From: Aquimarina sp. Aq107
GTDB lineage: Bacteria > Bacteroidota > Bacteroidia > Flavobacteriales > Flavobacteriaceae
Direction of reading: 5' to 3'
Length of the DNA: 64,000 bases
NCBI RefSeq assembly: GCF_943733665.1
Contig: NZ_OX030782.1
Span: 2,714,501 to 2,778,500, forward strand
Below, one piece after another: positions 1 through 64,000 of the stretch. The number at the start of each line of letters is the position of its first letter. Position 1 is the first letter of the stretch. The position numbers and the translations under genes were made by a program. Below the pieces are notes generated by a model. That model made no database searches and had not been told where the DNA came from. It was given only the letters and a program-made list of their open reading frames with translations.

Positions 1-1
1 T

Positions 2-2467
2 GTGAATACAGTTCTCGTTCAAAAAATAGATATTCATAAAGTTCTTTGTATAGATTATGAAAAAGTAACTTCAGAAGAAACTAATACTAATAAAGCATCT
101 TCTAGAGCACCTTTATTATCTAGTCTTCCTGGATCTGCATATACCGTATATTTAGATTTTGATGGAGAAGTAGTTAGTGATACTTGGTGGGTTAATGGAG
201 GAACGATTAATGCACAACCAACTGGATATAGCGATGCTAAAATCACAGAAATATGGAGAATTATGGCCGAAGATTTCAGGCCTTTTGATATTAATATTAC
301 TACAGATAGAGCTGCTTTCGAAAATACTCCGATCAATCAAAGGATGATGTGTATTTTCACTCCTACTACAGATGCAGCTCCAGGATCTGGAGGTGTTGCA
401 TATCTCAATTCTTTCTCTAACACCAATATAGACAACCCGTGTTGGGTATATAATAGCGGAACCAGATCAGCAGGAGAAACAGGATCTCATGAAGTTGGTC
501 ATACCCTAGGTTTATCACATGATGGCGTACCTGGAAATCAATATTATGCTGGTCATGCAGATTGGAGTCCAATTATGGGATGGAGCGCTAGTAAACCTAT
601 TGGACAATGGAGTAAAGGAGAATATGATAATGCTATTACACAAGAAGATGACATGGCAATCATATCAGGAAATAGAAATGGTTTTGGGTATAAAGCAGAT
701 GATCATTCTGATGACATAGCACAAGCTACACCTATACAAGCAAGTACGGATGGGACCGTTAATCCATCATTACATCAGGCTTTAATTTCTACAAAAGAGG
801 ATAAAGATTTATTTTCTTTTATTACTGCTGGTGGTGAAGTGAATTTTGATATTGATCCAGATCCATTTTACCCTAACCTAAATATCCAAGCAAGAATAAT
901 TAGTGGTACAGGAGAAGAGCTTGCCATCTCTAATCCAACTAATAGTCTTAGTGCTAGTATTAATACCACTTTAGCTGGAGGAACATATTTTATAGAAATC
1001 GATGGTGTTGGAGAAGGAAATGTTTCTAATGGGTATTCGGATTATTCCTCTGTTGGTTTTTACGAAATCTCAGGGTCTTACACTCCTGGAAACAATAATC
1101 AACCTCCTATTGCTAATTTCGAAGCATCCATAGATTGTGATCAAGTACGTTTTTTAAATACGTCTATCAATACAATTACTTCGGTTTCCTGGGATTTTGG
1201 TGATGGAACTACTTCTACAGAATTGAATCCTACACATACCTATACAGCAAATGGTACATATACGGTATCACTAACAGCGACTAATACAATAGGAGAAGAT
1301 ACCAATACCAAAGAAGATTTAATCACGATTAATATTGCAAACTTACCAGAAAACATGAACCAATCCATATGTCCTGGAAATACCACCACGATAACGGCAT
1401 CGGGTAGTTCTGGTTACATCTGGTATGATGCTATAGATAGTAATACAGCTATTGCTACAGGTGCTGACTTAGATGTTTCTAACCTCACAGAAGATCAAAC
1501 ATTTTATGTAGCAGGAACTATTGAGCCTATTATATCTGCAGTAACAGGAATTCAAGACATATCATCTAATTCTGGAGACATTCATCAAGGAGGGTTCAAT
1601 CTAGTTTTTGATGTAAATCAACCAATTATCCTAAAAAAAGCAACAGTAGTAGCAGAAGGATCTGGAAATAGAACATTACAACTTATTGATGCAGCAGGAA
1701 CTGTATTAGAAACTAAAACGATAAATATTCCTGATGGAGAAAGTATCATTGATATCAATATGAATATTCCTGCTGGAATAGACTTGGAAATAGGTTTTCT
1801 TGAAGAGGCTAATCTTTTCAGGAGTAATGATAATATTAATTACCCGTATATAGTAGAAAACGTAATTAGTATTAAAAGAAGTTCAGCAACCACTGCGCCA
1901 GAAGGATTCTACTACTATCTATACAATTGGGAGATTTCTACTTTAGGTGGATGCCAAACTACAGAACGTGCAGTAGTCGAAATAAGTATCTCAGATGCAC
2001 CAGCATTACCTACAATGAATATTAATGCAGAAACAAATGAGATTTCGGCGGTAGAAACATATGCATCATATCAATGGTATTTTAATAATCAAGAAATAGA
2101 AGGTGCTACTTCTTCTAGCTACTTAGCAGAAGAAACAGGTACCTACAACTTAGAAGTATTTAACGATGTTGGATGTAGTACGTTCTCAGAAAATATTGAA
2201 ATTCAGTCGTTATCTATTATAGATATTGAATCACCAGAAAATCAAATCACCTTATACCCTAACCCGACTAGAGAAATATTAAATATAGATGGAGTATCTG
2301 CTTTAGAAGATAAATATTCTCTAAAAGTTGTAAATAGTTTAGGTCAGACAATAATAAATAGATCCGATATTCCTGAGACTTTAAATACTAGTACTCTTCC
2401 AGAAGGATTATACTTCTTACTAATAAATAATAAATTAGTAGATCGATTTATTAAAACAACAAATTAA
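2..2467 (+). CDS. Secreted zinc metalloprotease with PKD and T9SS sorting domains (5'-partial)
   Basis: The reading frame is open from base 2, so the true start and signal peptide probably lie outside the window. A metzincin-type zinc motif HEVGHTLGLSHD is visible near residue 163; its three His bind zinc and its Glu is catalytic. A probable pre-peptidase C-terminal/beta-sandwich stretch follows (about 240-360), then a PKD domain (about 370-445, with VSWDFGDGTTS). The C-terminus has YPNPTREILNIDG and about 70 further residues typical of a type IX secretion sorting domain. The protein is probably secreted or surface-bound and degrades protein outside the cell. Its exact peptidase family is not certain. 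It is convergent with the patatin gene and separated from it by a hairpin terminator. Confidence 0.85.
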   Translation: MNTVLVQKIDIHKVLCIDYEKVTSEETNTNKASSRAPLLSSLPGSAYTVYLDFDGEVVSDTWWVNGGTINAQPTGYSDAKITEIWRIMAEDFRPFDINITTDRAAFENTPINQRMMCIFTPTTDAAPGSGGVAYLNSFSNTNIDNPCWVYNSGTRSAGETGSHEVGHTLGLSHDGVPGNQYYAGHADWSPIMGWSASKPIGQWSKGEYDNAITQEDDMAIISGNRNGFGYKADDHSDDIAQATPIQASTDGTVNPSLHQALISTKEDKDLFSFITAGGEVNFDIDPDPFYPNLNIQARIISGTGEELAISNPTNSLSASINTTLAGGTYFIEIDGVGEGNVSNGYSDYSSVGFYEISGSYTPGNNNQPPIANFEASIDCDQVRFLNTSINTITSVSWDFGDGTTSTELNPTHTYTANGTYTVSLTATNTIGEDTNTKEDLITINIANLPENMNQSICPGNTTTITASGSSGYIWYDAIDSNTAIATGADLDVSNLTEDQTFYVAGTIEPIISAVTGIQDISSNSGDIHQGGFNLVFDVNQPIILKKATVVAEGSGNRTLQLIDAAGTVLETKTINIPDGESIIDINMNIPAGIDLEIGFLEEANLFRSNDNINYPYIVENVISIKRSSATTAPEGFYYYLYNWEISTLGGCQTTERAVVEISISDAPALPTMNINAETNEISAVETYASYQWYFNNQEIEGATSSSYLAEETGTYNLEVFNDVGCSTFSENIEIQSLSIIDIESPENQITLYPNPTREILNIDGVSALEDKYSLKVVNSLGQTIINRSDIPETLNTSTLPEGLYFLLINNKLVDRFIKTTN

Positions 2468-2498
2468 GAATAGTAACTAACAATCTTATTTTAATTAG

Positions 2499-2539
2499 GC
2501 CATACCAAGTTTCTCTATATTAGATGTACTTAGTATGGC
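2499..2539. terminator. Bidirectional hairpin terminator
   Basis: The arms GCCATACcAAGT (2499-2510) and ACTTaGTATGGC (2528-2539) form a 12-bp stem with one mismatch and a 17-nt loop. It sits between two convergent genes, where a shared terminator is expected. Confidence 0.6.
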
Positions 2540-2567
2540 TTACTTATAGTACAAAACAGCGAGAAAA

Positions 2568-3491
2568 TTATCCCGCCATATCAATATCTTTTAATTTATT
2601 TTCTTCAGCTTGCTTTGCTTTCTCAGCTGCATATTCAAATCCTTGCTGCCACCAATTACGCATCAACTTTTTATTAAACACAAGCGAATTTTCTGTTAAT
2701 TTAGAAGGTGTATAATATAAATTGAGGACTACATTTTTATTTTTTGCAGCTAACTTTCCTACCACAGTATCGTGACCTTCTACCTGATCAAACATAAAAC
2801 TAAACAAGTTTACCATTAAAGAAAAAGGATTCTTACCTAGTACTTTATTATGTTCCATATTTTCGGATTCTAGGATAACGGCATCAACCTCTGTAGCACC
2901 TCTTTTAATTGCTTCTCTAATAGGAACCATAGAACCAAAACCACCATCAGCATATTCGCAACCATTTTTGGTTACTAAACTCATAAAAGGAACATAATTA
3001 CAAGATATCCAAATCCAATCACAAAAATCCTCGTAGGAGAAATCCTTTATAGACTTATACTCTGTAGTGTTTTTTGTCAAATTAGATACTGTAACAACAA
3101 TGTCTTCCACCTTCTTTTTAGCAAGTTCAAACTCTATTTCAGAAAAATTTCTACGAATATTTCTTCTAAGATTCTTGCTTTCTCCAAAGGTTCTTTTTCT
3201 CTTCAGGAATTGTACAACCGTGTTAAAGAAATTAATTGAAACGAATTCTCGATTCCCTTTCTTTCTGGTTCTAAAAGGATTTACACTAAAAATAGTACTT
3301 TGATTTACATTGGTATAGATATCATATACTTTATCAATGTTTCCTAATGCTAATTGAGGAATTAACAAACTTCCGGTAGAAGTTCCGAGAAAAAGATCAT
3401 ACTTCCTTCCTTCCTCCTGCATTAAATATTGAGCTACACCACCTGCGTATGCTCCTTTACTTCCTCCTCCGGATATGACTAATGCGCGCAT
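2568..3491 (-). CDS. Patatin-like phospholipase (paralogue 1)
   Basis: 307 aa. The N-terminus has the oxyanion-hole loop SGGGSKGAYAGG. The nucleophile elbow GTSTG (Ser near residue 39) and the Asp of the DGGFGSMVP motif (near 183) complete the Ser-Asp dyad of patatin-like acyl hydrolases. It probably acts on membrane or storage lipids. No signal peptide is evident, so it is likely cytoplasmic. It is last of three minus-strand genes with 8-9 bp gaps (aminopeptidase, patatin, patatin), a probable operon. It is closely similar to its upstream neighbour throughout, which indicates a tandem duplication. Confidence 0.88.
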   Translation of the reverse strand: MRALVISGGGSKGAYAGGVAQYLMQEEGRKYDLFLGTSTGSLLIPQLALGNIDKVYDIYTNVNQSTIFSVNPFRTRKKGNREFVSINFFNTVVQFLKRKRTFGESKNLRRNIRRNFSEIEFELAKKKVEDIVVTVSNLTKNTTEYKSIKDFSYEDFCDWIWISCNYVPFMSLVTKNGCEYADGGFGSMVPIREAIKRGATEVDAVILESENMEHNKVLGKNPFSLMVNLFSFMFDQVEGHDTVVGKLAAKNKNVVLNLYYTPSKLTENSLVFNKKLMRNWWQQGFEYAAEKAKQAEENKLKDIDMAG

Positions 3492-3500
3492 ATATTTTAA

Positions 3501-4394
3501 TTATAGTCTATTTGATATATTTTTTTCTTTGGCAAATTCATAGCCTTTTTTCCACCATTTTTTCATTTTCTCTTTTTCAAAAACTAATGAATTCGTGGTT
3601 AATACCGTAGGTGTATAATATAAATCCATAGCCACATCCTTTCTACTGGCTATAAATTTACCAATTCTAATATTTTGATGTTCTATAGTATCCATCATAA
3701 AATCCACCATACTTGTTATTAGAGTAAATGGATTTTTTGTAGGCATACGATTAAGGTAATTAATTTCGGTTTCTAGAACAATCACATCAACCTCTGTAGC
3801 TCCTCTACGAATAGCTTCTTCTATAGGTACCATAGATCCTAATCCTCCATCAACATAATCACAATTGTTTTTTCTTACCAAACTCATAAATGGTGGATAA
3901 TTACAAGAAATCCATATCCAATCACAATACTCTTGATATGTACACTCTTTAATAGATTTATACTCGACTTCATTGGTTGATAAATTTGTCACTGTAATAA
4001 TAACATCCTTATCAGTTTGCTTAATTTTATGAAAATGCGTTTGTGTTACTGATTGCTTAATAAGATCCCTAAGATTTCTACTATCCCCAAAAGACTTATT
4101 ACCTTTTATTAAATTCCGGAATACATTAAAATGATTAATTGAAATCTCATTGTACCCTCTTTTCTTTTTAATAATAAAAGGGCAGTTCCTAAAAATTGAA
4201 GATTGATTAACCGAAGTGTATATTTCCTTTATCTCTTGTATTTTAGCGAGAGCTAAATGAGAAATCAGAAGACTACCTGTAGATGTTCCTACATATAAAT
4301 CGTATTCTCTTCCTAAATCCTGAATTAAATACTGTGCTACTCCACCTGCAAAAGCTCCTTTACTTCCTCCTCCAGAAATTACTAATGCACGCAT
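3501..4394 (-). CDS. Patatin-like phospholipase (paralogue 2)
   Basis: 297 aa. It has the same architecture as the neighbouring patatin: SGGGSKGAFAGG oxyanion loop, GTSTG nucleophile elbow and DGGLGSMVP with the catalytic Asp. The paralogues also share CDWIWISCNY and the C-terminal YYTP..LT.NSLVF pattern, so they arose by local duplication. Only 8 bp separate it from the aminopeptidase gene upstream and 9 bp from the patatin downstream, so all three are probably co-transcribed. The lipid substrate cannot be deduced. Confidence 0.88.
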   Translation of the reverse strand: MRALVISGGGSKGAFAGGVAQYLIQDLGREYDLYVGTSTGSLLISHLALAKIQEIKEIYTSVNQSSIFRNCPFIIKKKRGYNEISINHFNVFRNLIKGNKSFGDSRNLRDLIKQSVTQTHFHKIKQTDKDVIITVTNLSTNEVEYKSIKECTYQEYCDWIWISCNYPPFMSLVRKNNCDYVDGGLGSMVPIEEAIRRGATEVDVIVLETEINYLNRMPTKNPFTLITSMVDFMMDTIEHQNIRIGKFIASRKDVAMDLYYTPTVLTTNSLVFEKEKMKKWWKKGYEFAKEKNISNRL

Positions 4395-4402
4395 ATCATA
4401 GG

Positions 4403-6520
4403 TTATGGGGTTAATTTCTTTTCTAAAAATTCTTGTTGTCTCTTTGGCAAATTATTCTTTAAATCTACATATTTCTTTTGAAAATTAGGGCTCTTCAAAA
4501 GGTTATCCAAAACTTTTCTACAAAAGTTTCGAAATCTCCAATTATAATGTACAGCACCATCAACAAGATCTATAAGAGATTGGTCGGAAAAAGCCTGTAA
4601 ACTTTCTAAATATGTAAAAGCATTTTCTCTAGTGCTAAAATGATGTTTCGAAGATGAATACCCTGATAATTCTGCATAAAAATCCTGATGTTTTTCGCTT
4701 TGATATTCTTTGGTACTTAATGCTAAGACCAACCAAAGAATTCGAACATTTTTATCATTAAATCCAATAATATCTTTAGTTTGCTCTAAATATCTACTTC
4801 GCTCCGAAGGAAAGTTAGCCCATAAATGATATAGTGCCGGTTCTATAGTTGCATACGATTGATCTTCTAATAAAGACTCATACTGTTTTTGTAAACTTTT
4901 AGGAATACTACTCATCGTATTTGCAATTGCTTGTCTTACATATATGTTATTAGTCTCAAATGCTTTTGTAAACAATGCCAGTGCCTCTTGTGATGTATCT
5001 CCTTCTAATTGATAGATCACCTCTTGACCTAAATATTCGTTTATGGGAAAATCTAAAGCTGTTGCTAACGTTCCCCATTTACCTGCGATGGGTTGTGTTC
5101 GCTCTGCAGCAAGATTTAAATATTTTTTAATAAATGTGGATTTTGTTAATATATCTAACGCTTCTTGTGAAGGAAACTCAATTGCTTCAAGCCATATTTT
5201 TTGATAATCTGACAAATCTGTACCACTTACTTCTTCAGCAATCGTAATAAAATCAGATGTGGTCACATTACCGTATTTATGTTTTTCTAAATAATTATTA
5301 ATTGTTACCTTAAAATGCGCTTCACCAATATCGTTTTTAAGAGCATGTAGTGCCCAGGCACCTCGTTGGTAGAATGTAAGAGAACTGGCCTTAGGATCTA
5401 ATAAAGAAGTAGCATCATTAGCTTTAGATTGCTCCGTAAGCTGTTCTGCACTTTCATATAATTTATACTGAAAATATTCTTCGCCAAAAATCTCTCTTTC
5501 GGCAAGCAATGCATAATACGTAGCAAACCCTTCTTGAAGCCAATGATGTTTTCCTTCTGTTTCTGTAACTAAATCACCAAACCATTGGTGCGCCAATTCG
5601 TGGGCATTTACATTGATATAATTACGATCATTAAAACCAATATTATCAACTACAAAAGCATCAGAAAAAATCGTTGTTCCTGTGTTTTCCATTCCCGCAT
5701 ATAAAAAATCTTTAACCGGAATCTGCTTATAATTTTGCCAAGGAAAAGCATATCCAATCTCTTTTTCGAGAAAATCAAATAGCTGTTTACTGTGCTTATA
5801 AGTAGGTTCGAATTTATCTTTATCTTCTGGATAATAGTACATTTCTAATGGGATACCACTTTCTGAGGTTTCTACCACTTTATCATATTTTCCAATGGCC
5901 AATGCTAGTAAATAACTACTCATAGGATGTTCCATATCATATTCCCATCGTTGGATAGAATCATTTACCGCTTGCTTATTAACTAATTTACCATTAGCAA
6001 TTACTTCATAATTTGAATCATAATTGATTGTTAGATCAAATATGACTTTCTCATTCATATCATCAAAACTTGGTAACCAATTAGATGTGTATTTACCTTG
6101 TCCCTGCGTCCAGATTTGATCATTTCCCTGATAATCCTCTAAAAAATAAAGTGCTTTTTTGGGAGCAGCTATATACTGAATTTCAATAGTTTGCTCAGCT
6201 CCTAACTTAAAATCAGAAGTGATTTCTATTTTTTTATCATCATATACTACATCTATCTTCTCGCCATCTAATAAAACATTCATAATTCGCATATTTTGAG
6301 CATCAATAAAAATAGATTTCGTAGGTTGCTTTACCCGAAATGTATAAATTACTCTTCCTTCTACTTTTCTATAATTAGCATCCAGAAATATATTTACCTT
6401 TCCAGTTATAAAATCTACAGAGGATTGTTTTTCTTTTGTGTTTTTAGGTAAACTATCTACCTGTTGCGCATTGATTCCTAGGGAAGCAATACTTATAATT
6501 AAACTTAAAATAAATCGCAT
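4403..6520 (-). CDS. M1 family aminopeptidase
   Basis: About 705 aa from the Met that precedes a clear signal peptide (MRFILSLIISIASLGINAQ). A Met three codons further upstream is also possible. The M1 exopeptidase motif appears as GMENTGTT and the zinc site as HELAHQWFGD followed by the downstream Glu of LQEGFATYY. The N-terminal beta-domain and C-terminal helical repeat region fit an M1 enzyme with a HEAT-like tail. It is probably exported and trims N-terminal residues from peptides. It is the first gene of a three-gene minus-strand operon and is divergent from recG, about 100 bp away. Confidence 0.9.
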   Translation of the reverse strand: MRFILSLIISIASLGINAQQVDSLPKNTKEKQSSVDFITGKVNIFLDANYRKVEGRVIYTFRVKQPTKSIFIDAQNMRIMNVLLDGEKIDVVYDDKKIEITSDFKLGAEQTIEIQYIAAPKKALYFLEDYQGNDQIWTQGQGKYTSNWLPSFDDMNEKVIFDLTINYDSNYEVIANGKLVNKQAVNDSIQRWEYDMEHPMSSYLLALAIGKYDKVVETSESGIPLEMYYYPEDKDKFEPTYKHSKQLFDFLEKEIGYAFPWQNYKQIPVKDFLYAGMENTGTTIFSDAFVVDNIGFNDRNYINVNAHELAHQWFGDLVTETEGKHHWLQEGFATYYALLAEREIFGEEYFQYKLYESAEQLTEQSKANDATSLLDPKASSLTFYQRGAWALHALKNDIGEAHFKVTINNYLEKHKYGNVTTSDFITIAEEVSGTDLSDYQKIWLEAIEFPSQEALDILTKSTFIKKYLNLAAERTQPIAGKWGTLATALDFPINEYLGQEVIYQLEGDTSQEALALFTKAFETNNIYVRQAIANTMSSIPKSLQKQYESLLEDQSYATIEPALYHLWANFPSERSRYLEQTKDIIGFNDKNVRILWLVLALSTKEYQSEKHQDFYAELSGYSSSKHHFSTRENAFTYLESLQAFSDQSLIDLVDGAVHYNWRFRNFCRKVLDNLLKSPNFQKKYVDLKNNLPKRQQEFLEKKLTP

Positions 6521-6622
6521 ATCATTCAATAATCAAACGTTCTGCCAAAATAACGATTTTACTCTGGTTATGTGACAAGTTTTACGTTGAAGATTTTTAT
6601 GATAAATAGTATCTTCGCTTTA

Positions 6623-8725
6623 ATGAATCCTAATATTTTACAAACTCCAATTGATTATCTAAAAGGTGTTGGACCTTCTAGAGCTGATCTGTTGCGAACA
6701 GAGTTAGGGGTACATACCTATCAGGACTTAGTAAACTTATTTCCTAATAGATATATAGATAAAACAAATTACTATAAGATAAATGAGTTACAGCGTACTT
6801 CTGCAGAAGTACAAATGGTTGGCAAAATTGTTCACATTAAAATGGTAGAACAAAAACGTGGAAAACGTTTGGTGGCAAAGTTCATTGACGATACTGGAGA
6901 AATGGAATTAGTCTGGTTTAGAGGTCATAAATGGATAAAAGAAAACCTTAAACTTAATACACCCTATGTTATTTTCGGAAAAACCAAATATTATAATGGG
7001 TTCAGTATGCCGCATCCAGAAATGGAATTACTTTCGGAACACGAAAAGAATCTAAAAGTGATGATGCAACCAGTATATCCATCTACAGAAAAATTATCAA
7101 ATAGAGGTATTACTAATCGTGTATTAAGTAAGATGATGCAACAACTATTTTTGGATACCAAAGCACGATTTTATGATACCCTTTCTGAAGAAATTAGATC
7201 CGAACTAAAATTAATTCATAAAAGTGAAGCAATACTTAATATTCACTTCCCTAAGAATCAAGAACTATTAGCTAAAGCACAATACCGATTAAAATTCGAA
7301 GAATTATTTTATATTCAATTACAATTGATTACTAAAAAGTTAATTCGTAAACAAAAGATTAAAGGGTTTCCTTTTACCGAAGTCGGTGATTATTTCACAA
7401 ATTTCTATAATAATCATCTTCCTTTTGAACTTACAAACGCACAAAAACGAGTTATTAAAGAAATTCGAAAAGATATTGGTAGCAGTGCTCAGATGAATCG
7501 ATTACTACAGGGAGATGTTGGATCAGGTAAAACAATTGTAGCTTTAATGACAATGTTATTAGCTATAGATAATGGATTTCAGGCATGTTTAATGGCTCCT
7601 ACGGCAATTTTAGCCAATCAACATTATCAAGGAATAGTAGAACTCACCAAAGAATTAGACATTAATGTACGGTTACTAATGGGTAGCTCTAAAGCAAAAG
7701 AGCGTAGAGAAATCCATCAAGAATTAGAAGAAGGAACATTACATATTCTTATAGGAACTCATGCTGTTTTAGAAGATAAAGTGAAATTTAAAAATCTAGG
7801 TTTAGCGATTATAGATGAACAACATCGATTTGGAGTTGCACAACGTTCTAAATTATGGCATAAAAACACCTATCCCCCACATATTTTGGTGATGACAGCA
7901 ACCCCCATTCCTAGAACTCTAGCGATGAGTCTTTATGGCGATTTAGATATTTCTGTTATTGATGAATTGCCACCAGGTAGAAAATCTATTAAAACCGTAC
8001 ATCGATATGATAGTAATCGCCTGAAGGTTTTTAAATTCATTGCAGAAGAAATTCAAAAAGGAAGGCAAATATATGTAGTCTATCCTTTGATTCAGGAATC
8101 AGAAGCTCTGGATTACAAGGATCTAATGGATGGATATGAAAGTATTGCACGCTCCTTCCCTACTCCAAATTATCAAATCTCTATAGTACATGGTAAAATG
8201 AAACCTTCAGACAAAGACTATGAAATGGAACGTTTCGTAAAAGGCGAAACTAATATTATGGTTGCTACTACAGTAATCGAAGTAGGTGTTAATGTACCTA
8301 ATGCCAGTGTGATGATTATAGAAAGTGCAGAACGTTTCGGACTCTCACAATTACATCAATTACGCGGTCGTGTAGGTCGTGGGGCAGAACAAAGTTTTTG
8401 TATTCTGATGACCAGTCATAAACTTTCGTCAGACAGTAAAACAAGATTAGAAACTATGGTACGCACCAATGATGGTTTTGATATTGCAGAAGTAGATCTA
8501 AAATTAAGAGGTCCTGGAGATATTATGGGTACTCAGCAAAGCGGTGTTCTTAATCTTAAAATAGCAGATATCGTAAGAGATAATGATATATTGCAAACAG
8601 CAAGATACTACGCTATGAAAATTCTAAAAGAAGATCCTTCTTTGTCTCTAGAAAAGAATAAAGTGTTGTTGTTTACATATCAACAACTGGCAAAACATAA
8701 AAACATCTGGAATTACATTAGTTAG
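6623..8725 (+). CDS. recG: ATP-dependent DNA helicase RecG
   Basis: 700 aa from the Met of MNPNILQTPIDYLKGVGPSR; upstream in-frame starts would add an untypical N-terminal tail. Visible in order are the wedge/OB domain, Walker A (GDVGSGKT), the DEQH box (IIDEQHRFG), the MTATPIPRTLAMSLYGD motif, and helicase C-terminal motifs (ATTVIEVGVNVPNA, QLRGRVGRG). RecG remodels stalled replication forks and branched recombination intermediates. Length and motif order are complete. It is housekeeping and is followed directly by a REP-like hairpin. Confidence 0.97.
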   Translation: MNPNILQTPIDYLKGVGPSRADLLRTELGVHTYQDLVNLFPNRYIDKTNYYKINELQRTSAEVQMVGKIVHIKMVEQKRGKRLVAKFIDDTGEMELVWFRGHKWIKENLKLNTPYVIFGKTKYYNGFSMPHPEMELLSEHEKNLKVMMQPVYPSTEKLSNRGITNRVLSKMMQQLFLDTKARFYDTLSEEIRSELKLIHKSEAILNIHFPKNQELLAKAQYRLKFEELFYIQLQLITKKLIRKQKIKGFPFTEVGDYFTNFYNNHLPFELTNAQKRVIKEIRKDIGSSAQMNRLLQGDVGSGKTIVALMTMLLAIDNGFQACLMAPTAILANQHYQGIVELTKELDINVRLLMGSSKAKERREIHQELEEGTLHILIGTHAVLEDKVKFKNLGLAIIDEQHRFGVAQRSKLWHKNTYPPHILVMTATPIPRTLAMSLYGDLDISVIDELPPGRKSIKTVHRYDSNRLKVFKFIAEEIQKGRQIYVVYPLIQESEALDYKDLMDGYESIARSFPTPNYQISIVHGKMKPSDKDYEMERFVKGETNIMVATTVIEVGVNVPNASVMIIESAERFGLSQLHQLRGRVGRGAEQSFCILMTSHKLSSDSKTRLETMVRTNDGFDIAEVDLKLRGPGDIMGTQQSGVLNLKIADIVRDNDILQTARYYAMKILKEDPSLSLEKNKVLLFTYQQLAKHKNIWNYIS

Positions 8726-8828
8726 GGCGTCCTGGCGGGCTATCCATTATATCTTTTTTTAGTGAAACACTCCTCAAGAACCTATATGTATTTCACTAAA
8801 AAAAGGATGTCACTCCTATCCCTGACGC
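8725..8828. repeat. REP-like palindromic element / terminator
   Basis: The element begins GGGCGTCCTGGCGGGCTATCC immediately after the recG stop and ends ATCCCTGACGC. The outer bases GGGCGT..GACGC can pair, and an inner stem TTTTTTTAGTGAAA / TTTCACTAAAAAAA is strong. Elements with a GGGCGT start and a CCCTNACGC end recur between genes in many Flavobacteriaceae, from memory. Here it may also serve as a terminator between convergent recG and the zinc-ribbon gene. Confidence 0.6.
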
Positions 8829-8830
8829 AA

Positions 8831-9208
8831 TCAATATTTATTCATATACTCCTGCCATTGAATTAATACGTATTTTTCTTTTTGCTTATCCTGTATTCTC
8901 AAAAAACCATATTCATAGCAAAAAAGGTAGACTTGTCCATTTTTGTTTTTCCAATAATGGGTAAAATACTTTGGATCAAATCCTTCTTTTATTAATTTTT
9001 CTTTACGTACAGTAACTAAACCAGCTTTGTTATACGCCTTTAATATTTTACGGTTCTTTTTTAATTGAATATCTATTTTTTTAAAAAGGGTATCTTCTTT
9101 CTCCCTATTTTGTTGATAATAAAAAGCCGATCTACAATAAGAAGAACAGTACTTTTTACCAATTCTTCCTTCGAACTTCTCATTACAATAGGTACAATTT
9201 CGCATCAT
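8831..9208 (-). CDS. Small zinc-ribbon protein
   Basis: 125 aa. The N-terminus carries CTYCNEKFEGRIGKKYCSSYC, a CxxC..CxxxC treble-clef-like zinc ribbon. The rest is basic and probably helical, with aromatic-rich patches. Proteins of this shape are common orphan genes in Flavobacteriaceae, and no enzymatic motif is visible. The gene is divergent from the tyrosine recombinase across an upstream region containing a perfect 18-bp inverted repeat. Start choice is between two adjacent Met codons. A regulatory or nucleic-acid-binding role is only an inference from the zinc ribbon. Confidence 0.65.
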   Translation of the reverse strand: MMRNCTYCNEKFEGRIGKKYCSSYCRSAFYYQQNREKEDTLFKKIDIQLKKNRKILKAYNKAGLVTVRKEKLIKEGFDPKYFTHYWKNKNGQVYLFCYEYGFLRIQDKQKEKYVLIQWQEYMNKY

Positions 9209-9258
9209 AACATATCTCTTTCTAAAATAGTGTCATTATTCTTAAAAATGTTACCTAT

Positions 9259-9297
9259 CCATCGAATTAAACGTTTATTAAACGTTTAATTCGATGG
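9259..9297. promoter_or_regulatory. Perfect 18-bp inverted repeat upstream of the recombinase
   Basis: CCATCGAATTAAACGTTT (9259-9276) and its exact reverse complement (9280-9297) are separated by ATT. It lies between divergent genes, so an operator is more likely than a terminator. The inner bases TTAAACGTTTAA resemble the right end of the array sites (TTAAACGTTA), which hints at recombinase binding. That link is an inference. Confidence 0.55.
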
Positions 9298-9340
9298 GTT
9301 TTGTTGCAATAAACTATTAAAAAAAGCATATTTGATCAGC

Positions 9341-10474
9341 ATGAAACATATTAGTAAAAATATCACTTTGAAGCACTTAATGATCGATCAACAAAAAATG
9401 ATTGGTTTACAGTTCTATCCTGATAAAGTGATTCAGGCTTTAATTAAAGAGTTACCTAATCCTAGATGGAGTAATCATTTTAAAATGCCTTATATCCTTA
9501 ATAATCAGAAAAATATAGATCTTATTTTTGAAAAATTTAGAGGTATAGCCTGGATCAATTGTAATTATTTTTATCGCGATAAGATTATTAACCCTTCTAA
9601 CCCAATCGCTAATCTTAAATCATTTAAGAACAGAAGGCTAACAAACAACTATAGAGTTTGTCCAGAAGAATATTTACAAAAATTATTATTAAAACGTTAT
9701 TCGCAAAATACAGCAAGATCTTATGTCAATGCATTTGAAGCTTTTATCAATTATTATAGGGATATTGAACTTTTAAGCATTGGTGAGCGAGAAATAAGAA
9801 GATATCTTAGAAAATTAATAAGCGAAAAAAAATCAAATTCTTATATCAATCTGGCAATTAATAGCATAAAGTTTTATTATGAAATTGTTCTTAATATGCC
9901 TAATAGATTTTATGCTATAGAACGACCTAGAAAACAGCAAAAACTTCCTGTTGTATTATGTAAAGAGGAAATTTTATCAATAATCAATAACACCAATAAT
10001 CTAAAACACAAATGTATTGTTAGTCTTTTGTATTCTGCCGGTTTAAGAAGAGCTGAGTTACTCAATTTAAAAATATCAGATATTGATAGTAAGCGAATGG
10101 TAATAAGGGTTGTCTGTGCAAAAGGTAACAAAGACAGGTATACATTGCTATCTATCAATGTATTAAAAGATTTAAGAAATTATTTCAAGCAATACCAACC
10201 TAAACATTATCTATTTGAAGGACCGAAAGGGAATCCTTACAGCGCAAGCAGTGTAAAGACAATCATAGAAAAAGCTGCTAAAAAATCTAAAATTATAAAG
10301 AAGATTACTCCACACACATTAAGGCACAGTTTTGCCACACATTTACTAGAGAACGGAACCGACCTACGTTATATACAATCATTATTGGGCCATAGTTCTA
10401 GTAAAACAACTGAAATTTACACCCATGTTGCTACAAATACTTTTAGAATGATTAAAAATCCTCTAGATTTGTAG
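9341..10474 (+). CDS. Tyrosine recombinase adjacent to the cassette array (candidate cassette integrase)
   Basis: 377 aa from the ATG at 9341; a TTG three codons upstream is less likely. Residues 1 to about 100 form an N-terminal extension of unknown role, about 105-195 look like a SAM-like core-binding domain, and about 200-370 are catalytic. Catalytic residues are visible: Arg in AGLRRAELL, Lys in AKGNKDR, HTLRHSFATHLL (His, Arg), LLGHSSSKTTEIYTHV (His and the Tyr nucleophile). Compared with IntI, the stretch between the Lys motif and HTLRH lacks the characteristic extra segment. The array's first cassette begins 40 bp after its stop, on the same strand, unlike the divergent intI of classical integrons. 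The best inference is that it moves the cassettes, but it could be a generic XerC-like recombinase. Confidence 0.85.
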   Translation: MKHISKNITLKHLMIDQQKMIGLQFYPDKVIQALIKELPNPRWSNHFKMPYILNNQKNIDLIFEKFRGIAWINCNYFYRDKIINPSNPIANLKSFKNRRLTNNYRVCPEEYLQKLLLKRYSQNTARSYVNAFEAFINYYRDIELLSIGEREIRRYLRKLISEKKSNSYINLAINSIKFYYEIVLNMPNRFYAIERPRKQQKLPVVLCKEEILSIINNTNNLKHKCIVSLLYSAGLRRAELLNLKISDIDSKRMVIRVVCAKGNKDRYTLLSINVLKDLRNYFKQYQPKHYLFEGPKGNPYSASSVKTIIEKAAKKSKIIKKITPHTLRHSFATHLLENGTDLRYIQSLLGHSSSKTTEIYTHVATNTFRMIKNPLDL

Positions 10475-10524
10475 ATGATAAAAGAGATATAACAGCAATT
10501 ACAGTTATACCATTGTTGTGCATA
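10475..10524 (+). other. Candidate attI-like junction next to the recombinase gene
   Basis: The first cassette end, GTTGTGCATA (10515-10524), is the exact reverse complement of TATGCACAAC at 14508-14517. No hairpin site precedes it, as expected where an array meets its primary insertion site. The 40 bp between the recombinase stop and this GTT contain a TATAAC (10488-10493) / GTTATA (10504-10509) inverted repeat that could bind recombinase. The attI function is inferred. Confidence 0.5.
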
Positions 10525-10547
10525 ATGCGGAAATCGTGCTAAACATC

Positions 10548-10562
10548 AACATTTGAACTAAA
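10548..10562 (+). repeat. 15-bp direct repeat, left flank of the metal-uptake module
   Basis: AACATTTGAACTAAA occurs here and identically at 14454-14468, bracketing the four-gene module of cassette 1. It could be a target duplication or the footprint of a recombination event. Confidence 0.6.
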
Positions 10563-10565
10563 AAA

Positions 10566-10653
10566 GCCAACGCGCAAACAGCACATTTATTTTTTTTGCC
10601 AACGCGAAAAGCCAACGCTTAAAAAAACAAAAGAGCTGTTTCTTTGCCAACGC
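10566..10653 (+). repeat. GCCAACGC repeat cluster with hairpin, left side of module
   Basis: GCCAACGC occurs at 10566, 10598, 10611 and 10646, with an AAACAGC / GCTGTTT inverted repeat inside. A similar pair lies at 14372-14452, so the module seems framed by two related palindromic elements. The function is unknown; they may be sites of another mobile element. Confidence 0.5.
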
Positions 10654-10697
10654 TAAATCCGTTCTTGACAATCGGAATAAAAAACTTTGCAACACCA

Positions 10698-10722
10698 TTG
10701 CATTGAAATTTATTTATCTTTG
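10698..10722 (+). promoter_or_regulatory. Putative promoter of the metal-uptake genes
   Basis: TATCTTTG (10715-10722) matches the Bacteroidota -7 consensus TAnnTTTG and lies 5 bp before the ATG of the first gene. TTG triplets at 10698 and 10703 are too close for an ideal -33 element, and TTTG at 10686 is slightly too far. This is a moderate match only. Confidence 0.35.
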
Positions 10723-10727
10723 TACCA

Positions 10728-11045
10728 ATGAAATTTATAACTATCATACTATCATTATTAATTCTTGGTTTGTCAATCAAACCTTGTTCTGACGGAAATA
10801 ATGCCGAAGACCAACATCAAGAAGAAATAACTGCTGAACACAATCATAAAAATGATAGTGATGATACTTGTCCAATAACTTGTATTTGTAATTGTTGCGG
10901 AATCGCAATTACATATCAACCAATTCAAACTTTTGAATTAGGTGTAAACAATCAAATTTCTACAGAAATATTATCTGATTATCAATCAATCTACAGATTT
11001 AACTTTCATTCCAATATCTGGCAACCGCCACAATTAATTAGCTAA
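10728..11045 (+). CDS. Small cysteine-rich exported protein (DUF6660-like)
   Basis: 105 aa. It has a hydrophobic N-terminus ending near KPCSDG, a His/Glu/Asp-rich middle (AEHNHKNDSDD) and a cysteine cluster CPITCICNCCG. Small His/Cys-rich proteins of this type precede TonB receptors in Bacteroidota, and the pattern resembles what I recall as DUF6660. A metal-binding or metal-sensing envelope role is inferred from the residues and from the TonB receptor and Fur-family genes that follow. It is the first gene of the cassette 1 module, with a TATCTTTG box just upstream. Confidence 0.65.
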   Translation: MKFITIILSLLILGLSIKPCSDGNNAEDQHQEEITAEHNHKNDSDDTCPITCICNCCGIAITYQPIQTFELGVNNQISTEILSDYQSIYRFNFHSNIWQPPQLIS

Positions 11046-11097
11046 AAATATCGACTAAAAGTCAAAATTTTAAAGTTAATTAATATTTACATTTTCA

Positions 11098-13281
11098 ATG
11101 AATAAATACATATTGAGCGCAATGCTCACAATTACAATGTGCTTTTCTGCTAAAGCACAAACATCTGATATACAAATAAAAGTAATTTCAGAATCCGAAA
11201 ACGAGCCATTATTTGGAGCAACAGTATATTTTGAGGAATTAGAAAAAGGAGCAGTAACCGATTTTGACGGAATTGCAACTTTTAACGAAATTCCGAATGG
11301 CGAACACATTGTCATAGTTTCTTTTTTAGGCTTTGAAACTCTAAAAACAACTATTCAAATCCCAAGTAATTCAGACTTGATTTTCAAATTAAAAAGTGGA
11401 GGAAACGAATTGGACGAAGTTGTATTACAATCTTCAAGAAGTACAAGAACCGTAAAAAAAATTCCAACAAGAATTGAATTTATTGGAGTTGAGGAATTGG
11501 GAGAAAAAGCAATTATGAATCCAACTAATATTTCAATGGTGCTACGTGAAAGTACAGGAATACAAATGCAACAAACATCTTTAAGTAGTGGAAGTACAAA
11601 CATTAGAATTCAAGGTCTTGATGGTCGTTACACACAACTTTTAAGAGATGGATTTCCACTTTATGGAGGCTTTTCAAGTGGTTTGAGTATTTTACAAATT
11701 CCACCTTTAGACTTGCAACAATTTGAAATTATTAAAGGAAGTTCATCTACACTTTATGGTGGTGGAGCAATTGCAGGTTTAATAAATATGGTATCAAAAA
11801 CACCAGACGAAGAACCTGCTTTAGACATTATGCTTACACAAACACAAGCATTAGGAAGTACTGCAAATGTATTTTACAGCAAACGGAATGAAAAGTTTGG
11901 TATTTCGCTTTACGGTTCAGGTCACTATCAAAAAGCTTATGACCCAGAAGATGATGGTTTTAGTAATTTACCAAAAACTAAATCTATTTCATTTAATCCA
12001 AAATTCTTTTATTATCCATCTGCCAAAACTACGTTTTGGTTTGGTCTAAACGGAACTTATGACGATAGAATTGGTGGAGACATTACTAAAATAGAAAGTG
12101 GCGAAAATGGAATTCATCAATATACAGAGGAAAACATTTCAAAAAGATTGAGTAGTCAAGCAGTTTACAAAACTCAAATAGATTCTATTAGTTCTTTGAA
12201 CATTAAAAATAGTGTATCCTTTTTCGATAGAAATTTAACGATTCCCGATTTCAATTTTGATGGTAAACAAACCAACACATTTACGGAAATCACTTATCAA
12301 AGAGAGACTTCAAAAGCGGATTGGATTTTTGGAGCAAATTTATACACTTCCAACTTTGATGAAAATGATAATGCAACTTTGCAACGTGACCAAACCGACA
12401 TCACTTACGGTATGTTTGCTAACAATATTTATGACCTTTCCGATGGTTGGATTTTAGAAACTGGATTAAGAGCAGATTACAATACTGATTTTGGCTTTAT
12501 TCCACTTCCAAAAATTTCATTGCTTTATAAAAATGATAGTGGATTTTCAAGCAGAATTGGTGGTGGTTTAGGTTACAAAATTCCAGATATTTTTACAGAA
12601 GAGGCTGAATTTATAAACTTTGAAAATGTACTTGGCATTGATAAATCTTCATTAAAGGCAGAGCGTTCTTATGGTGTAAATTTTGATTTCAACTATCAGA
12701 CACGTTTATTTGAAAACATTGGTTTTTCTATTAATCAACTTTTTTACGTTACTGCTATTAATAACGGTTTGCTGTTAAATAGTACAGACAGCGGAATGTT
12801 TGCATTTGAAAATGCAACTGATGAAATTTTAAGCAAAGGCGCAGAAACAAATATAAAGTTTACTTATAAAGATTTTAGGTGGTTTTTAAATTATGCACTT
12901 ATAGACACTAAATTGAACTATTTGGCAGGAAATCCACAAAAACCACTAACCGCAAAACATAACGCAGGAAGTGTATTGATGTACGAATCTGATAAATGGA
13001 GAATTGGCTACGAAACATTTTATACAGGAAAACAGTTTTTATCAAACGGAACAAAAACGACAGATTTTGTAACTATGGGTTTACTATTAATGCGTAATTT
13101 TAAATTTGGTAGTGCATTTGTGAATTTTGAAAATTTTACAGACAGAAGACAAAGTAGGTTTTCACCTTTGGTTTTACCACCACACGAAAATCCAGAATTT
13201 CCAGAAATTTATGCGCCAACTGATGGTTTTATTTTTAGTGTAGGCATAATAATTAAACCATTTGGAAACGAAGAACATTAA
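11098..13281 (+). CDS. TonB-dependent outer membrane receptor
   Basis: 727 aa. Signal peptide MNKYILSAMLTITMCFSAKA. Residues about 22-105 form a carboxypeptidase-regulatory-like domain (ATVYFEELEKGAVTDFDGIA), about 115-230 the plug (RIQGLDGRYTQLLRDGFPLY, SSTLYGGGAIAGLINM), and the rest a beta-barrel ending in an aromatic strand. It imports a metal complex or similar small substrate across the outer membrane with TonB energy. A Fur-family regulator follows after 6 bp, which points to metal uptake, although the substrate cannot be read from the sequence. Such a large gene is unusual inside a cassette. Confidence 0.92.
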   Translation: MNKYILSAMLTITMCFSAKAQTSDIQIKVISESENEPLFGATVYFEELEKGAVTDFDGIATFNEIPNGEHIVIVSFLGFETLKTTIQIPSNSDLIFKLKSGGNELDEVVLQSSRSTRTVKKIPTRIEFIGVEELGEKAIMNPTNISMVLRESTGIQMQQTSLSSGSTNIRIQGLDGRYTQLLRDGFPLYGGFSSGLSILQIPPLDLQQFEIIKGSSSTLYGGGAIAGLINMVSKTPDEEPALDIMLTQTQALGSTANVFYSKRNEKFGISLYGSGHYQKAYDPEDDGFSNLPKTKSISFNPKFFYYPSAKTTFWFGLNGTYDDRIGGDITKIESGENGIHQYTEENISKRLSSQAVYKTQIDSISSLNIKNSVSFFDRNLTIPDFNFDGKQTNTFTEITYQRETSKADWIFGANLYTSNFDENDNATLQRDQTDITYGMFANNIYDLSDGWILETGLRADYNTDFGFIPLPKISLLYKNDSGFSSRIGGGLGYKIPDIFTEEAEFINFENVLGIDKSSLKAERSYGVNFDFNYQTRLFENIGFSINQLFYVTAINNGLLLNSTDSGMFAFENATDEILSKGAETNIKFTYKDFRWFLNYALIDTKLNYLAGNPQKPLTAKHNAGSVLMYESDKWRIGYETFYTGKQFLSNGTKTTDFVTMGLLLMRNFKFGSAFVNFENFTDRRQSRFSPLVLPPHENPEFPEIYAPTDGFIFSVGIIIKPFGNEEH

Positions 13282-13287
13282 AAAAAT

Positions 13288-13704
13288 ATGCAAAAAATAG
13301 AAGAATTTTTAGAATCAAAAGATATTCGAGCAACTGCAATGCGTTTATTAATATATAAGTTCCTTGCCGAAAAACAAGTTGCAGTTACATTAAGTGATAT
13401 AGAAAATGCTTTTGAGAAAGCAGATAGGACAACATTATACAGAACTATTAAAACATTTGAAGAAAAAGAAATTGTGCATCAAATAGACGATGGCACAGGA
13501 ATTACGAAATATGCTTTGTGTGAAAAAGGTTGTAATTGTGAGATTGAAACCGATTTGCATTTACATTTTCATTGTAATAACTGTAACGAAACCATTTGTT
13601 TAACAGAACATAAAATCCCTCAAATAAAAGTGCCTGATGGATTTGTTTCAGAAAACGTAAACTTAGTTGTAAAAGGCATTTGCGATAAATGTAGCGGACA
13701 ATAA
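13288..13704 (+). CDS. Fur-family metalloregulator
   Basis: 138 aa. The N-terminal winged helix includes DRTTLYRTIKTFEEKEIVHQ as the recognition region. The dimerisation/metal domain contains HLHFHCNNC and CDKC, the paired CxxC structural zinc site, plus a regulatory-site His set. It probably represses the adjacent TonB receptor when metal is replete. It could be Fur (iron) or Zur (zinc); the sequence alone does not decide. It lies 6 bp after the receptor gene, suggesting co-transcription and autoregulation. Confidence 0.88.
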   Translation: MQKIEEFLESKDIRATAMRLLIYKFLAEKQVAVTLSDIENAFEKADRTTLYRTIKTFEEKEIVHQIDDGTGITKYALCEKGCNCEIETDLHLHFHCNNCNETICLTEHKIPQIKVPDGFVSENVNLVVKGICDKCSGQ

Positions 13705-13757
13705 ATGCACTTCCTTTGCATTGATTATTATAGCATTTTTACATTAAATTAGAAATT

Positions 13758-14342
13758 ATGTTATTATTCGCTTATTTTATATTGTATTTTTTATTGGTCT
13801 TTATATTAAGGTCTGTACTACTTTGGAAAAAAACTGGAATAAATCCATTTACATTTGAAAAAACAGATAATGCACACGATTATAATGGAAAGGTTTTTGC
13901 ATTTATCACAGTTCTTGAGTTAATTGTTGTAGGAATCTATGCTTTCAAAGAAGAATGGTATGAATATTTACTTCCTTTTTGGTATTTGGAAAATCAAACT
14001 TTACAGAAAATTGGTTGGTTACTTTTGTTGGTATCGCTGATTTTTGTTTGGTTTTCTCAAAGCCAAATGGCAAATTCTTGGAGAATCGGAATTGATGAAA
14101 ACAACAAAACCAAATTGGTAACAAAAGGAATATTTTCAATTTCAAGAAACCCTATATTTTTAGGAATAATGATTACGAATATTGGGTTATTCCTTGTAAT
14201 TCCTAATGCATTTACATTACTAATAATTTCATTATCTACTTTAAGCGTAAATACACAAATACGATTGGAAGAAGAATTTTTAAAACGTGAATTCGGAAAT
14301 GAATATATAGAATACGCTGAAAAAGTAAGGAGATGGATTTAG
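13758..14342 (+). CDS. Isoprenylcysteine carboxyl methyltransferase-family membrane protein
   Basis: 194 aa with about five transmembrane segments. The C-terminal half has TKGIFSISRNPIFLGIM and RLEEEFLKREFGNEYIEY, the SAM-binding pattern of the ICMT/PEMT membrane methyltransferase family. The substrate is unknown. Bacterial members often sit near metal resistance or uptake genes, and here it follows a Fur-family gene and is probably in the same transcript. It is the last gene of the module, before the second GCCAACGC element. Confidence 0.78.
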   Translation: MLLFAYFILYFLLVFILRSVLLWKKTGINPFTFEKTDNAHDYNGKVFAFITVLELIVVGIYAFKEEWYEYLLPFWYLENQTLQKIGWLLLLVSLIFVWFSQSQMANSWRIGIDENNKTKLVTKGIFSISRNPIFLGIMITNIGLFLVIPNAFTLLIISLSTLSVNTQIRLEEEFLKREFGNEYIEYAEKVRRWI

Positions 14343-14371
14343 TTATAAAATTAAAATAGTTAATCGGAATT

Positions 14372-14452
14372 GCCAACGCATAAGCCATACACATTTACAG
14401 TCGCATCATCCAAGCTTCGCCAAAACTGTAAAAGAGTATGTCTTGCCAACGC
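14372..14452 (+). repeat. GCCAACGC hairpin element, right side of module
   Basis: GCCAACGC at 14372 and 14445 bracket an inverted repeat (CATACACATTTACAGT / ACTGTAAAAGAGTATG). It mirrors the left cluster at 10566-10653 and lies directly before the second 15-bp direct repeat. Confidence 0.5.
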
Positions 14453-14453
14453 T

Positions 14454-14468
14454 AACATTTGAACTAAA
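14454..14468 (+). repeat. 15-bp direct repeat, right flank of the metal-uptake module
   Basis: AACATTTGAACTAAA is identical to 10548-10562. If the sequence between the copies is removed, about 95 bp of short ORF-less cassette remains, bounded by GTTGTGCATA and TATGCACAAC. Confidence 0.6.
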
Positions 14469-14510
14469 TAACAAACATCGGAAAACCAAGCTGAACGTGA
14501 AAAGCACTAT

Positions 14511-14707
14511 GCACAACAATGTATATAAAACATAGCTATTACAGGCTTTCCGAGAGGTTTTTGCCTATTTATTAAGTACGCCAAATTTTTATTTTTGTAT
14601 ATTTAAAAATTAAAAGATAAATAGAAAAAATAAAAATTCGGCTCGTGTTAAATCCGAAAAGTTAGTGTTTATTTATACGCTACGTTTCATATACTAGACC
14701 GTTGTAC
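14511..14707 (+). repeat. attC-like site 1 (F3-like)
   Basis: Left core GCACAAC, right core GTTGTAC. Outer arms GTATATAAAACATAGC and GCTACGTTTCATATAC pair with two mismatches. It closes the composite cassette 1. Confidence 0.8.
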
Positions 14708-14864
14708 AACATTCCCCACATCAGAATCCGATTAATTCCTCGAGCTAACGAGTAGAAAAAAGACTCTGAAAAAGGAAAAATATAATTAACTGAATATCAA
14801 TAACTAAATTTGACGTTAGTCGAGATTGGAGTAAATCTCATAATTAAATCAAAACTATATTCTA

Positions 14865-15464
14865 TTGGAGACTAAAAAAGAAGAATTTGAATTTGTTTAT
14901 GTGGAGAACAATGGAACAGTTCGTGAATTGGATAATGAAGAAATAGAATACTTGCAAACTGAATTCCAACCAGGAGATGGAGCTAGACCATATATAAAAA
15001 GTAGCTATAAACAACGCACACCAAATAATAAAATGTTTGGATACATACTAAGAGATGACGTTCCGGAGGATATTAAGATAATAAGAACTGATCTAAGATA
15101 CCTAGAAATTCGATTTCCAATTAATATTTATGATTCTGGAAAAGCAATAGAGTTACCAGTAGGAATATATAATGTAAAAGTTATTGGAGGTTGGGATATT
15201 TCAATTGGTAATTTCACATTCACATTAAAAAATATGAAGAATGGAAATATCATTAATCCTGAAATAACAAATTGGAGATTTCAATCATATGAATCAGGGG
15301 AAAGAGCAAAAAAAATAATGGTTTTAGATATTCCCGAAAGAGGAGATTATATCATCGAATTTAAAAATCAAGAGAGCTTAAAAGTAAGACCCTCGAATTT
15401 GATAATTACTAGATTATTCGAAAAACAAATCCCAAATGATGAATTACGGATTTGGATTGGTTAA
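14865..15464 (+). CDS. Hypothetical protein, cassette 2
   Basis: 199 aa from a TTG start, the first plausible start in the frame. I do not recognise the family. It is hydrophilic and predicted mostly beta, with no signal peptide or membrane segment, and carries a RELDNEEIEYLQTEFQPGDG segment near the N-terminus. It is the only gene of its cassette, with a 160-bp leader between the right core at 14701 and the start. The stop lies 12 bp before the left core at 15477. Confidence 0.65.
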   Translation: METKKEEFEFVYVENNGTVRELDNEEIEYLQTEFQPGDGARPYIKSSYKQRTPNNKMFGYILRDDVPEDIKIIRTDLRYLEIRFPINIYDSGKAIELPVGIYNVKVIGGWDISIGNFTFTLKNMKNGNIINPEITNWRFQSYESGERAKKIMVLDIPERGDYIIEFKNQESLKVRPSNLIITRLFEKQIPNDELRIWIG

Positions 15465-15476
15465 AAACAAAACGTT

Positions 15477-15647
15477 GTACAACAATATATATGTGATCAT
15501 AGCAGCTAAGTGATGAATCGAATGATCAGTGTGTATTTGCAATGGCGCAATGCTTGCAAAATGGAAAAGTTAGCAACCAATGCGCGGATTTATCCAAAAT
15601 TAGGGTAACATTTTGCGCTGCTACGACACATATATTAAACGTTACCA
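15477..15647 (+). repeat. attC-like site 2 (F1)
   Basis: 171 bp. Left core GTACAAC, right core GTTACCA. Outer arms ATATATGTGATCATAGCAG and CTGCTACGACACATATAT pair with bulged bases. Inner stem GCGCAATGCTTGC / GCAACCAATGCGC. Confidence 0.88.
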
Positions 15648-15663
15648 CACATTAACTAAAACA

Positions 15664-16284
15664 ATGAGCAAAAATAAATTCATACAAAAATTCCAAAATA
15701 AGACGAACTCGGAATTAGAGTATATCATTGAAAACAAAAAGAATTATAACGAACAAGCTGTTTCTGCTTCTATACAAATTTTAAAAGACAGAAATGGTCA
15801 ATCATTAGAATTAGAAACAATAGAAAACGAGATTGCTGCTGAGAAAGAAAAAAAAGAATTAAATAAGAAACGAGCAATAGAAGAAGAAAAAAAGAAAAGC
15901 AATCTAACAGATGACCCCAATGCACCTGAATTACATTCGAAAAGAGTGATTACAGTTTTTGCTGGATTATTTTCTACAATTTTTGGAGCAGTTTTACTCG
16001 CTTATAATCTAAAACAAATAGAAAACATAAAAGGTCGAAATCAAGTTTTGATTTTTGGTACTTTATACACAATTGCTTCTATCATAATAATTAACCTAAT
16101 TGATATAAAAGCAAATCTAGCGATTGGTTTCAATTTTGGAGGAGCAGCGATTTTAACTGAATATTTTTGGAATAAATTTCTAGGAAAAGAATTTAAACAT
16201 AGAAAAAGAAGCTGGGTTAAACCAGCCATAATTTCTATAATTATTACAATTCCGTTTATTTTAGCTCTGATATATGGCGAGTAA
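15664..16284 (+). CDS. Membrane protein with N-terminal charged helix, cassette 3
   Basis: 206 aa from the ATG at 15664; an in-frame start at 15613 lies inside the site and would be read from hairpin sequence. The N-terminal part (FIQKFQNKTNSELEYIIENK) is helical and Lys/Glu-rich, followed by about three transmembrane segments in the C-terminal half. The segment of about 40 residues ending in ILKDRN resembles the tail of the cassette 16 protein (FQSKPESELKSIADEN...RILKTK), so the two cassettes share a small domain. Function unknown. Confidence 0.7.
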   Translation: MSKNKFIQKFQNKTNSELEYIIENKKNYNEQAVSASIQILKDRNGQSLELETIENEIAAEKEKKELNKKRAIEEEKKKSNLTDDPNAPELHSKRVITVFAGLFSTIFGAVLLAYNLKQIENIKGRNQVLIFGTLYTIASIIIINLIDIKANLAIGFNFGGAAILTEYFWNKFLGKEFKHRKRSWVKPAIISIIITIPFILALIYGE

Positions 16285-16290
16285 AACGTG

Positions 16291-16479
16291 TGGTAACAAC
16301 ACCTATGCGATAATGCGGGCTTTGGTGTAATCGAAAGGTCATTGTCTATTTGGTTTATCGCCAAAGATTTAAATTTAGTATTTTAGAAAAAATAAACACA
16401 AAATATAAACTTTGGCTCAGTGTTATCTCGAAAACCTGTGATTTTCTGCTTCCGCACTACGCATAGCTAAACGTTCTAC
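16291..16479 (+). repeat. attC-like site 3 (F2)
   Basis: 189 bp. Left core TGGTAAC (GTGTGGTAAC, exact complement of the cassette start GTTACCACAC), right core GTTCTAC. Arms CCTATGCGATAATGCGG and CCGCACTACGCATAG. Confidence 0.88.
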
Positions 16480-16491
16480 ACCATTACACAA

Positions 16492-17019
16492 TTGACACGA
16501 ACTAAAATACATACTACAAGAAAACTTGAAAAGTTGATAAAAAAAATGATTTCAACTGACCAAAATGCCGAATATGGAAAACTTGGAAAGTGGAACGCAA
16601 CGGTTTTCTATGTGGAACGAAAAAAATGTTGGTTGTTAACAAATGGGATTACAAAATACAACGTAATCTTGACGGACATAAAAGCTAAGGATTTAAAGAA
16701 TATTGAATCTATATTTAAGAATGAATTTTACGCTCAACTAATTTATGACGGAATAATAACGGAATTTGAAAATCTGGACTCAATTATTGGTGGGCTTGAT
16801 TTCTTGCCCACAGATAATGACAGAAGTACTACGGCATTTCAAAACCAAAGACTTTATGAGCTTGATTGGTGGAAATACGATTTTGGGACTTTAGAAAATA
16901 TGCCGATCAAAGAGTTAACAAACAGAATAAACACAAGTCCTATCCATATTGGTAAGGGAAGAAAAATGTCTGACTATACGGATTCGATAAGAGAAATGAG
17001 AAAGATAATAACGGAATAA
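16492..17019 (+). CDS. DUF6933-like hypothetical protein, cassette 4
   Basis: 175 aa from a TTG start 13 bp after the right core. The opening (TTRKLEKLIKK), the GKWNATVFYVERKKCWLLTN segment and the following VILTDIKAKDL resemble the small family I recall as DUF6933, whose members have a similar N-terminal Lys-rich helix and WNA..F....K..L.. pattern. Biochemical role unknown. It is the single gene of its cassette, and the stop is 7 bp from the next left core. Confidence 0.65.
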   Translation: MTRTKIHTTRKLEKLIKKMISTDQNAEYGKLGKWNATVFYVERKKCWLLTNGITKYNVILTDIKAKDLKNIESIFKNEFYAQLIYDGIITEFENLDSIIGGLDFLPTDNDRSTTAFQNQRLYELDWWKYDFGTLENMPIKELTNRINTSPIHIGKGRKMSDYTDSIREMRKIITE

Positions 17020-17026
17020 AAACGGT

Positions 17027-17253
17027 GTAGAACAACACCTATGCGATAATGCGGAATTTAGGTTCAATCGAAAGGTTATTGTCTATTTGGTTTGTCGCCA
17101 AAGATTTAAATTTAGTATTTTAGAAAAGATAAAAACCCGCCTGCCTCTATTTCGATTTTGAGGCGGGCAGGCAAAACATAAACTTTGGCTAAGTGCTGGC
17201 TCGAAAAACCTGTGATTTTTTGCTCCCGCACTACGCATAGCTAAACGTTAGCA
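17027..17253 (+). repeat. attC-like site 4 (F2) carrying a GC-rich palindrome
   Basis: 227 bp. Left core GTAGAAC, right core GTTAGCA. It matches sites 3, 17 and 21 except for an extra 36-bp GC-rich hairpin (CCCGCCTGCCTC / GAGGCGGGCAGG, 17136-17171) inserted in the loop half. Confidence 0.87.
17136..17171. repeat. GC-rich palindrome inserted within attC-like site 4
   Basis: The stem CCCGCCTGCCTC / GAGGCGGGCAGG is absent from the other three F2 sites, which read straight from AAAAA to CAAAACATAAAC. It is probably a small mobile palindrome, or a terminator acquired later. Confidence 0.55.
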
Positions 17254-17259
17254 AATATT

Positions 17260-18393
17260 TCAATCAAATTTTAGTTTGGGTAATATTCGAATTGTTGACT
17301 CCTTTTCTTCCTCCAGATTAATGTATTTAGCTTTCTCTGATTTTTCAAACTCTGGAACTATTTGGAATTCTATTCTTCCTGTTTTATGAATATTTCTTGC
17401 AAAAAACTCCCAATCAATACTAATTGACTTGGTGTGATGGCTTGCTCTAAAACAAACGGAATCAATTCTAATACTATCTTTTTGAACTAGTATTTCATTT
17501 TCTGGAACAAACTGACATTTAAACTTTTCAGTAAATTTAACATTATACTTATATTCATAGGTATCCAAATATTTCTTCTGCTTGTCTACAGAGTCAACTT
17601 CAACAACATTATTAAATTTTAAATAAAGTTTATAATTTTCAAGAACTTGCGGACTTACATTTTTCAATCTTAAATCTAACACACAATTACTTAGATTTAT
17701 TTCCTTATATGTACTAAATCTTAAACCGTTTAGATGATAAGTTACAGGCTGACAATTTGTATTAGATAATTCATCTTCAAATTCATAATCGTCCGAACTT
17801 AAATAATCCAAAAATTCATCATAATTCTCTACATTCTTCAATTTTGAATCATAAAATGGGCTATTAAAATCATCCATTTCCTTTATTTTATTGAGAGTAT
17901 CCATCGGATTCTTTCCTGCCAATTCATACAACTTTTTTTGACTTTCCCTGTCAAAATATAATGTCTCTTCTTTAATAAAAATCGGTCTGAATATTCCATC
18001 AAAATCTTTATTTTCAACAATTAACTCAATAACTTCATTACTCGGAATTTCAATTCCATATTTCTCCACTTGGGCAAACCAAGATTCTTTATGTTTACGC
18101 AACTCTTCTGGAGATAATTTCGATCCTTTTGGATGTCCTGCAAAATAATGTCCGGCATCCGAATGACAATCAAAACACAAAGCTATTGCATTTTCAAAAC
18201 TATCATCACCTCCTTGTTTTTTTGGTTTAATATGATGTATTTCCATGTTTAAACCAGCTGGTTTATGACATACGCAACAATGCCTTGCGCTTTTAACAAA
18301 TATTTCCTCTCTAATTTCTTTTGAAAACGACAAATCCTTAATTTTTAAAGAGTTAAAATTAATATTTATAAAGTTCAAATAAACATCCTCCAT
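17260..18393 (-). CDS. HNH endonuclease-domain protein, antisense to the array, cassette 5
   Basis: 377 aa from Met at 18393 (MEDVYL); the upstream Met at 18420 overlaps the cassette end. Near residues 37-80 an HNH motif is visible: CCVCHKPAGLNMEIHHIKPK, then NAIALCFDCHSDAGHY, with two CxxC zinc pairs and the catalytic His in HHIKPK. The C-terminal 250 residues are beta-rich and unrecognised. It may be a DNA nuclease used in defence or as a toxin. The gene faces against the array and fills its cassette, with the stop 6 bp from the 5' core. It must have its own promoter, so it does not depend on read-through. Confidence 0.78.
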   Translation of the reverse strand: MEDVYLNFININFNSLKIKDLSFSKEIREEIFVKSARHCCVCHKPAGLNMEIHHIKPKKQGGDDSFENAIALCFDCHSDAGHYFAGHPKGSKLSPEELRKHKESWFAQVEKYGIEIPSNEVIELIVENKDFDGIFRPIFIKEETLYFDRESQKKLYELAGKNPMDTLNKIKEMDDFNSPFYDSKLKNVENYDEFLDYLSSDDYEFEDELSNTNCQPVTYHLNGLRFSTYKEINLSNCVLDLRLKNVSPQVLENYKLYLKFNNVVEVDSVDKQKKYLDTYEYKYNVKFTEKFKCQFVPENEILVQKDSIRIDSVCFRASHHTKSISIDWEFFARNIHKTGRIEFQIVPEFEKSEKAKYINLEEEKESTIRILPKLKFD

Positions 18394-18421
18394 AAATAGT
18401 AATAAACAAAATAATAACATT

Positions 18422-18589
18422 TGCTAACACCAAGTATGATGTCATAGCAGTTAAAGGATAACCCAAAGGTTCTTGTATATTTGCTATGGCGCAGAGATTT
18501 TATGATGAAAAAGTTATAAAATCAGCGCAGAAATATCGATGGCAAGGTAACATTTTGCTCTGCTACGACACATACTTATAACGTTACCA
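18422..18589 (+). repeat. attC-like site 5 (F1)
   Basis: 168 bp. Left core TGCTAAC (ATTTGCTAAC complements GTTAGCAAAT at the cassette start), right core GTTACCA. Right arm CTGCTACGACACATAC. Confidence 0.87.
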
Positions 18590-18602
18590 TACATTGAAGA
18601 AC

Positions 18603-18992
18603 ATGAAACAAATCTTTGGACTTTTAATATCAATTATCTTTCTGACATCATGTTCAGAGAATTTTGACATTAAAGACCCAGCAGAATTCAATAAACAGAT
18701 TGAGAAAAGAACTGACATTGCAATAGCGAAAGAATTAATTGAAATCTATTACAACTATCCTACTAATGAAGGAACACCTAAGCTTGAAATAGAAAGTAAA
18801 GAATTAGGTATAGGATTAATAGAAGTTACTCTAATTCACGATGGACAAGAAGATGACTCGCAAAAAGCGACAAAAATTGTTATGACAGCTAAACTGACAG
18901 GTAAAAAATGGACAGTTCATGAAATCAAAACAAATAGAAAATGTTGGGACGGACGTGGACATACTGAATGGGGAACCGAATGGTGTAATTAA
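18603..18992 (+). CDS. Small lipoprotein, cassette 6
   Basis: 129 aa from the ATG at 18603; a TTG three codons earlier is possible. The signal peptide MKQIFGLLISIIFLTSCSEN has an LTSC lipobox, so the protein is probably lipidated at that Cys and anchored in the envelope. The mature part has no motif I recognise; it ends in a Cys/Trp-rich segment (KCWDGRGHTEWGTEWCN). The gene shares its cassette with a small membrane protein that starts 3 bp after its stop. Confidence 0.72.
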   Translation: MKQIFGLLISIIFLTSCSENFDIKDPAEFNKQIEKRTDIAIAKELIEIYYNYPTNEGTPKLEIESKELGIGLIEVTLIHDGQEDDSQKATKIVMTAKLTGKKWTVHEIKTNRKCWDGRGHTEWGTEWCN

Positions 18993-18995
18993 CAA

Positions 18996-19220
18996 ATGAA
19001 GAGACGAACTAAAATATTATTGATTTGGATAGTTGGAAATCTAATATTGATTGGAAAGTACTTTTTGGACAAACTTAGTATCCAATGTGAACCCTGCTTA
19101 CCAGGTTACCCATGTCCACCATGTCAGACAGATTATATGTCCAATATTTGGATTTATCTTCTTGGTTGGAATTTGATTTCAATTGTCCTAGGTTTAATGT
19201 GGATGAAATTGAAAAAATAA
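18996..19220 (+). CDS. Small membrane protein with Cys/Pro loop, cassette 6
   Basis: 74 aa with two transmembrane helices flanking a loop CEPCLPGYPCPPCQTDY that holds four Cys in a CxxC..CxxC arrangement. Small proteins with this pattern are frequent orphans in marine Bacteroidota. The Cys pairs might bind metal or form disulphides. It is probably co-transcribed with the lipoprotein gene, and the stop is 7 bp before the left core. Confidence 0.68.
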   Translation: MKRRTKILLIWIVGNLILIGKYFLDKLSIQCEPCLPGYPCPPCQTDYMSNIWIYLLGWNLISIVLGLMWMKLKK

Positions 19221-19227
19221 AAACGTA

Positions 19228-19421
19228 TGGTAACACTGTATATAGCAAATAGGGCGTTTTATGGTTCACGAACGTTCAGTGCTATTTACCAACACCGCCA
19301 AATCGTTGATTTGGCTTTTAAAATGAACAAGATAAAAACAAAATACAACGTTTTGGCTCAGTGCAAACTTGAAAGTTTATCGCTTTCTACTGCCCTACTT
19401 GCCATATACTAAACGTTATAT
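19228..19421 (+). repeat. attC-like site 6 (TATAGCAAATAGGG type)
   Basis: 194 bp. Left core TGGTAAC (GTATGGTAAC complements GTTACCATAC), right core GTTATAT. Arms GTATATAGCAAATAGGGC and GCCCTACTTGCCATATAC pair with two mismatches. Confidence 0.85.
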
Positions 19422-19435
19422 GCAATAACAGAAAG

Positions 19436-20023
19436 ATGTTACATTTGGTGAAATTTAAATCGGAAAACCTATTTGAGAAAACAAAAATCGCAAAGGGTAT
19501 TACTATGCTATCTATTCGATATCCAGATTATGATTTAGAAAAATATGGTTCGAGTTTTTTGAATTTCGAGAAACTAACAAGTCTTTTCTTACAATCGGAC
19601 GTTAATAGTATGAATTTAATTCCTGAAGATGTTGGAGAACTTAAAACATTGAGACAATTAGAGATTCTAAATTTTAATTATCAAGAATTCCCTAAATGGA
19701 TTTTAAAACTTCCTAATTTAGAGGAATTAATATTCAGGGGACATGATATTGAAAATTTGCCAAATTCAATTTCACAATTAACCAAATTAAAATCTTTTCG
19801 ACTTGAAAACTGTGCAATAAAAAAGTTGCCAGAATCAATGTTTAAAATGAATAAGCTAGCTCATTTGTCACTTGCAGATAACTTTAAAATAGAATCAATA
19901 GATAGTAATCATTTACCTATAAACTTGCAAGAATTGGTTGTTACGCCATCGAACTTGTCTTCTAAACAAAAGGAAATGATTCGTGAAAATAGACCAGACT
20001 TACAAATAATAAGTCACGATTAA
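19436..20023 (+). CDS. Leucine-rich repeat protein, cassette 7
   Basis: 195 aa. About five leucine-rich repeats of the 23-residue kind run from residue 40 to 165, e.g. LEELIFRGHDIENLPNSI and LKSFRLENCAIKKLPESM. They form a solenoid for protein binding. No signal peptide or enzymatic domain is present, so it is probably a cytoplasmic interaction protein. The N-terminal 40 residues are unassigned. It is the only gene of its cassette. Confidence 0.8.
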   Translation: MLHLVKFKSENLFEKTKIAKGITMLSIRYPDYDLEKYGSSFLNFEKLTSLFLQSDVNSMNLIPEDVGELKTLRQLEILNFNYQEFPKWILKLPNLEELIFRGHDIENLPNSISQLTKLKSFRLENCAIKKLPESMFKMNKLAHLSLADNFKIESIDSNHLPINLQELVVTPSNLSSKQKEMIRENRPDLQIISHD

Positions 20024-20051
20024 GTAGAAACTTAAAAACACATTAAAAAGC

Positions 20052-20222
20052 ATATAACACTATATATGTGATCATAGCGGCTAAGTGACTAATCGAAAGG
20101 TTATTGTATTTTTGGTAAGGCGCAATGCTTACAGAAAGGAAAAGTTAGCAAACAATGCGCAGAAAAATCGAAAAGCAAGGTAACATTTTGCCCTGCTACG
20201 ACACATATATTAAACGTTAGGG
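20052..20222 (+). repeat. attC-like site 7 (F1)
   Basis: 171 bp. Left core ATATAAC (GCATATAAC complements GTTATATGC), right core GTTAGGG. Canonical F1 arms, with a TATTTTTG box in the left half. Confidence 0.88.
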
Positions 20223-20329
20223 CACATACTCAGAATCTGAAAATCAAAACGCAATCTGAACCTGTCTGCGGACGAGCCTCGAACGTTTGAACTGAGAGTT
20301 TTTGCAGTGGTTAGTTTTAGATCGAAAGT

Positions 20330-20398
20330 AAAAAAGCGATAAAAAAATCACTCAAAAGAAGTATTTAGGAGTAATTCCGCGCAAAAAATCGCTTTTTT
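20330..20398 (+). ncRNA. Candidate structured element, hairpin 8a
   Basis: The stem AAAAAGCGAT / ATCGCTTTTT closes a loop of about 50 nt containing AGGAGTAATTCCGCGC. It is homologous in loop, but not in stem sequence, to hairpins 8b and 15b. Confidence 0.4.
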
Positions 20399-20470
20399 TG
20401 GCTCATCACGATAATTTTGACGGAAAAAGTGTTTGTGATTTTTTGGTTTATAAGTGATCAATCCAAAGGC

Positions 20471-20540
20471 AGCAAAGCGATCGCAGGAAGATAAAATAAG
20501 TAAAACGGAATTATAACGCAATCAGATATCGCTTCGCTGC
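20471..20540 (+). ncRNA. Candidate structured element, hairpin 8b
   Basis: The stem GCAAAGCGAT pairs with ATATCGCTTCGCTGC with a bulge. The loop contains ACGGAATTATAACGCAAT, matching hairpin 15b (ACGGAGTAATTACGCAAG). Confidence 0.4.
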
Positions 20541-20580
20541 GGAATATTTGCAAAGTACAGGCTTGTAAAAGTGGTACGCG

Positions 20581-20751
20581 CCATAACACCATATAAATGA
20601 TCATAGCAGGTCGGTGATGAATCGATAGGTTCGTGTATATTTGGTAAGGCGCAATGCTTGCAAAACGAAAAAATTAGCAACCAATGCGCAGAAAAACCAT
20701 AAAACAGGGTAACAATTTGCCCTGCTACGACACTTATATATAACGTTAGCG
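20581..20751 (+). repeat. attC-like site 8 (F1)
   Basis: 171 bp. Left core CCATAAC matches the cassette start GTTAGGG with one mismatch. Right core GTTAGCG. Arms ATATAAATGATCATAGCAGG and CCTGCTACGACACTTATAT. Confidence 0.85.
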
Positions 20752-20771
20752 TTTATTGTGAAAAATATAAA

Positions 20772-21458
20772 ATGAATAAATCAAGATTTTTAATTCTTAT
20801 CCTATCTTTAATTTTAACAATTGGATGTAAAAATGATAAAACTAAGGCTGTTCAATTTGAAAAACAGTCAACCACTTCAAAAAGTAACTTGAATGAGGGA
20901 AAAACTGAATTAAAATCTGAAAAAATCAATTCTGAAAAGATTATTACGGAAAATGAAGATTTGATTGATCTAGAAAAAGAATCTAAAATAAAATTTGGAG
21001 ATTACTTCCTGACTTACAACAAAACCAATATAAGCCTTTGTTGTAAACTTGAACTTCATAATCCATTGGATGGTCTCGACAGTAAAACGATTAAAACTTT
21101 TTTGACTGACTATAAATTCAGAAAGGACACTACAGAATATGCATATAATTATATCTATTCAAAAGGTAATTCGATTTTTAAAATCGTAGAATTGAGACCC
21201 GAGAAAAGTGGTGAAAACGCTACTTTTATAGGTCAAGGAAAGTTAGTGGATGACTCTATTACTCTTTCAAACGGTATTAAAATCGGAATGGATAAAAATG
21301 ATTTTCTAGATAAGTACTTTGTTTACAGTAAGGAAGCTATTGATAGTTTATCTCAAGTAGCGGTTTGCGAAGATGAAAGAGGTGAATTATTTACGAAATA
21401 TAAATTTGAGGATGGAAAACTCATAGAGATTGAATTTGGAAGTCCTAATGAAAAATAA
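20772..21458 (+). CDS. Lipoprotein of unknown function, cassette 9
   Basis: 228 aa. The signal peptide (MNKSRFLILILSLILTIGCK) has a lipobox Cys. A Lys/Glu/Ser-rich linker precedes a mature domain of about 150 residues with no recognised motif. It is probably membrane-anchored by lipid. The gene is alone in its cassette, and the stop overlaps the spacer of the short site that follows by only a few bases. Confidence 0.7.
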   Translation: MNKSRFLILILSLILTIGCKNDKTKAVQFEKQSTTSKSNLNEGKTELKSEKINSEKIITENEDLIDLEKESKIKFGDYFLTYNKTNISLCCKLELHNPLDGLDSKTIKTFLTDYKFRKDTTEYAYNYIYSKGNSIFKIVELRPEKSGENATFIGQGKLVDDSITLSNGIKIGMDKNDFLDKYFVYSKEAIDSLSQVAVCEDERGELFTKYKFEDGKLIEIEFGSPNEK

Positions 21459-21462
21459 CAAA

Positions 21463-21530
21463 CGCTAACAATTTGTATATTGCATATGCTCCCTTTGGGT
21501 AGCAAACGCAACATACAATAACCGTTGGCA
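21463..21530 (+). repeat. attC-like site 9 (F5, short canonical form)
   Basis: 68 bp. Left core CGCTAAC (AACGCTAAC complements GTTAGCGTT), right core GTTGGCA. Arms TTGTATATTGCATATGCT and AGCAAACGCAACATACAA form a hairpin with CCCTTTGGGT at the apex. Size and shape fit textbook attC sites. Confidence 0.9.
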
Positions 21531-21558
21531 TTCATTAAAAAAACCGATAATACTCGAA

Positions 21559-21822
21559 ATGAAATACTATAAATATAAATGGAATGAATCACGTGGCCAC
21601 CAATTTGACGATTGGGGTTTTTCATTATGGTATATAGAAATTGGAGAAGATAATTATTACAATAAATTGATTACAATATATGATAATGGGAAAATCTTAA
21701 AATACTCAGAAGATAAGTTAGACGACCAATTTGGCGGATTACCTGAAGGAAAGTTTAATTTATCTGAATTTGATGGCATAGAATGTTCTAAAAATGAATT
21801 TGAAGAAAATTGGAATCGATAA
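21559..21822 (+). CDS. Hypothetical protein, cassette 10
   Basis: 87 aa. An aromatic-rich small protein (MKYYKYKWNESRGHQFDDWG) with no recognised family. The segment DNGKILKYSEDKLDDQFGGL suggests a short beta-sheet domain. Its last four codons overlap the start of the macrodomain gene, so the two are probably translated together and may act as a pair. It could be an immunity or antitoxin partner of the macrodomain protein, though nothing in the sequence shows that. Confidence 0.65.
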   Translation: MKYYKYKWNESRGHQFDDWGFSLWYIEIGEDNYYNKLITIYDNGKILKYSEDKLDDQFGGLPEGKFNLSEFDGIECSKNEFEENWNR

Positions 21823-22280
21823 ACTACATAAAAGGTGATGCAACAACTCCAATAGGAAATGACAAAAAATTGATTGTTCATATCTGTAATGATATTGGTG
21901 GATGGGGAAAAGGATTTGTCTTGGCAATATCTAAAAAATGGAAAAAACCAGAACAGAAATATCGTGAATGGTATAAATCACAACAGAATTTTGAATTAGG
22001 AGAAGTTCAATTTGTCGACTTAGATTATGACTTATCAATTGCTAATATGATTGGACAACACAAAATCAAAAGATTGAAAGGACAAATTCCTATACGATAT
22101 GAAGCCGTTGAAAAATGTTTATCGAAAGCAGCTGACTATTCTAAAGAAAATAATTTTTCAATTCATATGCCGAGAATTGGTTGTGGTCTTGCTGGAGGAG
22201 ACTGGAATACAATTGAACAAATTATACAGAAAAAATTAATAGACAGAAATATAAAAGTGACTGTTTATGACTTTGAATAA
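21810..22280 (+). CDS. Macrodomain (ADP-ribose-binding) protein, cassette 10
   Basis: 156 aa from a TTG start overlapping the upstream gene. The fold reads clearly: INYIKGDATTP, LIVHICNDIGGWGKGFVLAIS (the Gly-rich ADP-ribose loop), LSIANMIGQHKI, and IHMPRIGCGLAGGDWNTIE (second phosphate loop). Related macrodomains bind or hydrolyse ADP-ribose and some remove ADP-ribose from DNA or protein. DarG-type antitoxins have such domains, but no DarT-like toxin is visible here. It acts in the cytoplasm. Confidence 0.85.
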   Translation: MESINYIKGDATTPIGNDKKLIVHICNDIGGWGKGFVLAISKKWKKPEQKYREWYKSQQNFELGEVQFVDLDYDLSIANMIGQHKIKRLKGQIPIRYEAVEKCLSKAADYSKENNFSIHMPRIGCGLAGGDWNTIEQIIQKKLIDRNIKVTVYDFE

Positions 22281-22292
22281 AAAATAACGAAA

Positions 22293-22485
22293 TGCCAACA
22301 ATGTATAAAAAACATAGGGCATTTGTGTTTAACCGAAAAGCCAGTGTTTATTTGCAAAGTCGCCAAATATAAAATTTGGCATTTTCAATAAAAAAGATAA
22401 AAGCAAAATATTATATTTGGCTTAGTACCAATCCGAAACGTATCGCTTATCACCTGCCCTACGTTTCTTATACGAGACGTTAGCA
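22293..22485 (+). repeat. attC-like site 10 (F3)
   Basis: 193 bp. Left core TGCCAAC (AATGCCAAC complements GTTGGCATT), right core GTTAGCA. Arms GTATAAAAAACATAGGGC and GCCCTACGTTTCTTATAC. Confidence 0.87.
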
Positions 22486-22618
22486 CATATTGAAATCAAA
22501 TAATGGTATTAGGTTAGTATGAATTGGTTACGGTTAGTTTTAAAAAAGGAATTGTAATTCATCTAATTTTAAGACATAAATACCATAAATCAAGTAAATT
22601 TATAAATTATTTAATATA

Positions 22619-22655
22619 AAATTTCACTTATAAGTGAAATTTATTTCTATATTTA
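22619..22655 (+). promoter_or_regulatory. Operator palindrome and promoter of the TAC module
   Basis: A perfect 24-bp palindrome, centred on TTTCACTTATAAGTGAAA (22619-22642), lies just upstream of TATATTTA (22648-22655), a near match to the -7 element. The start codon follows at 22663. Antitoxins usually autorepress through such palindromes, so this is a likely HigA-type operator. Confidence 0.6.
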
Positions 22656-22662
22656 CCGACTA

Positions 22663-23202
22663 ATGAATGGAATAATACGCTTAAAACACATCAATGATTA
22701 TGCAAAAGTAAGCTACTATTCAATCTGTTTAGATTATGACGATGAACCTATTGAAAGTATAGATTCTTTATTTGAATCGTTTATAAAAGAACAATCTAAC
22801 AATAAAGAAAAACTAAATCATATTTTAAGTTGGTTAGCGGAAATAGGAAATAAATATGGAGCAACAACAAGATATTTTAGACCGGAACAGCTACAAGGAG
22901 AAGCTCTAGGGTTACCTCCAAGACAATTTACTAAAGAACCTGTTTATACTGAAGATGGAGCACCACTTCCAAACAATTTGAGATTATATTGTCACATGCT
23001 TAATGAAAATGTAGTCATTTTATTTTCGGGAGGAATAAAAACAGCAAAAACACCGCAAGAATGCAATAATGTAAAACATCATTTTAAGCTAGCAAACAAA
23101 CTAACTAATATTATTGACCAAGCCATAAAAGAAAAAGACATTATCTGGGTTGACGAAAATTCGGATATTGATTACTCTGACGACTTAATACTTTACTATT
23201 GA
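22663..23202 (+). CDS. HigB/RelE-like toxin of a toxin-antitoxin-chaperone module, cassette 11
   Basis: 179 aa. The central region RLYCHMLNENVVILFSGGIKTA is the LR.Y....IV.L.GG.K pattern of the RelE/HigB ribonuclease-toxin fold, and an acidic tail follows. It is inferred to cleave mRNA when free of its partner. It is followed after 3 bp by an HTH antitoxin and then a SecB-like chaperone gene, the order expected of a TAC operon. The palindromic operator lies immediately upstream. It is one of the few multi-gene cassettes. Confidence 0.72.
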   Translation: MNGIIRLKHINDYAKVSYYSICLDYDDEPIESIDSLFESFIKEQSNNKEKLNHILSWLAEIGNKYGATTRYFRPEQLQGEALGLPPRQFTKEPVYTEDGAPLPNNLRLYCHMLNENVVILFSGGIKTAKTPQECNNVKHHFKLANKLTNIIDQAIKEKDIIWVDENSDIDYSDDLILYY

Positions 23203-23205
23203 CCC

Positions 23206-23580
23206 ATGAAAAAAAACAACATAATAAACGATTGGCTTACTGAAAACAAAGACCCCGAGATTGAGAAATTGGTGAGTCGTAATTTGGCAATTGCCAATAA
23301 GGTTCATAAAATTTTAAAAGAACGTAATCTTAGTGATAGTGATTTTGCCAAAATATTAGGGAAGAGACCTTCTGAAGTATCCAAATGGTTAAGCGGAACA
23401 CATAATTTGACCCAAAAATCAATTATTAAAATGGAATTGGCTCTGGGTGTTCAACTTATTTACATTGAACAAGTACATAAATATGTGTATCTAGGGAAAA
23501 TAGAAGGAAGTATGAAAGAGGAAATAAATAAATATACTGGTAAAAAATACAAAAAAACAATGCCAGCTTATGCAAGCTAA
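23206..23580 (+). CDS. HigA-like XRE-family antitoxin, cassette 11
   Basis: 124 aa. The middle holds a helix-turn-helix of XRE type: KILKERNLSDSDFAKILGKRPSEVSKWLSGTHNLTQKSIIKMELALG. It probably binds the upstream palindrome and neutralises the toxin. The C-terminal extension (KEEINKYTGKKYKKTMPAYAS) is short, basic and probably disordered, like the chaperone-addiction segment of TAC antitoxins. Its stop overlaps the chaperone start codon (TAATG), which indicates translational coupling. Confidence 0.8.
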   Translation: MKKNNIINDWLTENKDPEIEKLVSRNLAIANKVHKILKERNLSDSDFAKILGKRPSEVSKWLSGTHNLTQKSIIKMELALGVQLIYIEQVHKYVYLGKIEGSMKEEINKYTGKKYKKTMPAYAS

Positions 23581-24035
23581 TGAGCGAATTAAATAATAAT
23601 AATATCGACCCCGAAAAAATACATCTAAAGTACATAGAAAAAGTAACTGCAACTATAGATGAATTTGAATCGCAGGAATCTAACCCTTCAATTGCTATAA
23701 ATATTGCGCACGTAAGTGGTCATAGCATAGAAGAAAGTAAATATCTACTAGGTTTACAGATTGTCTTATCAACTACGGATTCACCACAAAAATTAGAATG
23801 TGAATTTAGATATAATTTTCATTTCTCAATAGAGAATCTAAATGAGATGTACAAACTTAATGAAAACAATAATCCTGTATTCAAAAAATTATTCGTTGCA
23901 ACTTTAGCAGGAATTTCGTATTCAACACTAAGAGGAATTATTTTTGAAAAAACCCTTAACACTAATTGGGGTGCTTTAGCTCTTCCCGTAATTAATCCTT
24001 CTAAAATATTGGATAGTTGGATTGAAAAAAAATAA
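23580..24035 (+). CDS. SecB-like chaperone, third component of the TAC module
   Basis: 151 aa. The C-terminal segment STLRGIIFEKT...WGALALPVINPSKIL has the RG..LP.(I/V)NP pattern of SecB-family proteins, preceded by an alternating beta pattern. In TAC systems a solitary SecB-like protein protects the antitoxin from degradation. The start codon overlaps the antitoxin stop. The assignment rests on residue pattern and gene order. Confidence 0.7.
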   Translation: MSELNNNNIDPEKIHLKYIEKVTATIDEFESQESNPSIAINIAHVSGHSIEESKYLLGLQIVLSTTDSPQKLECEFRYNFHFSIENLNEMYKLNENNNPVFKKLFVATLAGISYSTLRGIIFEKTLNTNWGALALPVINPSKILDSWIEKK

Positions 24036-24042
24036 CAACATG

Positions 24043-24110
24043 TGCTAACAATTTGTATAGTTCATTTGCTCCCTTCGGGAAGCAAACGCACCATACAATA
24101 GCCGTTACCG
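24043..24110 (+). repeat. attC-like site 11 (F5, short)
   Basis: 68 bp. Left core TGCTAAC (TGTGCTAAC complements GTTAGCACA), right core GTTACCG. Apex TTTGCTCCCTTCGGGAAGCAAA. Confidence 0.9.
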
Positions 24111-24498
24111 CACATGAAAATCAGGTCGAGTAAAAATGGAATAGTACGCAAGTATGATCTGAAAAACTGGTACGGAATCGGAATCAAAAACTGACGGAAA
24201 ACTGACTCCTAAATTGAATAGTTAACCGAAATCTGAAAACCAAAACGCAACGACTGACATTACTCGGACGAAAAAATGAAAGAGTTTGCGGAATCGAAAC
24301 GCAACTGCTGACAGTACTCGGACGGCTAAATGAAATGTTTTGCGGAGGATTAACTTGAATTTGAAAGCAAAACGCAATCAAAACCTACTGCGGACAGTAC
24401 TCAGACGGCTAAATGAAGTGTTTTGCGGAGAATTAACGGAAAATGAAATCTTGAAAAGAAATAATTACGAAACAAAACGCAAAAACACATGCGGTAAC
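24104..24498 (+). other. ORF-less cassette 12, first copy of a tandem pair
   Basis: About 395 bp before its site and no convincing gene. Both frames that are open (minus strand 24184-24381 and plus strand 24340-24534) look incidental, and one runs into the hairpin. It contains three imperfect repeats of about 65 bp, each with ACGCAAC..., GACAGTACTCGGACGG, CTAAATGAA and TTTTGCGGA. Such regular repeats suggest a structured RNA. Confidence 0.6.
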
Positions 24499-24665
24499 AA
24501 TATATATGTGATCATGGCTGAGATTTGGGTTTAATCGAATGGTTCTCGTATATTTATAATGGCGAAATGATTTTAAAGCTGAATTAAAGTATAAAATCTG
24601 CGCAGAAATGTCCGATGGTTAGGTAACAATTTGCCTCGCCACGACACATATATTAGACGTTACCG
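24492..24665 (+). repeat. attC-like site 12 (F1 variant)
   Basis: 174 bp. Left core CGGTAAC (ATGCGGTAAC complements GTTACCGCAC), right core GTTACCG. Right arm CGCCACGACACATATATTAGACGTT. Followed directly by an almost identical cassette. Confidence 0.87.
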
Positions 24666-25056
24666 CACATGAAAATCAGGTCGAGTAAAAATGGAATAGT
24701 ACGCAAGTATGATCTGAAAAACTGGTACGGAATCGGAATCAAAAACTGACGGAAAACTGACTCCTAAATTGAATAGTTAACCGAAATCTGAAAACCAAAA
24801 CGCAACGACTGACATTACTCGGACGAAAAAATGAAAGAGTTTGCGGAATCAAAACGCAACTGCTGACAGTACTCGGACGGCTAAATGAAATGTTTTGCGG
24901 AGGATTAACTTGAATTTGAAAGCAAAACGCAATCAAAACCTACTGCGGACAGTACTCAGACGGCTAAATGAAGTGTTTTGCGGAGAATTAACGAAAAATG
25001 AAATCTTGAAAAGAAATAATTACGGAGCAAAACGCAAAAAAAACACATGCGGTAAC
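24659..25056 (+). other. ORF-less cassette 13, second copy of a tandem pair
   Basis: Nearly identical to cassette 12 (a handful of substitutions and a 3-nt indel). The duplication includes the attC-like site, so it was probably inserted twice or duplicated by recombination. The triple repeat of about 65 bp is conserved. Confidence 0.65.
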
Positions 25057-25223
25057 AATATATATGTGATCATGGCTGAGATTTGGGTTTAATCGAATGG
25101 TTCTCGTATATTTATAATGGCGCAATGATTTTAAAGCTGAATTAAAGTATAAAATCTGCGCAGAAATGTCCGATGGTTAGGTAACAATTTGCCTCGCCAC
25201 GACACATATATTAGACGTTGTAA
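25050..25223 (+). repeat. attC-like site 13 (F1 variant)
   Basis: 174 bp. Left core CGGTAAC, right core GTTGTAA. Practically identical to site 12, with a single change GGCGAAATG to GGCGCAATG that restores the usual inner stem. Confidence 0.87.
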
Positions 25224-25251
25224 GTAATTATCAAAATTCAAATAAACTAAA

Positions 25252-25851
25252 ATGAATATAAAGTTTTTACTACTTTTTTTAATAATCATCTTGTCTAGTT
25301 GTGGTCAGAATGGAAAAACTAATAAAAGAGATACAAACGAAATCGAATATGTTTCAAATAGTGAAATTGTAGGAGGTTTTGATAGAGAAAAATATCCAAT
25401 CTTGCAGGAAGCTATTCTTTTAAAAGAAGATAATTCCTTAACAGAAGCAATTGAAAAATTCAATATCGCAGAGAAAGAATATGGACCTATGATTCCTATT
25501 TACCTAAATAGAGGAGTCGTCTATCAACAAATGGGTAAATCCAAAGAATCAATCACTGATTTCGAAAAATGCCTATCATTAAATAATGAATATTACGCAG
25601 CATTAATAAATCGTGGAATTGCATATGTATATTCTAATCAATCAGAAAAAGCTTTAATCGATTTGGATAAAGCCATTGAAATCAATCCAACTGAACCAGC
25701 AACATATCTAAATAGAGCAATTGCATATAATGATTTAGGTAAGACTAAATTAGCTTGTTCCGATTACAAAAAAGCCAAATCACTTGGTTTAATGGATAAA
25801 TATGGAAGTGACTCTGTTCCAAGATGGCTAAAAATAAAATGTGTATTTTAA
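25252..25851 (+). CDS. TPR-repeat lipoprotein, cassette 14
   Basis: 199 aa. The signal peptide ends LIIILSSCGQNG with a lipobox Cys. Three tetratricopeptide repeats follow, visible as PIYLNRGVVYQQMGKSKESI, AALINRGIAYVYSNQSEKAL and ATYLNRAIAYNDLGKTKLAC. It is probably an envelope-anchored protein-binding scaffold. A second TPR lipoprotein occurs in cassette 33. The stop lies 5 bp before the left core. Confidence 0.82.
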   Translation: MNIKFLLLFLIIILSSCGQNGKTNKRDTNEIEYVSNSEIVGGFDREKYPILQEAILLKEDNSLTEAIEKFNIAEKEYGPMIPIYLNRGVVYQQMGKSKESITDFEKCLSLNNEYYAALINRGIAYVYSNQSEKALIDLDKAIEINPTEPATYLNRAIAYNDLGKTKLACSDYKKAKSLGLMDKYGSDSVPRWLKIKCVF

Positions 25852-25856
25852 ACTAC

Positions 25857-26025
25857 TTACAACATTATATATGAAATCAGAGCAATTTAGTGCTAGATCG
25901 AAGGGTCTTTCCTTTTTGCAAAGGCGCTGAATTTTTATAAGTTTAATAAGAAATAAAAATGCGCAGATAGATCGATTGGTTTTGGCTTACTTGCCTTGCT
26001 CCGATTCATATATTTGGCGTTATCC
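25857..26025 (+). repeat. attC-like site 14 (F4)
   Basis: 169 bp. Left core TTACAAC (TACTTACAAC complements GTTGTAAGTA), right core GTTATCC. Arms ATATATGAAATCAGAGCAA and TTGCTCCGATTCATATAT. Confidence 0.86.
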
Positions 26026-26120
26026 GTGCATTTTAGGAATCTGAAAAGCAAAACGAAAGCAACGAACGGTTAACCACCCAATGACCTGAGTTTTCTTGTG
26101 ATGGTTAAGGTCTAATCGAA

Positions 26121-26189
26121 GAAAAAGCGATAAAAAAACCAAAATTGAGGAGGATTACGGAGTAGTAACGTGCTAAAAAATCGCTTTTT
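26121..26189 (+). ncRNA. Candidate structured element, hairpin 15a
   Basis: The stem AAAAAGCGAT / ATCGCTTTTT is the same as hairpin 8a, with a diverged loop containing ATTACGGAGTAGTAACG. Confidence 0.4.
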
Positions 26190-26257
26190 GGGCTGATCAT
26201 CAGCGGAATAAAAAAAGTTCAGGTTCATTTGGTAAGGTCTGTCCCCTACTCGATGAT

Positions 26258-26323
26258 TGCAAGGTGATCGCGAGAAGAAAAAATAAATTTGACGGAGTAA
26301 TTACGCAAGTAATATCACCTTGC
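26258..26323 (+). ncRNA. Candidate structured element, hairpin 15b
   Basis: The stem GCAAGGTGAT / ATATCACCTTGC has compensatory changes relative to 8b (GCAAAGCGAT / ATATCGCTTCGC). The loop contains ACGGAGTAATTACGCAAG. Confidence 0.45.
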
Positions 26324-26367
26324 TTGGCAGCCTTGCTAAGGTTTGTGACTGGAAAAAAATAAACGCA

Positions 26368-26537
26368 CGATAACAAGATATATGTGCCATAGCAGCAAAG
26401 TGATCAATCGATTGGTTGTTGTATTTTTAGTAAGGCGCAATGCTTGCAGAAAGTAAAAGTTAGCAACCAATGCGCAGAAAAGTCAAAAAGCAAGGTAACA
26501 TTTTGCCCTGCTACGACACATATATAAAACGTTACAG
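26368..26537 (+). repeat. attC-like site 15 (F1)
   Basis: 170 bp. Left core CGATAAC, right core GTTACAG. Right arm CTGCTACGACACATATATAAAACGTT. The left arm is a slightly diverged ATATATGTGCCATAGCAG. Confidence 0.86.
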
Positions 26538-26542
26538 CACAT

Positions 26543-27067
26543 ATGATGAAAAAAGAAATAATTCCAATACTGATTTGTATACTTCTGCTACTCTACTCAA
26601 TCGGAATTACACTTCTGACGGATTATGTACTAAATTATAAACATTATCTAGGAATAGCTCTCATTGGAATCTCAACAATACTTTATTTCAAGAATAAAAA
26701 GATGTTTGTTTATATATTCGGATTGACATTGATACTCGGAATTATAAGCTTAATAGATATTTATTATTGGGAAATTTTATTCAGCATTGGCCCCATTAAT
26801 TTCAATCCAATATTTTTGGCTTTATTAATTACATTCCTTGTTTTAAATAAAAAGCAACTAAACGAAATGTTTCCCGAAAAGAAGTTGACGGAACAAGATC
26901 TGACGAATAAGAATCTAGAAACGGAAAAACTAATTGAGAGTTATCAACGAAAGTTCCAATCAAAACCTGAATCGGAATTGAAAAGTATTGCAGATGAAAA
27001 TAGCGGTTATGTGAACGAAGCAAAAACTGCAGCAAAACGCATTTTAAAAACAAAAAACGTGCTGTAA
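26543..27067 (+). CDS. Four-helix membrane protein with charged tail, cassette 16
   Basis: 174 aa. About four transmembrane helices occupy residues 5-110, then a cytosolic helical tail (LIESYQRKFQSKPESELKSI...AAKRILKTK). The tail resembles the N-terminal domain of the cassette 3 protein, so two unrelated membrane parts are joined to one small domain. The start is the first of two Met codons at 26543, 6 bp after the right core; no leader remains, so the ribosome-binding site would lie in the hairpin site. Function unknown. Confidence 0.7.
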   Translation: MMKKEIIPILICILLLLYSIGITLLTDYVLNYKHYLGIALIGISTILYFKNKKMFVYIFGLTLILGIISLIDIYYWEILFSIGPINFNPIFLALLITFLVLNKKQLNEMFPEKKLTEQDLTNKNLETEKLIESYQRKFQSKPESELKSIADENSGYVNEAKTAAKRILKTKNVL

Positions 27068-27232
27068 CACTATATATGTGATCATAGCAGCTAATTGATT
27101 AATCAAAAGGTTCTTGTGTTTTTGGTAAGGCGCAATGCTTGCAGAAAGCAAAAGTTAGCAACCAATGCGCAGAAAAAACGAAAAGCAAGGTAACATTTTG
27201 CCCTGCTACGACACATATATTAAACGTTACCC
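27062..27232 (+). repeat. attC-like site 16 (F1)
   Basis: 171 bp. Left core CTGTAAC (GTGCTGTAAC complements GTTACAGCAC), right core GTTACCC. The gene's stop codon (27065-27067) lies inside the left core. Confidence 0.88.
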
Positions 27233-27247
27233 AACATTAGACACCAA

Positions 27248-27790
27248 TTGAAAAATAGAACAAAATATATACTTCTAGTTTTAATTATTACAGCACTTGT
27301 ATTGACTGTTTATAATGATAGAAACGAATTGACTGGAACAAGTTTTGATTCTGATGAATTAAAATACGCTAAAAGATTTTTCGGAATAGGAATTTTGTGC
27401 GTCGGACTATATCTTTTCAATAAAAATTGGCGGAATTTATTGATCAAAATTATGATAGGAACATTCAGTATATCTTTAGTACTGAATTTATATATATTTC
27501 CACAGATTTATGAAAGTGTTCAGAGTAACAAAAAATATGCTGAATACTCTGAAATAAAAACTTGTGAAGAAATGGAAAAAAGATTTCTAACTGACTTAAA
27601 AAATGAAGAAATCTTTTATTTTCAATTTGGCATTGGATACGATATTGAATTAGCAAAGACACTTATGGAAAAGTATAAAATTGAAAGTATCGGAATGGGG
27701 TGCCTAATTCAACCTAAGATGCAATGCTATAACCAATTGGTAAATAACTACCTGAAAGAAAAATACAACGACGGAATAATTGACTATTAA
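27248..27790 (+). CDS. Membrane protein of unknown function, cassette 17
   Basis: 180 aa from a TTG start 16 bp after the right core. There are three hydrophobic segments, at residues about 7-20, 45-57 and 63-80. The soluble C-terminal half includes two Cys (KTCEEMEKRF and MGCLIQPKMQCYNQ) and no known motif. It is probably in the inner membrane. The gene is alone in its cassette. Confidence 0.65.
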   Translation: MKNRTKYILLVLIITALVLTVYNDRNELTGTSFDSDELKYAKRFFGIGILCVGLYLFNKNWRNLLIKIMIGTFSISLVLNLYIFPQIYESVQSNKKYAEYSEIKTCEEMEKRFLTDLKNEEIFYFQFGIGYDIELAKTLMEKYKIESIGMGCLIQPKMQCYNQLVNNYLKEKYNDGIIDY

Positions 27791-27806
27791 GAAATAAAAA
27801 AACGTT

Positions 27807-27996
27807 GGGTAACAACACCTATGCGATAATGCAGGCTTTTGGTTTAGTCGAAAGGTCATTGTCTATTTGGTTTGTCGCCAAAGATTTAAATTTAGTATTT
27901 TAGAAAAGATAAAAACAAAACATAAACTTTGGCTAAGTGCTGGCTCGAAAACCAGTAATTTTCTGCTCTCGCACTACGCATAGCTAAACGTTAGGC
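27807..27996 (+). repeat. attC-like site 17 (F2)
   Basis: 190 bp. Left core GGGTAAC (GTTGGGTAAC complements GTTACCCAAC), right core GTTAGGC. Arms CTATGCGATAATGCAGG and CGCACTACGCATAG. Confidence 0.88.
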
Positions 27997-28012
27997 AACA
28001 TTAAAACAAACC

Positions 28013-28639
28013 TTGGAAAGACAACAAGCAATAGAAGAATATTCAAAAATCAAATTGACCGAACTTTCTCAAAAAGAAAGAGCTGAACAATTAGAAGTTA
28101 TGACTTTAGAAGATTGGAGTGATATGGACGAATGGAATTCCTTGCCAAAATCAATTCAGAAAGAATTTGAATATGGAGTAGAAATCAAAAATCCTCAATC
28201 GGAAAAATACAACTCTGTCTTAATGATTTGGTTAAAATATAGTCTTCAATCTGTGACCAATGAATTTCTTAGTGAGAAACTGAATATTGACACAATTATT
28301 GGAGAACCAGTAGAATTAGAATCCTGCCCTTGTTGTGGCTATAGGACAATTGGAGAACGTGGGAATTATGACATCTGTAAAGTATGTTGGTGGGAAGATG
28401 ATGGACAGGATAATCAACATTCTGAACAAGTAATGGGCGGACCGAATTACGGAATAAGTTTGGTTATGGGCAGATATAATTACTTGGTTTACGGACTATA
28501 TGACCCAAAACGAACGGATTTAATGGAAAAAAAAGCAGAAGAAAGAGAATATAAAAGAGGTCGAATATTTGAAATTATTGACAATGAATATCTCGTTGAA
28601 AAAGGAACTGATTGGAGATGGAAAATAACGATTGCCTAA
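28013..28639 (+). CDS. CPCC-type cysteine-rich protein, cassette 18
   Basis: 208 aa from a TTG start 17 bp after the right core. The middle has SCPCCGYRTIGERGNYDICKVCWWEDDGQD, here split as SCPCCGYRTIGERG and NYDICKVCWWEDDGQD, the hallmark of the bacterial Cys-rich CPCC family, which probably binds zinc via four Cys. The N-terminal 90 residues are helical and the C-terminus charged. CPCC proteins have no proven function. Its stop codon TAA overlaps the left core. Confidence 0.82.
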   Translation: MERQQAIEEYSKIKLTELSQKERAEQLEVMTLEDWSDMDEWNSLPKSIQKEFEYGVEIKNPQSEKYNSVLMIWLKYSLQSVTNEFLSEKLNIDTIIGEPVELESCPCCGYRTIGERGNYDICKVCWWEDDGQDNQHSEQVMGGPNYGISLVMGRYNYLVYGLYDPKRTDLMEKKAEEREYKRGRIFEIIDNEYLVEKGTDWRWKITIA

Positions 28640-28828
28640 CAATGGCTATAATTAATACGGGTTTGGTTGATTAACTCAAAGTTTAGTGCTTTTAACCAAG
28701 TCCGCCAAATCTTTTGATTTGGGTTTTAAAATGAAAAAATTAAAGCAAAATAAAAAGTTTTGGCTAAGTGCTTAATCGGAAATTCAGTAATTTTAATTCC
28801 CGTACTAACCATAGCCGAGACGTTGTGG
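28634..28828 (+). repeat. attC-like site 18 (ATTAATACGGG type)
   Basis: 195 bp. Left core GCCTAAC (TTGCCTAAC complements GTTAGGCAA), right core GTTGTGG. Arms GGCTATAATTAATACGGG and CCCGTACTAACCATAGCC. Confidence 0.85.
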
Positions 28829-28848
28829 TTAATTTAAAAATAAAATTT

Positions 28849-29277
28849 GTGAAAAGAGTTATCTTCATATTCCTAACTCTAATTTTCGTCTGCTGTAAAA
28901 AAGAAAAAGTTGACGGAATAATAATCGGTGGCACATTGCTTACTCATCAATCTTTAGAAAGAAATCGTAAAATTGAAAAATTGATTTTACAATCACTCAA
29001 AAAAGATAAAAACTCAATAATTGAGTTAAAAAACTTCCCAAACGGAGGTGCGGCTAGTGCTTATGATTTAGGATATATAATTACTCAGATAATTTATCGA
29101 ATTGGAGAAAAAGATTTCGCAAAAATACTGAGTGAAATACCAAAATCTGAACGAAAAGGTTTTGCCGGATTCATTATGGTGGGACTTGAATACGGAGATA
29201 ATGATTATGACGGAAAAATGGATAATAAACGAATGGAATCTGAATTTCCAAAACTGACTGAAATATTGAATGAATAA
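28849..29277 (+). CDS. Small lipoprotein, cassette 19
   Basis: 142 aa from a GTG start at 28849; upstream in-frame codons lie in the hairpin site. The signal peptide VKRVIFIFLTLIFVCCKKEK ends in a lipobox-like FVCC. The mature part contains a Gly-rich GGTLLTHQS segment and ends with YGDNDYDGKMDN, an acidic segment that might bind calcium. No family is recognised. Confidence 0.68.
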   Translation: MKRVIFIFLTLIFVCCKKEKVDGIIIGGTLLTHQSLERNRKIEKLILQSLKKDKNSIIELKNFPNGGAASAYDLGYIITQIIYRIGEKDFAKILSEIPKSERKGFAGFIMVGLEYGDNDYDGKMDNKRMESEFPKLTEILNE

Positions 29278-29284
29278 AAACTAA

Positions 29285-29455
29285 CCACAACACGATATAT
29301 GTGATCATAGCAGTTAGGTAATGATTCGGAAAGTCTGTGTATTTTTACAAAGGCGCAATGCTTGCAAAATGGATAAGTTAGCAACCAATGCGCAGAAAAA
29401 CCGAAAAGCAAGGTAACATTTTGCACTGCTACGACACATATATTAAACGTTAGCG
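29285..29455 (+). repeat. attC-like site 19 (F1)
   Basis: 171 bp. Left core CCACAAC (AACCACAAC complements GTTGTGGTT), right core GTTAGCG. Canonical F1 arms. Confidence 0.88.
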
Positions 29456-29460
29456 GCAAT

Positions 29461-30168
29461 ATGAAAAAGGTAATTCAATATATTAGTTTATTCTTAGTTT
29501 TGGTAAGCTGTTTTCCTAAACAAAAAGATGCTGTTACCGAAATTGAATTACTTAATGATATATTCGTTGAGCTAATAGGAACGGAGTATTATTATGAGAA
29601 ACTTCCAATTCCTCCAATCCCTCTACAATATGCTAAAAACTGGCAAGACTCGATAAGTCACAAAATTCAAAAGGATAAATTTGACGAAGCTTTTAATAAC
29701 CCAAAATTGGAAACAAAAGAATTGGTATTAGGTCTCGACCCTTTTCATCTTAATTCAAAAAAGGAATTTAGAAGTTGGAATATTAAAAAATCATCATTCC
29801 CAAGAATGTACTATTCAGATACTCTACACTCATTGGATTTTGACCAACTCTTCACTCAATTGGTGGACAGTACAACATTTAAGAAAGGTAAATTGGAACT
29901 GAATAAAATATCCCAAACAGGAAAATATATCATCAAGGATTTAAGAAAACTGGAAAAACAAAATAAAAAGTATTGGAATAATACAGATTATAGGTTCATT
30001 GGGGCAATAAGATTCTCTGATTTTAAAATAAACCCAAAAAACGATAGGGCGGTTTTCTACTTTAATTTTACTTGTGGAAGTTTATGCGGATCAGGCGAAA
30101 TAATATTCTGTCTCAAAGAGAATGGAAAATGGAAAATTGTGGATAGGAATACGCTTTGGGTTTCATAA
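29461..30168 (+). CDS. Lipoprotein of unknown function, cassette 20
   Basis: 235 aa. The signal peptide MKKVIQYISLFLVLVSCFPK has an LVSC lipobox. The C-terminal part, with FYFNFTCGSLCGSGEIIFCLKENG, resembles a small beta-sandwich found in several Bacteroidota lipoproteins, with three Cys close together. No catalytic motif is visible. The start lies 6 bp after the right core. Confidence 0.72.
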   Translation: MKKVIQYISLFLVLVSCFPKQKDAVTEIELLNDIFVELIGTEYYYEKLPIPPIPLQYAKNWQDSISHKIQKDKFDEAFNNPKLETKELVLGLDPFHLNSKKEFRSWNIKKSSFPRMYYSDTLHSLDFDQLFTQLVDSTTFKKGKLELNKISQTGKYIIKDLRKLEKQNKKYWNNTDYRFIGAIRFSDFKINPKNDRAVFYFNFTCGSLCGSGEIIFCLKENGKWKIVDRNTLWVS

Positions 30169-30175
30169 AAACAAC

Positions 30176-30346
30176 CGCTAACAACATATATGTGTTCATA
30201 GCAAATAAGTGACCAATCGAATGGTTATTGTATTTTTGGTAAGGCGCAATGCTTGCAGAATGGAAAAGTTAGCAATCAATGCGCAAATAAATCGAAAAGC
30301 AAGGTAACATTTTCACCTGCTACGACACATATATTAAACGTTACCA
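30176..30346 (+). repeat. attC-like site 20 (F1)
   Basis: 171 bp. Left core CGCTAAC (CCGCTAAC complements GTTAGCGG), right core GTTACCA. Slightly diverged arms (GTGTTCATAGC, TTTTCACCTGC). Confidence 0.87.
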
Positions 30347-30366
30347 CACATATAGAAAACCTTCTT

Positions 30367-30747
30367 ATGCATATTAAACAATTAGAAAGCGTATTCAAAC
30401 TTGAGTCAAAAGAACGATATGGATATCTAATAAGAAAAGTTGCTGATTTTGAGCAAGTTTTTCTGATTGCTGACAAACAAGGGAATTATGTTACTTGCGG
30501 AAATAATAACGAAAAGATTATTCCAATCTGGCCTGAATTAGAATTCGCTCAAGAATTAATCAAAACGGAATGGAAAAACTGTGTTGTTACAATGGTTGAA
30601 CTAAATAATTTTATGAACTGGATGGACAAATTGGAAACGGAAAACTATCTCATTGGCGGATTTCCAAATCAAAAATTGAATTCTATAGTTGTGAAACCAA
30701 CCGAAATTAAGAACCACTTGATATTCGAATGCGAACAGTATGAATAA
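30367..30747 (+). CDS. DUF2750-type protein, cassette 21
   Basis: 126 aa from the ATG at 30367; the longer in-frame start at 30253 lies within the hairpin site. The pattern FLIADKQGNYVTCGNNNEKIIPIWPELEFAQ followed by W...V.MVELNNFMNWMDKLETENYLIGGFPN is that of the DUF2750 family, small cytoplasmic proteins of unknown function that sometimes neighbour immunity genes. The gene shares the cassette with a small membrane protein 24 bp downstream. Confidence 0.8.
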   Translation: MHIKQLESVFKLESKERYGYLIRKVADFEQVFLIADKQGNYVTCGNNNEKIIPIWPELEFAQELIKTEWKNCVVTMVELNNFMNWMDKLETENYLIGGFPNQKLNSIVVKPTEIKNHLIFECEQYE

Positions 30748-30771
30748 ATAACAACGGAAAAACTGACTGAA

Positions 30772-31116
30772 TTGAATATTGCTGATTTTTTAAACATAAA
30801 GACAAACTATCTCGGAATTGGAATTAGGTCAATTCTCTTTTTCGGAAGCCTGTTACTTCTGATTTTGATAGAAATATTTGTTTTTTGGGGAATTTATGGA
30901 GAAGGCGCAACTGCAAGTAGAATTTCAGAATTATGGTACGTTGACTTAATCTTAAATTACCTGCCCATTTTACTTGTTGGTGGATTTTTAATTTATAGAA
31001 TAATAAAAGAATACAAAAAACAAGAATACGGGAAATTCAAAACCAATCTGATTACACTTTTTATTTTGGTTTTTCTATTCTCAATCAGAAGTCAAATCGA
31101 ACGACTGATTTTCTAA
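30772..31116 (+). CDS. Three-helix membrane protein, cassette 21
   Basis: 114 aa from a TTG start at 30772. Three transmembrane segments are visible: FFGSLLLLILIEIFVFWG, LNYLPILLVGGFLIYRI and LITLFILVFLFSI. The spacing to the DUF2750 gene suggests one transcript. Unrecognised family. Such short multi-pass proteins are frequent among the array's cassettes. Confidence 0.6.
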   Translation: MNIADFLNIKTNYLGIGIRSILFFGSLLLLILIEIFVFWGIYGEGATASRISELWYVDLILNYLPILLVGGFLIYRIIKEYKKQEYGKFKTNLITLFILVFLFSIRSQIERLIF

Positions 31117-31132
31117 AATAAGTAAAAACGTG

Positions 31133-31321
31133 TGGTAACAATACCTATGCGATAATGCGGGGTTTAGGTTTAATTGAAAGGTTATTGTCTATTTGGTTTG
31201 TCGCCAAAGATTTAAATTTAGTATTTTAGAAAATATAAAAACAAAACATAAACTTTGGCTAAGTGCTGGCTCGAAAACCTGTAATTTTTGCTCCCGCACT
31301 ACGCATAGCTAAACGTTGTAG
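31133..31321 (+). repeat. attC-like site 21 (F2)
   Basis: 189 bp. Left core TGGTAAC (GTGTGGTAAC complements GTTACCACAC), right core GTTGTAG. F2 arms as in sites 3 and 17. Confidence 0.88.
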
Positions 31322-31336
31322 GTAATTAAAAACTGA

Positions 31337-31993
31337 ATGGGATTAGATATCACGCACTATAAAGCTACTATGGAGAAAGCTGAAAGCCACACTCTATTTT
31401 ACATTGGAAATGATATCTATGGAGAAACAGGAGCTGAGATTAGAGAAAAATTTGATGACTTTAATGTTGATTTTGATCATTTTCGAAAATATGTACAGGA
31501 AATTGATGTTCCTACTGAGGTTGAAACTGTAATAATTATAAAGGGAATTGAAAACCTAAAGAATGTAAAAGAACATTTTAAATCAAGTGAAAGAACTTTT
31601 ATAGTTAAAGAAAATGAAAAGCAACTTCAAAAAGAGCTAGACGATTTTGAGAAAATGAAAGACTATCAGAACTTAAAAAAGGATTTTGAAGATATTCATC
31701 ATACAAATTGGATAATACTCAAATACTATACCTTAGAAAAAAAAGAAGGATTCTATTTCAAAAGTGTAGGAGAACAACGAAAAGGTATGAATGGAAAATT
31801 CTGGGATAAGTTCTGTAATGGAAATAAATGCAATTTTGCACTTAAAGAAGACTTTTATTATGCTTTTTCTTGTGTAGATCGTTATTGGGATACTGATACT
31901 AAACAAATCGTAAGACTAAGGAAAGAAGAATTTAAAAAAAAATTTCTAGATAATTTTGAACTTGGAGCTAGTTTTATGTCTATATCTTATTAA
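31337..31993 (+). CDS. Hypothetical cytoplasmic protein, cassette 22
   Basis: 218 aa, starting MGLDITHYKAT. A long coiled-coil-prone, Lys/Glu-rich middle (residues 90-130) separates two mixed domains. Two CxxxxC-like Cys (FCNGNKC) lie near residue 160, with Trp/Phe-rich segments. MGLDI... starts are common in Bacteroidota proteins of unknown function. The gene is followed by a secreted protein gene after 14 bp. Confidence 0.65.
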   Translation: MGLDITHYKATMEKAESHTLFYIGNDIYGETGAEIREKFDDFNVDFDHFRKYVQEIDVPTEVETVIIIKGIENLKNVKEHFKSSERTFIVKENEKQLQKELDDFEKMKDYQNLKKDFEDIHHTNWIILKYYTLEKKEGFYFKSVGEQRKGMNGKFWDKFCNGNKCNFALKEDFYYAFSCVDRYWDTDTKQIVRLRKEEFKKKFLDNFELGASFMSISY

Positions 31994-32007
31994 TAAAAAC
32001 AAAGTTT

Positions 32008-32472
32008 ATGAGAACATTTTCGGCTATTATTTTTTTACTTTTTATTCAGTTCTCTTTTGGACAGAAAGCAAAGGATTATTTTAACAAAGAAGTTATAGAT
32101 TCTCAAAAGAAAACGGCTAGATCAATTATCAAGAACCTTGAAAATGGAGAAATTGAATTATCAATGAAGTATTTTGACAATTCAATTAGTGAATTAAAAA
32201 ATACTCTAAAATCTATTTCATACAAAATTTCTAAAGTAAAAACAGAAACTAAGTTCTCATTAGTCATTGTTTTTGATGAAGGTTTTAATATCTATAGATG
32301 TAGATACTATGATGAGATTAATGAATTATATCAAGTTGACTTATTCATGTCCGAAGGACAGCCAAATTCAGATGTTAAGAAACTTGAAACAAAAAACTCC
32401 GAAGTATTGAAAGCAGAACAGAAAAGGCGAATGGAAATGAAAGATGTTCCTCCTCCTCCACCGCCTCACTAA
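32008..32472 (+). CDS. Secreted protein with proline tail, cassette 22
   Basis: 154 aa. The signal peptide MRTFSAIIFLLFIQFSFGQK is followed by a Lys-rich alpha/beta region and a poly-Pro C-terminus (PPPPPPH). No domain is recognised. Its stop is followed within 14 bp by the left core of site 22. Second gene of its cassette. Confidence 0.62.
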   Translation: MRTFSAIIFLLFIQFSFGQKAKDYFNKEVIDSQKKTARSIIKNLENGEIELSMKYFDNSISELKNTLKSISYKISKVKTETKFSLVIVFDEGFNIYRCRYYDEINELYQVDLFMSEGQPNSDVKKLETKNSEVLKAEQKRRMEMKDVPPPPPPH

Positions 32473-32485
32473 AAGAAAAAACTAC

Positions 32486-32656
32486 CTACAACAACATATA
32501 TGTGATCATAGCGGTTAAGTGATAAATCGAATGGTCTGTGTATTTTTGCAAAGGCACATTGCTTGCAAAAAGTCAAAATTAGCAACCAATGCGCACAAAA
32601 ATCGAAAAGCAAGGTAACATTTTGCCCTGCTACGACACATATATTAAACGTTAGGT
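32486..32656 (+). repeat. attC-like site 22 (F1)
   Basis: 171 bp. Left core CTACAAC (TACCTACAAC complements GTTGTAGGTA), right core GTTAGGT. Confidence 0.88.
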
Positions 32657-32671
32657 GTAATTAAAAATTGA

Positions 32672-32971
32672 ATGGGATTTAAAGTAGGAAAAGGTGTTCC
32701 TCCAATGGAACGGGAATTAATATATCTCCTTGCTGACCTATGTGTCAAGTGGGGTTTTTGTATACCTCCTGATGATCATGATGAAATTTCAAAGAAAGAA
32801 CATTATAGTTCAATTGAATTTGCACAAGATGTTGTTAAAGCAGAAGGAATGGAAGGCTATATGGGATGGGTAAATCGAATAGCAGAACGTTTCAGAGAAA
32901 GGTTTGGAACAGATGAAATTGACTCTTCAACTTTTGTTGACAGAGTGAGAGGGAATAAAGAAAATTGGTAA
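32672..32971 (+). CDS. Hypothetical protein, cassette 23
   Basis: 99 aa, MGFKVGKGVPP start, helical with an acidic middle (CIPPDDHDEISKKEH). No family recognised. It is paired with a second small gene 7 bp downstream, and the two are probably co-translated. The opening GFKVGKGV pattern echoes the MAWGKGKTEKG start of its neighbour. Confidence 0.6.
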   Translation: MGFKVGKGVPPMERELIYLLADLCVKWGFCIPPDDHDEISKKEHYSSIEFAQDVVKAEGMEGYMGWVNRIAERFRERFGTDEIDSSTFVDRVRGNKENW

Positions 32972-32978
32972 TTCAGAC

Positions 32979-33407
32979 ATGGCTTGGGGAAAAGGAAAAA
33001 CTGAAAAAGGACAAGGAGGTAAACTAGGACATTCTAACAGAGATGGCTGGGGATACCATGATGAAGAAAAAGTCATATCAAAAAAACAAAGGAGATTAGA
33101 ACAGAAACAATTAATTCTAGACGAAACCTCGAAGATTGATAAAAACTTGAGGGAACAAGCAAAAATTTTGATTCAAATTTTAAATCAACATAAGATTAAT
33201 TTTGAAATTCATGAATTTGATTCTGGTGCAGCTATGATGGATATTCAGGTGAAATCTGACTTTTACTGCATTCAAATGACGGAAAATAAATTTGGATGGA
33301 GTAAAATTGACGAAGATTCTGGTTTTAGCACTGTACCGGATTCTGGATATCTGAACTGGCATGATTTTAAAAATGAATTTGACGAAATAGTAAAAAAATA
33401 CACCTAA
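32979..33407 (+). CDS. Hypothetical protein with Gly/Lys-rich N-terminus, cassette 23
   Basis: 142 aa. The N-terminus MAWGKGKTEKGQGGKLGHSN is basic and Gly-rich, a possible nucleic-acid-binding tail. A helical linker and a beta-rich domain (MMDIQVKSDFYCIQM) follow. The stop codon TAA is embedded in the left core ACCTAAC. No family recognised. Confidence 0.6.
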   Translation: MAWGKGKTEKGQGGKLGHSNRDGWGYHDEEKVISKKQRRLEQKQLILDETSKIDKNLREQAKILIQILNQHKINFEIHEFDSGAAMMDIQVKSDFYCIQMTENKFGWSKIDEDSGFSTVPDSGYLNWHDFKNEFDEIVKKYT

Positions 33408-33470
33408 CATGTTGTATAGTGCATATGCTCCCTTTCGGGAAGCAAACGCACCATACAAGAGACGTTATAG
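33402..33470 (+). repeat. attC-like site 23 (F5, short)
   Basis: 69 bp. Left core ACCTAAC (ACACCTAAC complements GTTAGGTGT), right core GTTATAG. Apex TATGCTCCCTTTCGGGAAGCAAACGC. Confidence 0.9.
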
Positions 33471-33480
33471 TGCATCATAA

Positions 33481-33930
33481 ATGGAATTCTACCAAAAACA
33501 ATTTAATGAGTTATTTAAACTACTCAAAAAAACAAATCAGCAACCTGAATTGATTTCCAAATGTGTAAGTCAAGAAAATAACGAATGTGCTTTTTCTTCT
33601 TTTAATAGTTCACCTTCTAAAGTTGATAAAGAACATATTTTAGATGTTTATCGAAATAGATTTGATTTAGAAAGTAAATTCAGACCTAACGATAATTTTG
33701 TAATTGGATATAAAGATTTAATTCCAAGCCTTGAGCGTAGTAAACTTCAATTTATTAACGTAACTCAAATAACATCAGAATGTGGAACTTTCCTAATTTT
33801 CTCAGATTATGAGTATACTGAATTTGTTGGAATCCTAAAATCCAAAAGGACTCTATCTGAAGTAAGGCTAAAAATGGGTAATTCCATTTATTATAAAGAA
33901 AAAACATTCATGAACGGAAAAATTGACTAA
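33481..33930 (+). CDS. Hypothetical protein, cassette 24 (gene 1)
   Basis: 149 aa. A mixed alpha/beta cytoplasmic protein with a helical start (MEFYQKQFNELFKLLKKTNQ) and no known motif. The start is 11 bp after the right core. It is followed after only 3 bp by another small gene, suggesting a functional pair. Confidence 0.6.
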   Translation: MEFYQKQFNELFKLLKKTNQQPELISKCVSQENNECAFSSFNSSPSKVDKEHILDVYRNRFDLESKFRPNDNFVIGYKDLIPSLERSKLQFINVTQITSECGTFLIFSDYEYTEFVGILKSKRTLSEVRLKMGNSIYYKEKTFMNGKID

Positions 33931-33933
33931 AGA

Positions 33934-34254
33934 ATGTCTCGATTGAAATACAATAATGATTGGGGTTATATGACATTTGGAACTGAAAGCTTCTATTGGA
34001 AATTTGGAGAGTTTATTGAGATTACCCAATCTAATCGAAAGAAAAACACTTTAACTCTAAAATTTGAACGAAAATCTTTATTGAATTTTGTGAACAATAA
34101 ATTGAAAAAACCTAATAACACGGAAATTGATATACTTCCCCCTGAATTTGTAGCTCAAGCTATTAAATTTGCTATAAATAATGGTTGGAATCCCAAATTA
34201 TCTGTTGGAGAGTTTGAATTAGAATATACTCAAAATCAATTTATAAAATATTAA
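33934..34254 (+). CDS. Hypothetical protein, cassette 24 (gene 2)
   Basis: 106 aa. The N-terminal half is beta-rich (YMTFGTESFYWKFGEFIEI) and the C-terminal half resembles small domains with a LPPEFVAQAIKFAINNGWNP segment, found in uncharacterised Bacteroidota proteins. The gene ends 9 bp before the left core of site 24. Confidence 0.6.
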   Translation: MSRLKYNNDWGYMTFGTESFYWKFGEFIEITQSNRKKNTLTLKFERKSLLNFVNNKLKKPNNTEIDILPPEFVAQAIKFAINNGWNPKLSVGEFELEYTQNQFIKY

Positions 34255-34263
34255 AAAAAAGCA

Positions 34264-34434
34264 CTATAACACTATATATGTGATCATAGCAGCTAAGTGA
34301 TAAATCGAATGGTTATTGTATTTTTGGTAAGGCACAATGCTTGCAGAAAATAAAAGTTAGCAACCAATGCGCAGAAATATCGAAAAGCAAGGTAACAATT
34401 TACCCTGCTACGACACATATATTAAACGTTGTGC
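34264..34434 (+). repeat. attC-like site 24 (F1)
   Basis: 171 bp. Left core CTATAAC (GCACTATAAC complements GTTATAGTGC), right core GTTGTGC. Confidence 0.88.
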
Positions 34435-34443
34435 ATAATTGGA

Positions 34444-35058
34444 ATGAACAGAGGAATTTACATACAGATAATAGAAAACGATGAATTTCACCTGAAATGG
34501 GATATAAATAGAACATTTTGGAATGAATCCTCAGATATTTATACTTTTTTACGAAATCACACACTGAAAATCGAACATAAATTTGATACCAAATTCAATG
34601 CTTTCGCGAACAATGAAATTCCTATGGGCGGAATAAAAATGTTGGTAGATGGAATTAAAAATGATTTGAATTTTCTAATTGGAGAATATGACGATAAACC
34701 AATTACAAACGGACTGAATTCAATCGAAGTAGAATACGATGGAAAACTTATGGAATTATACTACAAAGCTTCAAAACTACATTTAATGATTTTGAATTTA
34801 GTTCGGTTTATAAAGAAATTGGAATCCGTAATTGAAAAGAATAAAAAAATTTTCGTTTGTGGAAATGCTTATTTCAATGATAATATGTTAGAATCATTGA
34901 TGAAATTAAAAGCTGATTTTAAAGCAACTGGAACAATAGAAACTAAAGGTATTGCAGAAACTGAATTGAATGAACTTATTAAAAACGAAAGCCTGATTAA
35001 AACGGGTAAAAATTATAAATTAACACGCAAAGGTCTAATAATAGATATTGCGGAATAA
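34444..35058 (+). CDS. Hypothetical protein, cassette 25
   Basis: 204 aa from the ATG at 34444. The middle is amphipathic and rich in Leu/Met (MELYYKASKLHLMILNLVRF). The C-terminal 60 residues resemble a winged-helix shape (ELNELIKNESLIKTGKNYKL), which is an inference from pattern only. A group II intron is inserted 1 bp after its stop codon, in antisense, between the gene and its cassette's left core. Confidence 0.6.
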   Translation: MNRGIYIQIIENDEFHLKWDINRTFWNESSDIYTFLRNHTLKIEHKFDTKFNAFANNEIPMGGIKMLVDGIKNDLNFLIGEYDDKPITNGLNSIEVEYDGKLMELYYKASKLHLMILNLVRFIKKLESVIEKNKKIFVCGNAYFNDNMLESLMKLKADFKATGTIETKGIAETELNELIKNESLIKTGKNYKLTRKGLIIDIAE

Positions 35059-35146
35059 AGTCGAGTAGGTAAAGGGGAATCTCACCCCTAAACCTCTCCC
35101 AGAACCGTACGTGATAGTCTCCCATCATACGGCTCTTCTTAACAAG

Positions 35147-36406
35147 TCAAGGCATAAAACCGTATTGCCAATGTACAAACATTGTAGGATACTGCTTCGC
35201 AGTTTCCTGTAACCATTTGTAACTTGCAAACCAATGTTTACGCCTAAATCTCCGATATTTGTTACGTACCCATTTTGCCAGTCGCATATTCAGAAAACGG
35301 AATACATAATGTAATTCACTCATCCGAACTTTTCCATAATAATGAATCCACCCTCGTACTTTGGCTGCTATAATGCCTGCCAAATCTGACAGGCATAAGT
35401 GAACCATACGATGTAGTTTCATCTTGAATAAAGTTTGATTGATCCGCTTCTGTCTCTTACGACTAATTGAGGGGGTAAAACCTAAATGAAAATGCCCGAA
35501 GTAACCCTTAACCATTCGGGGTTTGAATGTAAATCCTAAAAAATCGAATGTTACATAATGAACCGCAAATGGAGGATGCTTCTTTTGGTTGCGTTTGCAA
35601 TAAACAATATTGCTCTTCCCATCTTTTATCTCCAATTTACATTGAAATAAACGATGTTTTACTGCTTCCAAGGTACGCATCGCTTGTTTGAAGTTTTTAC
35701 AATGAATAATAATATCATCGGCATAACGCTCAAACTTTACTTCGGGATGATGCTTCTCCATCCAACTATCAAAAACTACGTGCAAAAAGATATTTGCCAA
35801 TAATGGACTAATAACGCCTCCTTGTGGTGTGCCTTTAGTACGTGGATGGATTGTACCATCTTTCTTTACAACTGGAGCTTCTAACCAACGTTTTACATAC
35901 AAGTGAATGTGCTTCTTTTTGGTAAAATGTCTTAATGCGTTAAGCATTAAAACGTGGTCGATCTCATCAAAGAAACTCTTGATGTCCAAATCGATTGCCC
36001 AATCTAGTTCCATACAGTGCTTTCTACATTGTACAATAGCTTGATGTGCCGATTTATTGGGTCGATAACCATATGAAGAACTACTAAACAAATGATCTAC
36101 ATCTTGTTCTAATTCTTCTCGAATTACCATTTGAGCTGTTCGGTCTTGTACCGTAGGGATGCCCAGTTTTCTTGTTTTACCTTCCTCTTTGGGAATACTA
36201 ACTTCACGAACCGCTTTTGGAAAATAACTACCACTAGCTAATCGATTCCATACAGGATATAGGTATTTCCTCGGCTGTGTGGATACCTCTTTTATAGATA
36301 ATTTATCTACGCCATAAGTACCGCCGTTACTTTTCACCTTTTTAAAGGCCTGCCAAACTTGTTCGCGCAATATCGGTTGCGACTTTTGTTTCTCTTTGAA
36401 AATCAT
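35147..36406 (-). CDS. Group II intron reverse transcriptase/maturase
   Basis: 419 aa. Reverse transcriptase blocks are visible: RKLGIPTVQDRTAQMVIREE, DLDIKSFFDEIDH, TKGTPQGGVISPLLAN, and the catalytic RYADDIIIH near residue 230. A maturase (domain X) segment follows (KVRGWIHYYGKVRMSELHYV). The length and the lack of a C-terminal HNH/En domain fit the group IIC-attC lineage, which retrohomes without its own endonuclease. The gene lies in the intron on the minus strand and needs the intron RNA for splicing and mobility. Confidence 0.95.
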   Translation of the reverse strand: MIFKEKQKSQPILREQVWQAFKKVKSNGGTYGVDKLSIKEVSTQPRKYLYPVWNRLASGSYFPKAVREVSIPKEEGKTRKLGIPTVQDRTAQMVIREELEQDVDHLFSSSSYGYRPNKSAHQAIVQCRKHCMELDWAIDLDIKSFFDEIDHVLMLNALRHFTKKKHIHLYVKRWLEAPVVKKDGTIHPRTKGTPQGGVISPLLANIFLHVVFDSWMEKHHPEVKFERYADDIIIHCKNFKQAMRTLEAVKHRLFQCKLEIKDGKSNIVYCKRNQKKHPPFAVHYVTFDFLGFTFKPRMVKGYFGHFHLGFTPSISRKRQKRINQTLFKMKLHRMVHLCLSDLAGIIAAKVRGWIHYYGKVRMSELHYVFRFLNMRLAKWVRNKYRRFRRKHWFASYKWLQETAKQYPTMFVHWQYGFMP

Positions 36407-37057
36407 CCTAAAAAAAAAAATCTTAGTTGTAATACAATTTAAAACTGTTAAGTCAGCTCCTTCGCTCCATATTCATTACAAATACTTCAACACTACTACG
36501 AGCTAATCCGTCACTAATAACATAGTATTGCTACTTTCTTCGTTGCCCTTCGGGGTTATCGAATTTTTGCACTACATTTTAGCTTCTCCTGTTCCGTAAT
36601 TGAGCCGTAAGTAAAGCTCCTGCCCTCTTTATGCCGATTGCCACTTAACCAGTAAATAGGTTACTCCCGTTAAGTTCTGTCTCGCTAGACCGCCCATCCT
36701 TCGATTTTGACAATACTAAAGTTGTTTACGACAATTCTACAAGGGTTCAATCTCATCTCTTTCAGCTTCTTTACTCCCACCATAGCTTAACTAAACTTCT
36801 CATTATACAAAAATGGTAGCGCCTTTAACCTTATCGCTCAAGACCAACTCGTGAAAAGTAAGCCCCATAAGGCGGTTTGACTGATATGCCTATACATCCC
36901 AGCCGAGAGACCAATACTCACTTTCCTTTTACGTACTTCCACTTGAAACTAATGTCAAGATTGTTTCTAAAAAAAATGAGCCTCTCATCTCAGTTACAGT
37001 TTTTGTTGCTCCTTATTTATTTTAGTAAATTGTATCCCGAAGCAACCCAGGACACAC
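36407..37057 (-). ncRNA. Group II intron RNA, 5' domains I-IV
   Basis: Non-coding intron sequence of about 650 nt upstream of the maturase start. It begins GTGTGTCCTGGG on the minus strand. This stretch should fold into domain I with exon-binding sites. Small open frames in it (e.g. 36877-37083) are incidental. Confidence 0.75.
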
Positions 37058-37063
37058 AACGCT

Positions 37064-37234
37064 GTACAACAACATATATGTGATCATAGCAGCAAAGTGA
37101 TCAATCGATTGGTTTGTGTATATTTATGAAGGCGCAATGCTTGCAAAAAGTAAAAGTTAGCAATCAATGCGCAGAAAAAGTCGATGGCTCGGTAACATTT
37201 TGCCTTGCTACGACACATATATAAAACGTTACCC
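37064..37234 (+). repeat. attC-like site 25 (F1), with intron at its left core
   Basis: 171 bp. Left core GTACAAC (one mismatch to the complement of GTTGTGC), right core GTTACCC. Arms ACATATATGTGATCATAGCAG and CTTGCTACGACACATATAT. Confidence 0.87.
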
Positions 37235-37243
37235 AACATTTGA

Positions 37244-37962
37244 AATGAATATCAGTTTTGACCTCGATAGCACGTTAATTCCAAATGGAAAAGAATTCGA
37301 AACCGAAAAAAGGAACGGAATCGCAAAACTTCTTGGAATTGAAAAAATACGGAAAAGGAACAGCTGAAATTATTTCTGATTTGCAACGTGAAGGACATAA
37401 AATTCATATCTATACAACATCATTTAGGACAAAAGGAAAAGTAAGACGGACTTTGAAATATTATGGAATAAAAGTTAACCGAATTGTAAACCAGACAGAA
37501 AACCAAAAAGTTCTAAAATCTCGGAATATTAATTCTTCGAAATTTCCACCAGCATTTGATTTTGACTTACATATTGACGATTTAAAAGGTGTTGGAATTG
37601 AGAGTGAACGATTTAATTTTAAAGCAATTATTATTGAACCGACTGACAAAAACTGGATTGAAAAAATAAAAAAAGGAATACAAAAAACATTCGAATTGAG
37701 AATACTCAAAAGACTATTAAAAGAATTATGGCTTCAATCAGATGATTGTACAGAACCAATTGAAAATATGTGGTTTTCTATTCAAGAAGTAGCTAAATCA
37801 ACTGGAAATACAAGGAAAGAAATAAAGAAATATTTGTATTAATTAGTTGATAACAAGTATTTAGAGCTTAAATCGGAGGAACCTTTATTATTTGAGTTTA
37901 CCGAAAAAGGTAAAAGAATTAAAACCGATTTAGAAATAGAAAAAATAATAAAAAACGTTGGG
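37244..37962 (+). pseudogene. HAD-superfamily hydrolase fusion, broken by frameshift and stop, cassette 26
   Basis: The start (ATG at 37244) reads MNISFDLDSTLIPNGKEF with the catalytic DLDST, then shifts frame near 37353-37356. There an AAAA run with one extra A turns a restored EKIRKGTAEI into a dead end. Downstream, the HAD fold continues (IYTTSFRTKG, FPPAFDFDLHIDDLKGVGIE) to a TAA at 37842. Past it, the same frame runs on for 38 more codons (LVDNKYLELKSEEPLLFEFT...) to a stop at 37962, extending a winged-helix-like tail. So at least one frameshift and one in-frame stop separate it from a functional phosphatase of about 235 residues. A sequencing error at the A run is possible. Confidence 0.75.
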
Positions 37963-38155
37963 TAACACGGTGTATAAAACATAGCTAATTAGTGCTTAAC
38001 CGAAAGGTTTGTGCATATTAACAAAGTCCGCTAAATATAAAATTTGGCGTTTATAGTAGAAAATATAAAAGCAAAATATTTATATTTAGCTAAGTAATAA
38101 GTCGAAACAATAGTGCTTATCACCTGCCCTATGTTTCTTATACGAGACGTTAGCC
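37959..38155 (+). repeat. attC-like site 26 (F3)
   Basis: 197 bp. Left core GGGTAAC (GTTGGGTAAC complements GTTACCCAAC), right core GTTAGCC. Arms GTGTATAAAACATAGC and GCCCTATGTTTCTTATAC. Confidence 0.86.
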
Positions 38156-38223
38156 ATAATAAACTCACTCAACTGTAACAATGAGAATTTAAATGAATCT
38201 TTAGAGAAGGAAAAACAAAATTT

Positions 38224-39873
38224 ATGAATAAAAAACAGTTTGGAATACTCATAATCTTTTTACTTCTAATTCCAAAATTAGCAACTTCTCAAAATGTTGA
38301 TTCAAAGATAGATAGTCTATATAAAGTAAAAGGTAATCAGCCCGGATTTTCAATAGCTGTATTTAAAGGAGATAAAATTATACTTGATAAACAATATGGT
38401 ATTGCAAATCTTGATTATAATTTTCCAATAACAAATGAAACCGTATTCGACATTGGTTCAATTGCTAAGCAATTTACGGCAGCAGCAATTTTGATATTAG
38501 AGAATGAAGGAAAATTATCAATAAAAGAGCCTGCTTACAAATACATCGATAACCTTCCTCGGTATAAAAAGGGCGATCCAACAATAGAACAATTATTAAA
38601 TCAAACAAGCGGAATACCAGAAGTTGACCCCTATTTCTATTTAACAGATTTATCTTTTAATGACCTACTTACACAATCAAGAGTTAGCAATATCATAGTA
38701 AATTTAAAAGAACTCAACTTTAAACCTGGAGAATATTTTGAATATACAAACGCAAACTACATCTTGCTTGCTAATATTATCGAAAAAGTGTCAGAAAAAT
38801 CTTTTACAGAATATCTGCAAGACCATATTTTTTCGCCATTGAAAATGGAAAATACCATTAAGAAAAATAGTACGTACACCATAATAAAAAATAGAGCTAT
38901 AGGATATATTGAAGATGATGGGGCTTATTACAAAATGCATTTGCACTCTGCCATTTACAATGGTGATGGTCAAATTATGACTACTGCGAGAGATATGCTT
39001 AAATGGCATCAAGGCATTCGAAATGCCATTATCGGCACACCCAAATTGTGGAAGAAAATGCAAACCAAAGCAAAACTAAATGATGGAACTGTAATCGACT
39101 TTGGATTAGGTGTTGAATTTGAAACACATAACGGTTATAATGCAATGGGATTTGATGGTATGATTATGGGAGGATTCGTTTCTAAATACTTATATTTTCC
39201 AGAATTAGATATTGCCTTTTTTACTACACAAAACACTTTTGAAGAAGACTTCAAAGAACGCTTTTTTCAACTTGTGGATTTATATACTCCAAGTAAAAAG
39301 CAAGTTAACACCAATCAAAAGAAAGAGAATGTAATTATTAAACTGCCTAATAATGACCTTAAAAAATATGAGGGAAATTACATCTTTCTTGGTAACGAAT
39401 ATGAAGATATAAAAACAGGAATAATAAAACTAAAGAAAAAAATATTAATCCTAACAATGGCAGATGGAAAAGAAATAGGAAAATTAGAGCCAATTGGTAA
39501 TCAAAAGTTTTTGATGGACGGCAACATTATTGAATTTGATATTCAAGTCAATAATAAACAATACAAGTTTTATGCAAACGAAAATGAAAAACCTTGGTTG
39601 TTCAAAGAACTTGAACCGTACAAGTATACAGAATTAGAATTAAAAGAACTTGAAGGCATTTATTTAAATAAAAGTTTACAAGTAGCTAAAGAAATTAAAT
39701 TTGAAAATGGTAAGTTGCAATTACATTATGGAAAAGGAGCATATAATGTTGAAGTGGAGGTATTATCTAAAGACTTATTAAGTATTCCCAACTACTCAAT
39801 TCAATTATTACGAAATAAGAATGGAGAGGCTATTTCGATGAAAATTATGGGATTAGAATTTGAAAAGATATAA
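38224..39873 (+). CDS. Serine beta-lactamase-fold hydrolase, cassette 27
   Basis: 549 aa. Signal peptide, then a class C/S12-type domain: SIAKQF (nucleophile SxxK), YTNANY (YxN) and, further on, a GYNAMGFDG segment near the third motif. A DUF3471-like C-terminal region of about 150 residues (KKYEGNYIFLGNEYEDIKTG) is present. It is likely a periplasmic or secreted esterase/D-aminopeptidase-like enzyme, not necessarily a beta-lactamase. It is unusually long for a cassette gene and is the first of several hydrolase cassettes in the distal half. Confidence 0.88.
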   Translation: MNKKQFGILIIFLLLIPKLATSQNVDSKIDSLYKVKGNQPGFSIAVFKGDKIILDKQYGIANLDYNFPITNETVFDIGSIAKQFTAAAILILENEGKLSIKEPAYKYIDNLPRYKKGDPTIEQLLNQTSGIPEVDPYFYLTDLSFNDLLTQSRVSNIIVNLKELNFKPGEYFEYTNANYILLANIIEKVSEKSFTEYLQDHIFSPLKMENTIKKNSTYTIIKNRAIGYIEDDGAYYKMHLHSAIYNGDGQIMTTARDMLKWHQGIRNAIIGTPKLWKKMQTKAKLNDGTVIDFGLGVEFETHNGYNAMGFDGMIMGGFVSKYLYFPELDIAFFTTQNTFEEDFKERFFQLVDLYTPSKKQVNTNQKKENVIIKLPNNDLKKYEGNYIFLGNEYEDIKTGIIKLKKKILILTMADGKEIGKLEPIGNQKFLMDGNIIEFDIQVNNKQYKFYANENEKPWLFKELEPYKYTELELKELEGIYLNKSLQVAKEIKFENGKLQLHYGKGAYNVEVEVLSKDLLSIPNYSIQLLRNKNGEAISMKIMGLEFEKI

Positions 39874-39890
39874 TTACTATGGCTAACAAT

Positions 39891-40011
39891 GGATATAAAA
39901 AATTGAGACGAAAGTGATAAAACGAAATAATAAACATAAAACAAAGGTCAGTGCTAAACCGAAAAGTTAGGGCGTAAAATCCCCAACTGTTCATAGCCGA
40001 AACCGCTGGAG
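39891..40011 (+). repeat. attC-like site 27 (diverged)
   Basis: 121 bp. Left core GGCTAAC (TATGGCTAAC complements GTTAGCCATA). The right core reads GCTGGAG instead of GTT plus variable bases, a probable point mutation. Arms around GGATATAAA and TTCATAGCC are weak. Confidence 0.65.
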
Positions 40012-40060
40012 TGCATTACTAAAAAACCTAATAATTTAACGAAATAATTAAAATTAAAAA

Positions 40061-40813
40061 ATGGAAGAAAAATATGAGGACTTGAATGAAGAAATGTATA
40101 AGAATTATTACAAACATTCAGCAAAAAGTAATCTGTTGGTAAAAATATGGTCTGATGCTCTTAAAGAAAATTATCCTAGAAGGCTTAACAATTTTGGATT
40201 TGTAACCAATAAGGACCTGGAATTGATTACCAGATATATAAGTGCGGAATCAGGAACCACCCTATTGGATATCGGTTGTGGAAGAGGAGGGCCGGGTTTA
40301 TGGATTGCGGAACAAAACAAATTGAAATTAACCGGTATAGATATAATTGCGGAAGCGATTGAACAAGCAAATATATTTACGCAAAATTTCGATTTACATT
40401 TTGACGCTAAATTTGAACTAGGAGGATTTTGTAATATTCCATTACAAGATTCTTCAATAGATAATATCATTAGCATTGATGCATTCTGGATGGTTCAGAA
40501 TAAAAAGGATGCATTGAAAGAGATTAAAAGGGTTTTAAAGAAAGGTGGTAAATTTGTTTTCACAACATGGGATAGTATAATAGATAACCCATCTCCCTTA
40601 TTTGAGGAATGTGGGTTTACTATAATTTCAAAGAATAAAACAGAGGATTGGAAAAAGTATCAAAAGCAAGTGTATAATGATATTTTAAAGTACAAGGATG
40701 AGCTATTAACAGAATTGGGAGAATCAGCAAGGATATTAATCTCGGAGGCATCCACTGTCCCACCGATGCTTGAAGTAACTGAAAGACGACTATATCACAC
40801 TCAAGTTCGTTAG
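40061..40813 (+). CDS. SAM-dependent methyltransferase, cassette 28
   Basis: 250 aa. The class I methyltransferase core is visible: motif I TLLDIGCGRGGPGLWIA, an acidic GIDIIAEAI (motif II), the DNIISIDAFWMV motif and LKKGGKFVFTTW. The N-terminal 50 residues include EDLNEEMYKNYYKHSAKSN. The substrate is unknown. Single gene of its cassette, between two somewhat diverged sites. Confidence 0.85.
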   Translation: MEEKYEDLNEEMYKNYYKHSAKSNLLVKIWSDALKENYPRRLNNFGFVTNKDLELITRYISAESGTTLLDIGCGRGGPGLWIAEQNKLKLTGIDIIAEAIEQANIFTQNFDLHFDAKFELGGFCNIPLQDSSIDNIISIDAFWMVQNKKDALKEIKRVLKKGGKFVFTTWDSIIDNPSPLFEECGFTIISKNKTEDWKKYQKQVYNDILKYKDELLTELGESARILISEASTVPPMLEVTERRLYHTQVR

Positions 40814-40846
40814 AACTTGGTATGATTTTTTATAAAATGATACACA

Positions 40847-40979
40847 CTACAACATACGGTCATAAAACAGTGCCTGGAAAGTGGCAATTTTGAACTATAT
40901 AACTTTTAATAAACAATTCGATACTTTGATACAGAATTGCTCCGAATTGCGCACCGTTTCGTACCGCTGACCGTTGTAT
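40847..40979 (+). repeat. attC-like site 28 (own type)
   Basis: 133 bp. Left core CTACAAC, right core GTTGTAT. Inner arms CGGTCATAAAACAGTG and CACCG...CGCTGACCG. CACACTACAAC is near-complementary to the cassette start GCTGGAGTG (7 of 9). Confidence 0.7.
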
Positions 40980-41076
40980 GCAAGCATAAAAAAAATAAAT
41001 ATTGGGAATTTTAAACTGAAGAAAGAATAAAGAAGTTAAATCGGAATTTGAAAAAGTATTTTCAGACTTAAAAAGG

Positions 41077-41493
41077 ATGGGAGAAACTAAACCAAGTGCA
41101 AAAAAGACTTATGATTTACTTGCCGAATTGGACTTTAATACTTCTGATTCTAAATCCGAACTGTTAATCTGGGAATTTAATAATATTCAATATCAATCGA
41201 ATACTAATAGTTTATTTTACTTCTATTTCCCGATTGTAGCGCACATTTTATATTACAAGCCTAAATTTGAAAAAGACATTTTGGGATAATTAATCGGTGC
41301 GAATTTTACAAACGGAGAAACAGAAACAAAAGAATTGATTCTATTAATTCAACGCGCAATGGAATTCAAACTATCTGAAAACAAAAACTATCTTACAAAA
41401 GAAAGTAAAGACTGGATCTTGAATGAATTGCCGAAAATGGAGGAGCAAGTTGAACGTGAAGTTCAAAAATGCTGGAAAGAATTAAATGAATAA
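41077..41493 (+). pseudogene. Hypothetical protein interrupted by an in-frame stop, cassette 29
   Basis: The frame from ATG 41077 opens 70 codons (MGETKPSAKKTYDLLAELDF), stops at TAA (41287-41289), then continues in frame without further stops for 67 codons (LIGANFTNGETETKELILLI...) to 41493. Joined, it would be about 138 aa, a helical cytoplasmic protein of unknown function. The sense frame upstream of the ATG is also open for about 18 codons, so the true start may be lost. It looks like a recent nonsense mutation. Confidence 0.5.
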
Positions 41494-41502
41494 AAAGCCA
41501 AC

Positions 41503-41674
41503 ATACAACACGATATATATGATCATAGCAGCCAAGTGATGAATCGAATGGTTCTTGTATATTTGGTAAGGTGCAATGCTTGCAAAAAGAAAAAGTTAGC
41601 AACCAATGCGCAAGAAAAATCAAAAAGCAAGGTAACATTTTGCCCTGCTATGACACATATATTTAACATTGGTA
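41503..41674 (+). repeat. attC-like site 29 (F1)
   Basis: 172 bp. Left core ATACAAC (CATACAAC complements GTTGTATG). The right core is ATTGGTA, a G-to-A change from GTT. Arms TATGATCATAGCAG and CTGCTATGACACATATAT. Confidence 0.8.
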
Positions 41675-41709
41675 GCAAGCTAACGGAAAGTTACTTACAT
41701 CAAAAAACT

Positions 41710-42288
41710 ATGAGATTTACTTTATCCTTGATTATCTTTTTATTGATTTACTCAAATACTGAAGCACAAAATACTGAAACCAAATGGTATAGTGAATCGA
41801 ATACCAATGGCATAATCCTTCAGAATAGTTTTCCAAAAGGAGGTCTATATGAAGGATCTAAAAAAAGATATTTTAATTACAGCTGTCTTGTGTTCTTTAG
41901 CCGGGTAATTAATCAAACCAAAAAACCATTTGAATTGACAGTTGATTTTCCTGCTGATAAAATCGGCATTCCTAATTCTCCCAACACCTTTGTCAAGTTA
42001 TTTCTATCTTCTGATAAGATGACTCTTGAGAAACAAAGTTTATTTAACTATGGATTGACCGATTTTGATTCTCTTGATGATTCAACAATAATTCAAAAAA
42101 CACTAGAACCTAATGAAGAACACCTATTTTATGTGGTAGCAGTATTCTACCAAACTAGGAATGATTCTCAAAACGAAAATAGAGGAGGAAATCGGACTGA
42201 ACTTGTCTTGGAAGGAGAAAATCTATTCTACAGAATGCTTCCACAAATTGAATCAATGCATTGCGGAAAAATAAATTTTAAAGATTAA
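41710..42288 (+). CDS. Secreted protein of unknown function, cassette 30
   Basis: 192 aa from the ATG of MRFTLSLIIFLLIYSNTEAQ, a clean signal peptide; the long in-frame extension upstream lies inside the hairpin site. The mature domain is beta-rich (KPFELTVDFPADKIGIPNSP, EHLFYVVAVFYQTRN) and resembles no family I know. It is probably periplasmic or surface-exposed. One gene in the cassette. Confidence 0.68.
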   Translation: MRFTLSLIIFLLIYSNTEAQNTETKWYSESNTNGIILQNSFPKGGLYEGSKKRYFNYSCLVFFSRVINQTKKPFELTVDFPADKIGIPNSPNTFVKLFLSSDKMTLEKQSLFNYGLTDFDSLDDSTIIQKTLEPNEEHLFYVVAVFYQTRNDSQNENRGGNRTELVLEGENLFYRMLPQIESMHCGKINFKD

Positions 42289-42321
42289 ACTAATAAATGG
42301 CTATTTGATTATTTAACCAGC

Positions 42322-42452
42322 AACCAACAAGGTGTATAATTCATTTCTAGTACTCGCCTACTTACGAAAATCCTCTCGGATTTTCTATTAAGTTTGTAGT
42401 TGCTAGTTTAGTTGCTGAAACACGCAACGAAATTATGCACAAACCGTTACAA
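42322..42452 (+). repeat. attC-like site 30 (F6)
   Basis: 131 bp. Left core AACCAAC (one mismatch to the complement of the start), right core GTTACAA. Arms GTGTATAATTCATTTC and GAAATTATGCAC. Confidence 0.75.
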
Positions 42453-42477
42453 ACAATCCAAAAATAAAATTTATCAA

Positions 42478-43167
42478 ATGACACGAATTAACTTTATAAT
42501 TGTTGTTTTATTAACAGTAATTAATTTAAATGCACAAAATAACAAGAAGCATTTCTCAATTAAGGCTGGAGTAAATTTTACAAATTTTATTGATAATAAT
42601 TCTGACATACCGGTAAATTTTGAAGGTAAGACAGGATTCAATATTGGAGGAGGTATAAGTTTTCATATTATAGAAAAAATAAAGTTCCATCCTGAAATTT
42701 TATTTTCCATTCAAAAAAGTGATTTTTCAATAAAATCATCAGATATCGTCTTTTTACAACCAAGTGAACCAAATCTCCTAATAATTGGTGAAATTAACAA
42801 CTCATCCATCATCATTCCTTTGAAGTTTGAATATGCTTTATTACCTAAATTGGATTTAGAATTAGGACCTCAAATAAGTTACCTAATTAATAATGGATTA
42901 AAATATGACGAATCAACAGAGGGTTTTCCTATTGTCCAACCTTTTCTTTTGAGTCAAAATCAAAATGACCTTGAATTGAGCTTTAATTTAGGATTAAAAT
43001 ACTCACTAACCGAAAAATATAAAATTGGAGTGAATTATACTTATGGTATCAATAAAAGGGCTGAAATAGAGATATTGAATGATATAGATACAAATGGTAT
43101 TCGAATTATTGATAAAAAATCTTTCCATTCATCAATATTCAATATTGAATTAAGTTATGAACTATAA
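42478..43167 (+). CDS. Outer-membrane beta-barrel protein (PorT-like), cassette 31
   Basis: 229 aa from ATG 42478. Signal peptide ending NLNAQ, then eight or so amphipathic beta strands (FSIKAGVNFTNF, GGISFHIIEK, LDLELGPQISYLI, ELSFNLGLKYSLTEKYKIGV) ending in a C-terminal aromatic strand (SIFNIELSYEL). It fits the small eight-stranded outer-membrane barrels common in Bacteroidota. Substrate or partner unknown. Confidence 0.82.
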   Translation: MTRINFIIVVLLTVINLNAQNNKKHFSIKAGVNFTNFIDNNSDIPVNFEGKTGFNIGGGISFHIIEKIKFHPEILFSIQKSDFSIKSSDIVFLQPSEPNLLIIGEINNSSIIIPLKFEYALLPKLDLELGPQISYLINNGLKYDESTEGFPIVQPFLLSQNQNDLELSFNLGLKYSLTEKYKIGVNYTYGINKRAEIEILNDIDTNGIRIIDKKSFHSSIFNIELSYEL

Positions 43168-43174
43168 AAAAGTT

Positions 43175-43344
43175 TTGTAGCATTATATATGAAATCAGAG
43201 CAATTTAGTGTTAGATCGAAAGGTCATTTTCTTTTTGCAAAGGCGCTAAATTTTTATAAATTAAATAATAAATAAAAATGCTCAGATAGATCAGTTGGTT
43301 AAGGCTTGTCTGCCTTGCTCCAATTCATATATTAACCGTTAGCT
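43175..43344 (+). repeat. attC-like site 31 (F4)
   Basis: 170 bp. The left core TTGTAGC is a decayed TTGTAAC. Right core GTTAGCT. Arms TATATGAAATCAGAGCAA and TTGCTCCAATTCATATAT. Confidence 0.8.
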
Positions 43345-43389
43345 ATAATTGCTAAAAAAGATTATTTGTAATACATTCTAAACAATGTT

Positions 43390-44184
43390 ATGGAAATACT
43401 AAAAAAAGGAGAATATACAGGTGATGTTATTAGACAGCTTAACATTGATGGAAATATTATAACCAATACATATTATTCTACAGGTAAAAATAATCCTGAT
43501 TGGCATTTTCACGAAAATTTTCATATCTGTTTTGTTTTTCAAGGTGGTAAAGCTGAGACAAACAAAACAAGTACATATAGTAAAAAGGAAGGTAGTATCT
43601 TCTCGTATTTTTCTGGAGAAAAACATCGTTGGATTTCGTGCAAACCTATTTCTAAAAGTGCAAATATTGAAATAGGAAGTGATTTTTTGAAGAAGTATGG
43701 ACTATCGGAAAATTCAATTAAGGACAATATTTATCGGAACATTGAAGCTAAATCCATCATTTTAAAAATGCAAAAAGAAATGATGATTCATAGTATTGAA
43801 AGTACCACAACCATCCACAGTCTACTATTAGAATTGGTTTCAGACTCAAATGAATCTCAAGCAAAACATATTCCTTATTGGACTATTTCGTTAAACGAAT
43901 TACTTCACGATAACTGGAACGAACGAATGACGCTCAAAGAAATGTCCGAGACTATCGGAGTACATCCTGTTACCATTTCTAAATTTTTCAGAAAGTACTT
44001 TGCCTGTACTTTGGGAGAATATCAGCGTAAATTAAGAATAGAGCAAAGCATACAATTAATAAAGAATTCTAACTTGTCCCTATCCGAAATTGCGTTCCAT
44101 TGTGGATTTTCCGACCAAAGTCATTTTACAAGAAACTTTAAGAAAATGACAGGTTTTCTTCCAAAACACTTTCAAAAATATTAG
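43390..44184 (+). CDS. AraC-family transcriptional regulator, cassette 32
   Basis: 264 aa. An N-terminal cupin-like sensor (HFHENFHICFVFQGG) precedes a C-terminal double helix-turn-helix: LKEMSETIGVHPVTISKFFR and LSEIAFHCGFSDQSHFTRNFKKMTGFLP. It probably regulates the neighbouring S41 peptidase gene, which lies 75 bp downstream in the same cassette, perhaps in response to a peptide or cell-envelope signal. The gene starts 45 bp after the right core. Confidence 0.88.
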   Translation: MEILKKGEYTGDVIRQLNIDGNIITNTYYSTGKNNPDWHFHENFHICFVFQGGKAETNKTSTYSKKEGSIFSYFSGEKHRWISCKPISKSANIEIGSDFLKKYGLSENSIKDNIYRNIEAKSIILKMQKEMMIHSIESTTTIHSLLLELVSDSNESQAKHIPYWTISLNELLHDNWNERMTLKEMSETIGVHPVTISKFFRKYFACTLGEYQRKLRIEQSIQLIKNSNLSLSEIAFHCGFSDQSHFTRNFKKMTGFLPKHFQKY

Positions 44185-44259
44185 GGCAGTAGGCTAATCT
44201 GGTTCTATTTTTTCAATATTGTTATATTTAGTTTTGACTCAAATTAAATTTTTGAGTTT

Positions 44260-45597
44260 ATGAAACCAAATACAAAAAAAGAAAAGACCTTCCTATTCAT
44301 ATTATTACTAATCTTATGTAGTTCCCTAACCTCAAATGGTCAGGAACAAATACCTATTCCTGTTAGCAAAAAAGAAACCAAGGCAGTTGTAAATTCTATT
44401 TCAAAGCTTGTTAATAAATATTATGTTTCGCTCGAAGTTGGTAAACAAATGAGCGATTTAATAATATCAAATAACAAGAGTGGGGTCTATAAAAATATTA
44501 CTGACCCCAATAAATTAGCTGCTCAATTAACTAACGACTTACGTTCAATAAACGGAGATTTACATATGAATGTCAGCCTTCATTCACCAAGTGGTACAGT
44601 GAAAGAAAATAAAGTCTCTAAAAATATTGATACAAAAGGAACTTGGAGCAATTATGGGTTTCAAGAAATTAAAGTGTTAGATGGTAATATTGGTTACTTA
44701 AAAATAAGTCATTTTACCAATTGGAATAGCTTTGAAGAAGCCAAGAAAGTTATTAATTCTTCATTCCTTTTTTTACAAAATACGGATGCACTAATATTAG
44801 ATGTTAGAAACAATCGTGGTGGATTTGAAGAAATAGTTGCCTATCTAATCAGTTATTTATTTGATGAAGGGCCTATTCATCTTTCAGACTATTATAGAAG
44901 GTATGAAAATAAAAGAGTCGGCATCTATACTTCAAAAGACATTCCAGGGAAAAAATTACCTAATATTCCTGTGTATGTTTTGGTTAATGATCAAAGTGCT
45001 TCAGCTGCCGAATCTTTGGCATATATGCTAAAACATTTGAAAAGAGCCACCATAATTGGGGAAACCACAATGGGAGCTGGTAATGGTGCAATGACGCATA
45101 AAATTAACGAAAGATTCTCTGTGAGTATTTCTTCTGAAACTACTATAAATGCAGTTACTCAAACCAGTTTTGAACAAGTTGGGGTAATTCCAAATATCAA
45201 AACATCGAGTGAAGAGGCATTTAATAAAAGTTACTTTTTAGCACTGAATTATTTAAAGGAAAATAACTCTAAAAATATTGACCCTTCCAATTATGAGACT
45301 GTTATTGCTTTTCTTCCCTCAAACCAAGGTAAAGAAATAGTTGACATAAATTCTTTTAAAGAATACATTGGCACATACAAAAATGCTAATGTAGAAATTG
45401 TTGTTACTGCCAATGATTCTAATCTTTTTGCTGAAGTCATTGGCAAAGGAGGAAAACTAAAACTAATTGCTAAAGGAAATCATACCTTTTTGGTAGATAA
45501 TTTAAAAGAACGAATACAGTTTGTTATGAATGAAGAAAATGAAATAATCAAACTTATCGGTATTGATAGTCCTATGGAATTGGAAAAGACTAAATAG
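44260..45597 (+). CDS. S41-family peptidase with C-terminal extension, cassette 32
   Basis: 445 aa. Signal peptide, then the S41 core: GNIGYLKISHFTNW, LDVRNNRGG and NDQSASAAESLAY, whose second Ser is the likely nucleophile, then ATIIGETTMGAGNG. No PDZ domain is obvious. A C-terminal domain (KEYIGTYKNANVEIVV) has a DUF3471-like look. It is a tail-specific-type protease expected in the periplasm or at the surface. It is adjacent to an AraC regulator in one cassette, a regulated pair. Confidence 0.88.
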   Translation: MKPNTKKEKTFLFILLLILCSSLTSNGQEQIPIPVSKKETKAVVNSISKLVNKYYVSLEVGKQMSDLIISNNKSGVYKNITDPNKLAAQLTNDLRSINGDLHMNVSLHSPSGTVKENKVSKNIDTKGTWSNYGFQEIKVLDGNIGYLKISHFTNWNSFEEAKKVINSSFLFLQNTDALILDVRNNRGGFEEIVAYLISYLFDEGPIHLSDYYRRYENKRVGIYTSKDIPGKKLPNIPVYVLVNDQSASAAESLAYMLKHLKRATIIGETTMGAGNGAMTHKINERFSVSISSETTINAVTQTSFEQVGVIPNIKTSSEEAFNKSYFLALNYLKENNSKNIDPSNYETVIAFLPSNQGKEIVDINSFKEYIGTYKNANVEIVVTANDSNLFAEVIGKGGKLKLIAKGNHTFLVDNLKERIQFVMNEENEIIKLIGIDSPMELEKTK

Positions 45598-45622
45598 GTT
45601 TAATTAATTTAGATGTAAAAAT

Positions 45623-45742
45623 AGATAACACCGTATATAATTAATTGCTTGATTCTTGTCTACTTATGAGAATTCTCACGGATTTTCTATTTGGTTTGTA
45701 TTTACTAAATTACGTGTTTAACCACGCAACTAACCGTTAACT
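45623..45742 (+). repeat. attC-like site 32 (F6)
   Basis: 120 bp. Left core AGATAAC (one mismatch to AGCTAAC), right core GTTAACT. Left arm CCGTATATAATTAATTGCTTG. The right arm near ACCACGCAACTAACC is only weakly complementary. Confidence 0.7.
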
Positions 45743-45763
45743 ACAATCTAAACTGAAACATCG

Positions 45764-46360
45764 ATGAAAAATATATTATTACTCTCTTTAGTTATTTTAG
45801 TATCCTGCAAATCTGACAAGCAAGATAATTTTCTAGAAAACCACGATCATTCAAAACATATAAGCCAGAAAATTAAAAGCGAAAAGGCTATTGATTTCTA
45901 TAATAAAGGTGCTAAATTATTTAAAAAAAGAAATTTGGATTCTGCAAAAATCTACTTAAATAAATCTTTAGAAATAGAAAAGAATCCAATGGTAATAAAT
46001 GAACTTGGAACAATTGCATTAACTGAAAAAAAATATCAAGAAGCTATAAATTATTTCAATGACGGTATAAAACAAGATTTAAATTATTGGCCAAATCACA
46101 TTAATAAATCAAGAGCATTTATCTTAGAAAATCACTTCAATAGTGCGGAAAAAACTTTAAAAAACATGTTACTTAAATGCGAATCTGAGTATTGGAGAGC
46201 TTATGCCAATCTATATTTGACTTACATTTATACAAACGGAATAGTAGATTGTGAAAAAGCAAAAGAATCTTCAAATAAAGCAGTCTTTATAAAAAAAGAC
46301 ATTAAGTTAAAAAATCAATATGAGAATATAATTAATAGAATGAAAAAAGACTGTAGTTAA
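45764..46360 (+). CDS. TPR-repeat lipoprotein, cassette 33
   Basis: 198 aa. The signal peptide MKNILLLSLVILVSCKSDKQ has a lipobox, a His/Asp-rich linker follows (ENHDHSKH), then about four TPR-like helical repeats (FYNKGAKLFKKRNLDSAKIY, VINELGTIALTEKKYQEAIN). It is related in plan to the cassette 14 lipoprotein but not closely similar. The stop codon TAA lies inside the left core AGTTAAC. Confidence 0.82.
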   Translation: MKNILLLSLVILVSCKSDKQDNFLENHDHSKHISQKIKSEKAIDFYNKGAKLFKKRNLDSAKIYLNKSLEIEKNPMVINELGTIALTEKKYQEAINYFNDGIKQDLNYWPNHINKSRAFILENHFNSAEKTLKNMLLKCESEYWRAYANLYLTYIYTNGIVDCEKAKESSNKAVFIKKDIKLKNQYENIINRMKKDCS

Positions 46361-46528
46361 CATCATATATGAAATCAGAGCAAAAATTTAATGTTAAATC
46401 GAAAGGTCATTTCCCTTTTTGCTATAGCGCTAAGTTTTTATAAATTAACAAGAAATAAAAATGCGCAGAAAAATCGAAAAACAGGGTAACATTTTGCCCT
46501 GCTACGACACATAAATTAAACGTTAGGC
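46355..46528 (+). repeat. attC-like site 33 (chimera of F4 left half and F1 right half)
   Basis: 174 bp. Left core AGTTAAC (TGTAGTTAAC complements GTTAACTACA), right core GTTAGGC. The left half has GAAATCAGAGC (F4) while the right half has GGTAACATTTTGCCCTGCTACGACAC (F1), so outer arms pair poorly. Confidence 0.82.
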
Positions 46529-46575
46529 CCCATTAAAAAAAGCAATTGAACACAAATTATCTAAACAAAAAAATC

Positions 46576-46977
46576 ATGAAAAATGTAGCTATACTTATTA
46601 CATGTCTATTATCAGTTCAATTTGGAATCGCTCAAGAAAATAATAATGCCGCAATAGAAATTGTGAACAAAAGAATGGAATCATACAATCAGCACAATTT
46701 TGTGGACTTCATAAAACTCTACGCTGAAGATGTCAAAATCTATACTTACCCTGAAAAATTGTTAGGAACTGGAATAGAAAATATTTCTTCGATTTTTAAA
46801 CCAAAATTTGAATCTAAATCAATTCAGGTTGAAATTGTTAGCCAGATGTATAATGGAAAACACGTTATTAATCACGAAATAGTTACCGAAAATAGTATTG
46901 AGACAAAATACATTTCTATTTATGAAATCAAAGATGGATTGATATCGAGCGTAAGATTTGTAAGGGATTATGAATAA
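46576..46977 (+). CDS. SnoaL/NTF2-like secreted protein, cassette 34
   Basis: 133 aa from ATG 46576; the TTG at 46546 precedes it in frame. Signal peptide ending GIAQ, then an NTF2-like fold: IVNKRMESYNQHNFVDFIKLYAEDVKIYTYP and a C-terminal TKYISIYEIKDGLISSVRFV. SnoaL-like proteins bind small ligands or catalyse simple reactions; the ligand is unknown. The signal peptide places it in the periplasm. Confidence 0.78.
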   Translation: MKNVAILITCLLSVQFGIAQENNNAAIEIVNKRMESYNQHNFVDFIKLYAEDVKIYTYPEKLLGTGIENISSIFKPKFESKSIQVEIVSQMYNGKHVINHEIVTENSIETKYISIYEIKDGLISSVRFVRDYE

Positions 46978-47012
46978 CTTACTCTTGTAAAATTGAGAGG
47001 AAAAAAACGGAA

Positions 47013-47206
47013 GTCTAACAAGACATAAAAAACATAGGGCTGTTTAGTCTAGACCAAAGGTCTTTGTTAATTAACAAAGTTCGCCAAATATAAAATTTGA
47101 CATTTTCGAAAAATGATAAAAGTAAAATATTTATATTTAACTCAGTACCAACCTGAAACGTATCGCTTATCACCTGCCCTACGTTTCATATACGAGACCG
47201 TTGACA
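47013..47206 (+). repeat. attC-like site 34 (F3)
   Basis: 194 bp. Left core GTCTAAC (one mismatch to the expected GCCTAAC), right core GTTGACA. Arms ACATAAAAAACATAGGGC and GCCCTACGTTTCATATAC. Confidence 0.82.
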
Positions 47207-47248
47207 GTAATTAAAGACCAGAACTTCCTAACATAGTTGGATTAAAAT

Positions 47249-47728
47249 ATGAACAATAAAAATGAAACAAATATCAGAATTGAATTATTAACAAGAGAGA
47301 ATGAGTTTTTAGAAAAAGGAGTAAATTACTTTTGGAAATGTTGGGGAAATGATTCTAATTTCAATTTTTACAATGACTGTATTAAGAATTCACTATCTGA
47401 TGGGGTTTCTCTGCCAAAATTTTATATACTTTTAAATGGAAAAGGGATTATTGGTTCTTATGCTTTACTAACAAATGACATAATAAGTAGACAAGATTTA
47501 TTACCTTGGTTTGCTTGTTTATTTATTGATGAGCAATTTAGAAATAAAGGTTATGCTGAAAAACTATTAGTTCACGGACTGAAAGAAGCTAATAATAAAG
47601 GGTTTGAAAAAATATACCTATCAACTGATTTAAAAAATTTTTACGAAAAAAAAAGGTGGGATTTATTCTCTCATGGATATAATTTGAGTGGAGAGAATTT
47701 TAAAATTTATGTTAAATCAACAAAATAA
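47249..47728 (+). CDS. GNAT acetyltransferase, cassette 35
   Basis: 159 aa. The acetyl-CoA loop is visible as FRNKGYAEKLLVHGLKEA, with the preceding PWFACLFIDEQ strand and following IYLSTDLKNFYEKKRWDLF. It probably acetylates a small molecule or peptide in the cytoplasm. Substrate unknown. Alone in its cassette. A second, unrelated-looking GNAT is found in cassette 37. Confidence 0.88.
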   Translation: MNNKNETNIRIELLTRENEFLEKGVNYFWKCWGNDSNFNFYNDCIKNSLSDGVSLPKFYILLNGKGIIGSYALLTNDIISRQDLLPWFACLFIDEQFRNKGYAEKLLVHGLKEANNKGFEKIYLSTDLKNFYEKKRWDLFSHGYNLSGENFKIYVKSTK

Positions 47729-47736
47729 CAAACCAC

Positions 47737-47865
47737 TGCTAACACTATACATAGCAAATAGGGTAATTTAAGTCGCTTCGAAAAACCTATGCTTGTTTGC
47801 TGTGTTGCCAAATCTAAACTAATTGTTTATTTCCACTCCTAAATACCATATATTTAACGTAGTAA
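47737..47865 (+). repeat. attC-like site 35 (diverged)
   Basis: 129 bp. Left core TGCTAAC (two mismatches to the complement of GTTGACA). The right core reads GTAGTAA, probably GTTGTAA with a T-to-A change. Left arm CTATACATAGCAAATAGGG. Confidence 0.65.
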
Positions 47866-47869
47866 CACA

Positions 47870-48349
47870 TTGAGAAAAATACTCACTTACATATTATTAC
47901 TCACGATTTGTTTCGGGTGTTTTGAGAAAAAAACCGAATGGAAAACTGAAAGAAGCGCAATTATTTTTTTTAGTTCTGAACCAAAAAACGAAACATTCAC
48001 TCTGACATTTAAAAAAAATGAGAACTCTCTGATTTACCAATATGTAAGTCACATTGACACATCTAAAACTATTTTTATAAAAAAGACTTTAGAATCAAAC
48101 TTTATTCTTTTCGGATCTGAGAAGTTTATAAAAACTGACAAAAAACCTTTCAAAAATGAAAAGCTTAATGATCTAGAATTTGAATTTTATAATATAGAAA
48201 ACCCTATTACCGATGGAACTGGCCCAATATTATTTAATCCAACATATGGGCTTTTAGCTATAAATAATGTTTTCGGACCAACAATCATATTTCTTGACGA
48301 AAAGAATGACACTATAACCCAACAAATAATTACTAAATTGAATGAATAA
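47870..48349 (+). CDS. Lipoprotein, cassette 36
   Basis: 159 aa from a TTG start. The signal peptide MRKILTYILLLTICFGCFEK ends with a lipobox Cys. A soluble domain follows, with an acidic Asp/Lys pattern and TFTLTFKKNENSLIYQYVSH strands. No family recognised. The start lies 11 bp from the right core GTAGTAA, so no leader remains. Confidence 0.65.
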   Translation: MRKILTYILLLTICFGCFEKKTEWKTERSAIIFFSSEPKNETFTLTFKKNENSLIYQYVSHIDTSKTIFIKKTLESNFILFGSEKFIKTDKKPFKNEKLNDLEFEFYNIENPITDGTGPILFNPTYGLLAINNVFGPTIIFLDEKNDTITQQIITKLNE

Positions 48350-48356
48350 AAACATG

Positions 48357-48447
48357 TTACAACATATACATGATCATAGCAACTAAATAATTAATCTAAA
48401 GTCCATTACTTTTAATCCTCGAACTAATCATAGCCGAGACGTTGGCA
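48357..48447 (+). repeat. attC-like site 36 (shortened F1-like)
   Basis: 91 bp. Left core TTACAAC, right core GTTGGCA. Left arm ATATACATGATCATAGCAAC; right part GAACTAATCATAGCCGAGAC. The middle of an F1 site seems deleted. Confidence 0.7.
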
Positions 48448-48459
48448 AAAATTTGAGAA

Positions 48460-48939
48460 ATGAACATTGAATACAAAACATATACGAAAAGAGACAAATC
48501 TGATGTTTTGAAAATGATGACCTCATTCAATGAAATTTATGATTACGATTTTGATCCGAAAATTGGAGAGAAAAACCTAATTGACTTTACTTCCAATGAA
48601 ATACTAGGAAGGCTATATCTAATTAAATACCAGCAAAGCAATATTGGCTATATAGTACTTTCATTTGGTTTTAGCTTTGAATATGAAGGCAGAGACGCAT
48701 TTATTGATGAATTTTATATAAAGGAGAATTATAGAAATCAGGGAGTAGGAAAACTAACTATGGATTTTATCGAATTGGAATCAAAAAAATTGAATGTCAA
48801 TGCTATCCATTTAGAAGTTGAATCTCATAATTCAAAAGCAAATAAACTGTATATGAGTAAAGGGTATAAATCCAACAATCGAATTTTATTAACAAAAAAA
48901 ATAAAAACTACTGCCAACAATAGTTATAAAAACAAATGA
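48460..48939 (+). CDS. GNAT acetyltransferase, cassette 37
   Basis: 159 aa. The CoA-binding region is clear: FIDEFYIKENYRNQGVGKLTMDFIE, here cited in pieces as FIDEFYIKENYRNQG and VGKLTMDFIE, followed by IHLEVESHNSKANKLYMSKG. It probably acetylates a small substrate. Its last residues (TANNSYKNK) are encoded in the remnant attC site and overlap the next gene by 4 bp. This suggests that the original stop was lost by a deletion. Confidence 0.87.
   Translation: MNIEYKTYTKRDKSDVLKMMTSFNEIYDYDFDPKIGEKNLIDFTSNEILGRLYLIKYQQSNIGYIVLSFGFSFEYEGRDAFIDEFYIKENYRNQGVGKLTMDFIELESKKLNVNAIHLEVESHNSKANKLYMSKGYKSNNRILLTKKIKTTANNSYKNK
48912..48935 (+). repeat. attC-like site 37 remnant
   Basis: TGCCAAC (48912-48918) is the exact complement of the cassette start GTTGGCA, followed by AATAGTTATAAAAACAAATG. 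The rest of the hairpin and the right GTT are missing, so two cassettes are fused. Confidence 0.6.
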
Positions 48940-49430
48940 GAAAAACAATCTACACGCTTATACTACTCACAAGTTTAAAGAGTTTTAGTCAAGAATTATT
49001 TGAACACGAATTCGATAAGAATATCAGCATCAATGTGATTGACAATTCTGAAGAAGGCGAAATTGCTAACGGTAAATTCATAAAAGGGACATTTGAAAAT
49101 GAAACTGTAGTTTATCTCAAATCAAAAAAGAAAGGATTAAAAAATTTAAACGGGAAAAAACTAGAAAAACTTTTTGATGGAATTAAGGACGGTGCTCTAA
49201 AATCTAGTAAAGGAAATTTAATTAGTGAGGACTTAGTAAAAATAAATGAGCTTGATATTTTCAATTATAAATATTCTGCGAAATTGAATGGAGAAAAAAA
49301 GATAATTGAAAACTACGTCTTCTTATATAACGAGAATATCTACACAATCCAATTCATGAATAATAAAGATGAATTTGATAAAAACACAGAATTCAGAAGG
49401 GGAATAATCGAATCAATAAAACTGAAGTAA
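48936..49430 (+). CDS. Secreted protein of unknown function, fused cassette 38
   Basis: 164 aa. Signal peptide MRKTIYTLILLTSLKSFSQE. The mature part is a mixed alpha/beta domain with KGTFENETVVYLKSKKKGLK and a C-terminal EFRRGIIESIKLK. No family recognised. It overlaps the acetyltransferase stop by four bases across a remnant site, so it now depends on that upstream cassette for expression. Confidence 0.65.
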   Translation: MRKTIYTLILLTSLKSFSQELFEHEFDKNISINVIDNSEEGEIANGKFIKGTFENETVVYLKSKKKGLKNLNGKKLEKLFDGIKDGALKSSKGNLISEDLVKINELDIFNYKYSAKLNGEKKIIENYVFLYNENIYTIQFMNNKDEFDKNTEFRRGIIESIKLK

Positions 49431-49438
49431 AAAACGTT

Positions 49439-49590
49439 TTACAACACTATAAATGTGATTATAATTATTTATTGATAGATCGAAAGATTTTTATTTATTA
49501 GGGTGTAAGCTTACAAAACGTAAAAGTTAGCAACAAATGCACTAATAAATAAAAAAAACCTTGCTACGACATATTCATAAGACGTTGGCA
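49439..49590 (+). repeat. attC-like site 38 (F1-like, shortened)
   Basis: 152 bp. Left core TTACAAC, right core GTTGGCA. Inner AAGTTAGCAAC is kept, but the flanking F1 sequence is truncated. The right arm reads TTGCTACGACATATTC. Confidence 0.72.
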
Positions 49591-49608
49591 ATAACTAGAA
49601 ACCAAAAA

Positions 49609-50772
49609 ATGAAAATCACACATTCGATATTACTAATTATAATTATACAATTACCAATACTATTATTTTCACAAAAGAATAGTTCTATGACTACAAATGG
49701 AACTCTTCTAATTATGGGTGGAGACTCCACTAATGACTACTTTATTTCAGAGTTTGCAGGTTTAATTGGTAGTATTGAAAGCGAGATTGTTATAATTCCT
49801 ACTGCTATCGAAGATAAATATCTAGACTCACAAAGTGACATTAATATTTTAAAAAAACCATTTACTGACATTGGTTTTAAAAATATTAACATCGTGCATA
49901 CAAGAGAAATAAAGATTGCCAATAGTGATTCCTTAAATAATATATTGTTGTCTGCTGATGGTGTTTGGATAACTGGAGGAAGACAATGGCGTTTAGCAAA
50001 AGCTTATAATGGTACTAAAGTTCAAAACTCCCTAAAAGCCCTTTTAAATAAAGGTAAATTAATTGCTGGAACTTCTGCAGGAGCTTCTATAATGGGAGAT
50101 GTTCTTGTTCGTGGTGATTCTAAAACTCAAACTATTATGCTTGGAGATTACCAAAATGGATTTGAGTTTATCAGTAATTGCGCAATAGACCAACATCATA
50201 TTGCAAGAAATAGACAATTTGATATGTTTGAATTAAAAAATGAAAAACCAGATGTATTAGGCATTGGAATTGATGAAAATACAGGAATCATTGTAAGCGA
50301 AGATAAATTGAGAGTTATTGGAAAAAGTTATGTTACCATCTATGACAACACAAGATGGTCAGAGGAAAGAGATACAATCTATCAACTAAAAAAGAATGAT
50401 AAACAATTTTATACATTATCAAACGGATACGAATATGATATCATAAAGCGAAAAGTTATTCAGAAAAATGACAGAGAAAAATCATCTTACAATAAAGAGA
50501 TGATGAAAAAAATAACTGGTACATATCAACAATCTAAAGGATTAGAATTTGGTCAAGATTTAAAAATAATAGTGACATTAGATAACGGCGAGCTCTATTT
50601 TGAGCAATCTTGGAATAAGGCTAAGTATAAAGTAGAGTATCATTATTTAAGTACATTTTTTAGACCAAATAGCATTTCGGTTTATCACTTTAATAAAGAT
50701 AAAACAGGAGCTTTCAGTTCTTTTTGGTTTTTCCAATATGCTTATGGGGGATCAAATTGGGTAAAACTATAG
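49609..50772 (+). CDS. Cyanophycinase-like S51 peptidase, cassette 39
   Basis: 387 aa from ATG 49609. Signal peptide, then a class I glutamine-amidotransferase-like fold: GTLLIMGGDSTNDY, VIIPTAIEDKYLDS and the nucleophile elbow LIAGTSAGASIMGD (Ser). Cyanophycinase-like members are secreted serine peptidases; the exported location fits a signal peptide but the substrate is not known. A C-terminal extension of about 90 residues (MKKITGTYQQSKGLEFGQDL) is extra. Confidence 0.85.
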   Translation: MKITHSILLIIIIQLPILLFSQKNSSMTTNGTLLIMGGDSTNDYFISEFAGLIGSIESEIVIIPTAIEDKYLDSQSDINILKKPFTDIGFKNINIVHTREIKIANSDSLNNILLSADGVWITGGRQWRLAKAYNGTKVQNSLKALLNKGKLIAGTSAGASIMGDVLVRGDSKTQTIMLGDYQNGFEFISNCAIDQHHIARNRQFDMFELKNEKPDVLGIGIDENTGIIVSEDKLRVIGKSYVTIYDNTRWSEERDTIYQLKKNDKQFYTLSNGYEYDIIKRKVIQKNDREKSSYNKEMMKKITGTYQQSKGLEFGQDLKIIVTLDNGELYFEQSWNKAKYKVEYHYLSTFFRPNSISVYHFNKDKTGAFSSFWFFQYAYGGSNWVKL

Positions 50773-50804
50773 AATACTCCAAAAAAATAACTGTTGCCAA
50801 CAAA

Positions 50805-50933
50805 ATGTATAGTTTATTGCTATGGATTTTCATATCGAAAATTCATACACATGAATTATCTTTAACAACTACGAACAATACTAGCATACCTTCTTGGAAC
50901 TAATCATATATTTAAAGTTATAATACATTATCG
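50805..50933 (+). repeat. attC-like site 39 (diverged)
   Basis: 129 bp. Left core TGCCAAC (exact complement of GTTGGCA), right core GTTATAA preceded by TTTAAA. The arms are strongly eroded. Confidence 0.6.
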
Positions 50934-50941
50934 AAACTCAT

Positions 50942-51448
50942 ATGCATAGAATATTAATCACATTTATTTTTACTTTCTTTTTTGCGAATATCTACTCTCA
51001 AGAGAGTTATGAGAAATTACCATTTACGAAAACCAATTGTCCAACTATTATTATTGAAAAAGACATTATTGCGAATGAAAGTGCAATCGAAACAAAAAAA
51101 GAATTAATACTTGAAATGAGCATTTTGAAAGATAAACCAAATAGAAAAAAGCATAAATTCTACAACCTGACTGAAAACGGAATTGTTTTTGTCAGTTTAA
51201 AAACAAAAATTGCTTTTAAAACACAGGCTGAACTGAACAATTTTTTCGAAATTGAAGAAAATAACAGAATTTATATAAATGGATATTTAATAGAGAATTC
51301 TGATTACAAAATTGCGACTGAAAGTATTATTGAAATTGAATTAGTTATACCTAATTCTGAAAACAAATTAGATAGTAAAACAATTAATGTTTGGACTTTG
51401 GCTAAAAAAGAAAGAACAAATGGTTGTGTAAAACAGAATGTGAATTAA
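50942..51448 (+). CDS. Secreted protein of unknown function, cassette 40
   Basis: 168 aa. Signal peptide MHRILITFIFTFFFANIYSQ. The middle has NRIYINGYLIENSDYKIATE and the C-terminus is Asn/Lys-rich with a single Cys near NGCVKQNVN. Patterns such as IYINGYLIENSDY resemble plug-like beta domains but no barrel is present. It is probably periplasmic. The start lies 15 bp from the right core. Confidence 0.62.
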   Translation: MHRILITFIFTFFFANIYSQESYEKLPFTKTNCPTIIIEKDIIANESAIETKKELILEMSILKDKPNRKKHKFYNLTENGIVFVSLKTKIAFKTQAELNNFFEIEENNRIYINGYLIENSDYKIATESIIEIELVIPNSENKLDSKTINVWTLAKKERTNGCVKQNVN

Positions 51449-51465
51449 AATAACGTTGCGTTACA

Positions 51466-51561
51466 CCATAACACAGCATATATGATCATAGTAGTTAAGT
51501 AATGAATATAAAAATAAATCAACAATTTACTCTGCTACCAAACATATATGAAACGTTAGTT
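51466..51561 (+). repeat. attC-like site 40 (shortened F1)
   Basis: 96 bp. Left core CCATAAC, right core GTTAGTT. Arms CATATATGATCATAGTAG and CTCTGCTACCAAACATATATG. The F1 middle is deleted. Confidence 0.72.
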
Positions 51562-51577
51562 CTAACAAAACAATGAG

Positions 51578-52456
51578 ATGAAAAAAAGACACTTTGTATT
51601 AGCGCTCACTTTAGTTTTCTTTCTTGATTTATCAGGACAAGAAACCAAATATAAGCCTGTTAAATATCCAGCAACTTATGAAGCAAAAATTGACTTAATC
51701 TATACTAAAATAGATGATTGGGAAGGACGTATAGATATTTATTCTAATCCTGTTTCTCAAAAACCTACCCCAATTGTGATTAATATCCATGGAGGAGGTT
51801 GGAATCATGGTGTTAAGGAATCTAAAACTGGTTTTTCTAGTTTTTTTAAAGAAGGGTTTGCTGTTGCAAATGTAGAATATCGTTTGGTTAATATTTCAAA
51901 AGCTCCAGGAGCAATTGAAGACATACGATGTGCTTTAATCTATTTGCAGAAACATGCTAAAGAATTAAATATTGATACTCGCAAAATTGTTATCATGGGT
52001 GGTTCTGCCGGAGGACATTTAGCTCTCATGGCGGGTTTATTGAATAATAATAGAAAGTTTGATAGAGACTGTGCATACGATGGTAATATTAAAATAGCTG
52101 CAATTATTGATAAATATGGACCGACCGACCTAACTCTACTGAAAAATAAAGGTTCTGTAAAAAAATGGTTGGGTGATGGTTATAAAAATAGAAAGTTTAT
52201 TGAATCTGTTTCGCCATTGTATTACGTAGATAAAAATAGCCCTCCTGTATTGATAGTACATGGCACTAAAGACCCAATTATTCCTTATGAACAATCATCT
52301 CTTCTTTATGAAAAATTAAAGGAACATGATGTCAAAACAGAATTCATATCAATTGAAGAAGGAGTCCATGGTAAATTTTCAAAAGAGCAGCGTTTAATGT
52401 TTAATAAAAAAATGTGGTCGTTTTTAGAAGAACTTGAATTAAAAAAGAATCATTAA
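51578..52456 (+). CDS. Alpha/beta-hydrolase esterase, cassette 41
   Basis: 292 aa. Signal peptide, then the HSL-type motif VINIHGGGWNHG (oxyanion hole), the nucleophile elbow IMGGSAGGHLAL and the Asp/His pair near VHGTKDPIIPYEQ and EGVHGKFSKE. It is a secreted or periplasmic esterase. Substrate unknown. It is the last cassette before the decayed end of the array. Confidence 0.9.
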   Translation: MKKRHFVLALTLVFFLDLSGQETKYKPVKYPATYEAKIDLIYTKIDDWEGRIDIYSNPVSQKPTPIVINIHGGGWNHGVKESKTGFSSFFKEGFAVANVEYRLVNISKAPGAIEDIRCALIYLQKHAKELNIDTRKIVIMGGSAGGHLALMAGLLNNNRKFDRDCAYDGNIKIAAIIDKYGPTDLTLLKNKGSVKKWLGDGYKNRKFIESVSPLYYVDKNSPPVLIVHGTKDPIIPYEQSSLLYEKLKEHDVKTEFISIEEGVHGKFSKEQRLMFNKKMWSFLEELELKKNH

Positions 52457-52500
52457 AATTCATAAGAGACATTAAAATCACACTCTAATAAAAAAACCTA

Positions 52501-52627
52501 GGACAACAACTTATATAATTAATTACTTTGAAAAGTATTTATTTAGGGAATTTCGTAGGAATATTTTATAGCTTACAAATGTTTACTAAATTAGTTGTTT
52601 ACAAGTTCATTAACTATATGTAACACA
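52501..52627 (+). repeat. attC-like site 41, decayed (F6)
   Basis: The sequence resembles sites 30 and 32: GGACAACAACTTATATAATTAATTACTTT (52501 on) through GTTTACAAGTTCATTAAC. Neither core is intact and no cassette follows. This is the apparent distal end of the array. Confidence 0.55.
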
Positions 52628-52725
52628 GTTCGAATAATTTAGAAAGCGGCTAAAAAAGGACTACTAACTCAAATACAATCTAGGAATAAGAACTTAGGAA
52701 AAAAATATTCATAAACGAGCTTGAA

Positions 52726-53319
52726 TTGAACTATAAGGAATCACATACACTAATACTAAATAATATAGCAAGGTTTGTTGATTTAACCGAGTTAGAAAAG
52801 CAAAAATATCTTTCGTTACTTACAGAAATAAAAGTTAAAAAGAAGGCATTTTTAATGCAGGCAGGTGATAGTACTAAATATGAGTATTTTATAACTAAAG
52901 GTTGCTTAAAGGTTTATACATTAGATGAAGATGGTGCTCCTCACATATCCATGTTTGCAGTAGAGGATTATTGGACTGGAGATATGGCTAGTTTTATGAC
53001 TAATACACCTACCCCCTATTTTATTAAAGCTACCGAACATTCTGAATTATTAGGCATCTCTAAGGCTAATTATGAATTACTTTTTCAGGAAATACCAAAA
53101 TTCGAGAAGTTTTATCGCATCCTATATCAAAAATCACTTATAAGCTATATCAGACGTTCCAACCAAGCCATATCTTTAACTGCAGAGGAAAGATATATCG
53201 AGTTCAAAAAAAAATATCCAAAAATTGTCAATAGAATTACTCAGAAAGACCTAGCAGCTTATATCGGCATTACACCAGAATTTATGAGTAAAATTATTAC
53301 AAAAGTCAATAGAATGTAA
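52726..53319 (+). CDS. Crp/Fnr-family transcriptional regulator
   Basis: 197 aa from a TTG start. An N-terminal cyclic-nucleotide-binding beta-roll (residues 25-130, YFITKGCLKVYTLDEDG) and a C-terminal winged helix (RITQKDLAAYIGITPEFMSKIITKV) are visible. It probably senses a small ligand or redox state. It heads a plausible cluster: an outer-membrane protein, DoxX and an FMN reductase follow on the same strand. Confidence 0.87.
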   Translation: MNYKESHTLILNNIARFVDLTELEKQKYLSLLTEIKVKKKAFLMQAGDSTKYEYFITKGCLKVYTLDEDGAPHISMFAVEDYWTGDMASFMTNTPTPYFIKATEHSELLGISKANYELLFQEIPKFEKFYRILYQKSLISYIRRSNQAISLTAEERYIEFKKKYPKIVNRITQKDLAAYIGITPEFMSKIITKVNRM

Positions 53320-53372
53320 AAATCTTAAACTAGTTCATTTTTTTTCAAGCGCTTCTAACGGAATTTTGAAGC

Positions 53373-54017
53373 ATGAAAAAAATAATGCACATCACCTCTT
53401 TTTTAACTTTAAGTTTTGCTAGCTATTTACAAGCACAATTTATACAAGTAGAGTTGTTTTCTGGTTTTGATAAAACTGATTTCACGCTTTACTCTAGTTA
53501 TACTATTAATAAGAGTGAGACTTTTAGTATTAATACACTGGTTTTCTTTCAGAGATTTAAAGATAAAGAAAATCAAAGCTTTGATGAGATAGGTATTCAA
53601 CCAACACTATTCTGGAATATTAACAAGCATATATCATTAGGGCCATCGATATATTACAATAGTTTTTCTGGATATTCAGAACGTTTTTCAGCAAAGTTCA
53701 CGCTGAAAAATCCACAAGTATCATTTGTAGCTATTCCTACAATTGCTCATTCTGAGCAAACGAATGAGAACTATGCAGAAACCTTTATACAGCTTCAATT
53801 AAACACCTTAATAAATAATAAAATTTCTCTCTGGTTAAACGGACAGTTTTTAACGGTATGGGATGAATTCGTGAGGCATTCAAGAAGTTTTCAGCAACTA
53901 CGGATAGGGCTATTATTTAAGGAACATCAATTTGGTGTTGGTGCAGACTTTGACCAGTTTGGACAAAAACCTATAAAAAAATCATCTTTCGGCATGTATT
54001 ACCGAAAAACTATATAA
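53373..54017 (+). CDS. Secreted beta-barrel-like protein of unknown function
   Basis: 214 aa. The signal peptide ends SYLQAQ, then alternating amphipathic strands: FIQVELFSGFDKTDF, FSINTLVFFQRF, HISLGPSIYYNSF and a final FGMYYRKTI. It fits a small outer-membrane barrel or a porin-like fold. It lies 53 bp after the Crp/Fnr gene and 22 bp before doxX, so it is probably in the same operon and may be regulated by the Crp/Fnr protein. Confidence 0.65.
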   Translation: MKKIMHITSFLTLSFASYLQAQFIQVELFSGFDKTDFTLYSSYTINKSETFSINTLVFFQRFKDKENQSFDEIGIQPTLFWNINKHISLGPSIYYNSFSGYSERFSAKFTLKNPQVSFVAIPTIAHSEQTNENYAETFIQLQLNTLINNKISLWLNGQFLTVWDEFVRHSRSFQQLRIGLLFKEHQFGVGADFDQFGQKPIKKSSFGMYYRKTI

Positions 54018-54039
54018 ACAATTTTAAATCTTAGATAGT

Positions 54040-54495
54040 ATGAAAACTTTAGTAAAAAAACTTTTAAAAACGCGCCCAAATATTGGGTTTAGCATTGCTC
54101 GATTAACACTTGGTTTAGTAATATTTCCGCATGGTGCACAAAAATTATTAGGATTCTTTGGCGGTTATGGTTATACGGCAACGATGGAATCATTTACTAC
54201 ACAAATGGGATTGCCAAGTATTCTAGCTGCCTCGATAATCATGATTGAGTTTTTCGGAGCTATCTCATTAATTATAGGATTCTTTAGTAGGTTTTGGGCA
54301 GTATCACTTACCGGAATGTTCCTAGGCATCATTTTCACTACCCAATTAGAACATGGCTTTTTTATGAATTGGTTTGGTAATCAAGCAGGTGAAGGTTACG
54401 AATATTCTCTTCTAATTATCGGTCTATCCTTAATAACAACAATACATGGTAGTGGAAAATGGTCCATTGATCATCTAATCTCTAAAAAACAATAA
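54040..54495 (+). CDS. DoxX-family membrane protein
   Basis: 151 aa with four transmembrane helices; the family pattern RLTLGLVIFPHGAQKLLGFFGGYGY near the N-terminus, here given as RLTLGLVIFPHG and AQKLLGFFGGYGY. DoxX-family proteins are associated with thiosulphate or membrane redox enzymes, but most are uncharacterised. Two bp before the FMN-reductase gene. Probably an inner-membrane partner of that reductase. Confidence 0.9.
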   Translation: MKTLVKKLLKTRPNIGFSIARLTLGLVIFPHGAQKLLGFFGGYGYTATMESFTTQMGLPSILAASIIMIEFFGAISLIIGFFSRFWAVSLTGMFLGIIFTTQLEHGFFMNWFGNQAGEGYEYSLLIIGLSLITTIHGSGKWSIDHLISKKQ

Positions 54496-54497
54496 TT

Positions 54498-55040
54498 ATG
54501 AAAAAAATAATCACAATAGCAGGCACTAATGCTCAAAAATCTATCAATAAAAATTTACTATCCTATACCACTAGTTTATTAGAAAACGTAGAAATTATTT
54601 CAATCGACTTAAACGATTATATTTTACCAATATACGGAGTAGATTATGAAACGGAAAATGGTATACCTACTGCAATTAAAAGACTTGATGAGCTGCTAGG
54701 TACTGCCAATGGATTTATTATATCTCTTGCAGAACATAATGGATCTTATGCGGCGGTATTTAAAAATACAATAGACTGGTTGTCTCGGGTAAACATGAAA
54801 ATATGGAGAGAAAAACCAATGCTTTTAATGGCGACTTCGCCTGGTGATAGAGGAGGTACAACGGTTTTGGAATCTGCTAAGACATATTTTCCATATTTAG
54901 GAGCTAGTATAATTGCAGATTTTTCTTTACCCAATTTCTATGATAATTTTTCAGAAAATGGAATTTCTGATACTAAATTAAAAGAAGAATTGAATCAAAA
55001 AATACTCCTTTTTAAACAGCATTTAAATAACCAGTTGTAA
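54498..55040 (+). CDS. NADPH-dependent FMN reductase-like flavoprotein
   Basis: 180 aa. A flavodoxin-like fold: IITIAGTNAQKSINKNLLSY (phosphate loop), a GFIISLAEHNGSYAAVFKN segment and LLMATSPGDRGG. Likely FMN-dependent quinone or nitro-group reductase. It is co-transcribed with DoxX (2-bp gap). A redox role for the cluster is inferred. Confidence 0.88.
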   Translation: MKKIITIAGTNAQKSINKNLLSYTTSLLENVEIISIDLNDYILPIYGVDYETENGIPTAIKRLDELLGTANGFIISLAEHNGSYAAVFKNTIDWLSRVNMKIWREKPMLLMATSPGDRGGTTVLESAKTYFPYLGASIIADFSLPNFYDNFSENGISDTKLKEELNQKILLFKQHLNNQL

Positions 55041-55063
55041 TAACTAAAAAACTATTACCTCTA

Positions 55064-55216
55064 CTAGAAACCATGGTACAAGTGCCTTTTTAAAATTGTT
55101 GCTTTTTCAGCATCAATAAGTTCTTTGAAATTATGAAAATTACTTGCTTTGATTAAAACATAGTTTTGCAACAAATTCACTGTATACAACTGGTTGTTAA
55201 TTGGCAAAGTGAATTC
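55064..55216 (-). pseudogene. Possible gene remnant, minus strand
   Basis: A minus-strand frame of about 50 codons contains YVLIKASNFHNFKELIDAEK and ends KRHLYHGF at a TAG. It looks like the C-terminus of a lost protein with no upstream partner. The family was not identified, and it could be chance. Confidence 0.25.
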
Positions 55217-55301
55217 TTAGGATTTTATTACCTTTAATCCTATGTTCGGACAAGACATTTTAAAGAATTAAGAAGTAGTAATTGTAGGTTCAGTAAGAAA
55301 G

Positions 55302-56291
55302 ATGAAATACTTTTCTATAAGTCTATACCTCAAGATGATTAATTGCGCCATTGCAGAAGGCATGTCTAGGGATGATTTTATTGATTTATCTACTTCAATA
55401 GATGAAGCACAACATCTACAAGTTATTGCTGCAGAGGAATTTCTAGATTTACACGAGCTACTAGATGATAAACTTGGGCCGGGATTTGGGGTTCGGGTAG
55501 GCCAACAAATGGTTATTGAGGATTATGGCGTATTAGGACTATCATGGCGCACTTGTTCTAAAGTAGGAGAAATTTTTGAACGTAGTGATCGTTATTTTAA
55601 ACTCCTCTCGAATACATTTGTATGGAAAATTAAAGAAGAAGGAAACATTTCTCATGTCATACTCAATAGAGAATCACATCGTAGAGGTATGGAATTATCT
55701 ACAGAAGCTAGTTTATCAGCCACAGTAATCGTACTCCAAGCCATTTCTGAAAAAGATATATCTCCTACCCAAGTTAGTTTTAAACACGGACCATCGCAAG
55801 ATTTAACTAGCTATAATACTGCTTTTAAATGTCCAATACTCTTTAATCAACCTTGCTATTCCTTAAGTTATAAAACGGCTGACTTAAACTTAAGAACTGC
55901 AAAGGCAGATGCAAGTATAAACAGTTACTTACTAAAACAGGTAGATGAAAACACTAAAGGCATCAAAATACTCGGTAATAAATTTGTACGCGATGTAGAA
56001 TCTCTTATTAAAGATGGTCTTCCTACGGGTATCCCTGCAATTCAAAATATCAGTGAACTCTTAGCTATGAGTAACAGAACACTTACCAGAAGACTTTCTG
56101 AGGCAAGTGTCACCTATAGAGATTTAGTTAAAAAGACTCAAGAAAAAATCGCTAAAGATATGCTTCGAGATAAAAATCAAAGTATAGGCGATATAGCCTT
56201 TTTAACAGGTTTCTCTGAACAAAGTGCTTTTAATCGTGCTTTTAAAAAATGGACAAACCAAACTCCTTCAGAATTTAGGAAAAACAACTAA
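55302..56291 (+). CDS. AraC-family regulator with arabinose-binding-like N-terminal domain
   Basis: 329 aa. The first 180 residues resemble the arabinose-binding domain of OruR/AraC-type regulators (QMVIEDYGVLGLSWRTCSKV). The C-terminal double helix-turn-helix is clear: NISELLAMSNRTLTRRLSE and IGDIAFLTGFSEQSAFNRAFKKWTNQTPSEFRK, given in parts. It precedes a haem-protein and reductase gene group on the same strand, which it may regulate. Confidence 0.88.
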   Translation: MKYFSISLYLKMINCAIAEGMSRDDFIDLSTSIDEAQHLQVIAAEEFLDLHELLDDKLGPGFGVRVGQQMVIEDYGVLGLSWRTCSKVGEIFERSDRYFKLLSNTFVWKIKEEGNISHVILNRESHRRGMELSTEASLSATVIVLQAISEKDISPTQVSFKHGPSQDLTSYNTAFKCPILFNQPCYSLSYKTADLNLRTAKADASINSYLLKQVDENTKGIKILGNKFVRDVESLIKDGLPTGIPAIQNISELLAMSNRTLTRRLSEASVTYRDLVKKTQEKIAKDMLRDKNQSIGDIAFLTGFSEQSAFNRAFKKWTNQTPSEFRKNN

Positions 56292-56394
56292 AAAATCCTT
56301 TTTGGCGTAAAATGTCAAGAGATTGTCTTTAAGTGTCAAAAAACTCTTTTGAACACTTGGCATCTTTGTATCATCAAATTAATAAATCGATATA

Positions 56395-56766
56395 ATGATG
56401 ATAACAATAGTAAAATTAATAATAGGATTTTTTGCAGTACTAACTATTAATTCAAAAAACACTTACCAATCGATTCAAGAGAATCCGGAATCTATTTCGG
56501 GATACACTTTAAATTATGTAGTAAAGGATTCTAAAGTTGAAGCATTTAAAATCTTAGAAAACAAATGTAATGTTTGTCATTACAAAAGGAATAAAAGACG
56601 TGTGTTTACATTAGAAAACATGAATCCTTGGGCTAATGATATCTACAAGCAAGTCTTCATAAAAAAAAGAATGCCTAAGGGTAAAAAAATAAAACTCAAC
56701 TCAAAGGAATATCAAGAATTATTAACGTGGATAACGTCTACAAAAACATCAACTAATGGAATTTAA
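56395..56766 (+). CDS. Small haem-binding c-type cytochrome-like protein
   Basis: 123 aa. N-terminal hydrophobic segment, then CNVCHYKRNKRRVFT with the CxxCH haem attachment motif and LTWITSTKTSTNGI at the C-terminus. A Met-rich KKRMPKGKKIKL segment could supply the sixth haem ligand. It is probably a periplasmic monohaem protein. It overlaps the start of the next gene by 11 bp, so the pair is translationally coupled. Confidence 0.78.
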   Translation: MMITIVKLIIGFFAVLTINSKNTYQSIQENPESISGYTLNYVVKDSKVEAFKILENKCNVCHYKRNKRRVFTLENMNPWANDIYKQVFIKKRMPKGKKIKLNSKEYQELLTWITSTKTSTNGI

Positions 56767-57247
56767 ACTAAAATTTATCGTGTTAATGCTCGGTTTACTA
56801 TTCACTGGTCTTACAGCTGGTTTATGTTTTACTTGGTCTAATGCTGTTACACCTGGCATTGGTCGACTAGACAACTTAACCTTCTTAAGGTCTTTTCAAT
56901 CAATGAATCGAGCAATTATAAATGCCCGTTTTATGATAGTATTTTTTGGTCCTGTCATATTACTCTTTGTAAACACCTATTTATTTAAAAACAGTAGTAT
57001 AAGTTTCTGGCTATTCCTTGCGGCTGCAATACTGTTTTTTGTTGGAATTGGTCTAGTAACCATTTTTGGAAACGTTCCATTAAATGAGGTTTTGGATGCC
57101 TCTAATTTAGAAACACTTTCTAAAATTGAATTGCAAGACCTTCGAAATAAATTCGAACAACCTTGGAATTATTGGCATACCATAAGAACAGTATCATCAT
57201 TTAGCGCTTTTACACTTTTAATCATAGGCATGCTTTATGCAAAATAA
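56756..57247 (+). CDS. DUF1772-like membrane protein
   Basis: 163 aa with four transmembrane helices and the pattern GLTAGLCFTWSNAVTPGIGRLD, typical of the DUF1772/anthrone oxygenase-like family, given as GLTAGLCFTWSNAV. A conserved WNYWHTIRTVSS near the end fits too. It may be a membrane oxygenase. It overlaps the cytochrome-like gene, so a haem-dependent electron-transfer partnership is plausible. Confidence 0.78.
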   Translation: MEFKLKFIVLMLGLLFTGLTAGLCFTWSNAVTPGIGRLDNLTFLRSFQSMNRAIINARFMIVFFGPVILLFVNTYLFKNSSISFWLFLAAAILFFVGIGLVTIFGNVPLNEVLDASNLETLSKIELQDLRNKFEQPWNYWHTIRTVSSFSAFTLLIIGMLYAK

Positions 57248-57297
57248 GATAAGTCATCAAAATCTAAAACAAATAATCAATCAAAAAACGAACAGTT

Positions 57298-57702
57298 ATG
57301 AAACATTTAAGAGCTATTAGTATTGGAATTATTATCTGGGTAATTGGAGTAAGTATTTACACAATTTCCTTCTACATTCCGATTTTAGAAGACCCAGAAT
57401 TTCAGGCAAATATTTTATTGTCCTTAGGAATTCTACCAGTAGTGTGGTTAGGAGCAAAACTATATTACAGAAAAAAAAGTACTATAACAGGATACTGGTT
57501 AGGGGTAGTTTTCTTTTTAACCGCCACCATTTTAGATGCTTTAATTACGGTTCCCTATTTAATAATTCCTGATGGAGGATCCTATTATAGCTTCTTTGCT
57601 GCTGCTGGTTTTTGGCTCATTGGAATAGAGTTTATTGTAATGAGTACCACGTATTGGTATACAAAAGTTTTTAGTATAACAAATACTGCAAATTACTTAT
57701 AA
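57298..57702 (+). CDS. DUF5367-like membrane protein
   Basis: 134 aa with four transmembrane segments; the pattern RAISIGIIIWVIGVSIYTIS and LITVPYLIIPDGGSYYSFFA resembles the small family recalled as DUF5367. Function unknown. It lies 50 bp after the DUF1772-like gene and 63 bp before the NmrA-like gene. Confidence 0.68.
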   Translation: MKHLRAISIGIIIWVIGVSIYTISFYIPILEDPEFQANILLSLGILPVVWLGAKLYYRKKSTITGYWLGVVFFLTATILDALITVPYLIIPDGGSYYSFFAAAGFWLIGIEFIVMSTTYWYTKVFSITNTANYL

Positions 57703-57765
57703 AAGTAAAATCAAAAAAATTAAATAATTAAAACACAATTAATATCAATTTAAAAACGAATAGAA

Positions 57766-58611
57766 ATGAAAACAGAAAACATTTTAGTTATCGGAGGAAC
57801 TGGAAAAACTGGTCGCCGAGTTGCAGAAAATTTAACAGAATTAGGCCATAATGTACGCGTTGTTGGACGAAAAACAAACCCAATGTTTGATTGGGAAAAC
57901 ACTGATACCTATGACGCCGCTTTAAAAGATATGGATAGAGCCTATATTGTGTATTATCCGGATTTGGCAGTACCTGGCTCTAGAGATGCCATCAGTACAC
58001 TTACCAAAAAAGCTTTAGAGGCTGGTTTAGAAAAAGTAGTATTACTTTCTGGTAAAGGCGAAACTGAAGCCGAAGCCTGTGAAGAAATCGTAGCAAACTC
58101 TGGTTTAAACTATACTTTGGTTAGAGCATCGTGGTTCAATCAAAATTTTAGTGAAGGTGCTTTCTTAGAATTTGTACTCAATGGTACTGTTGCATTACCA
58201 ATGCCAAATGCAGAAATTCCATTTGTAGATGTCAATGATATAGCAGATGTAGTTTCTAAAGTCATCGTAGATGATAGCTATAACGGACAAACCATAACTG
58301 TAACAGGTCCTCAAAAAAGAACTTTTAAGGAGGTGGTTGAAATTATGGCTGAAGCTAGCAACAAGCATATTCAATTTGTACCAATTTCTATTGAAGAATT
58401 TAAGGAAGGTATGAAAAAAGCAGGATTACCTGATTCTTATGTATGGTTGTTCGGTTATTTATTCCAAGAAGTATTAGGAAATCCAGAGAACCAAGAAGTT
58501 TCTGATGATGTAGCCAAAGTATTGGGCAAACCAGCCATAGATTTTGAAACATTTGCCAAACAAACTGCTGCTACTGGTCTTTGGAATCAAAATGTTACGG
58601 AAACATTATAA
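57766..58611 (+). CDS. NmrA-like NAD(P)-binding protein
   Basis: 281 aa. Rossmann motif LVIGGTGKTGRRVAENLTEL near the N-terminus, and AEIPFVDVNDIADVVSKVIV as the NmrA-family hallmark. It is an atypical short-chain dehydrogenase-like protein, possibly a quinone or NAD(P)H redox sensor. No YxxxK catalytic motif is seen, so a sensor role is as likely as an enzyme. It is preceded by small membrane protein genes. Confidence 0.9.
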   Translation: MKTENILVIGGTGKTGRRVAENLTELGHNVRVVGRKTNPMFDWENTDTYDAALKDMDRAYIVYYPDLAVPGSRDAISTLTKKALEAGLEKVVLLSGKGETEAEACEEIVANSGLNYTLVRASWFNQNFSEGAFLEFVLNGTVALPMPNAEIPFVDVNDIADVVSKVIVDDSYNGQTITVTGPQKRTFKEVVEIMAEASNKHIQFVPISIEEFKEGMKKAGLPDSYVWLFGYLFQEVLGNPENQEVSDDVAKVLGKPAIDFETFAKQTAATGLWNQNVTETL

Positions 58612-58689
58612 TATAAAAAACAATCATACAATAGGGCCTTTAAGTCAATTAACAATTAAATTATTGGTCCTATTGTTAATTACAAAAAA

Positions 58690-58837
58690 TAATATAACAA
58701 ATAAAAATATAAAATCAGGTACCATTTTTGGAGCAGGGATTGGACTTTTAGCAGGAATCTTAACCGGTAATATTGCTATTGGATTAGCTCTTGGAGCTGG
58801 CGTAGGTTTGGTTTTTGGAACCGTAATTAAAAAATAA
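58690..58837 (+). CDS. Small glycine-zipper membrane protein
   Basis: The C-terminal 45 residues form a glycine-zipper pair (GTIFGAGIGLLAGILTGN and IAIGLALGAGVGLVFGTVIK). The full open frame starts at 58544, overlapping the NmrA-like gene, but its N-terminal half does not look like protein. The true start is uncertain, perhaps a non-ATG codon near 58690-58710. Expression is not shown by the sequence. Confidence 0.4.
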
Positions 58838-58839
58838 CA

Positions 58840-60108
58840 ATGAAAAAATTTCTTAAATACACCTCGTTATCAGTTGTCCTAATTGTTGTATGGACTATAA
58901 TGATTTTTTTAGGTACAGACAAAGGTTGGTGGCATACACCATTCACTGAACAAAAAGAGTCTACAAAGTTTATCAAATCAGTTCACAAAGAACTCAAAAA
59001 AGAATTTGTAGGCAGTATGGCAATGGCTATATTTAAAGATGGAGCGCCAGTAACGGAATCTTTCCATTCAAAGAATACTTCAGTTAACCGAAATACCGTG
59101 TTTCAAGTAGCTTCTCTTTCAAAATTTGTCTCAGCTATTGGCGTTATGCGATTAGTTCAGGAAGGAAAGTTAGATTTGGATGTTCCCGTATCTAACTACC
59201 TTAAACGATGGCAATTACCACCTAGTTCCTTTGATAACAATAAAGTTACGGTTAGGAGGCTTCTTAGTCATACTGCAGGATTGACTGATGGTCTTGGATA
59301 CTCTGGTTTCGAGAATTTAAAAGATGTGCAATCTTTAGAATCTTCACTTACCAAAGCAAAAGATGCAGACCAAGGCAGAAATGGCAGCACGCAAGTAGGC
59401 ATTTTACCAGGAAGCGAATGGCGATACTCTGGAGGAGGATTTACATTGCTTCAACTTATTGTAGAGGAAGTGAGTAGGCAGTCTTTTAATCAGTATATGA
59501 GAATAGAAATTTTTGAACCCTTAGGAATGCAATCGTCTTTCTATCAATGGGATGAAAAGTTTCGTAACAGACTCTGTGATTTTTATAACGCAGATGGTTC
59601 TAAAGCACCACACTTTTATTACACCTCTCTGGCTGCAACATCGCTGTATACAACATTAACCGATTTAGAAAAACTTTTTACTCTTTTTGATGAAAAACAA
59701 AGCGCTATAAAGCCATTACAGCCAAAATATCAAAGAATGATGTGGCAAGTTGAAGCAAATAAACTTGGTGCTCCTATATACGGACTCGGCACCTTTCTTT
59801 TTGCTGAAATTGACAATGGACAATTTATAATAGGACATGATGGTCAAAGCAATCCACCTATTAATACAGCCTTTCGATATAATCCTACAAATGGAGATGG
59901 TGTTATCATTTTGACAACTGGAAACTCCGATTTTGCTACCCGAATTGCAAGTGACTGGGTATTTCTAAATACTGGAAAAGTAGATACTTTACTATTTGCG
60001 ATGCAACAAAATAAGATGGTCAGTAATGTAATAATAGGTAATGTAGTAATCATACTGCTAATTATAACTATTTCCCTTTCGCGAAAGTACTATAAAAGAA
60101 AAGTATAA
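58840..60108 (+). CDS. Serine beta-lactamase-fold hydrolase
   Basis: 422 aa. N-terminal membrane anchor or signal, then the S12/class C motifs VASLSKFVSA (SxxK), YSGGGFTLL (YSG in place of YxN) and HDGQSNPP (near the third motif). A C-terminal hydrophobic helix (IIGNVVIILLIITISLS) could be a second membrane anchor. It may be an esterase or DD-peptidase rather than a beta-lactamase. The gene is separated by 2 bp from the small upstream frame. Confidence 0.87.
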   Translation: MKKFLKYTSLSVVLIVVWTIMIFLGTDKGWWHTPFTEQKESTKFIKSVHKELKKEFVGSMAMAIFKDGAPVTESFHSKNTSVNRNTVFQVASLSKFVSAIGVMRLVQEGKLDLDVPVSNYLKRWQLPPSSFDNNKVTVRRLLSHTAGLTDGLGYSGFENLKDVQSLESSLTKAKDADQGRNGSTQVGILPGSEWRYSGGGFTLLQLIVEEVSRQSFNQYMRIEIFEPLGMQSSFYQWDEKFRNRLCDFYNADGSKAPHFYYTSLAATSLYTTLTDLEKLFTLFDEKQSAIKPLQPKYQRMMWQVEANKLGAPIYGLGTFLFAEIDNGQFIIGHDGQSNPPINTAFRYNPTNGDGVIILTTGNSDFATRIASDWVFLNTGKVDTLLFAMQQNKMVSNVIIGNVVIILLIITISLSRKYYKRKV

Positions 60109-60145
60109 CCCATAAACATAAAATTATATCTACGTCAAACGCGAT

Positions 60146-60271
60146 ATGACGTTTGCAGAAAGAAAACCTATAGAAAAAAATAATGCACACTCTAATGCAT
60201 TTGCTGATTTTACTAATGATTATTTTAAATCTAGTAAAACACTTAATATTAAAGAATTAAAAAAAGCTTGA
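60146..60271 (+). CDS. Short ORF or gene remnant
   Basis: 41 aa (MTFAERKPIEKNNAHSNAFA..), hydrophilic. It may be a real small protein or the remnant of a larger gene. No family and weak start context. Confidence 0.3.
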   Translation: MTFAERKPIEKNNAHSNAFADFTNDYFKSSKTLNIKELKKA

Positions 60272-60322
60272 AATGTTTCTGATAACTAAATAAATTTTAA
60301 ATGGAATTTTTAAATTAGCTAG

Positions 60323-61234
60323 ATGAAACATTTCAAAACACTATCATCCTTCTTAAATTATATTGAACTCCCTCCTCCAGAGCATCCTATGCTCAGTGTT
60401 TTCTCTACTAAAGGTGAAGGTTTTTTACCTTGTCCGAAAGAAAGTTCGCCTCCTATTACAAATGATTGCTATTCCATTAGTTTGAAGAAAATTATTAAAG
60501 GTGATTTAAATTATGGAAGAACAAATTATGATTTTACAAATGGTGTTTTAATTTTTATTGCTCCAAGACAAGTTTTACAATGGGATAATAGTGTAATCTA
60601 TGAACAAAAAGGTTTTTCTCTAAATTTTCATGAAGACTTTCTGAAAGGAACAGAGTTGGCGCAGCAAATTAAGAAATATAGCTTCTTTTCATATTCGGTG
60701 AACGAAGCGCTACACCTATCACCAAGAGAAGAAAAACAAATTGAATCCATTGTAGAAAACATTAATATTGAATACCTAAATAATCCGGATGAATTTAGTA
60801 AAGAAATTATCATTTCACAATTAAGTACACTTTTAAAATACGCCAAACGCTTTTATGAAAGACAATTTTTAAATCGCAAAGAGCTATCAAATAATCTACT
60901 AGAGCAATTTAATCAACAATTATCAAAGTATTTTAATTCGGGACAATTGCAAGAAAAAGGTATTCCAAGTATAGAACAAATTGCAGATCAACTATCCGTT
61001 TCACAACGTTACCTGAGTGATACACTCAAAAAAGAATCAGGAAAAACTTCTACTGAACATTTGCAGTTATATTTAATTGATGAAGCAAAGAATGTACTAT
61101 TAAACCCTGGCAAGACAATTTCTGAAGTTGCTTATGAATTAGGTTTTGAATACCCTCCTTATTTTTCAAGATTATTTAAAAAGAAAGAAGGTATTAGCCC
61201 TAAAGAGTATAGAAAAAAACACAAAATGAATTAA
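60323..61234 (+). CDS. AraC-family transcriptional regulator
   Basis: 303 aa. The N-terminal part is a sensor domain (about 1-190, HPMLSVFSTKGEGF). The C-terminal double helix-turn-helix reads IPSIEQIADQLSVSQRYLSDTL and ISEVAYELGFEYPPYFSRLFKKKEGISPKEYRK, given in pieces. It overlaps no neighbour and is followed at 61238 by a calcium-binding protein gene, which it may regulate. Confidence 0.88.
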   Translation: MKHFKTLSSFLNYIELPPPEHPMLSVFSTKGEGFLPCPKESSPPITNDCYSISLKKIIKGDLNYGRTNYDFTNGVLIFIAPRQVLQWDNSVIYEQKGFSLNFHEDFLKGTELAQQIKKYSFFSYSVNEALHLSPREEKQIESIVENINIEYLNNPDEFSKEIIISQLSTLLKYAKRFYERQFLNRKELSNNLLEQFNQQLSKYFNSGQLQEKGIPSIEQIADQLSVSQRYLSDTLKKESGKTSTEHLQLYLIDEAKNVLLNPGKTISEVAYELGFEYPPYFSRLFKKKEGISPKEYRKKHKMN

Positions 61235-61237
61235 AAA

Positions 61238-62410
61238 ATGAAACATGCTTTATTTGTAATATTAACTCTTACAACTCTGATTTCTTGCAAATTAAATCAG
61301 GAAAAAAAAGAACAACAAGAACCAAATGGACAACGACCATCTTCTGCGCAATTAATTGATGAATTAGACAGTAACAAAGATGGAAAATTATCCAAAGCGG
61401 AAGTCAAAGGACCAATTGCAGATGATTTTAATAATATCGATAGTAATAATGATGGCTTTTTAACTTTAGAAGAGTTAAATAAACAGGAAGATAAACCGCC
61501 AAGAACAACAAATACGAATAAGGATTTGTCCAATGAAATTGATTCTTCTATGAAGGTAATTCCAGTAAATACAGATTACTTTATTTCGGAAAACATAATT
61601 GACGGTATTCAAAAGGAAATGGTTGAATTAAATGGTATTAAGACTCTATGTTATGTCATCAAAACAAATTCTCAAGCAACTGAACATCAAATGGGTCCTT
61701 GGTGCCCTCGACATATTGAAGATGGAATGGAGAAAGCAGGAATTTGGTTTAAAGATGATAAAGTTTATGATGTTTCGGGACACTTTATTGCCGAATTGGC
61801 CCAATTTTACAGTGATGACAAGTGGAAATTATATAGAGAAGATGGGACTATTAAAGTAACCGACACTGAAGAAGGATGTTTGGCGGCAGCAAAACCACAA
61901 GTAGAGGAAGAATATCATAACTATTGTGTAGAATGTTTGCCTGAATATTTCAAAGATCAAGTAACAACCTTTGTGATTCCGGTAACACCAAGATATATAA
62001 AAACTGCTCAAAGTTTTGGAAGAGGTGGAATAGGAATTGCTTTAAATGGAGTTAAATATGATCCACCTGCTCCAACACACGCAATATTAGCGGCACATAC
62101 AATTGCTCCTTTGGATGACCACGGAGGACATGTAAACCCGCATGGAGGGTATCATTATCACGCAGTCACTGGCTCTACTAAAGAAATTACTCAAACTAAT
62201 TCGCACTCCTCTATGATTGGATATGCAATTGACGGTTTCGGAATTTATGCTTTAAAAGATAAAAACGGGAATAAGTCTGGAAATTTAGATGAATGTGGTG
62301 GTCATTTTGATGATAAACTAGGATATCATTATCACGCAGGCGAACCAGGAGGAAACCAAATTATAAAATGTTTACACGGATTACCTGGGTATACCCAAAC
62401 AAAAGAGTAG
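61238..62410 (+). CDS. EF-hand/YHYH-domain lipoprotein
   Basis: 390 aa. Lipoprotein-type signal peptide (ILTLTTLISCKLNQ), two EF-hand loops (LDSNKDGKLSKAEVKG and DSNNDGFLTLEELNKQ), then a YHYH domain of about 250 residues with HGGYHYHAVTG and LGYHYHAGEPGG. The Asp/Asn pattern of the EF-hands predicts calcium binding. YHYH proteins are of unknown function; the repeated His suggests metal binding or hydrolysis. The start is 3 bp after the AraC stop. Confidence 0.83.
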   Translation: MKHALFVILTLTTLISCKLNQEKKEQQEPNGQRPSSAQLIDELDSNKDGKLSKAEVKGPIADDFNNIDSNNDGFLTLEELNKQEDKPPRTTNTNKDLSNEIDSSMKVIPVNTDYFISENIIDGIQKEMVELNGIKTLCYVIKTNSQATEHQMGPWCPRHIEDGMEKAGIWFKDDKVYDVSGHFIAELAQFYSDDKWKLYREDGTIKVTDTEEGCLAAAKPQVEEEYHNYCVECLPEYFKDQVTTFVIPVTPRYIKTAQSFGRGGIGIALNGVKYDPPAPTHAILAAHTIAPLDDHGGHVNPHGGYHYHAVTGSTKEITQTNSHSSMIGYAIDGFGIYALKDKNGNKSGNLDECGGHFDDKLGYHYHAGEPGGNQIIKCLHGLPGYTQTKE

Positions 62411-62510
62411 AAAATATAAAACAAAGGCTTTACATATGTGCATTAGATAAGGTACCGTAACCAAATCGTTAGCTGTAATGTCTAGTATCTGAAGTTAATA
62501 AAAAAAGGTA

Positions 62511-63245
62511 ATGAACGAACTTTATACCAATTTAGCGGAAGTTTATGAAGCAATGTACTCGTCTTTTATTGATTACAAGGCCGAGTTCGAATTTTATGCA
62601 AGTATTCTTAAAAAAAACGATAAAAAGCAAGTACTTGAATTAGGAAGTGGAATCGGGCATTTGGGTAATTTCTTTCAAAAAAATGAATTTGAATATTCAG
62701 GTATTGATTTAAGTGAAGGAATGGTCAAAATTGCCAAAAGAAAATATCCAAAGTGCGAATTCTCAAAGGAAGATATACGTTCTTTTAAGTTGGATAAGCA
62801 AGTAGGAAGTATGCTAATGGTAGGCAGAACTATCAGCTATCTATTGACTAATAAAGATGTTTTATCCACTTTTCATAATGTATACAATAATCTTAAAGAA
62901 AAAGGAATATTTAGTTTTGACTTTATTGATGCTGAAAAATTTATACCTTCAATTCGACATAGGAAAGAAGTCTTTCATAATGCAACTTATGAGAACGAGG
63001 AATATCTAAGAAAAAGTATATGGAATATAGACTTAGATAAAGGAATGACCTTTAACTGGGAATCTCACTATTTCAAGAAATCGAAAGATGGCTTAAAAGA
63101 AATCGGAATAGATAAATCAGTGATTAGAACTTTTACTAGGGAGGAAATTAGAATATTTCTAGAGCTTAATGATTTTAAAATAAAAGAAATCATATCGAAA
63201 GAATCCTATGCATTTCCAACATATGTAATCGTAGCAGAAAAGTGA
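62511..63245 (+). CDS. Class I SAM-dependent methyltransferase
   Basis: 244 aa. Motif I is visible as QVLELGSGIGHLGNFFQ, then YSGIDLSEGMVKIAKRKYP and a GSMLMVGRTISYLL motif. The C-terminal part includes an inserted domain with FNWESHYFKKSKDGLKEIG. It resembles the cassette 28 methyltransferase only in core motifs. Substrate unknown. Confidence 0.87.
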   Translation: MNELYTNLAEVYEAMYSSFIDYKAEFEFYASILKKNDKKQVLELGSGIGHLGNFFQKNEFEYSGIDLSEGMVKIAKRKYPKCEFSKEDIRSFKLDKQVGSMLMVGRTISYLLTNKDVLSTFHNVYNNLKEKGIFSFDFIDAEKFIPSIRHRKEVFHNATYENEEYLRKSIWNIDLDKGMTFNWESHYFKKSKDGLKEIGIDKSVIRTFTREEIRIFLELNDFKIKEIISKESYAFPTYVIVAEK

Positions 63246-63447
63246 TGTATTATGCGCATAGAATATTTTTTTTTTAATCTTTTAGTTTTATATTATTTTC
63301 TTTAAAATCAATTACGGAATTACGTTTTGTTTATATTTAATTTAATTTTATTCTAACAATATATTTTTTTCAATTTTAATTCGTTTATACGTTAAATTAA
63401 AAAAACTGCATTTGCTGTTTTAACCTTAAACCAACTAAAATACCTCA

Positions 63448-64000
63448 ATGAAAAAGATCACACTTCTCTTGGTAATTATTACATTATCTGTAATAAAATT
63501 AAATGCTCAACTTACTCTTCCATATACTTTTGAAAATAACTCAAGATATGCAGATGAAGATATTTATATTGGATTAGTTGGTAAGATGGAACCTACTGGT
63601 GATGTTTGGATGAATATAACTAATAGTTCTTTAGTAGCTATGTCTGCTGATGATAATACTGTAGATGGACCGGAATGGAGCGAACCTGCAGGATGGAAAT
63701 ACCCAGATATTTTTACCAAATTAAGTGAGATTACAGATAAAAAAATTCTAATCCCTCACGGCTTATATGCTTGTAGAATTTTTATTTCCTTTGAATCGCC
63801 TATGTATTTACGTTTTCATGAAACAGGTGGTTACGCGGGTGCTAATTTAAATTCAGAATCAGACCCTAATGATGGAATACGTTGGGAGTTGGTAGAATTA
63901 ACTTGGGGAGATGCTGGTTTATGGACCAATACTAGCCGTGTTGATGCGTATCAATACCCAATGGGATTAGAAGTAAATGGCTTTTCTGGTGGTGTTACAG
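63448..64000 (+). CDS. Probable GH64 family beta-1,3-glucanase (3'-partial)
   Basis: 184 codons visible, running off the window end. Signal peptide MKKITLLLVIITLSVIKLNA. The N-terminal segment (TLPYTFENNSRYADEDIYIG) and DAYQYPMGLEVNG fit the laminarinase-type GH64 family, also called thaumatin-like. GH64 enzymes cleave beta-1,3-glucan to laminaripentaose. Assignment is from pattern memory and the rest of the protein lies beyond the window. It is preceded by about 200 bp of very AT-rich sequence with no gene. Confidence 0.68.
   Translation, partial: MKKITLLLVIITLSVIKLNAQLTLPYTFENNSRYADEDIYIGLVGKMEPTGDVWMNITNSSLVAMSADDNTVDGPEWSEPAGWKYPDIFTKLSEITDKKILIPHGLYACRIFISFESPMYLRFHETGGYAGANLNSESDPNDGIRWELVELTWGDAGLWTNTSRVDAYQYPMGLEVNGFSGGVT

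Follow-up and report, generated by a model that had tools for sequence, protein, structure and literature searches.

A candidate integron-like cassette-capture system with an I2-less tyrosine recombinase in the chromosome of Aquimarina sp. Aq107

The chromosome of Aquimarina sp. Aq107 very probably carries a cassette-capture system that resembles an integron and would be run by a different class of integrase. In the window (the whole 64-kb stretch of DNA analysed here), about 41 cassettes with palindromic sites follow one another in a single orientation from 10515 to 52630, and a gene for a putative cassette integrase lies at their head (Table 1). Because the IntI-specific I2 domain is absent from this protein, the system falls outside the formal definition of an integron. 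The architecture, the core breakpoints, the covariation, the strand asymmetry, the linkage to the recombinase and the absence of I2 are all read from the DNA and its translation, and they carry the reading offered here.

The cassette array

The array opens at the core G at position 10515 and its final site ends at 52630. An earlier note on this DNA had claimed some 41 unidirectional cassettes between 10515 and 52627, and site placement together with a covariance model bore this out, with the distal end shifted slightly. Forty-one sites were placed, 31 of them as matches of covariance model R2, which was built from relatives' sites (46 rows; a structureless model, R1, was set aside), and the other 10 by repeat families and inverted ends. 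All array matches lay on the forward strand, 31 at E<=10 and 30 at E<=0.11, and R2 found none in the rest of the window. The sites measure 60-219 bp from AAC to GTT, close to the 68-227 bp given before, and several sequence families are evident among them. The motifs AAC and GTT, previously called invariant, are nearly so, GTT standing at the expected place in 37 of 39 listed cores; the claim fails at one core, which reads ATT (41668) and whose site is probably dead. GTTRRRY was said to be often broken, and only 3 of the 39 listed cores indeed keep it.

The inverted ends are specific to each cassette. Nineteen of the 39 scorable cassettes (two of the 41 had no candidate end) show a perfect 10/10 match, in agreement with the perfect complements of up to 10 bp noticed earlier, and 25 of 39 reach at least 9/10, compared with 27 of 1482 non-partner start/end pairs; end positions were picked as the best match within about 16 bases of the site ends, which favours true partners. 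Ends of at least 9/10 cluster toward the recombinase, with 22 of 26 in cassettes 1-26 and 3 of 13 scored in cassettes 27-41, some ends of which may be mis-picked. A first DP chain proved too loose, spanning the whole window, and the chains used instead were scored on hairpins and ends. The best cassette chain scored 267 in the array, where this loose chain includes false links in the distal half; the window's two flanks gave 3.2 and 9.6. Among its other contents, the array encodes a candidate defence system with its full set of three proteins.

Table 1. Features placed in the window (R2, covariance model with its E value; fold, site folding)
Feature	Position	Strand	Basis or remark
Tyrosine recombinase, I2-less, putative cassette integrase, ~380 aa	9332..10474	+	Pfam, NCBIfam
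attI-like site (putative), imperfect palindrome and core GTT (core G 10515)	10488..10517	+	congener alignment
Cassette array, ~41 cassettes	10515..52630	+	cassette chain, covariance model R2, inverted ends
Cassette 1: DUF6660, TonB receptor, Fur-like regulator, PEMT-type methyltransferase	10516..14701	+	
attC-like site 1	14515..14703	+	R2 E 7.5e-8; end scoring
attC-like site 2	15481..15643	+	R2 E 8.5e-8; end scoring
attC-like site 3	16295..16475	+	R2 E 6.1e-4; end scoring
attC-like site 4	17031..17249	+	10/10 ends; no R2 match
attC-like site 5	18426..18585	+	R2 E 2.1e-7; end scoring
attC-like site 6	19232..19417	+	R2 E 3.8e-9; end scoring
attC-like site 7	20056..20218	+	R2 E 4.6e-7; end scoring
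attC-like site 8	20585..20747	+	R2 E 1.5e-6; end scoring
attC-like site 9, short family	21467..21526	+	end scoring, fold; no R2 match
attC-like site 10	22297..22481	+	R2 E 2.1e-9; end scoring
attC-like site 11, short family	24047..24106	+	R2 E 5.5e-6; fold, end scoring
attC-like site 12	24496..24661	+	R2 E 4.4e-8; end scoring
attC-like site 13 (cassette 13 duplicates cassette 12)	25054..25219	+	R2 E 6.1e-8; repeat family, end scoring
attC-like site 14	25861..26021	+	repeat family, end scoring; no R2 match
attC-like site 15	26372..26533	+	R2 E 1.7e-7; end scoring
attC-like site 16	27066..27228	+	R2 E 7.9e-7; end scoring
attC-like site 17	27811..27992	+	end scoring; no R2 match
attC-like site 18	28638..28824	+	R2 E 1.4e-8; end scoring
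attC-like site 19	29289..29451	+	R2 E 8e-7; end scoring
attC-like site 20	30180..30342	+	R2 E 7.7e-7; end scoring
attC-like site 21	31137..31317	+	R2 E 4.5e-4; end scoring
attC-like site 22	32490..32652	+	R2 E 2.2e-8; end scoring
attC-like site 23, short family	33406..33466	+	fold, end scoring; no R2 match
attC-like site 24	34268..34430	+	R2 E 1.5e-5; end scoring
Group II intron, RT/maturase ORF 35147-36406	35053..37060	-	antisense, hairpin base of site 25
attC-like site 25	37068..37230	+	R2 E 2e-6; end scoring
attC-like site 26	37964..38151	+	R2 E 7.1e-5; end scoring
attC-like site 27	39885..40007	+	R2 E 1.1e-9
attC-like site 28	40851..40975	+	R2 E 9.5e-5
attC-like site 29, core mutated to ATT	41507..41670	+	repeat family, end scoring; no R2 match
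attC-like site 30	42326..42448	+	R2 E 1e-18
attC-like site 31	43179..43341	+	repeat family; no R2 match
Possible site 32, weak	44165..44258	+	R2 E 6.9
attC-like site 33	45627..45747	+	R2 E 5.8e-15
attC-like site 34	46359..46524	+	repeat family, end scoring; no R2 match
attC-like site 35	47017..47202	+	R2 E 1.3e-4
attC-like site 36	47741..47861	+	R2 E 0.014
attC-like site 37, degenerate	48358..48443	+	repeat family, inverted ends; no R2 match
attC-like site 38	49443..49586	+	repeat family, end scoring; no R2 match
attC-like site 39	50799..50919	+	R2 E 4.4e-7; end scoring
attC-like site 40, degenerate	51470..51557	+	R2 E 0.11
attC-like site 41, distal end of array	52505..52630	+	R2 E 0.0073

The recombinase

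The recombinase gene is intact and lies outside the coordinates first given for the array (10515..52627). Its product carries an N-terminal extension of about 110 aa and matches PF00589 (145 bits) and PF13495 in Pfam. It scores 228.3 against NF040815, above the curated cut-off of 220, and 203.8 against the integron integrase model TIGR02249, below the cut-off of 265, while its best relatives of solved structure are 4a8e and 5hxy. Residues R239, K264, H328, R331, H354 and Y363, which we take to be catalytic, are invariant across 15 aligned recombinase sequences. The I2 region spans 72-73 residues in all 46 wider-family proteins of the tree set versus 114-115 in all seven canonical IntI (114 in 12 of 12 canonical IntI in a separate comparison), and the additional domain specific to IntI is absent from the window's recombinase family.

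In a tree of 57 rows and 380 columns, the rows of which were picked by likeness to the window's protein, the canonical IntI form one group (support 100/100), and IntI together with the I2-less proteins split from XerA and Xer (95/94). A single clade of the I2-less proteins receives a support of only 44/46.

Group II intron, insertion sequences and second array

A group II intron, which matches only RF00029 and RF01999 in Rfam, is a passenger of the array, and its bounds were set as the stretch common to both of its copies. The second copy (99.95% identical) occupies a different site, in a second array (3.730-3.759 Mb) whose sites are accompanied by no intact integrase over the stretches read. 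Arrays that lack an intact recombinase are present on the same chromosome. An Rfam search of six arrays gave no further introns. Moreover, six repeated elements in the arrays resemble insertion sequences by their proteins, as judged by eye.

Structure of the sites and strand marking

The inner stem is paired at 81.5% versus 60.9% in shuffled sites, and its covariation is 0.457 versus 0.133 in shuffles and at most 0.087 in slid versions. Pairs 12-14 of the outer stem, which had no role in site selection, are Watson-Crick in 238, 242 and 204 of 271 sites, with several pair types, and the site-fold count is 17 of 21 with three false sites left out (18 of 24 with them in). Pair 11 of the outer stem is A.C in 227 of 271 sites against none of 40 canonical cassettes, and 178 of 271 sites show at least two A.C mismatches on the top strand, which correspond to G.T wobbles on the bottom strand. 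At least two extrahelical bases are found in 24 of 33 canonical attC sites, and at least two extra bases in the 5' arm occur in 22 of the 271 sites. Single extra bases do occur in these sites, and the unpaired extras of all 271 add up to 93 for the 5' arm and 137 for the 3' arm. The canonical comparison started from 14 IntI loci, 7 with chains being used and 7 left out, with orientation inferred from the IntI side. R2 was also run on 12 canonical IntI loci and gave no sites; at about 3.6 kb per locus, these may contain few.

Wobbles number 530 on the bottom strand versus 20 on the top (752 and 31 under another alignment), counts that are not independent because the A.C positions recur at a few fixed places and the sites are related; little strand bias is seen at loci L086 and L100 (11 to 7). 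Part of the asymmetry could be sequence read by the protein rather than strand choice. A XerA-like recombinase that acts on palindromic double-stranded sites, with hairpins as a by-product of inverted binding arms, would suit both the lack of an I2 domain and the attI-like site, itself a palindrome of the dimer-binding kind. We nevertheless regard this explanation as unlikely, since complementarity of free sequence at the cassette ends has no evident use in double-stranded DNA, the asymmetry and the conserved A.C pairs best fit a folded strand, and the group II intron sits at the base of a bottom-strand hairpin.

Linkage to the recombinase and occurrence in Bacteroidia

Relatives of the recombinase, counted by protein, are present in 75 of 295 Bacteroidia genomes. 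R2, applied to 62 of 80 named loci, found 106 sites, all 106 on the recombinase strand, 104 downstream of the gene and two upstream (both at L053); 11 of the 46 R2 rows derive from tested loci, so that their matches are built in. On the upstream side of the recombinase, chains scored at most 2.8 (77 of 80 loci scored), whereas those downstream reached at least 15 in 17 of 60 scored loci, with a maximum of 79. Behind close relatives, chains above 15 occur in 18 of 20 regions (shuffles at most 11.2), and behind remoter relatives (34-46% identity) 7 of 12 regions of at least 4 kb score at least 20 (shuffles at most 12.8). R2 sites are absent in 4 of 21 close relatives with at least 1.5 kb downstream (L059, L068, L075 and L079), of which L059 has a chain despite this. 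No convincing chain was seen at L034 and L040, the former matching the window's intron and site 25 at 82%, and no array was found within about 10 kb at the remoter recombinases L108, L125 and L129, nor in 5 of the 12 remoter regions.

These loci bear on the idea of an ordinary integron, in which the array would be a CALIN (cluster of attC sites lacking an integrase) served in trans by a canonical IntI, and the XerA-type recombinase next to it a bystander. Membership of the XerA/integron family NF040815, a score below the integron integrase cut-off, arrays without an intact recombinase on the same chromosome and relatives without a nearby array are all compatible with it. Against it, no match to canonical IntI was found in the Aquimarina sp. 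Aq107 genome at E<=1e-60, and only one of the 295 Bacteroidia genomes has an IntI above the cut-off; 104 of 106 sites follow the recombinase gene and share its strand, the attI-like site adjoins the 3' end of that very gene, and these sites seldom carry the paired extrahelical bases seen in canonical attC. We rejected the bystander role on these grounds and consider this reading very unlikely.

Junctions and cassette mobility

Four congeners (G248, G205, G212 and G223) align with the window's attI-like site as far as the core. Cassette 1 is also first in G248 (95.5% identical, the recombinase region being 86.5% identical), and the other three carry other first cassettes after the same core. 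Boundaries fall on GTT cores, the same or a different cassette follows a shared core, and a recombinase with an attI-like site stands at the head of the array, all of which supports the integron-like reading of the earlier note; the junctions read in the window and the four congeners gave no sign of independent transposition. In relatives, the attI palindrome ends a median of 6 nt ahead of the first core, which lies 35-107 nt past the stop, and a palindrome score of at least 8 was obtained in 29 of 42 loci versus 1.7% of shuffles (58 loci tried, 16 without a motif match; four loci with early contig ends dropped).

Identical cassettes recur, for instance at L144 (517 bp, 100%, ends at -1/+3 from the core). 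Shared segments of at least 350 bp end no more than 15 bp away from a core in 44 of 91 cases at the 3' side and 32 of 99 at the 5' side, versus 136 of 3718 at random, many of the pairs being copies within one array (L043). Between different loci the counts are 9 of 39 (3') and 7 of 46 (5'). The remaining ends (67 of 99 at 5' and 47 of 91 at 3') lie away from cores, and several of the segments are insertion sequences. A reading of the sites as REP-like elements or as repeats from non-autonomous transposons, in an array built up by transposition and duplication, is hardly credible and was rejected. The sites do fall into sequence families, and insertion sequences are present within arrays, but the two outer ends of a cassette complement each other rather than being identical among repeats, the junctions have attI in common and diverge past the core, and gene-bearing segments recur with ends at cores.

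Proposed mechanism and significance

In the integron-like system that we favour, the recombinase would capture circular cassettes at the attI-like site just 3' of its own gene, and the same enzyme would excise or reshuffle cassettes at the attC-like sites. The cassette site is most likely used in single-stranded form, with its bottom strand folded into a hairpin whose outer stem has about 14 pairs and whose inner stem covaries. About seven of the outer-stem pairs would be free to take any complementary sequence and would therefore be cassette-specific, while the conserved G.T wobbles could distinguish the bottom strand from the top. We infer that the reaction is carried out by this recombinase on the single bottom strand; the wobbles may replace the recognition of extrahelical bases by I2, a role to which the N-terminal extension could contribute. 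More speculative is the view that the I2-less recombinases, which would read a folded bottom strand through G.T wobbles, make up a separate class, widespread in Bacteroidia and older than I2, in which case cassette capture would have preceded I2 and the IntI branch would have gained that domain later as a refinement; we hold this view as a whole tentatively, at less than even odds.

According to passages of PMC7790495, cassette capture requires I2, which gives the integrase its ability to act on single strands and is found in no other protein, with intermediates lacking. Surveys, as described in parts of PMC2426708 and PMC9668308, recognise integron integrases by the I2 domain, so that I2-less enzymes would escape notice and their arrays would surface, if at all, as integrase-less clusters. 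The section of the IntegronFinder 2.0 paper concerned (PMC9024848) gives a single complete integron for Bacteroidetes proper, that of Salinibacter, and a review counts, in the part that lists them, Bacteroidota among the phyla with integrons (PMC8618304). Our literature search found no description of such an I2-less cassette system. Related systems in many Bacteroidia, where integrons were thought almost absent, point to a large cassette reservoir in this class, and natural I2-less integrases with large arrays make it directly testable how a tyrosine recombinase can come to act on a single-stranded hairpin.

Comparison with known systems

Canonical integrons, such as the chromosomal one of Vibrio, share with the window an integrase gene, an adjacent insertion site and unidirectional cassettes in a large chromosomal array, as well as G|TT breakpoints, outer and inner hairpin arms, complementary ends specific to each cassette, and a group II intron at a hairpin base. 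In canonical integrons the extrahelical bases are read by the I2 domain of the integrase. The window's integrase, in contrast, lacks I2 and has an N-terminal extension, its gene points toward the array, and its attI is a palindrome. The sites differ from canonical attC as well: the strand is marked mainly by G.T wobbles instead of paired extrahelical bases, the outer stem has about 14 pairs with a conserved wobble at pair 11, and GTTRRRY is kept in only 3 of 39 cores.

With XerA and NF040815 the recombinase shares a catalytic domain without insert, the structural relatives 4a8e and 5hxy and a score above the NF040815 cut-off. Archaeal XerA acts on one dif site, whereas the window's recombinase family heads cassette arrays in many genomes. 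The second array resembles a CALIN, having sites and no intact integrase in the stretches read, but the window array has its own recombinase. Finally, the intron resembles the group IIC-attC introns in lying antisense at the foot of a bottom-strand hairpin, a placement described for them in passages of PMC7923331; its Rfam matches are RF00029 and RF01999 only.

Recombinase and attI-like site at the head of the array

The array is headed by an intact tyrosine recombinase, which scores 228.3 against NF040815, the NCBIfam model of the XerA/integron family (cut-off 220, passed), and 203.8 against the integron integrase model TIGR02249, below the cut-off of 265. Residues R239, K264, H328, R331, H354, and Y363, the catalytic set, are unchanged across 15 aligned recombinase sequences. 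The spacing from KGNKDR to HTLRH is 72 residues in this protein, 72-73 in nine of nine close members, 78-85 in five other recombinases of the source genome, and 114 in 12 of 12 canonical IntI from other Bacteroidota, in which the insert forming the IntI-specific additional domain (I2) is present. In the wider set used for the tree, it measures 72-73 residues in all 46 proteins that are neither IntI nor Xer, including remoter array-heading ones, and 114-115 in seven canonical IntI, one of which is the Vibrio enzyme of solved structure. The N-terminal extension of about 110 residues had no Pfam domain match. The best named relatives belong to Aquimarina species, and many relatives already carry the NCBI automatic name "site-specific tyrosine recombinase/integron integrase", which is identical to the name of NF040815 and is a family label that does not describe a cassette system.

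In the tree, canonical IntI and the I2-less recombinases were grouped apart from XerA and Xer (support 95/94), and canonical IntI formed one group (100/100). The I2-less recombinases came out as a single clade at 44/46 only, with the order among their groups unsettled, and owing to this weak support the tree is compatible with either a gain of I2 in IntI or its loss here.

An attI-like site was sought behind the recombinase gene in 58 loci, and the first core (GTT, cut G|TT) was found by motif in 42 of them, 35-107 nt (median 45) past the stop codon. The end of a palindrome precedes this core by a median of 6 nt, and the palindrome score is at least 8 in 29 of the 42 loci vs. 1.7% of shuffled stretches. 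The palindrome keeps its symmetry and differs in sequence among genomes, being imperfect in the window (score 6) and perfect in three congeners.

Features of the array region, with positions in the window
Feature	Position	Strand	Remark
Flavo-1 RNA (Rfam RF01705)	8729-8831	minus	Between recombinase and upstream helicase-like gene (RecG by eye)
Tyrosine recombinase, intact	9332-10474		Directly ahead of array
Cassette array	10515-52630		About 41 cassettes and 41 palindromic sites, single orientation throughout
Within cassette 10	21559-22280		DarG-like macro-domain protein beside 87-aa protein
Within cassette 11	22663-24032		Matches to all three parts of candidate defence system PDC-M64
Two adjacent short cassettes	24092-25219		About 99% identical; no ORF of at least 80 aa in either
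Group II intron	35053-37060	minus	Antisense, just outside hairpin of site 25
Site with core ATT, not GTT	41668		Otherwise conserved

Cassettes and attC-like sites

The earlier note had claimed about 41 unidirectional cassettes with palindromic sites, and this array is real: a covariance model of attC-like sites (R2), built from 46 sites of relatives to which the window contributed none, independently gave 31 matches at E ≤ 10 and 30 at E ≤ 0.11; every match lies on the plus strand and within 14515-52630. In the proximal half, most cassettes start with GTT plus seven bases and end with the exact reverse complement of those 10 bases, a sequence that is cassette-specific and varies along the array. 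The cassette-specific inverted ends of up to 10 bp, also claimed beforehand, were borne out, as they are perfect in 19 of 39 scorable cassettes and match at nine or more bases in 25, while starts paired with the ends of other cassettes reach nine in 27 of 1482 combinations. Ends with at least nine matches occur in 22/26 of cassettes 1-26 vs. 3/13 distally, where some ends were perhaps mis-picked; this proximal excess is what would be expected if new cassettes enter beside the recombinase. The site with the ATT core is probably dead, and the two nearly identical short cassettes are a recent duplication.

Pfam was scanned with 47 array ORFs, leaving out the intron reverse transcriptase and two ORFs behind the array, and no family was matched at E ≤ 0.01 by 21 of them. 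The others are typical accessory genes, encoding GNAT acetyltransferases, a methyltransferase, an HNH nuclease, TPR and LRR proteins, peptidases, a beta-lactamase family protein (PF00144), and a TonB receptor plus Fur-like regulator. The contents of cassettes 10 and 11 come from a scan of 10 ORFs, and the 87-aa protein and its DarG-like neighbor may form a toxin-antitoxin-like pair.

The inner stem of the sites (16 pairs, 46 aligned sites) is paired in 81.5% of cells vs. 60.9% when shuffled, with 135 double changes vs. 44.5 and a covariation score of 0.457 vs. 0.133, falling to at most 0.087 with the partner slid. One pair is A.C in 45/45 sequences with letters at that position. The outer stem extends past the 10 selected pairs, with pair 11 being A.C in 227/271 sites and pairs 12-14, of several pair types, being Watson-Crick in 238, 242, and 204 of 271. 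A top-strand A.C corresponds to a bottom-strand G.T. Wobbles number 530 on the bottom strand vs. 20 on the top (271 sites from 45 loci, which are related, so that the counts are not independent), and 87 vs. 5 with one site per locus; the bias is small (11 vs. 7) in two loci of one remoter group. When folded as excised sites, the bottom strand is stabler than the top in 17 of 21 clear window sites (18/24 including three false sites). A single-strand mechanism is strongly suggested by the sequence.

Cassette mobility

Four congener genomes align to the window across the attI-like stretch as far as the core, beyond which the first cassette is the same in one (G248) and different in three. Cassette 1 of G248 is 95.5% identical to that of the window over 4180 bases, compared with 86.5% for the recombinase region, and their second cassettes have only the site sequence in common. 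Sixty arrays with 499 cores were compared for shared segments of 350 bp or more; of the segment ends, counted only within 1500 bp of a core, 44/91 (3') and 32/99 (5') lie no more than 15 bp from it, against 136/3718 random points. These counts include many copies inside one locus (L043), without which they are 26/66 and 18/74. Between different loci only, the coincidence of segment ends with cores is weaker than in the pooled count, at 9/39 (3') and 7/46 (5'). Certain cassettes recur as identical copies whose ends lie at -1 and +3 from the core (e.g., L144), and cassettes are common to different genera at 84-87% identity (locus pairs L153/L181 and L171/L180). Several other shared segments are insertion sequences; IS110-, IS1182-, and IS3-like elements were recognized by eye from their proteins in arrays of relatives (L036, L044, L033, L042, and L144/L145). 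In L044, a segment shared with an IS110-like element ends 7-10 bp from the core, and this element may target attC-like sites.

With a recombinase and an attI-like site at the head, and first cassettes that change or recur at the core, the integron reading is correct in functional terms. Very probably, the region is an integron-like cassette system run by a recombinase without I2; our confidence was lowered slightly because fewer shared segments end at cores between different loci than in the pooled count.

Distribution

A first whole-genome pass of R2, which scored 150 of 3088 candidates, found clusters also at 3.730-3.759 Mb and 514-517 kb (small), plus a single partial match at 2.911 Mb; on reading the clusters, they held 13 and two sites at E ≤ 0.01, respectively. 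The former (stretches L197 and L198) is a second array with the site type of the window, and lies on the same chromosome. No intact recombinase was found in the stretches read, and a 29-residue match to the recombinase at 62% identity (L198:18367-18453) may be a relic of one. The two sites at 514-517 kb form a small isolated cluster on the minus strand.

Relatives of the recombinase occur in 48/66 genomes of the genus (E ≤ 1e-90), 113/199 of the family (E ≤ 1e-60), and 75/295 of the class (E ≤ 1e-85), the last counting recombinases, not arrays; scores exceed 500 bits in 13 of the 75, and the rest are remoter. Canonical IntI exceeds the cut-off in 1/295 class genomes and in 105/395 of the phylum as drawn by GTDB. 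Cassette chains lie behind close relatives in 18/20 regions, and behind remoter ones (34-46% identity) in 7/12 regions of at least 4 kb. Not every recombinase of the wider group heads an array.

The named loci are the best 80 of 568 encoding stretches, many from MAGs, with hosts including Flavobacteriaceae, Cytophagales, Saprospiraceae, Prolixibacteraceae, and Bacteroidales. In 28 of these 80, no more than 700 bp follow the recombinase before the sequence ends, and in three no more than 700 bp precede it, as repeats would cause. R2 sites are present in 28 of the 62 loci scanned with the model, in 26/42 with at least 1.5 kb downstream, and in 17/21 among the closest relatives. Only two sites in the 62 loci lie upstream of a recombinase (L053:905-1031 and 2595-2717). 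Chains scoring 16.8 and 15.8 (shuffles 0 and 6.6) follow related recombinases in a Nitrospirae MAG (L126) and a Bacteroidia MAG (L115), where R2 found no sites; these may be additional families of sites from beyond the class, or the contigs may have been misbinned.

Comparison with known systems

A 99.95% identical copy of the group II intron sits in the second array (L197:9696-11703), likewise antisense and at the equivalent position at the hairpin base of another site, and an 82% match behind the recombinase of L034 covers both intron and site 25. According to PMC7923331, group IIC-attC introns insert after or into the bottom-strand attC hairpin in the orientation observed here, a likeness in insertion place and orientation.

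For Flavobacteriia/Bacteroidia, neither cassette arrays nor an integron integrase without I2 were found described in the open-licence full-text literature, covered by titles and abstract starts, with preprints outside this scope. The integrase of this new, widespread variant lacks I2, the defining protein feature of integrons. Identical code was run on 14 IntI loci of other Bacteroidota, seven of which had clear arrays. None of 40 canonical cassettes has A.C at pair 11 of the outer stem, in contrast to its prevalence there in I2-less sites. At least two bottom-strand wobbles occur in 0/33 canonical sites vs. 178/271, and at least two extra 5'-arm bases in 24/33 vs. 22/271, although the 271 I2-less sites do contain 93 extra bases in the 5' arm and 137 in the 3' arm. 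Taken together, these counts indicate that paired extrahelical bases are uncommon where I2 is absent, and that another mark of the strand is present.
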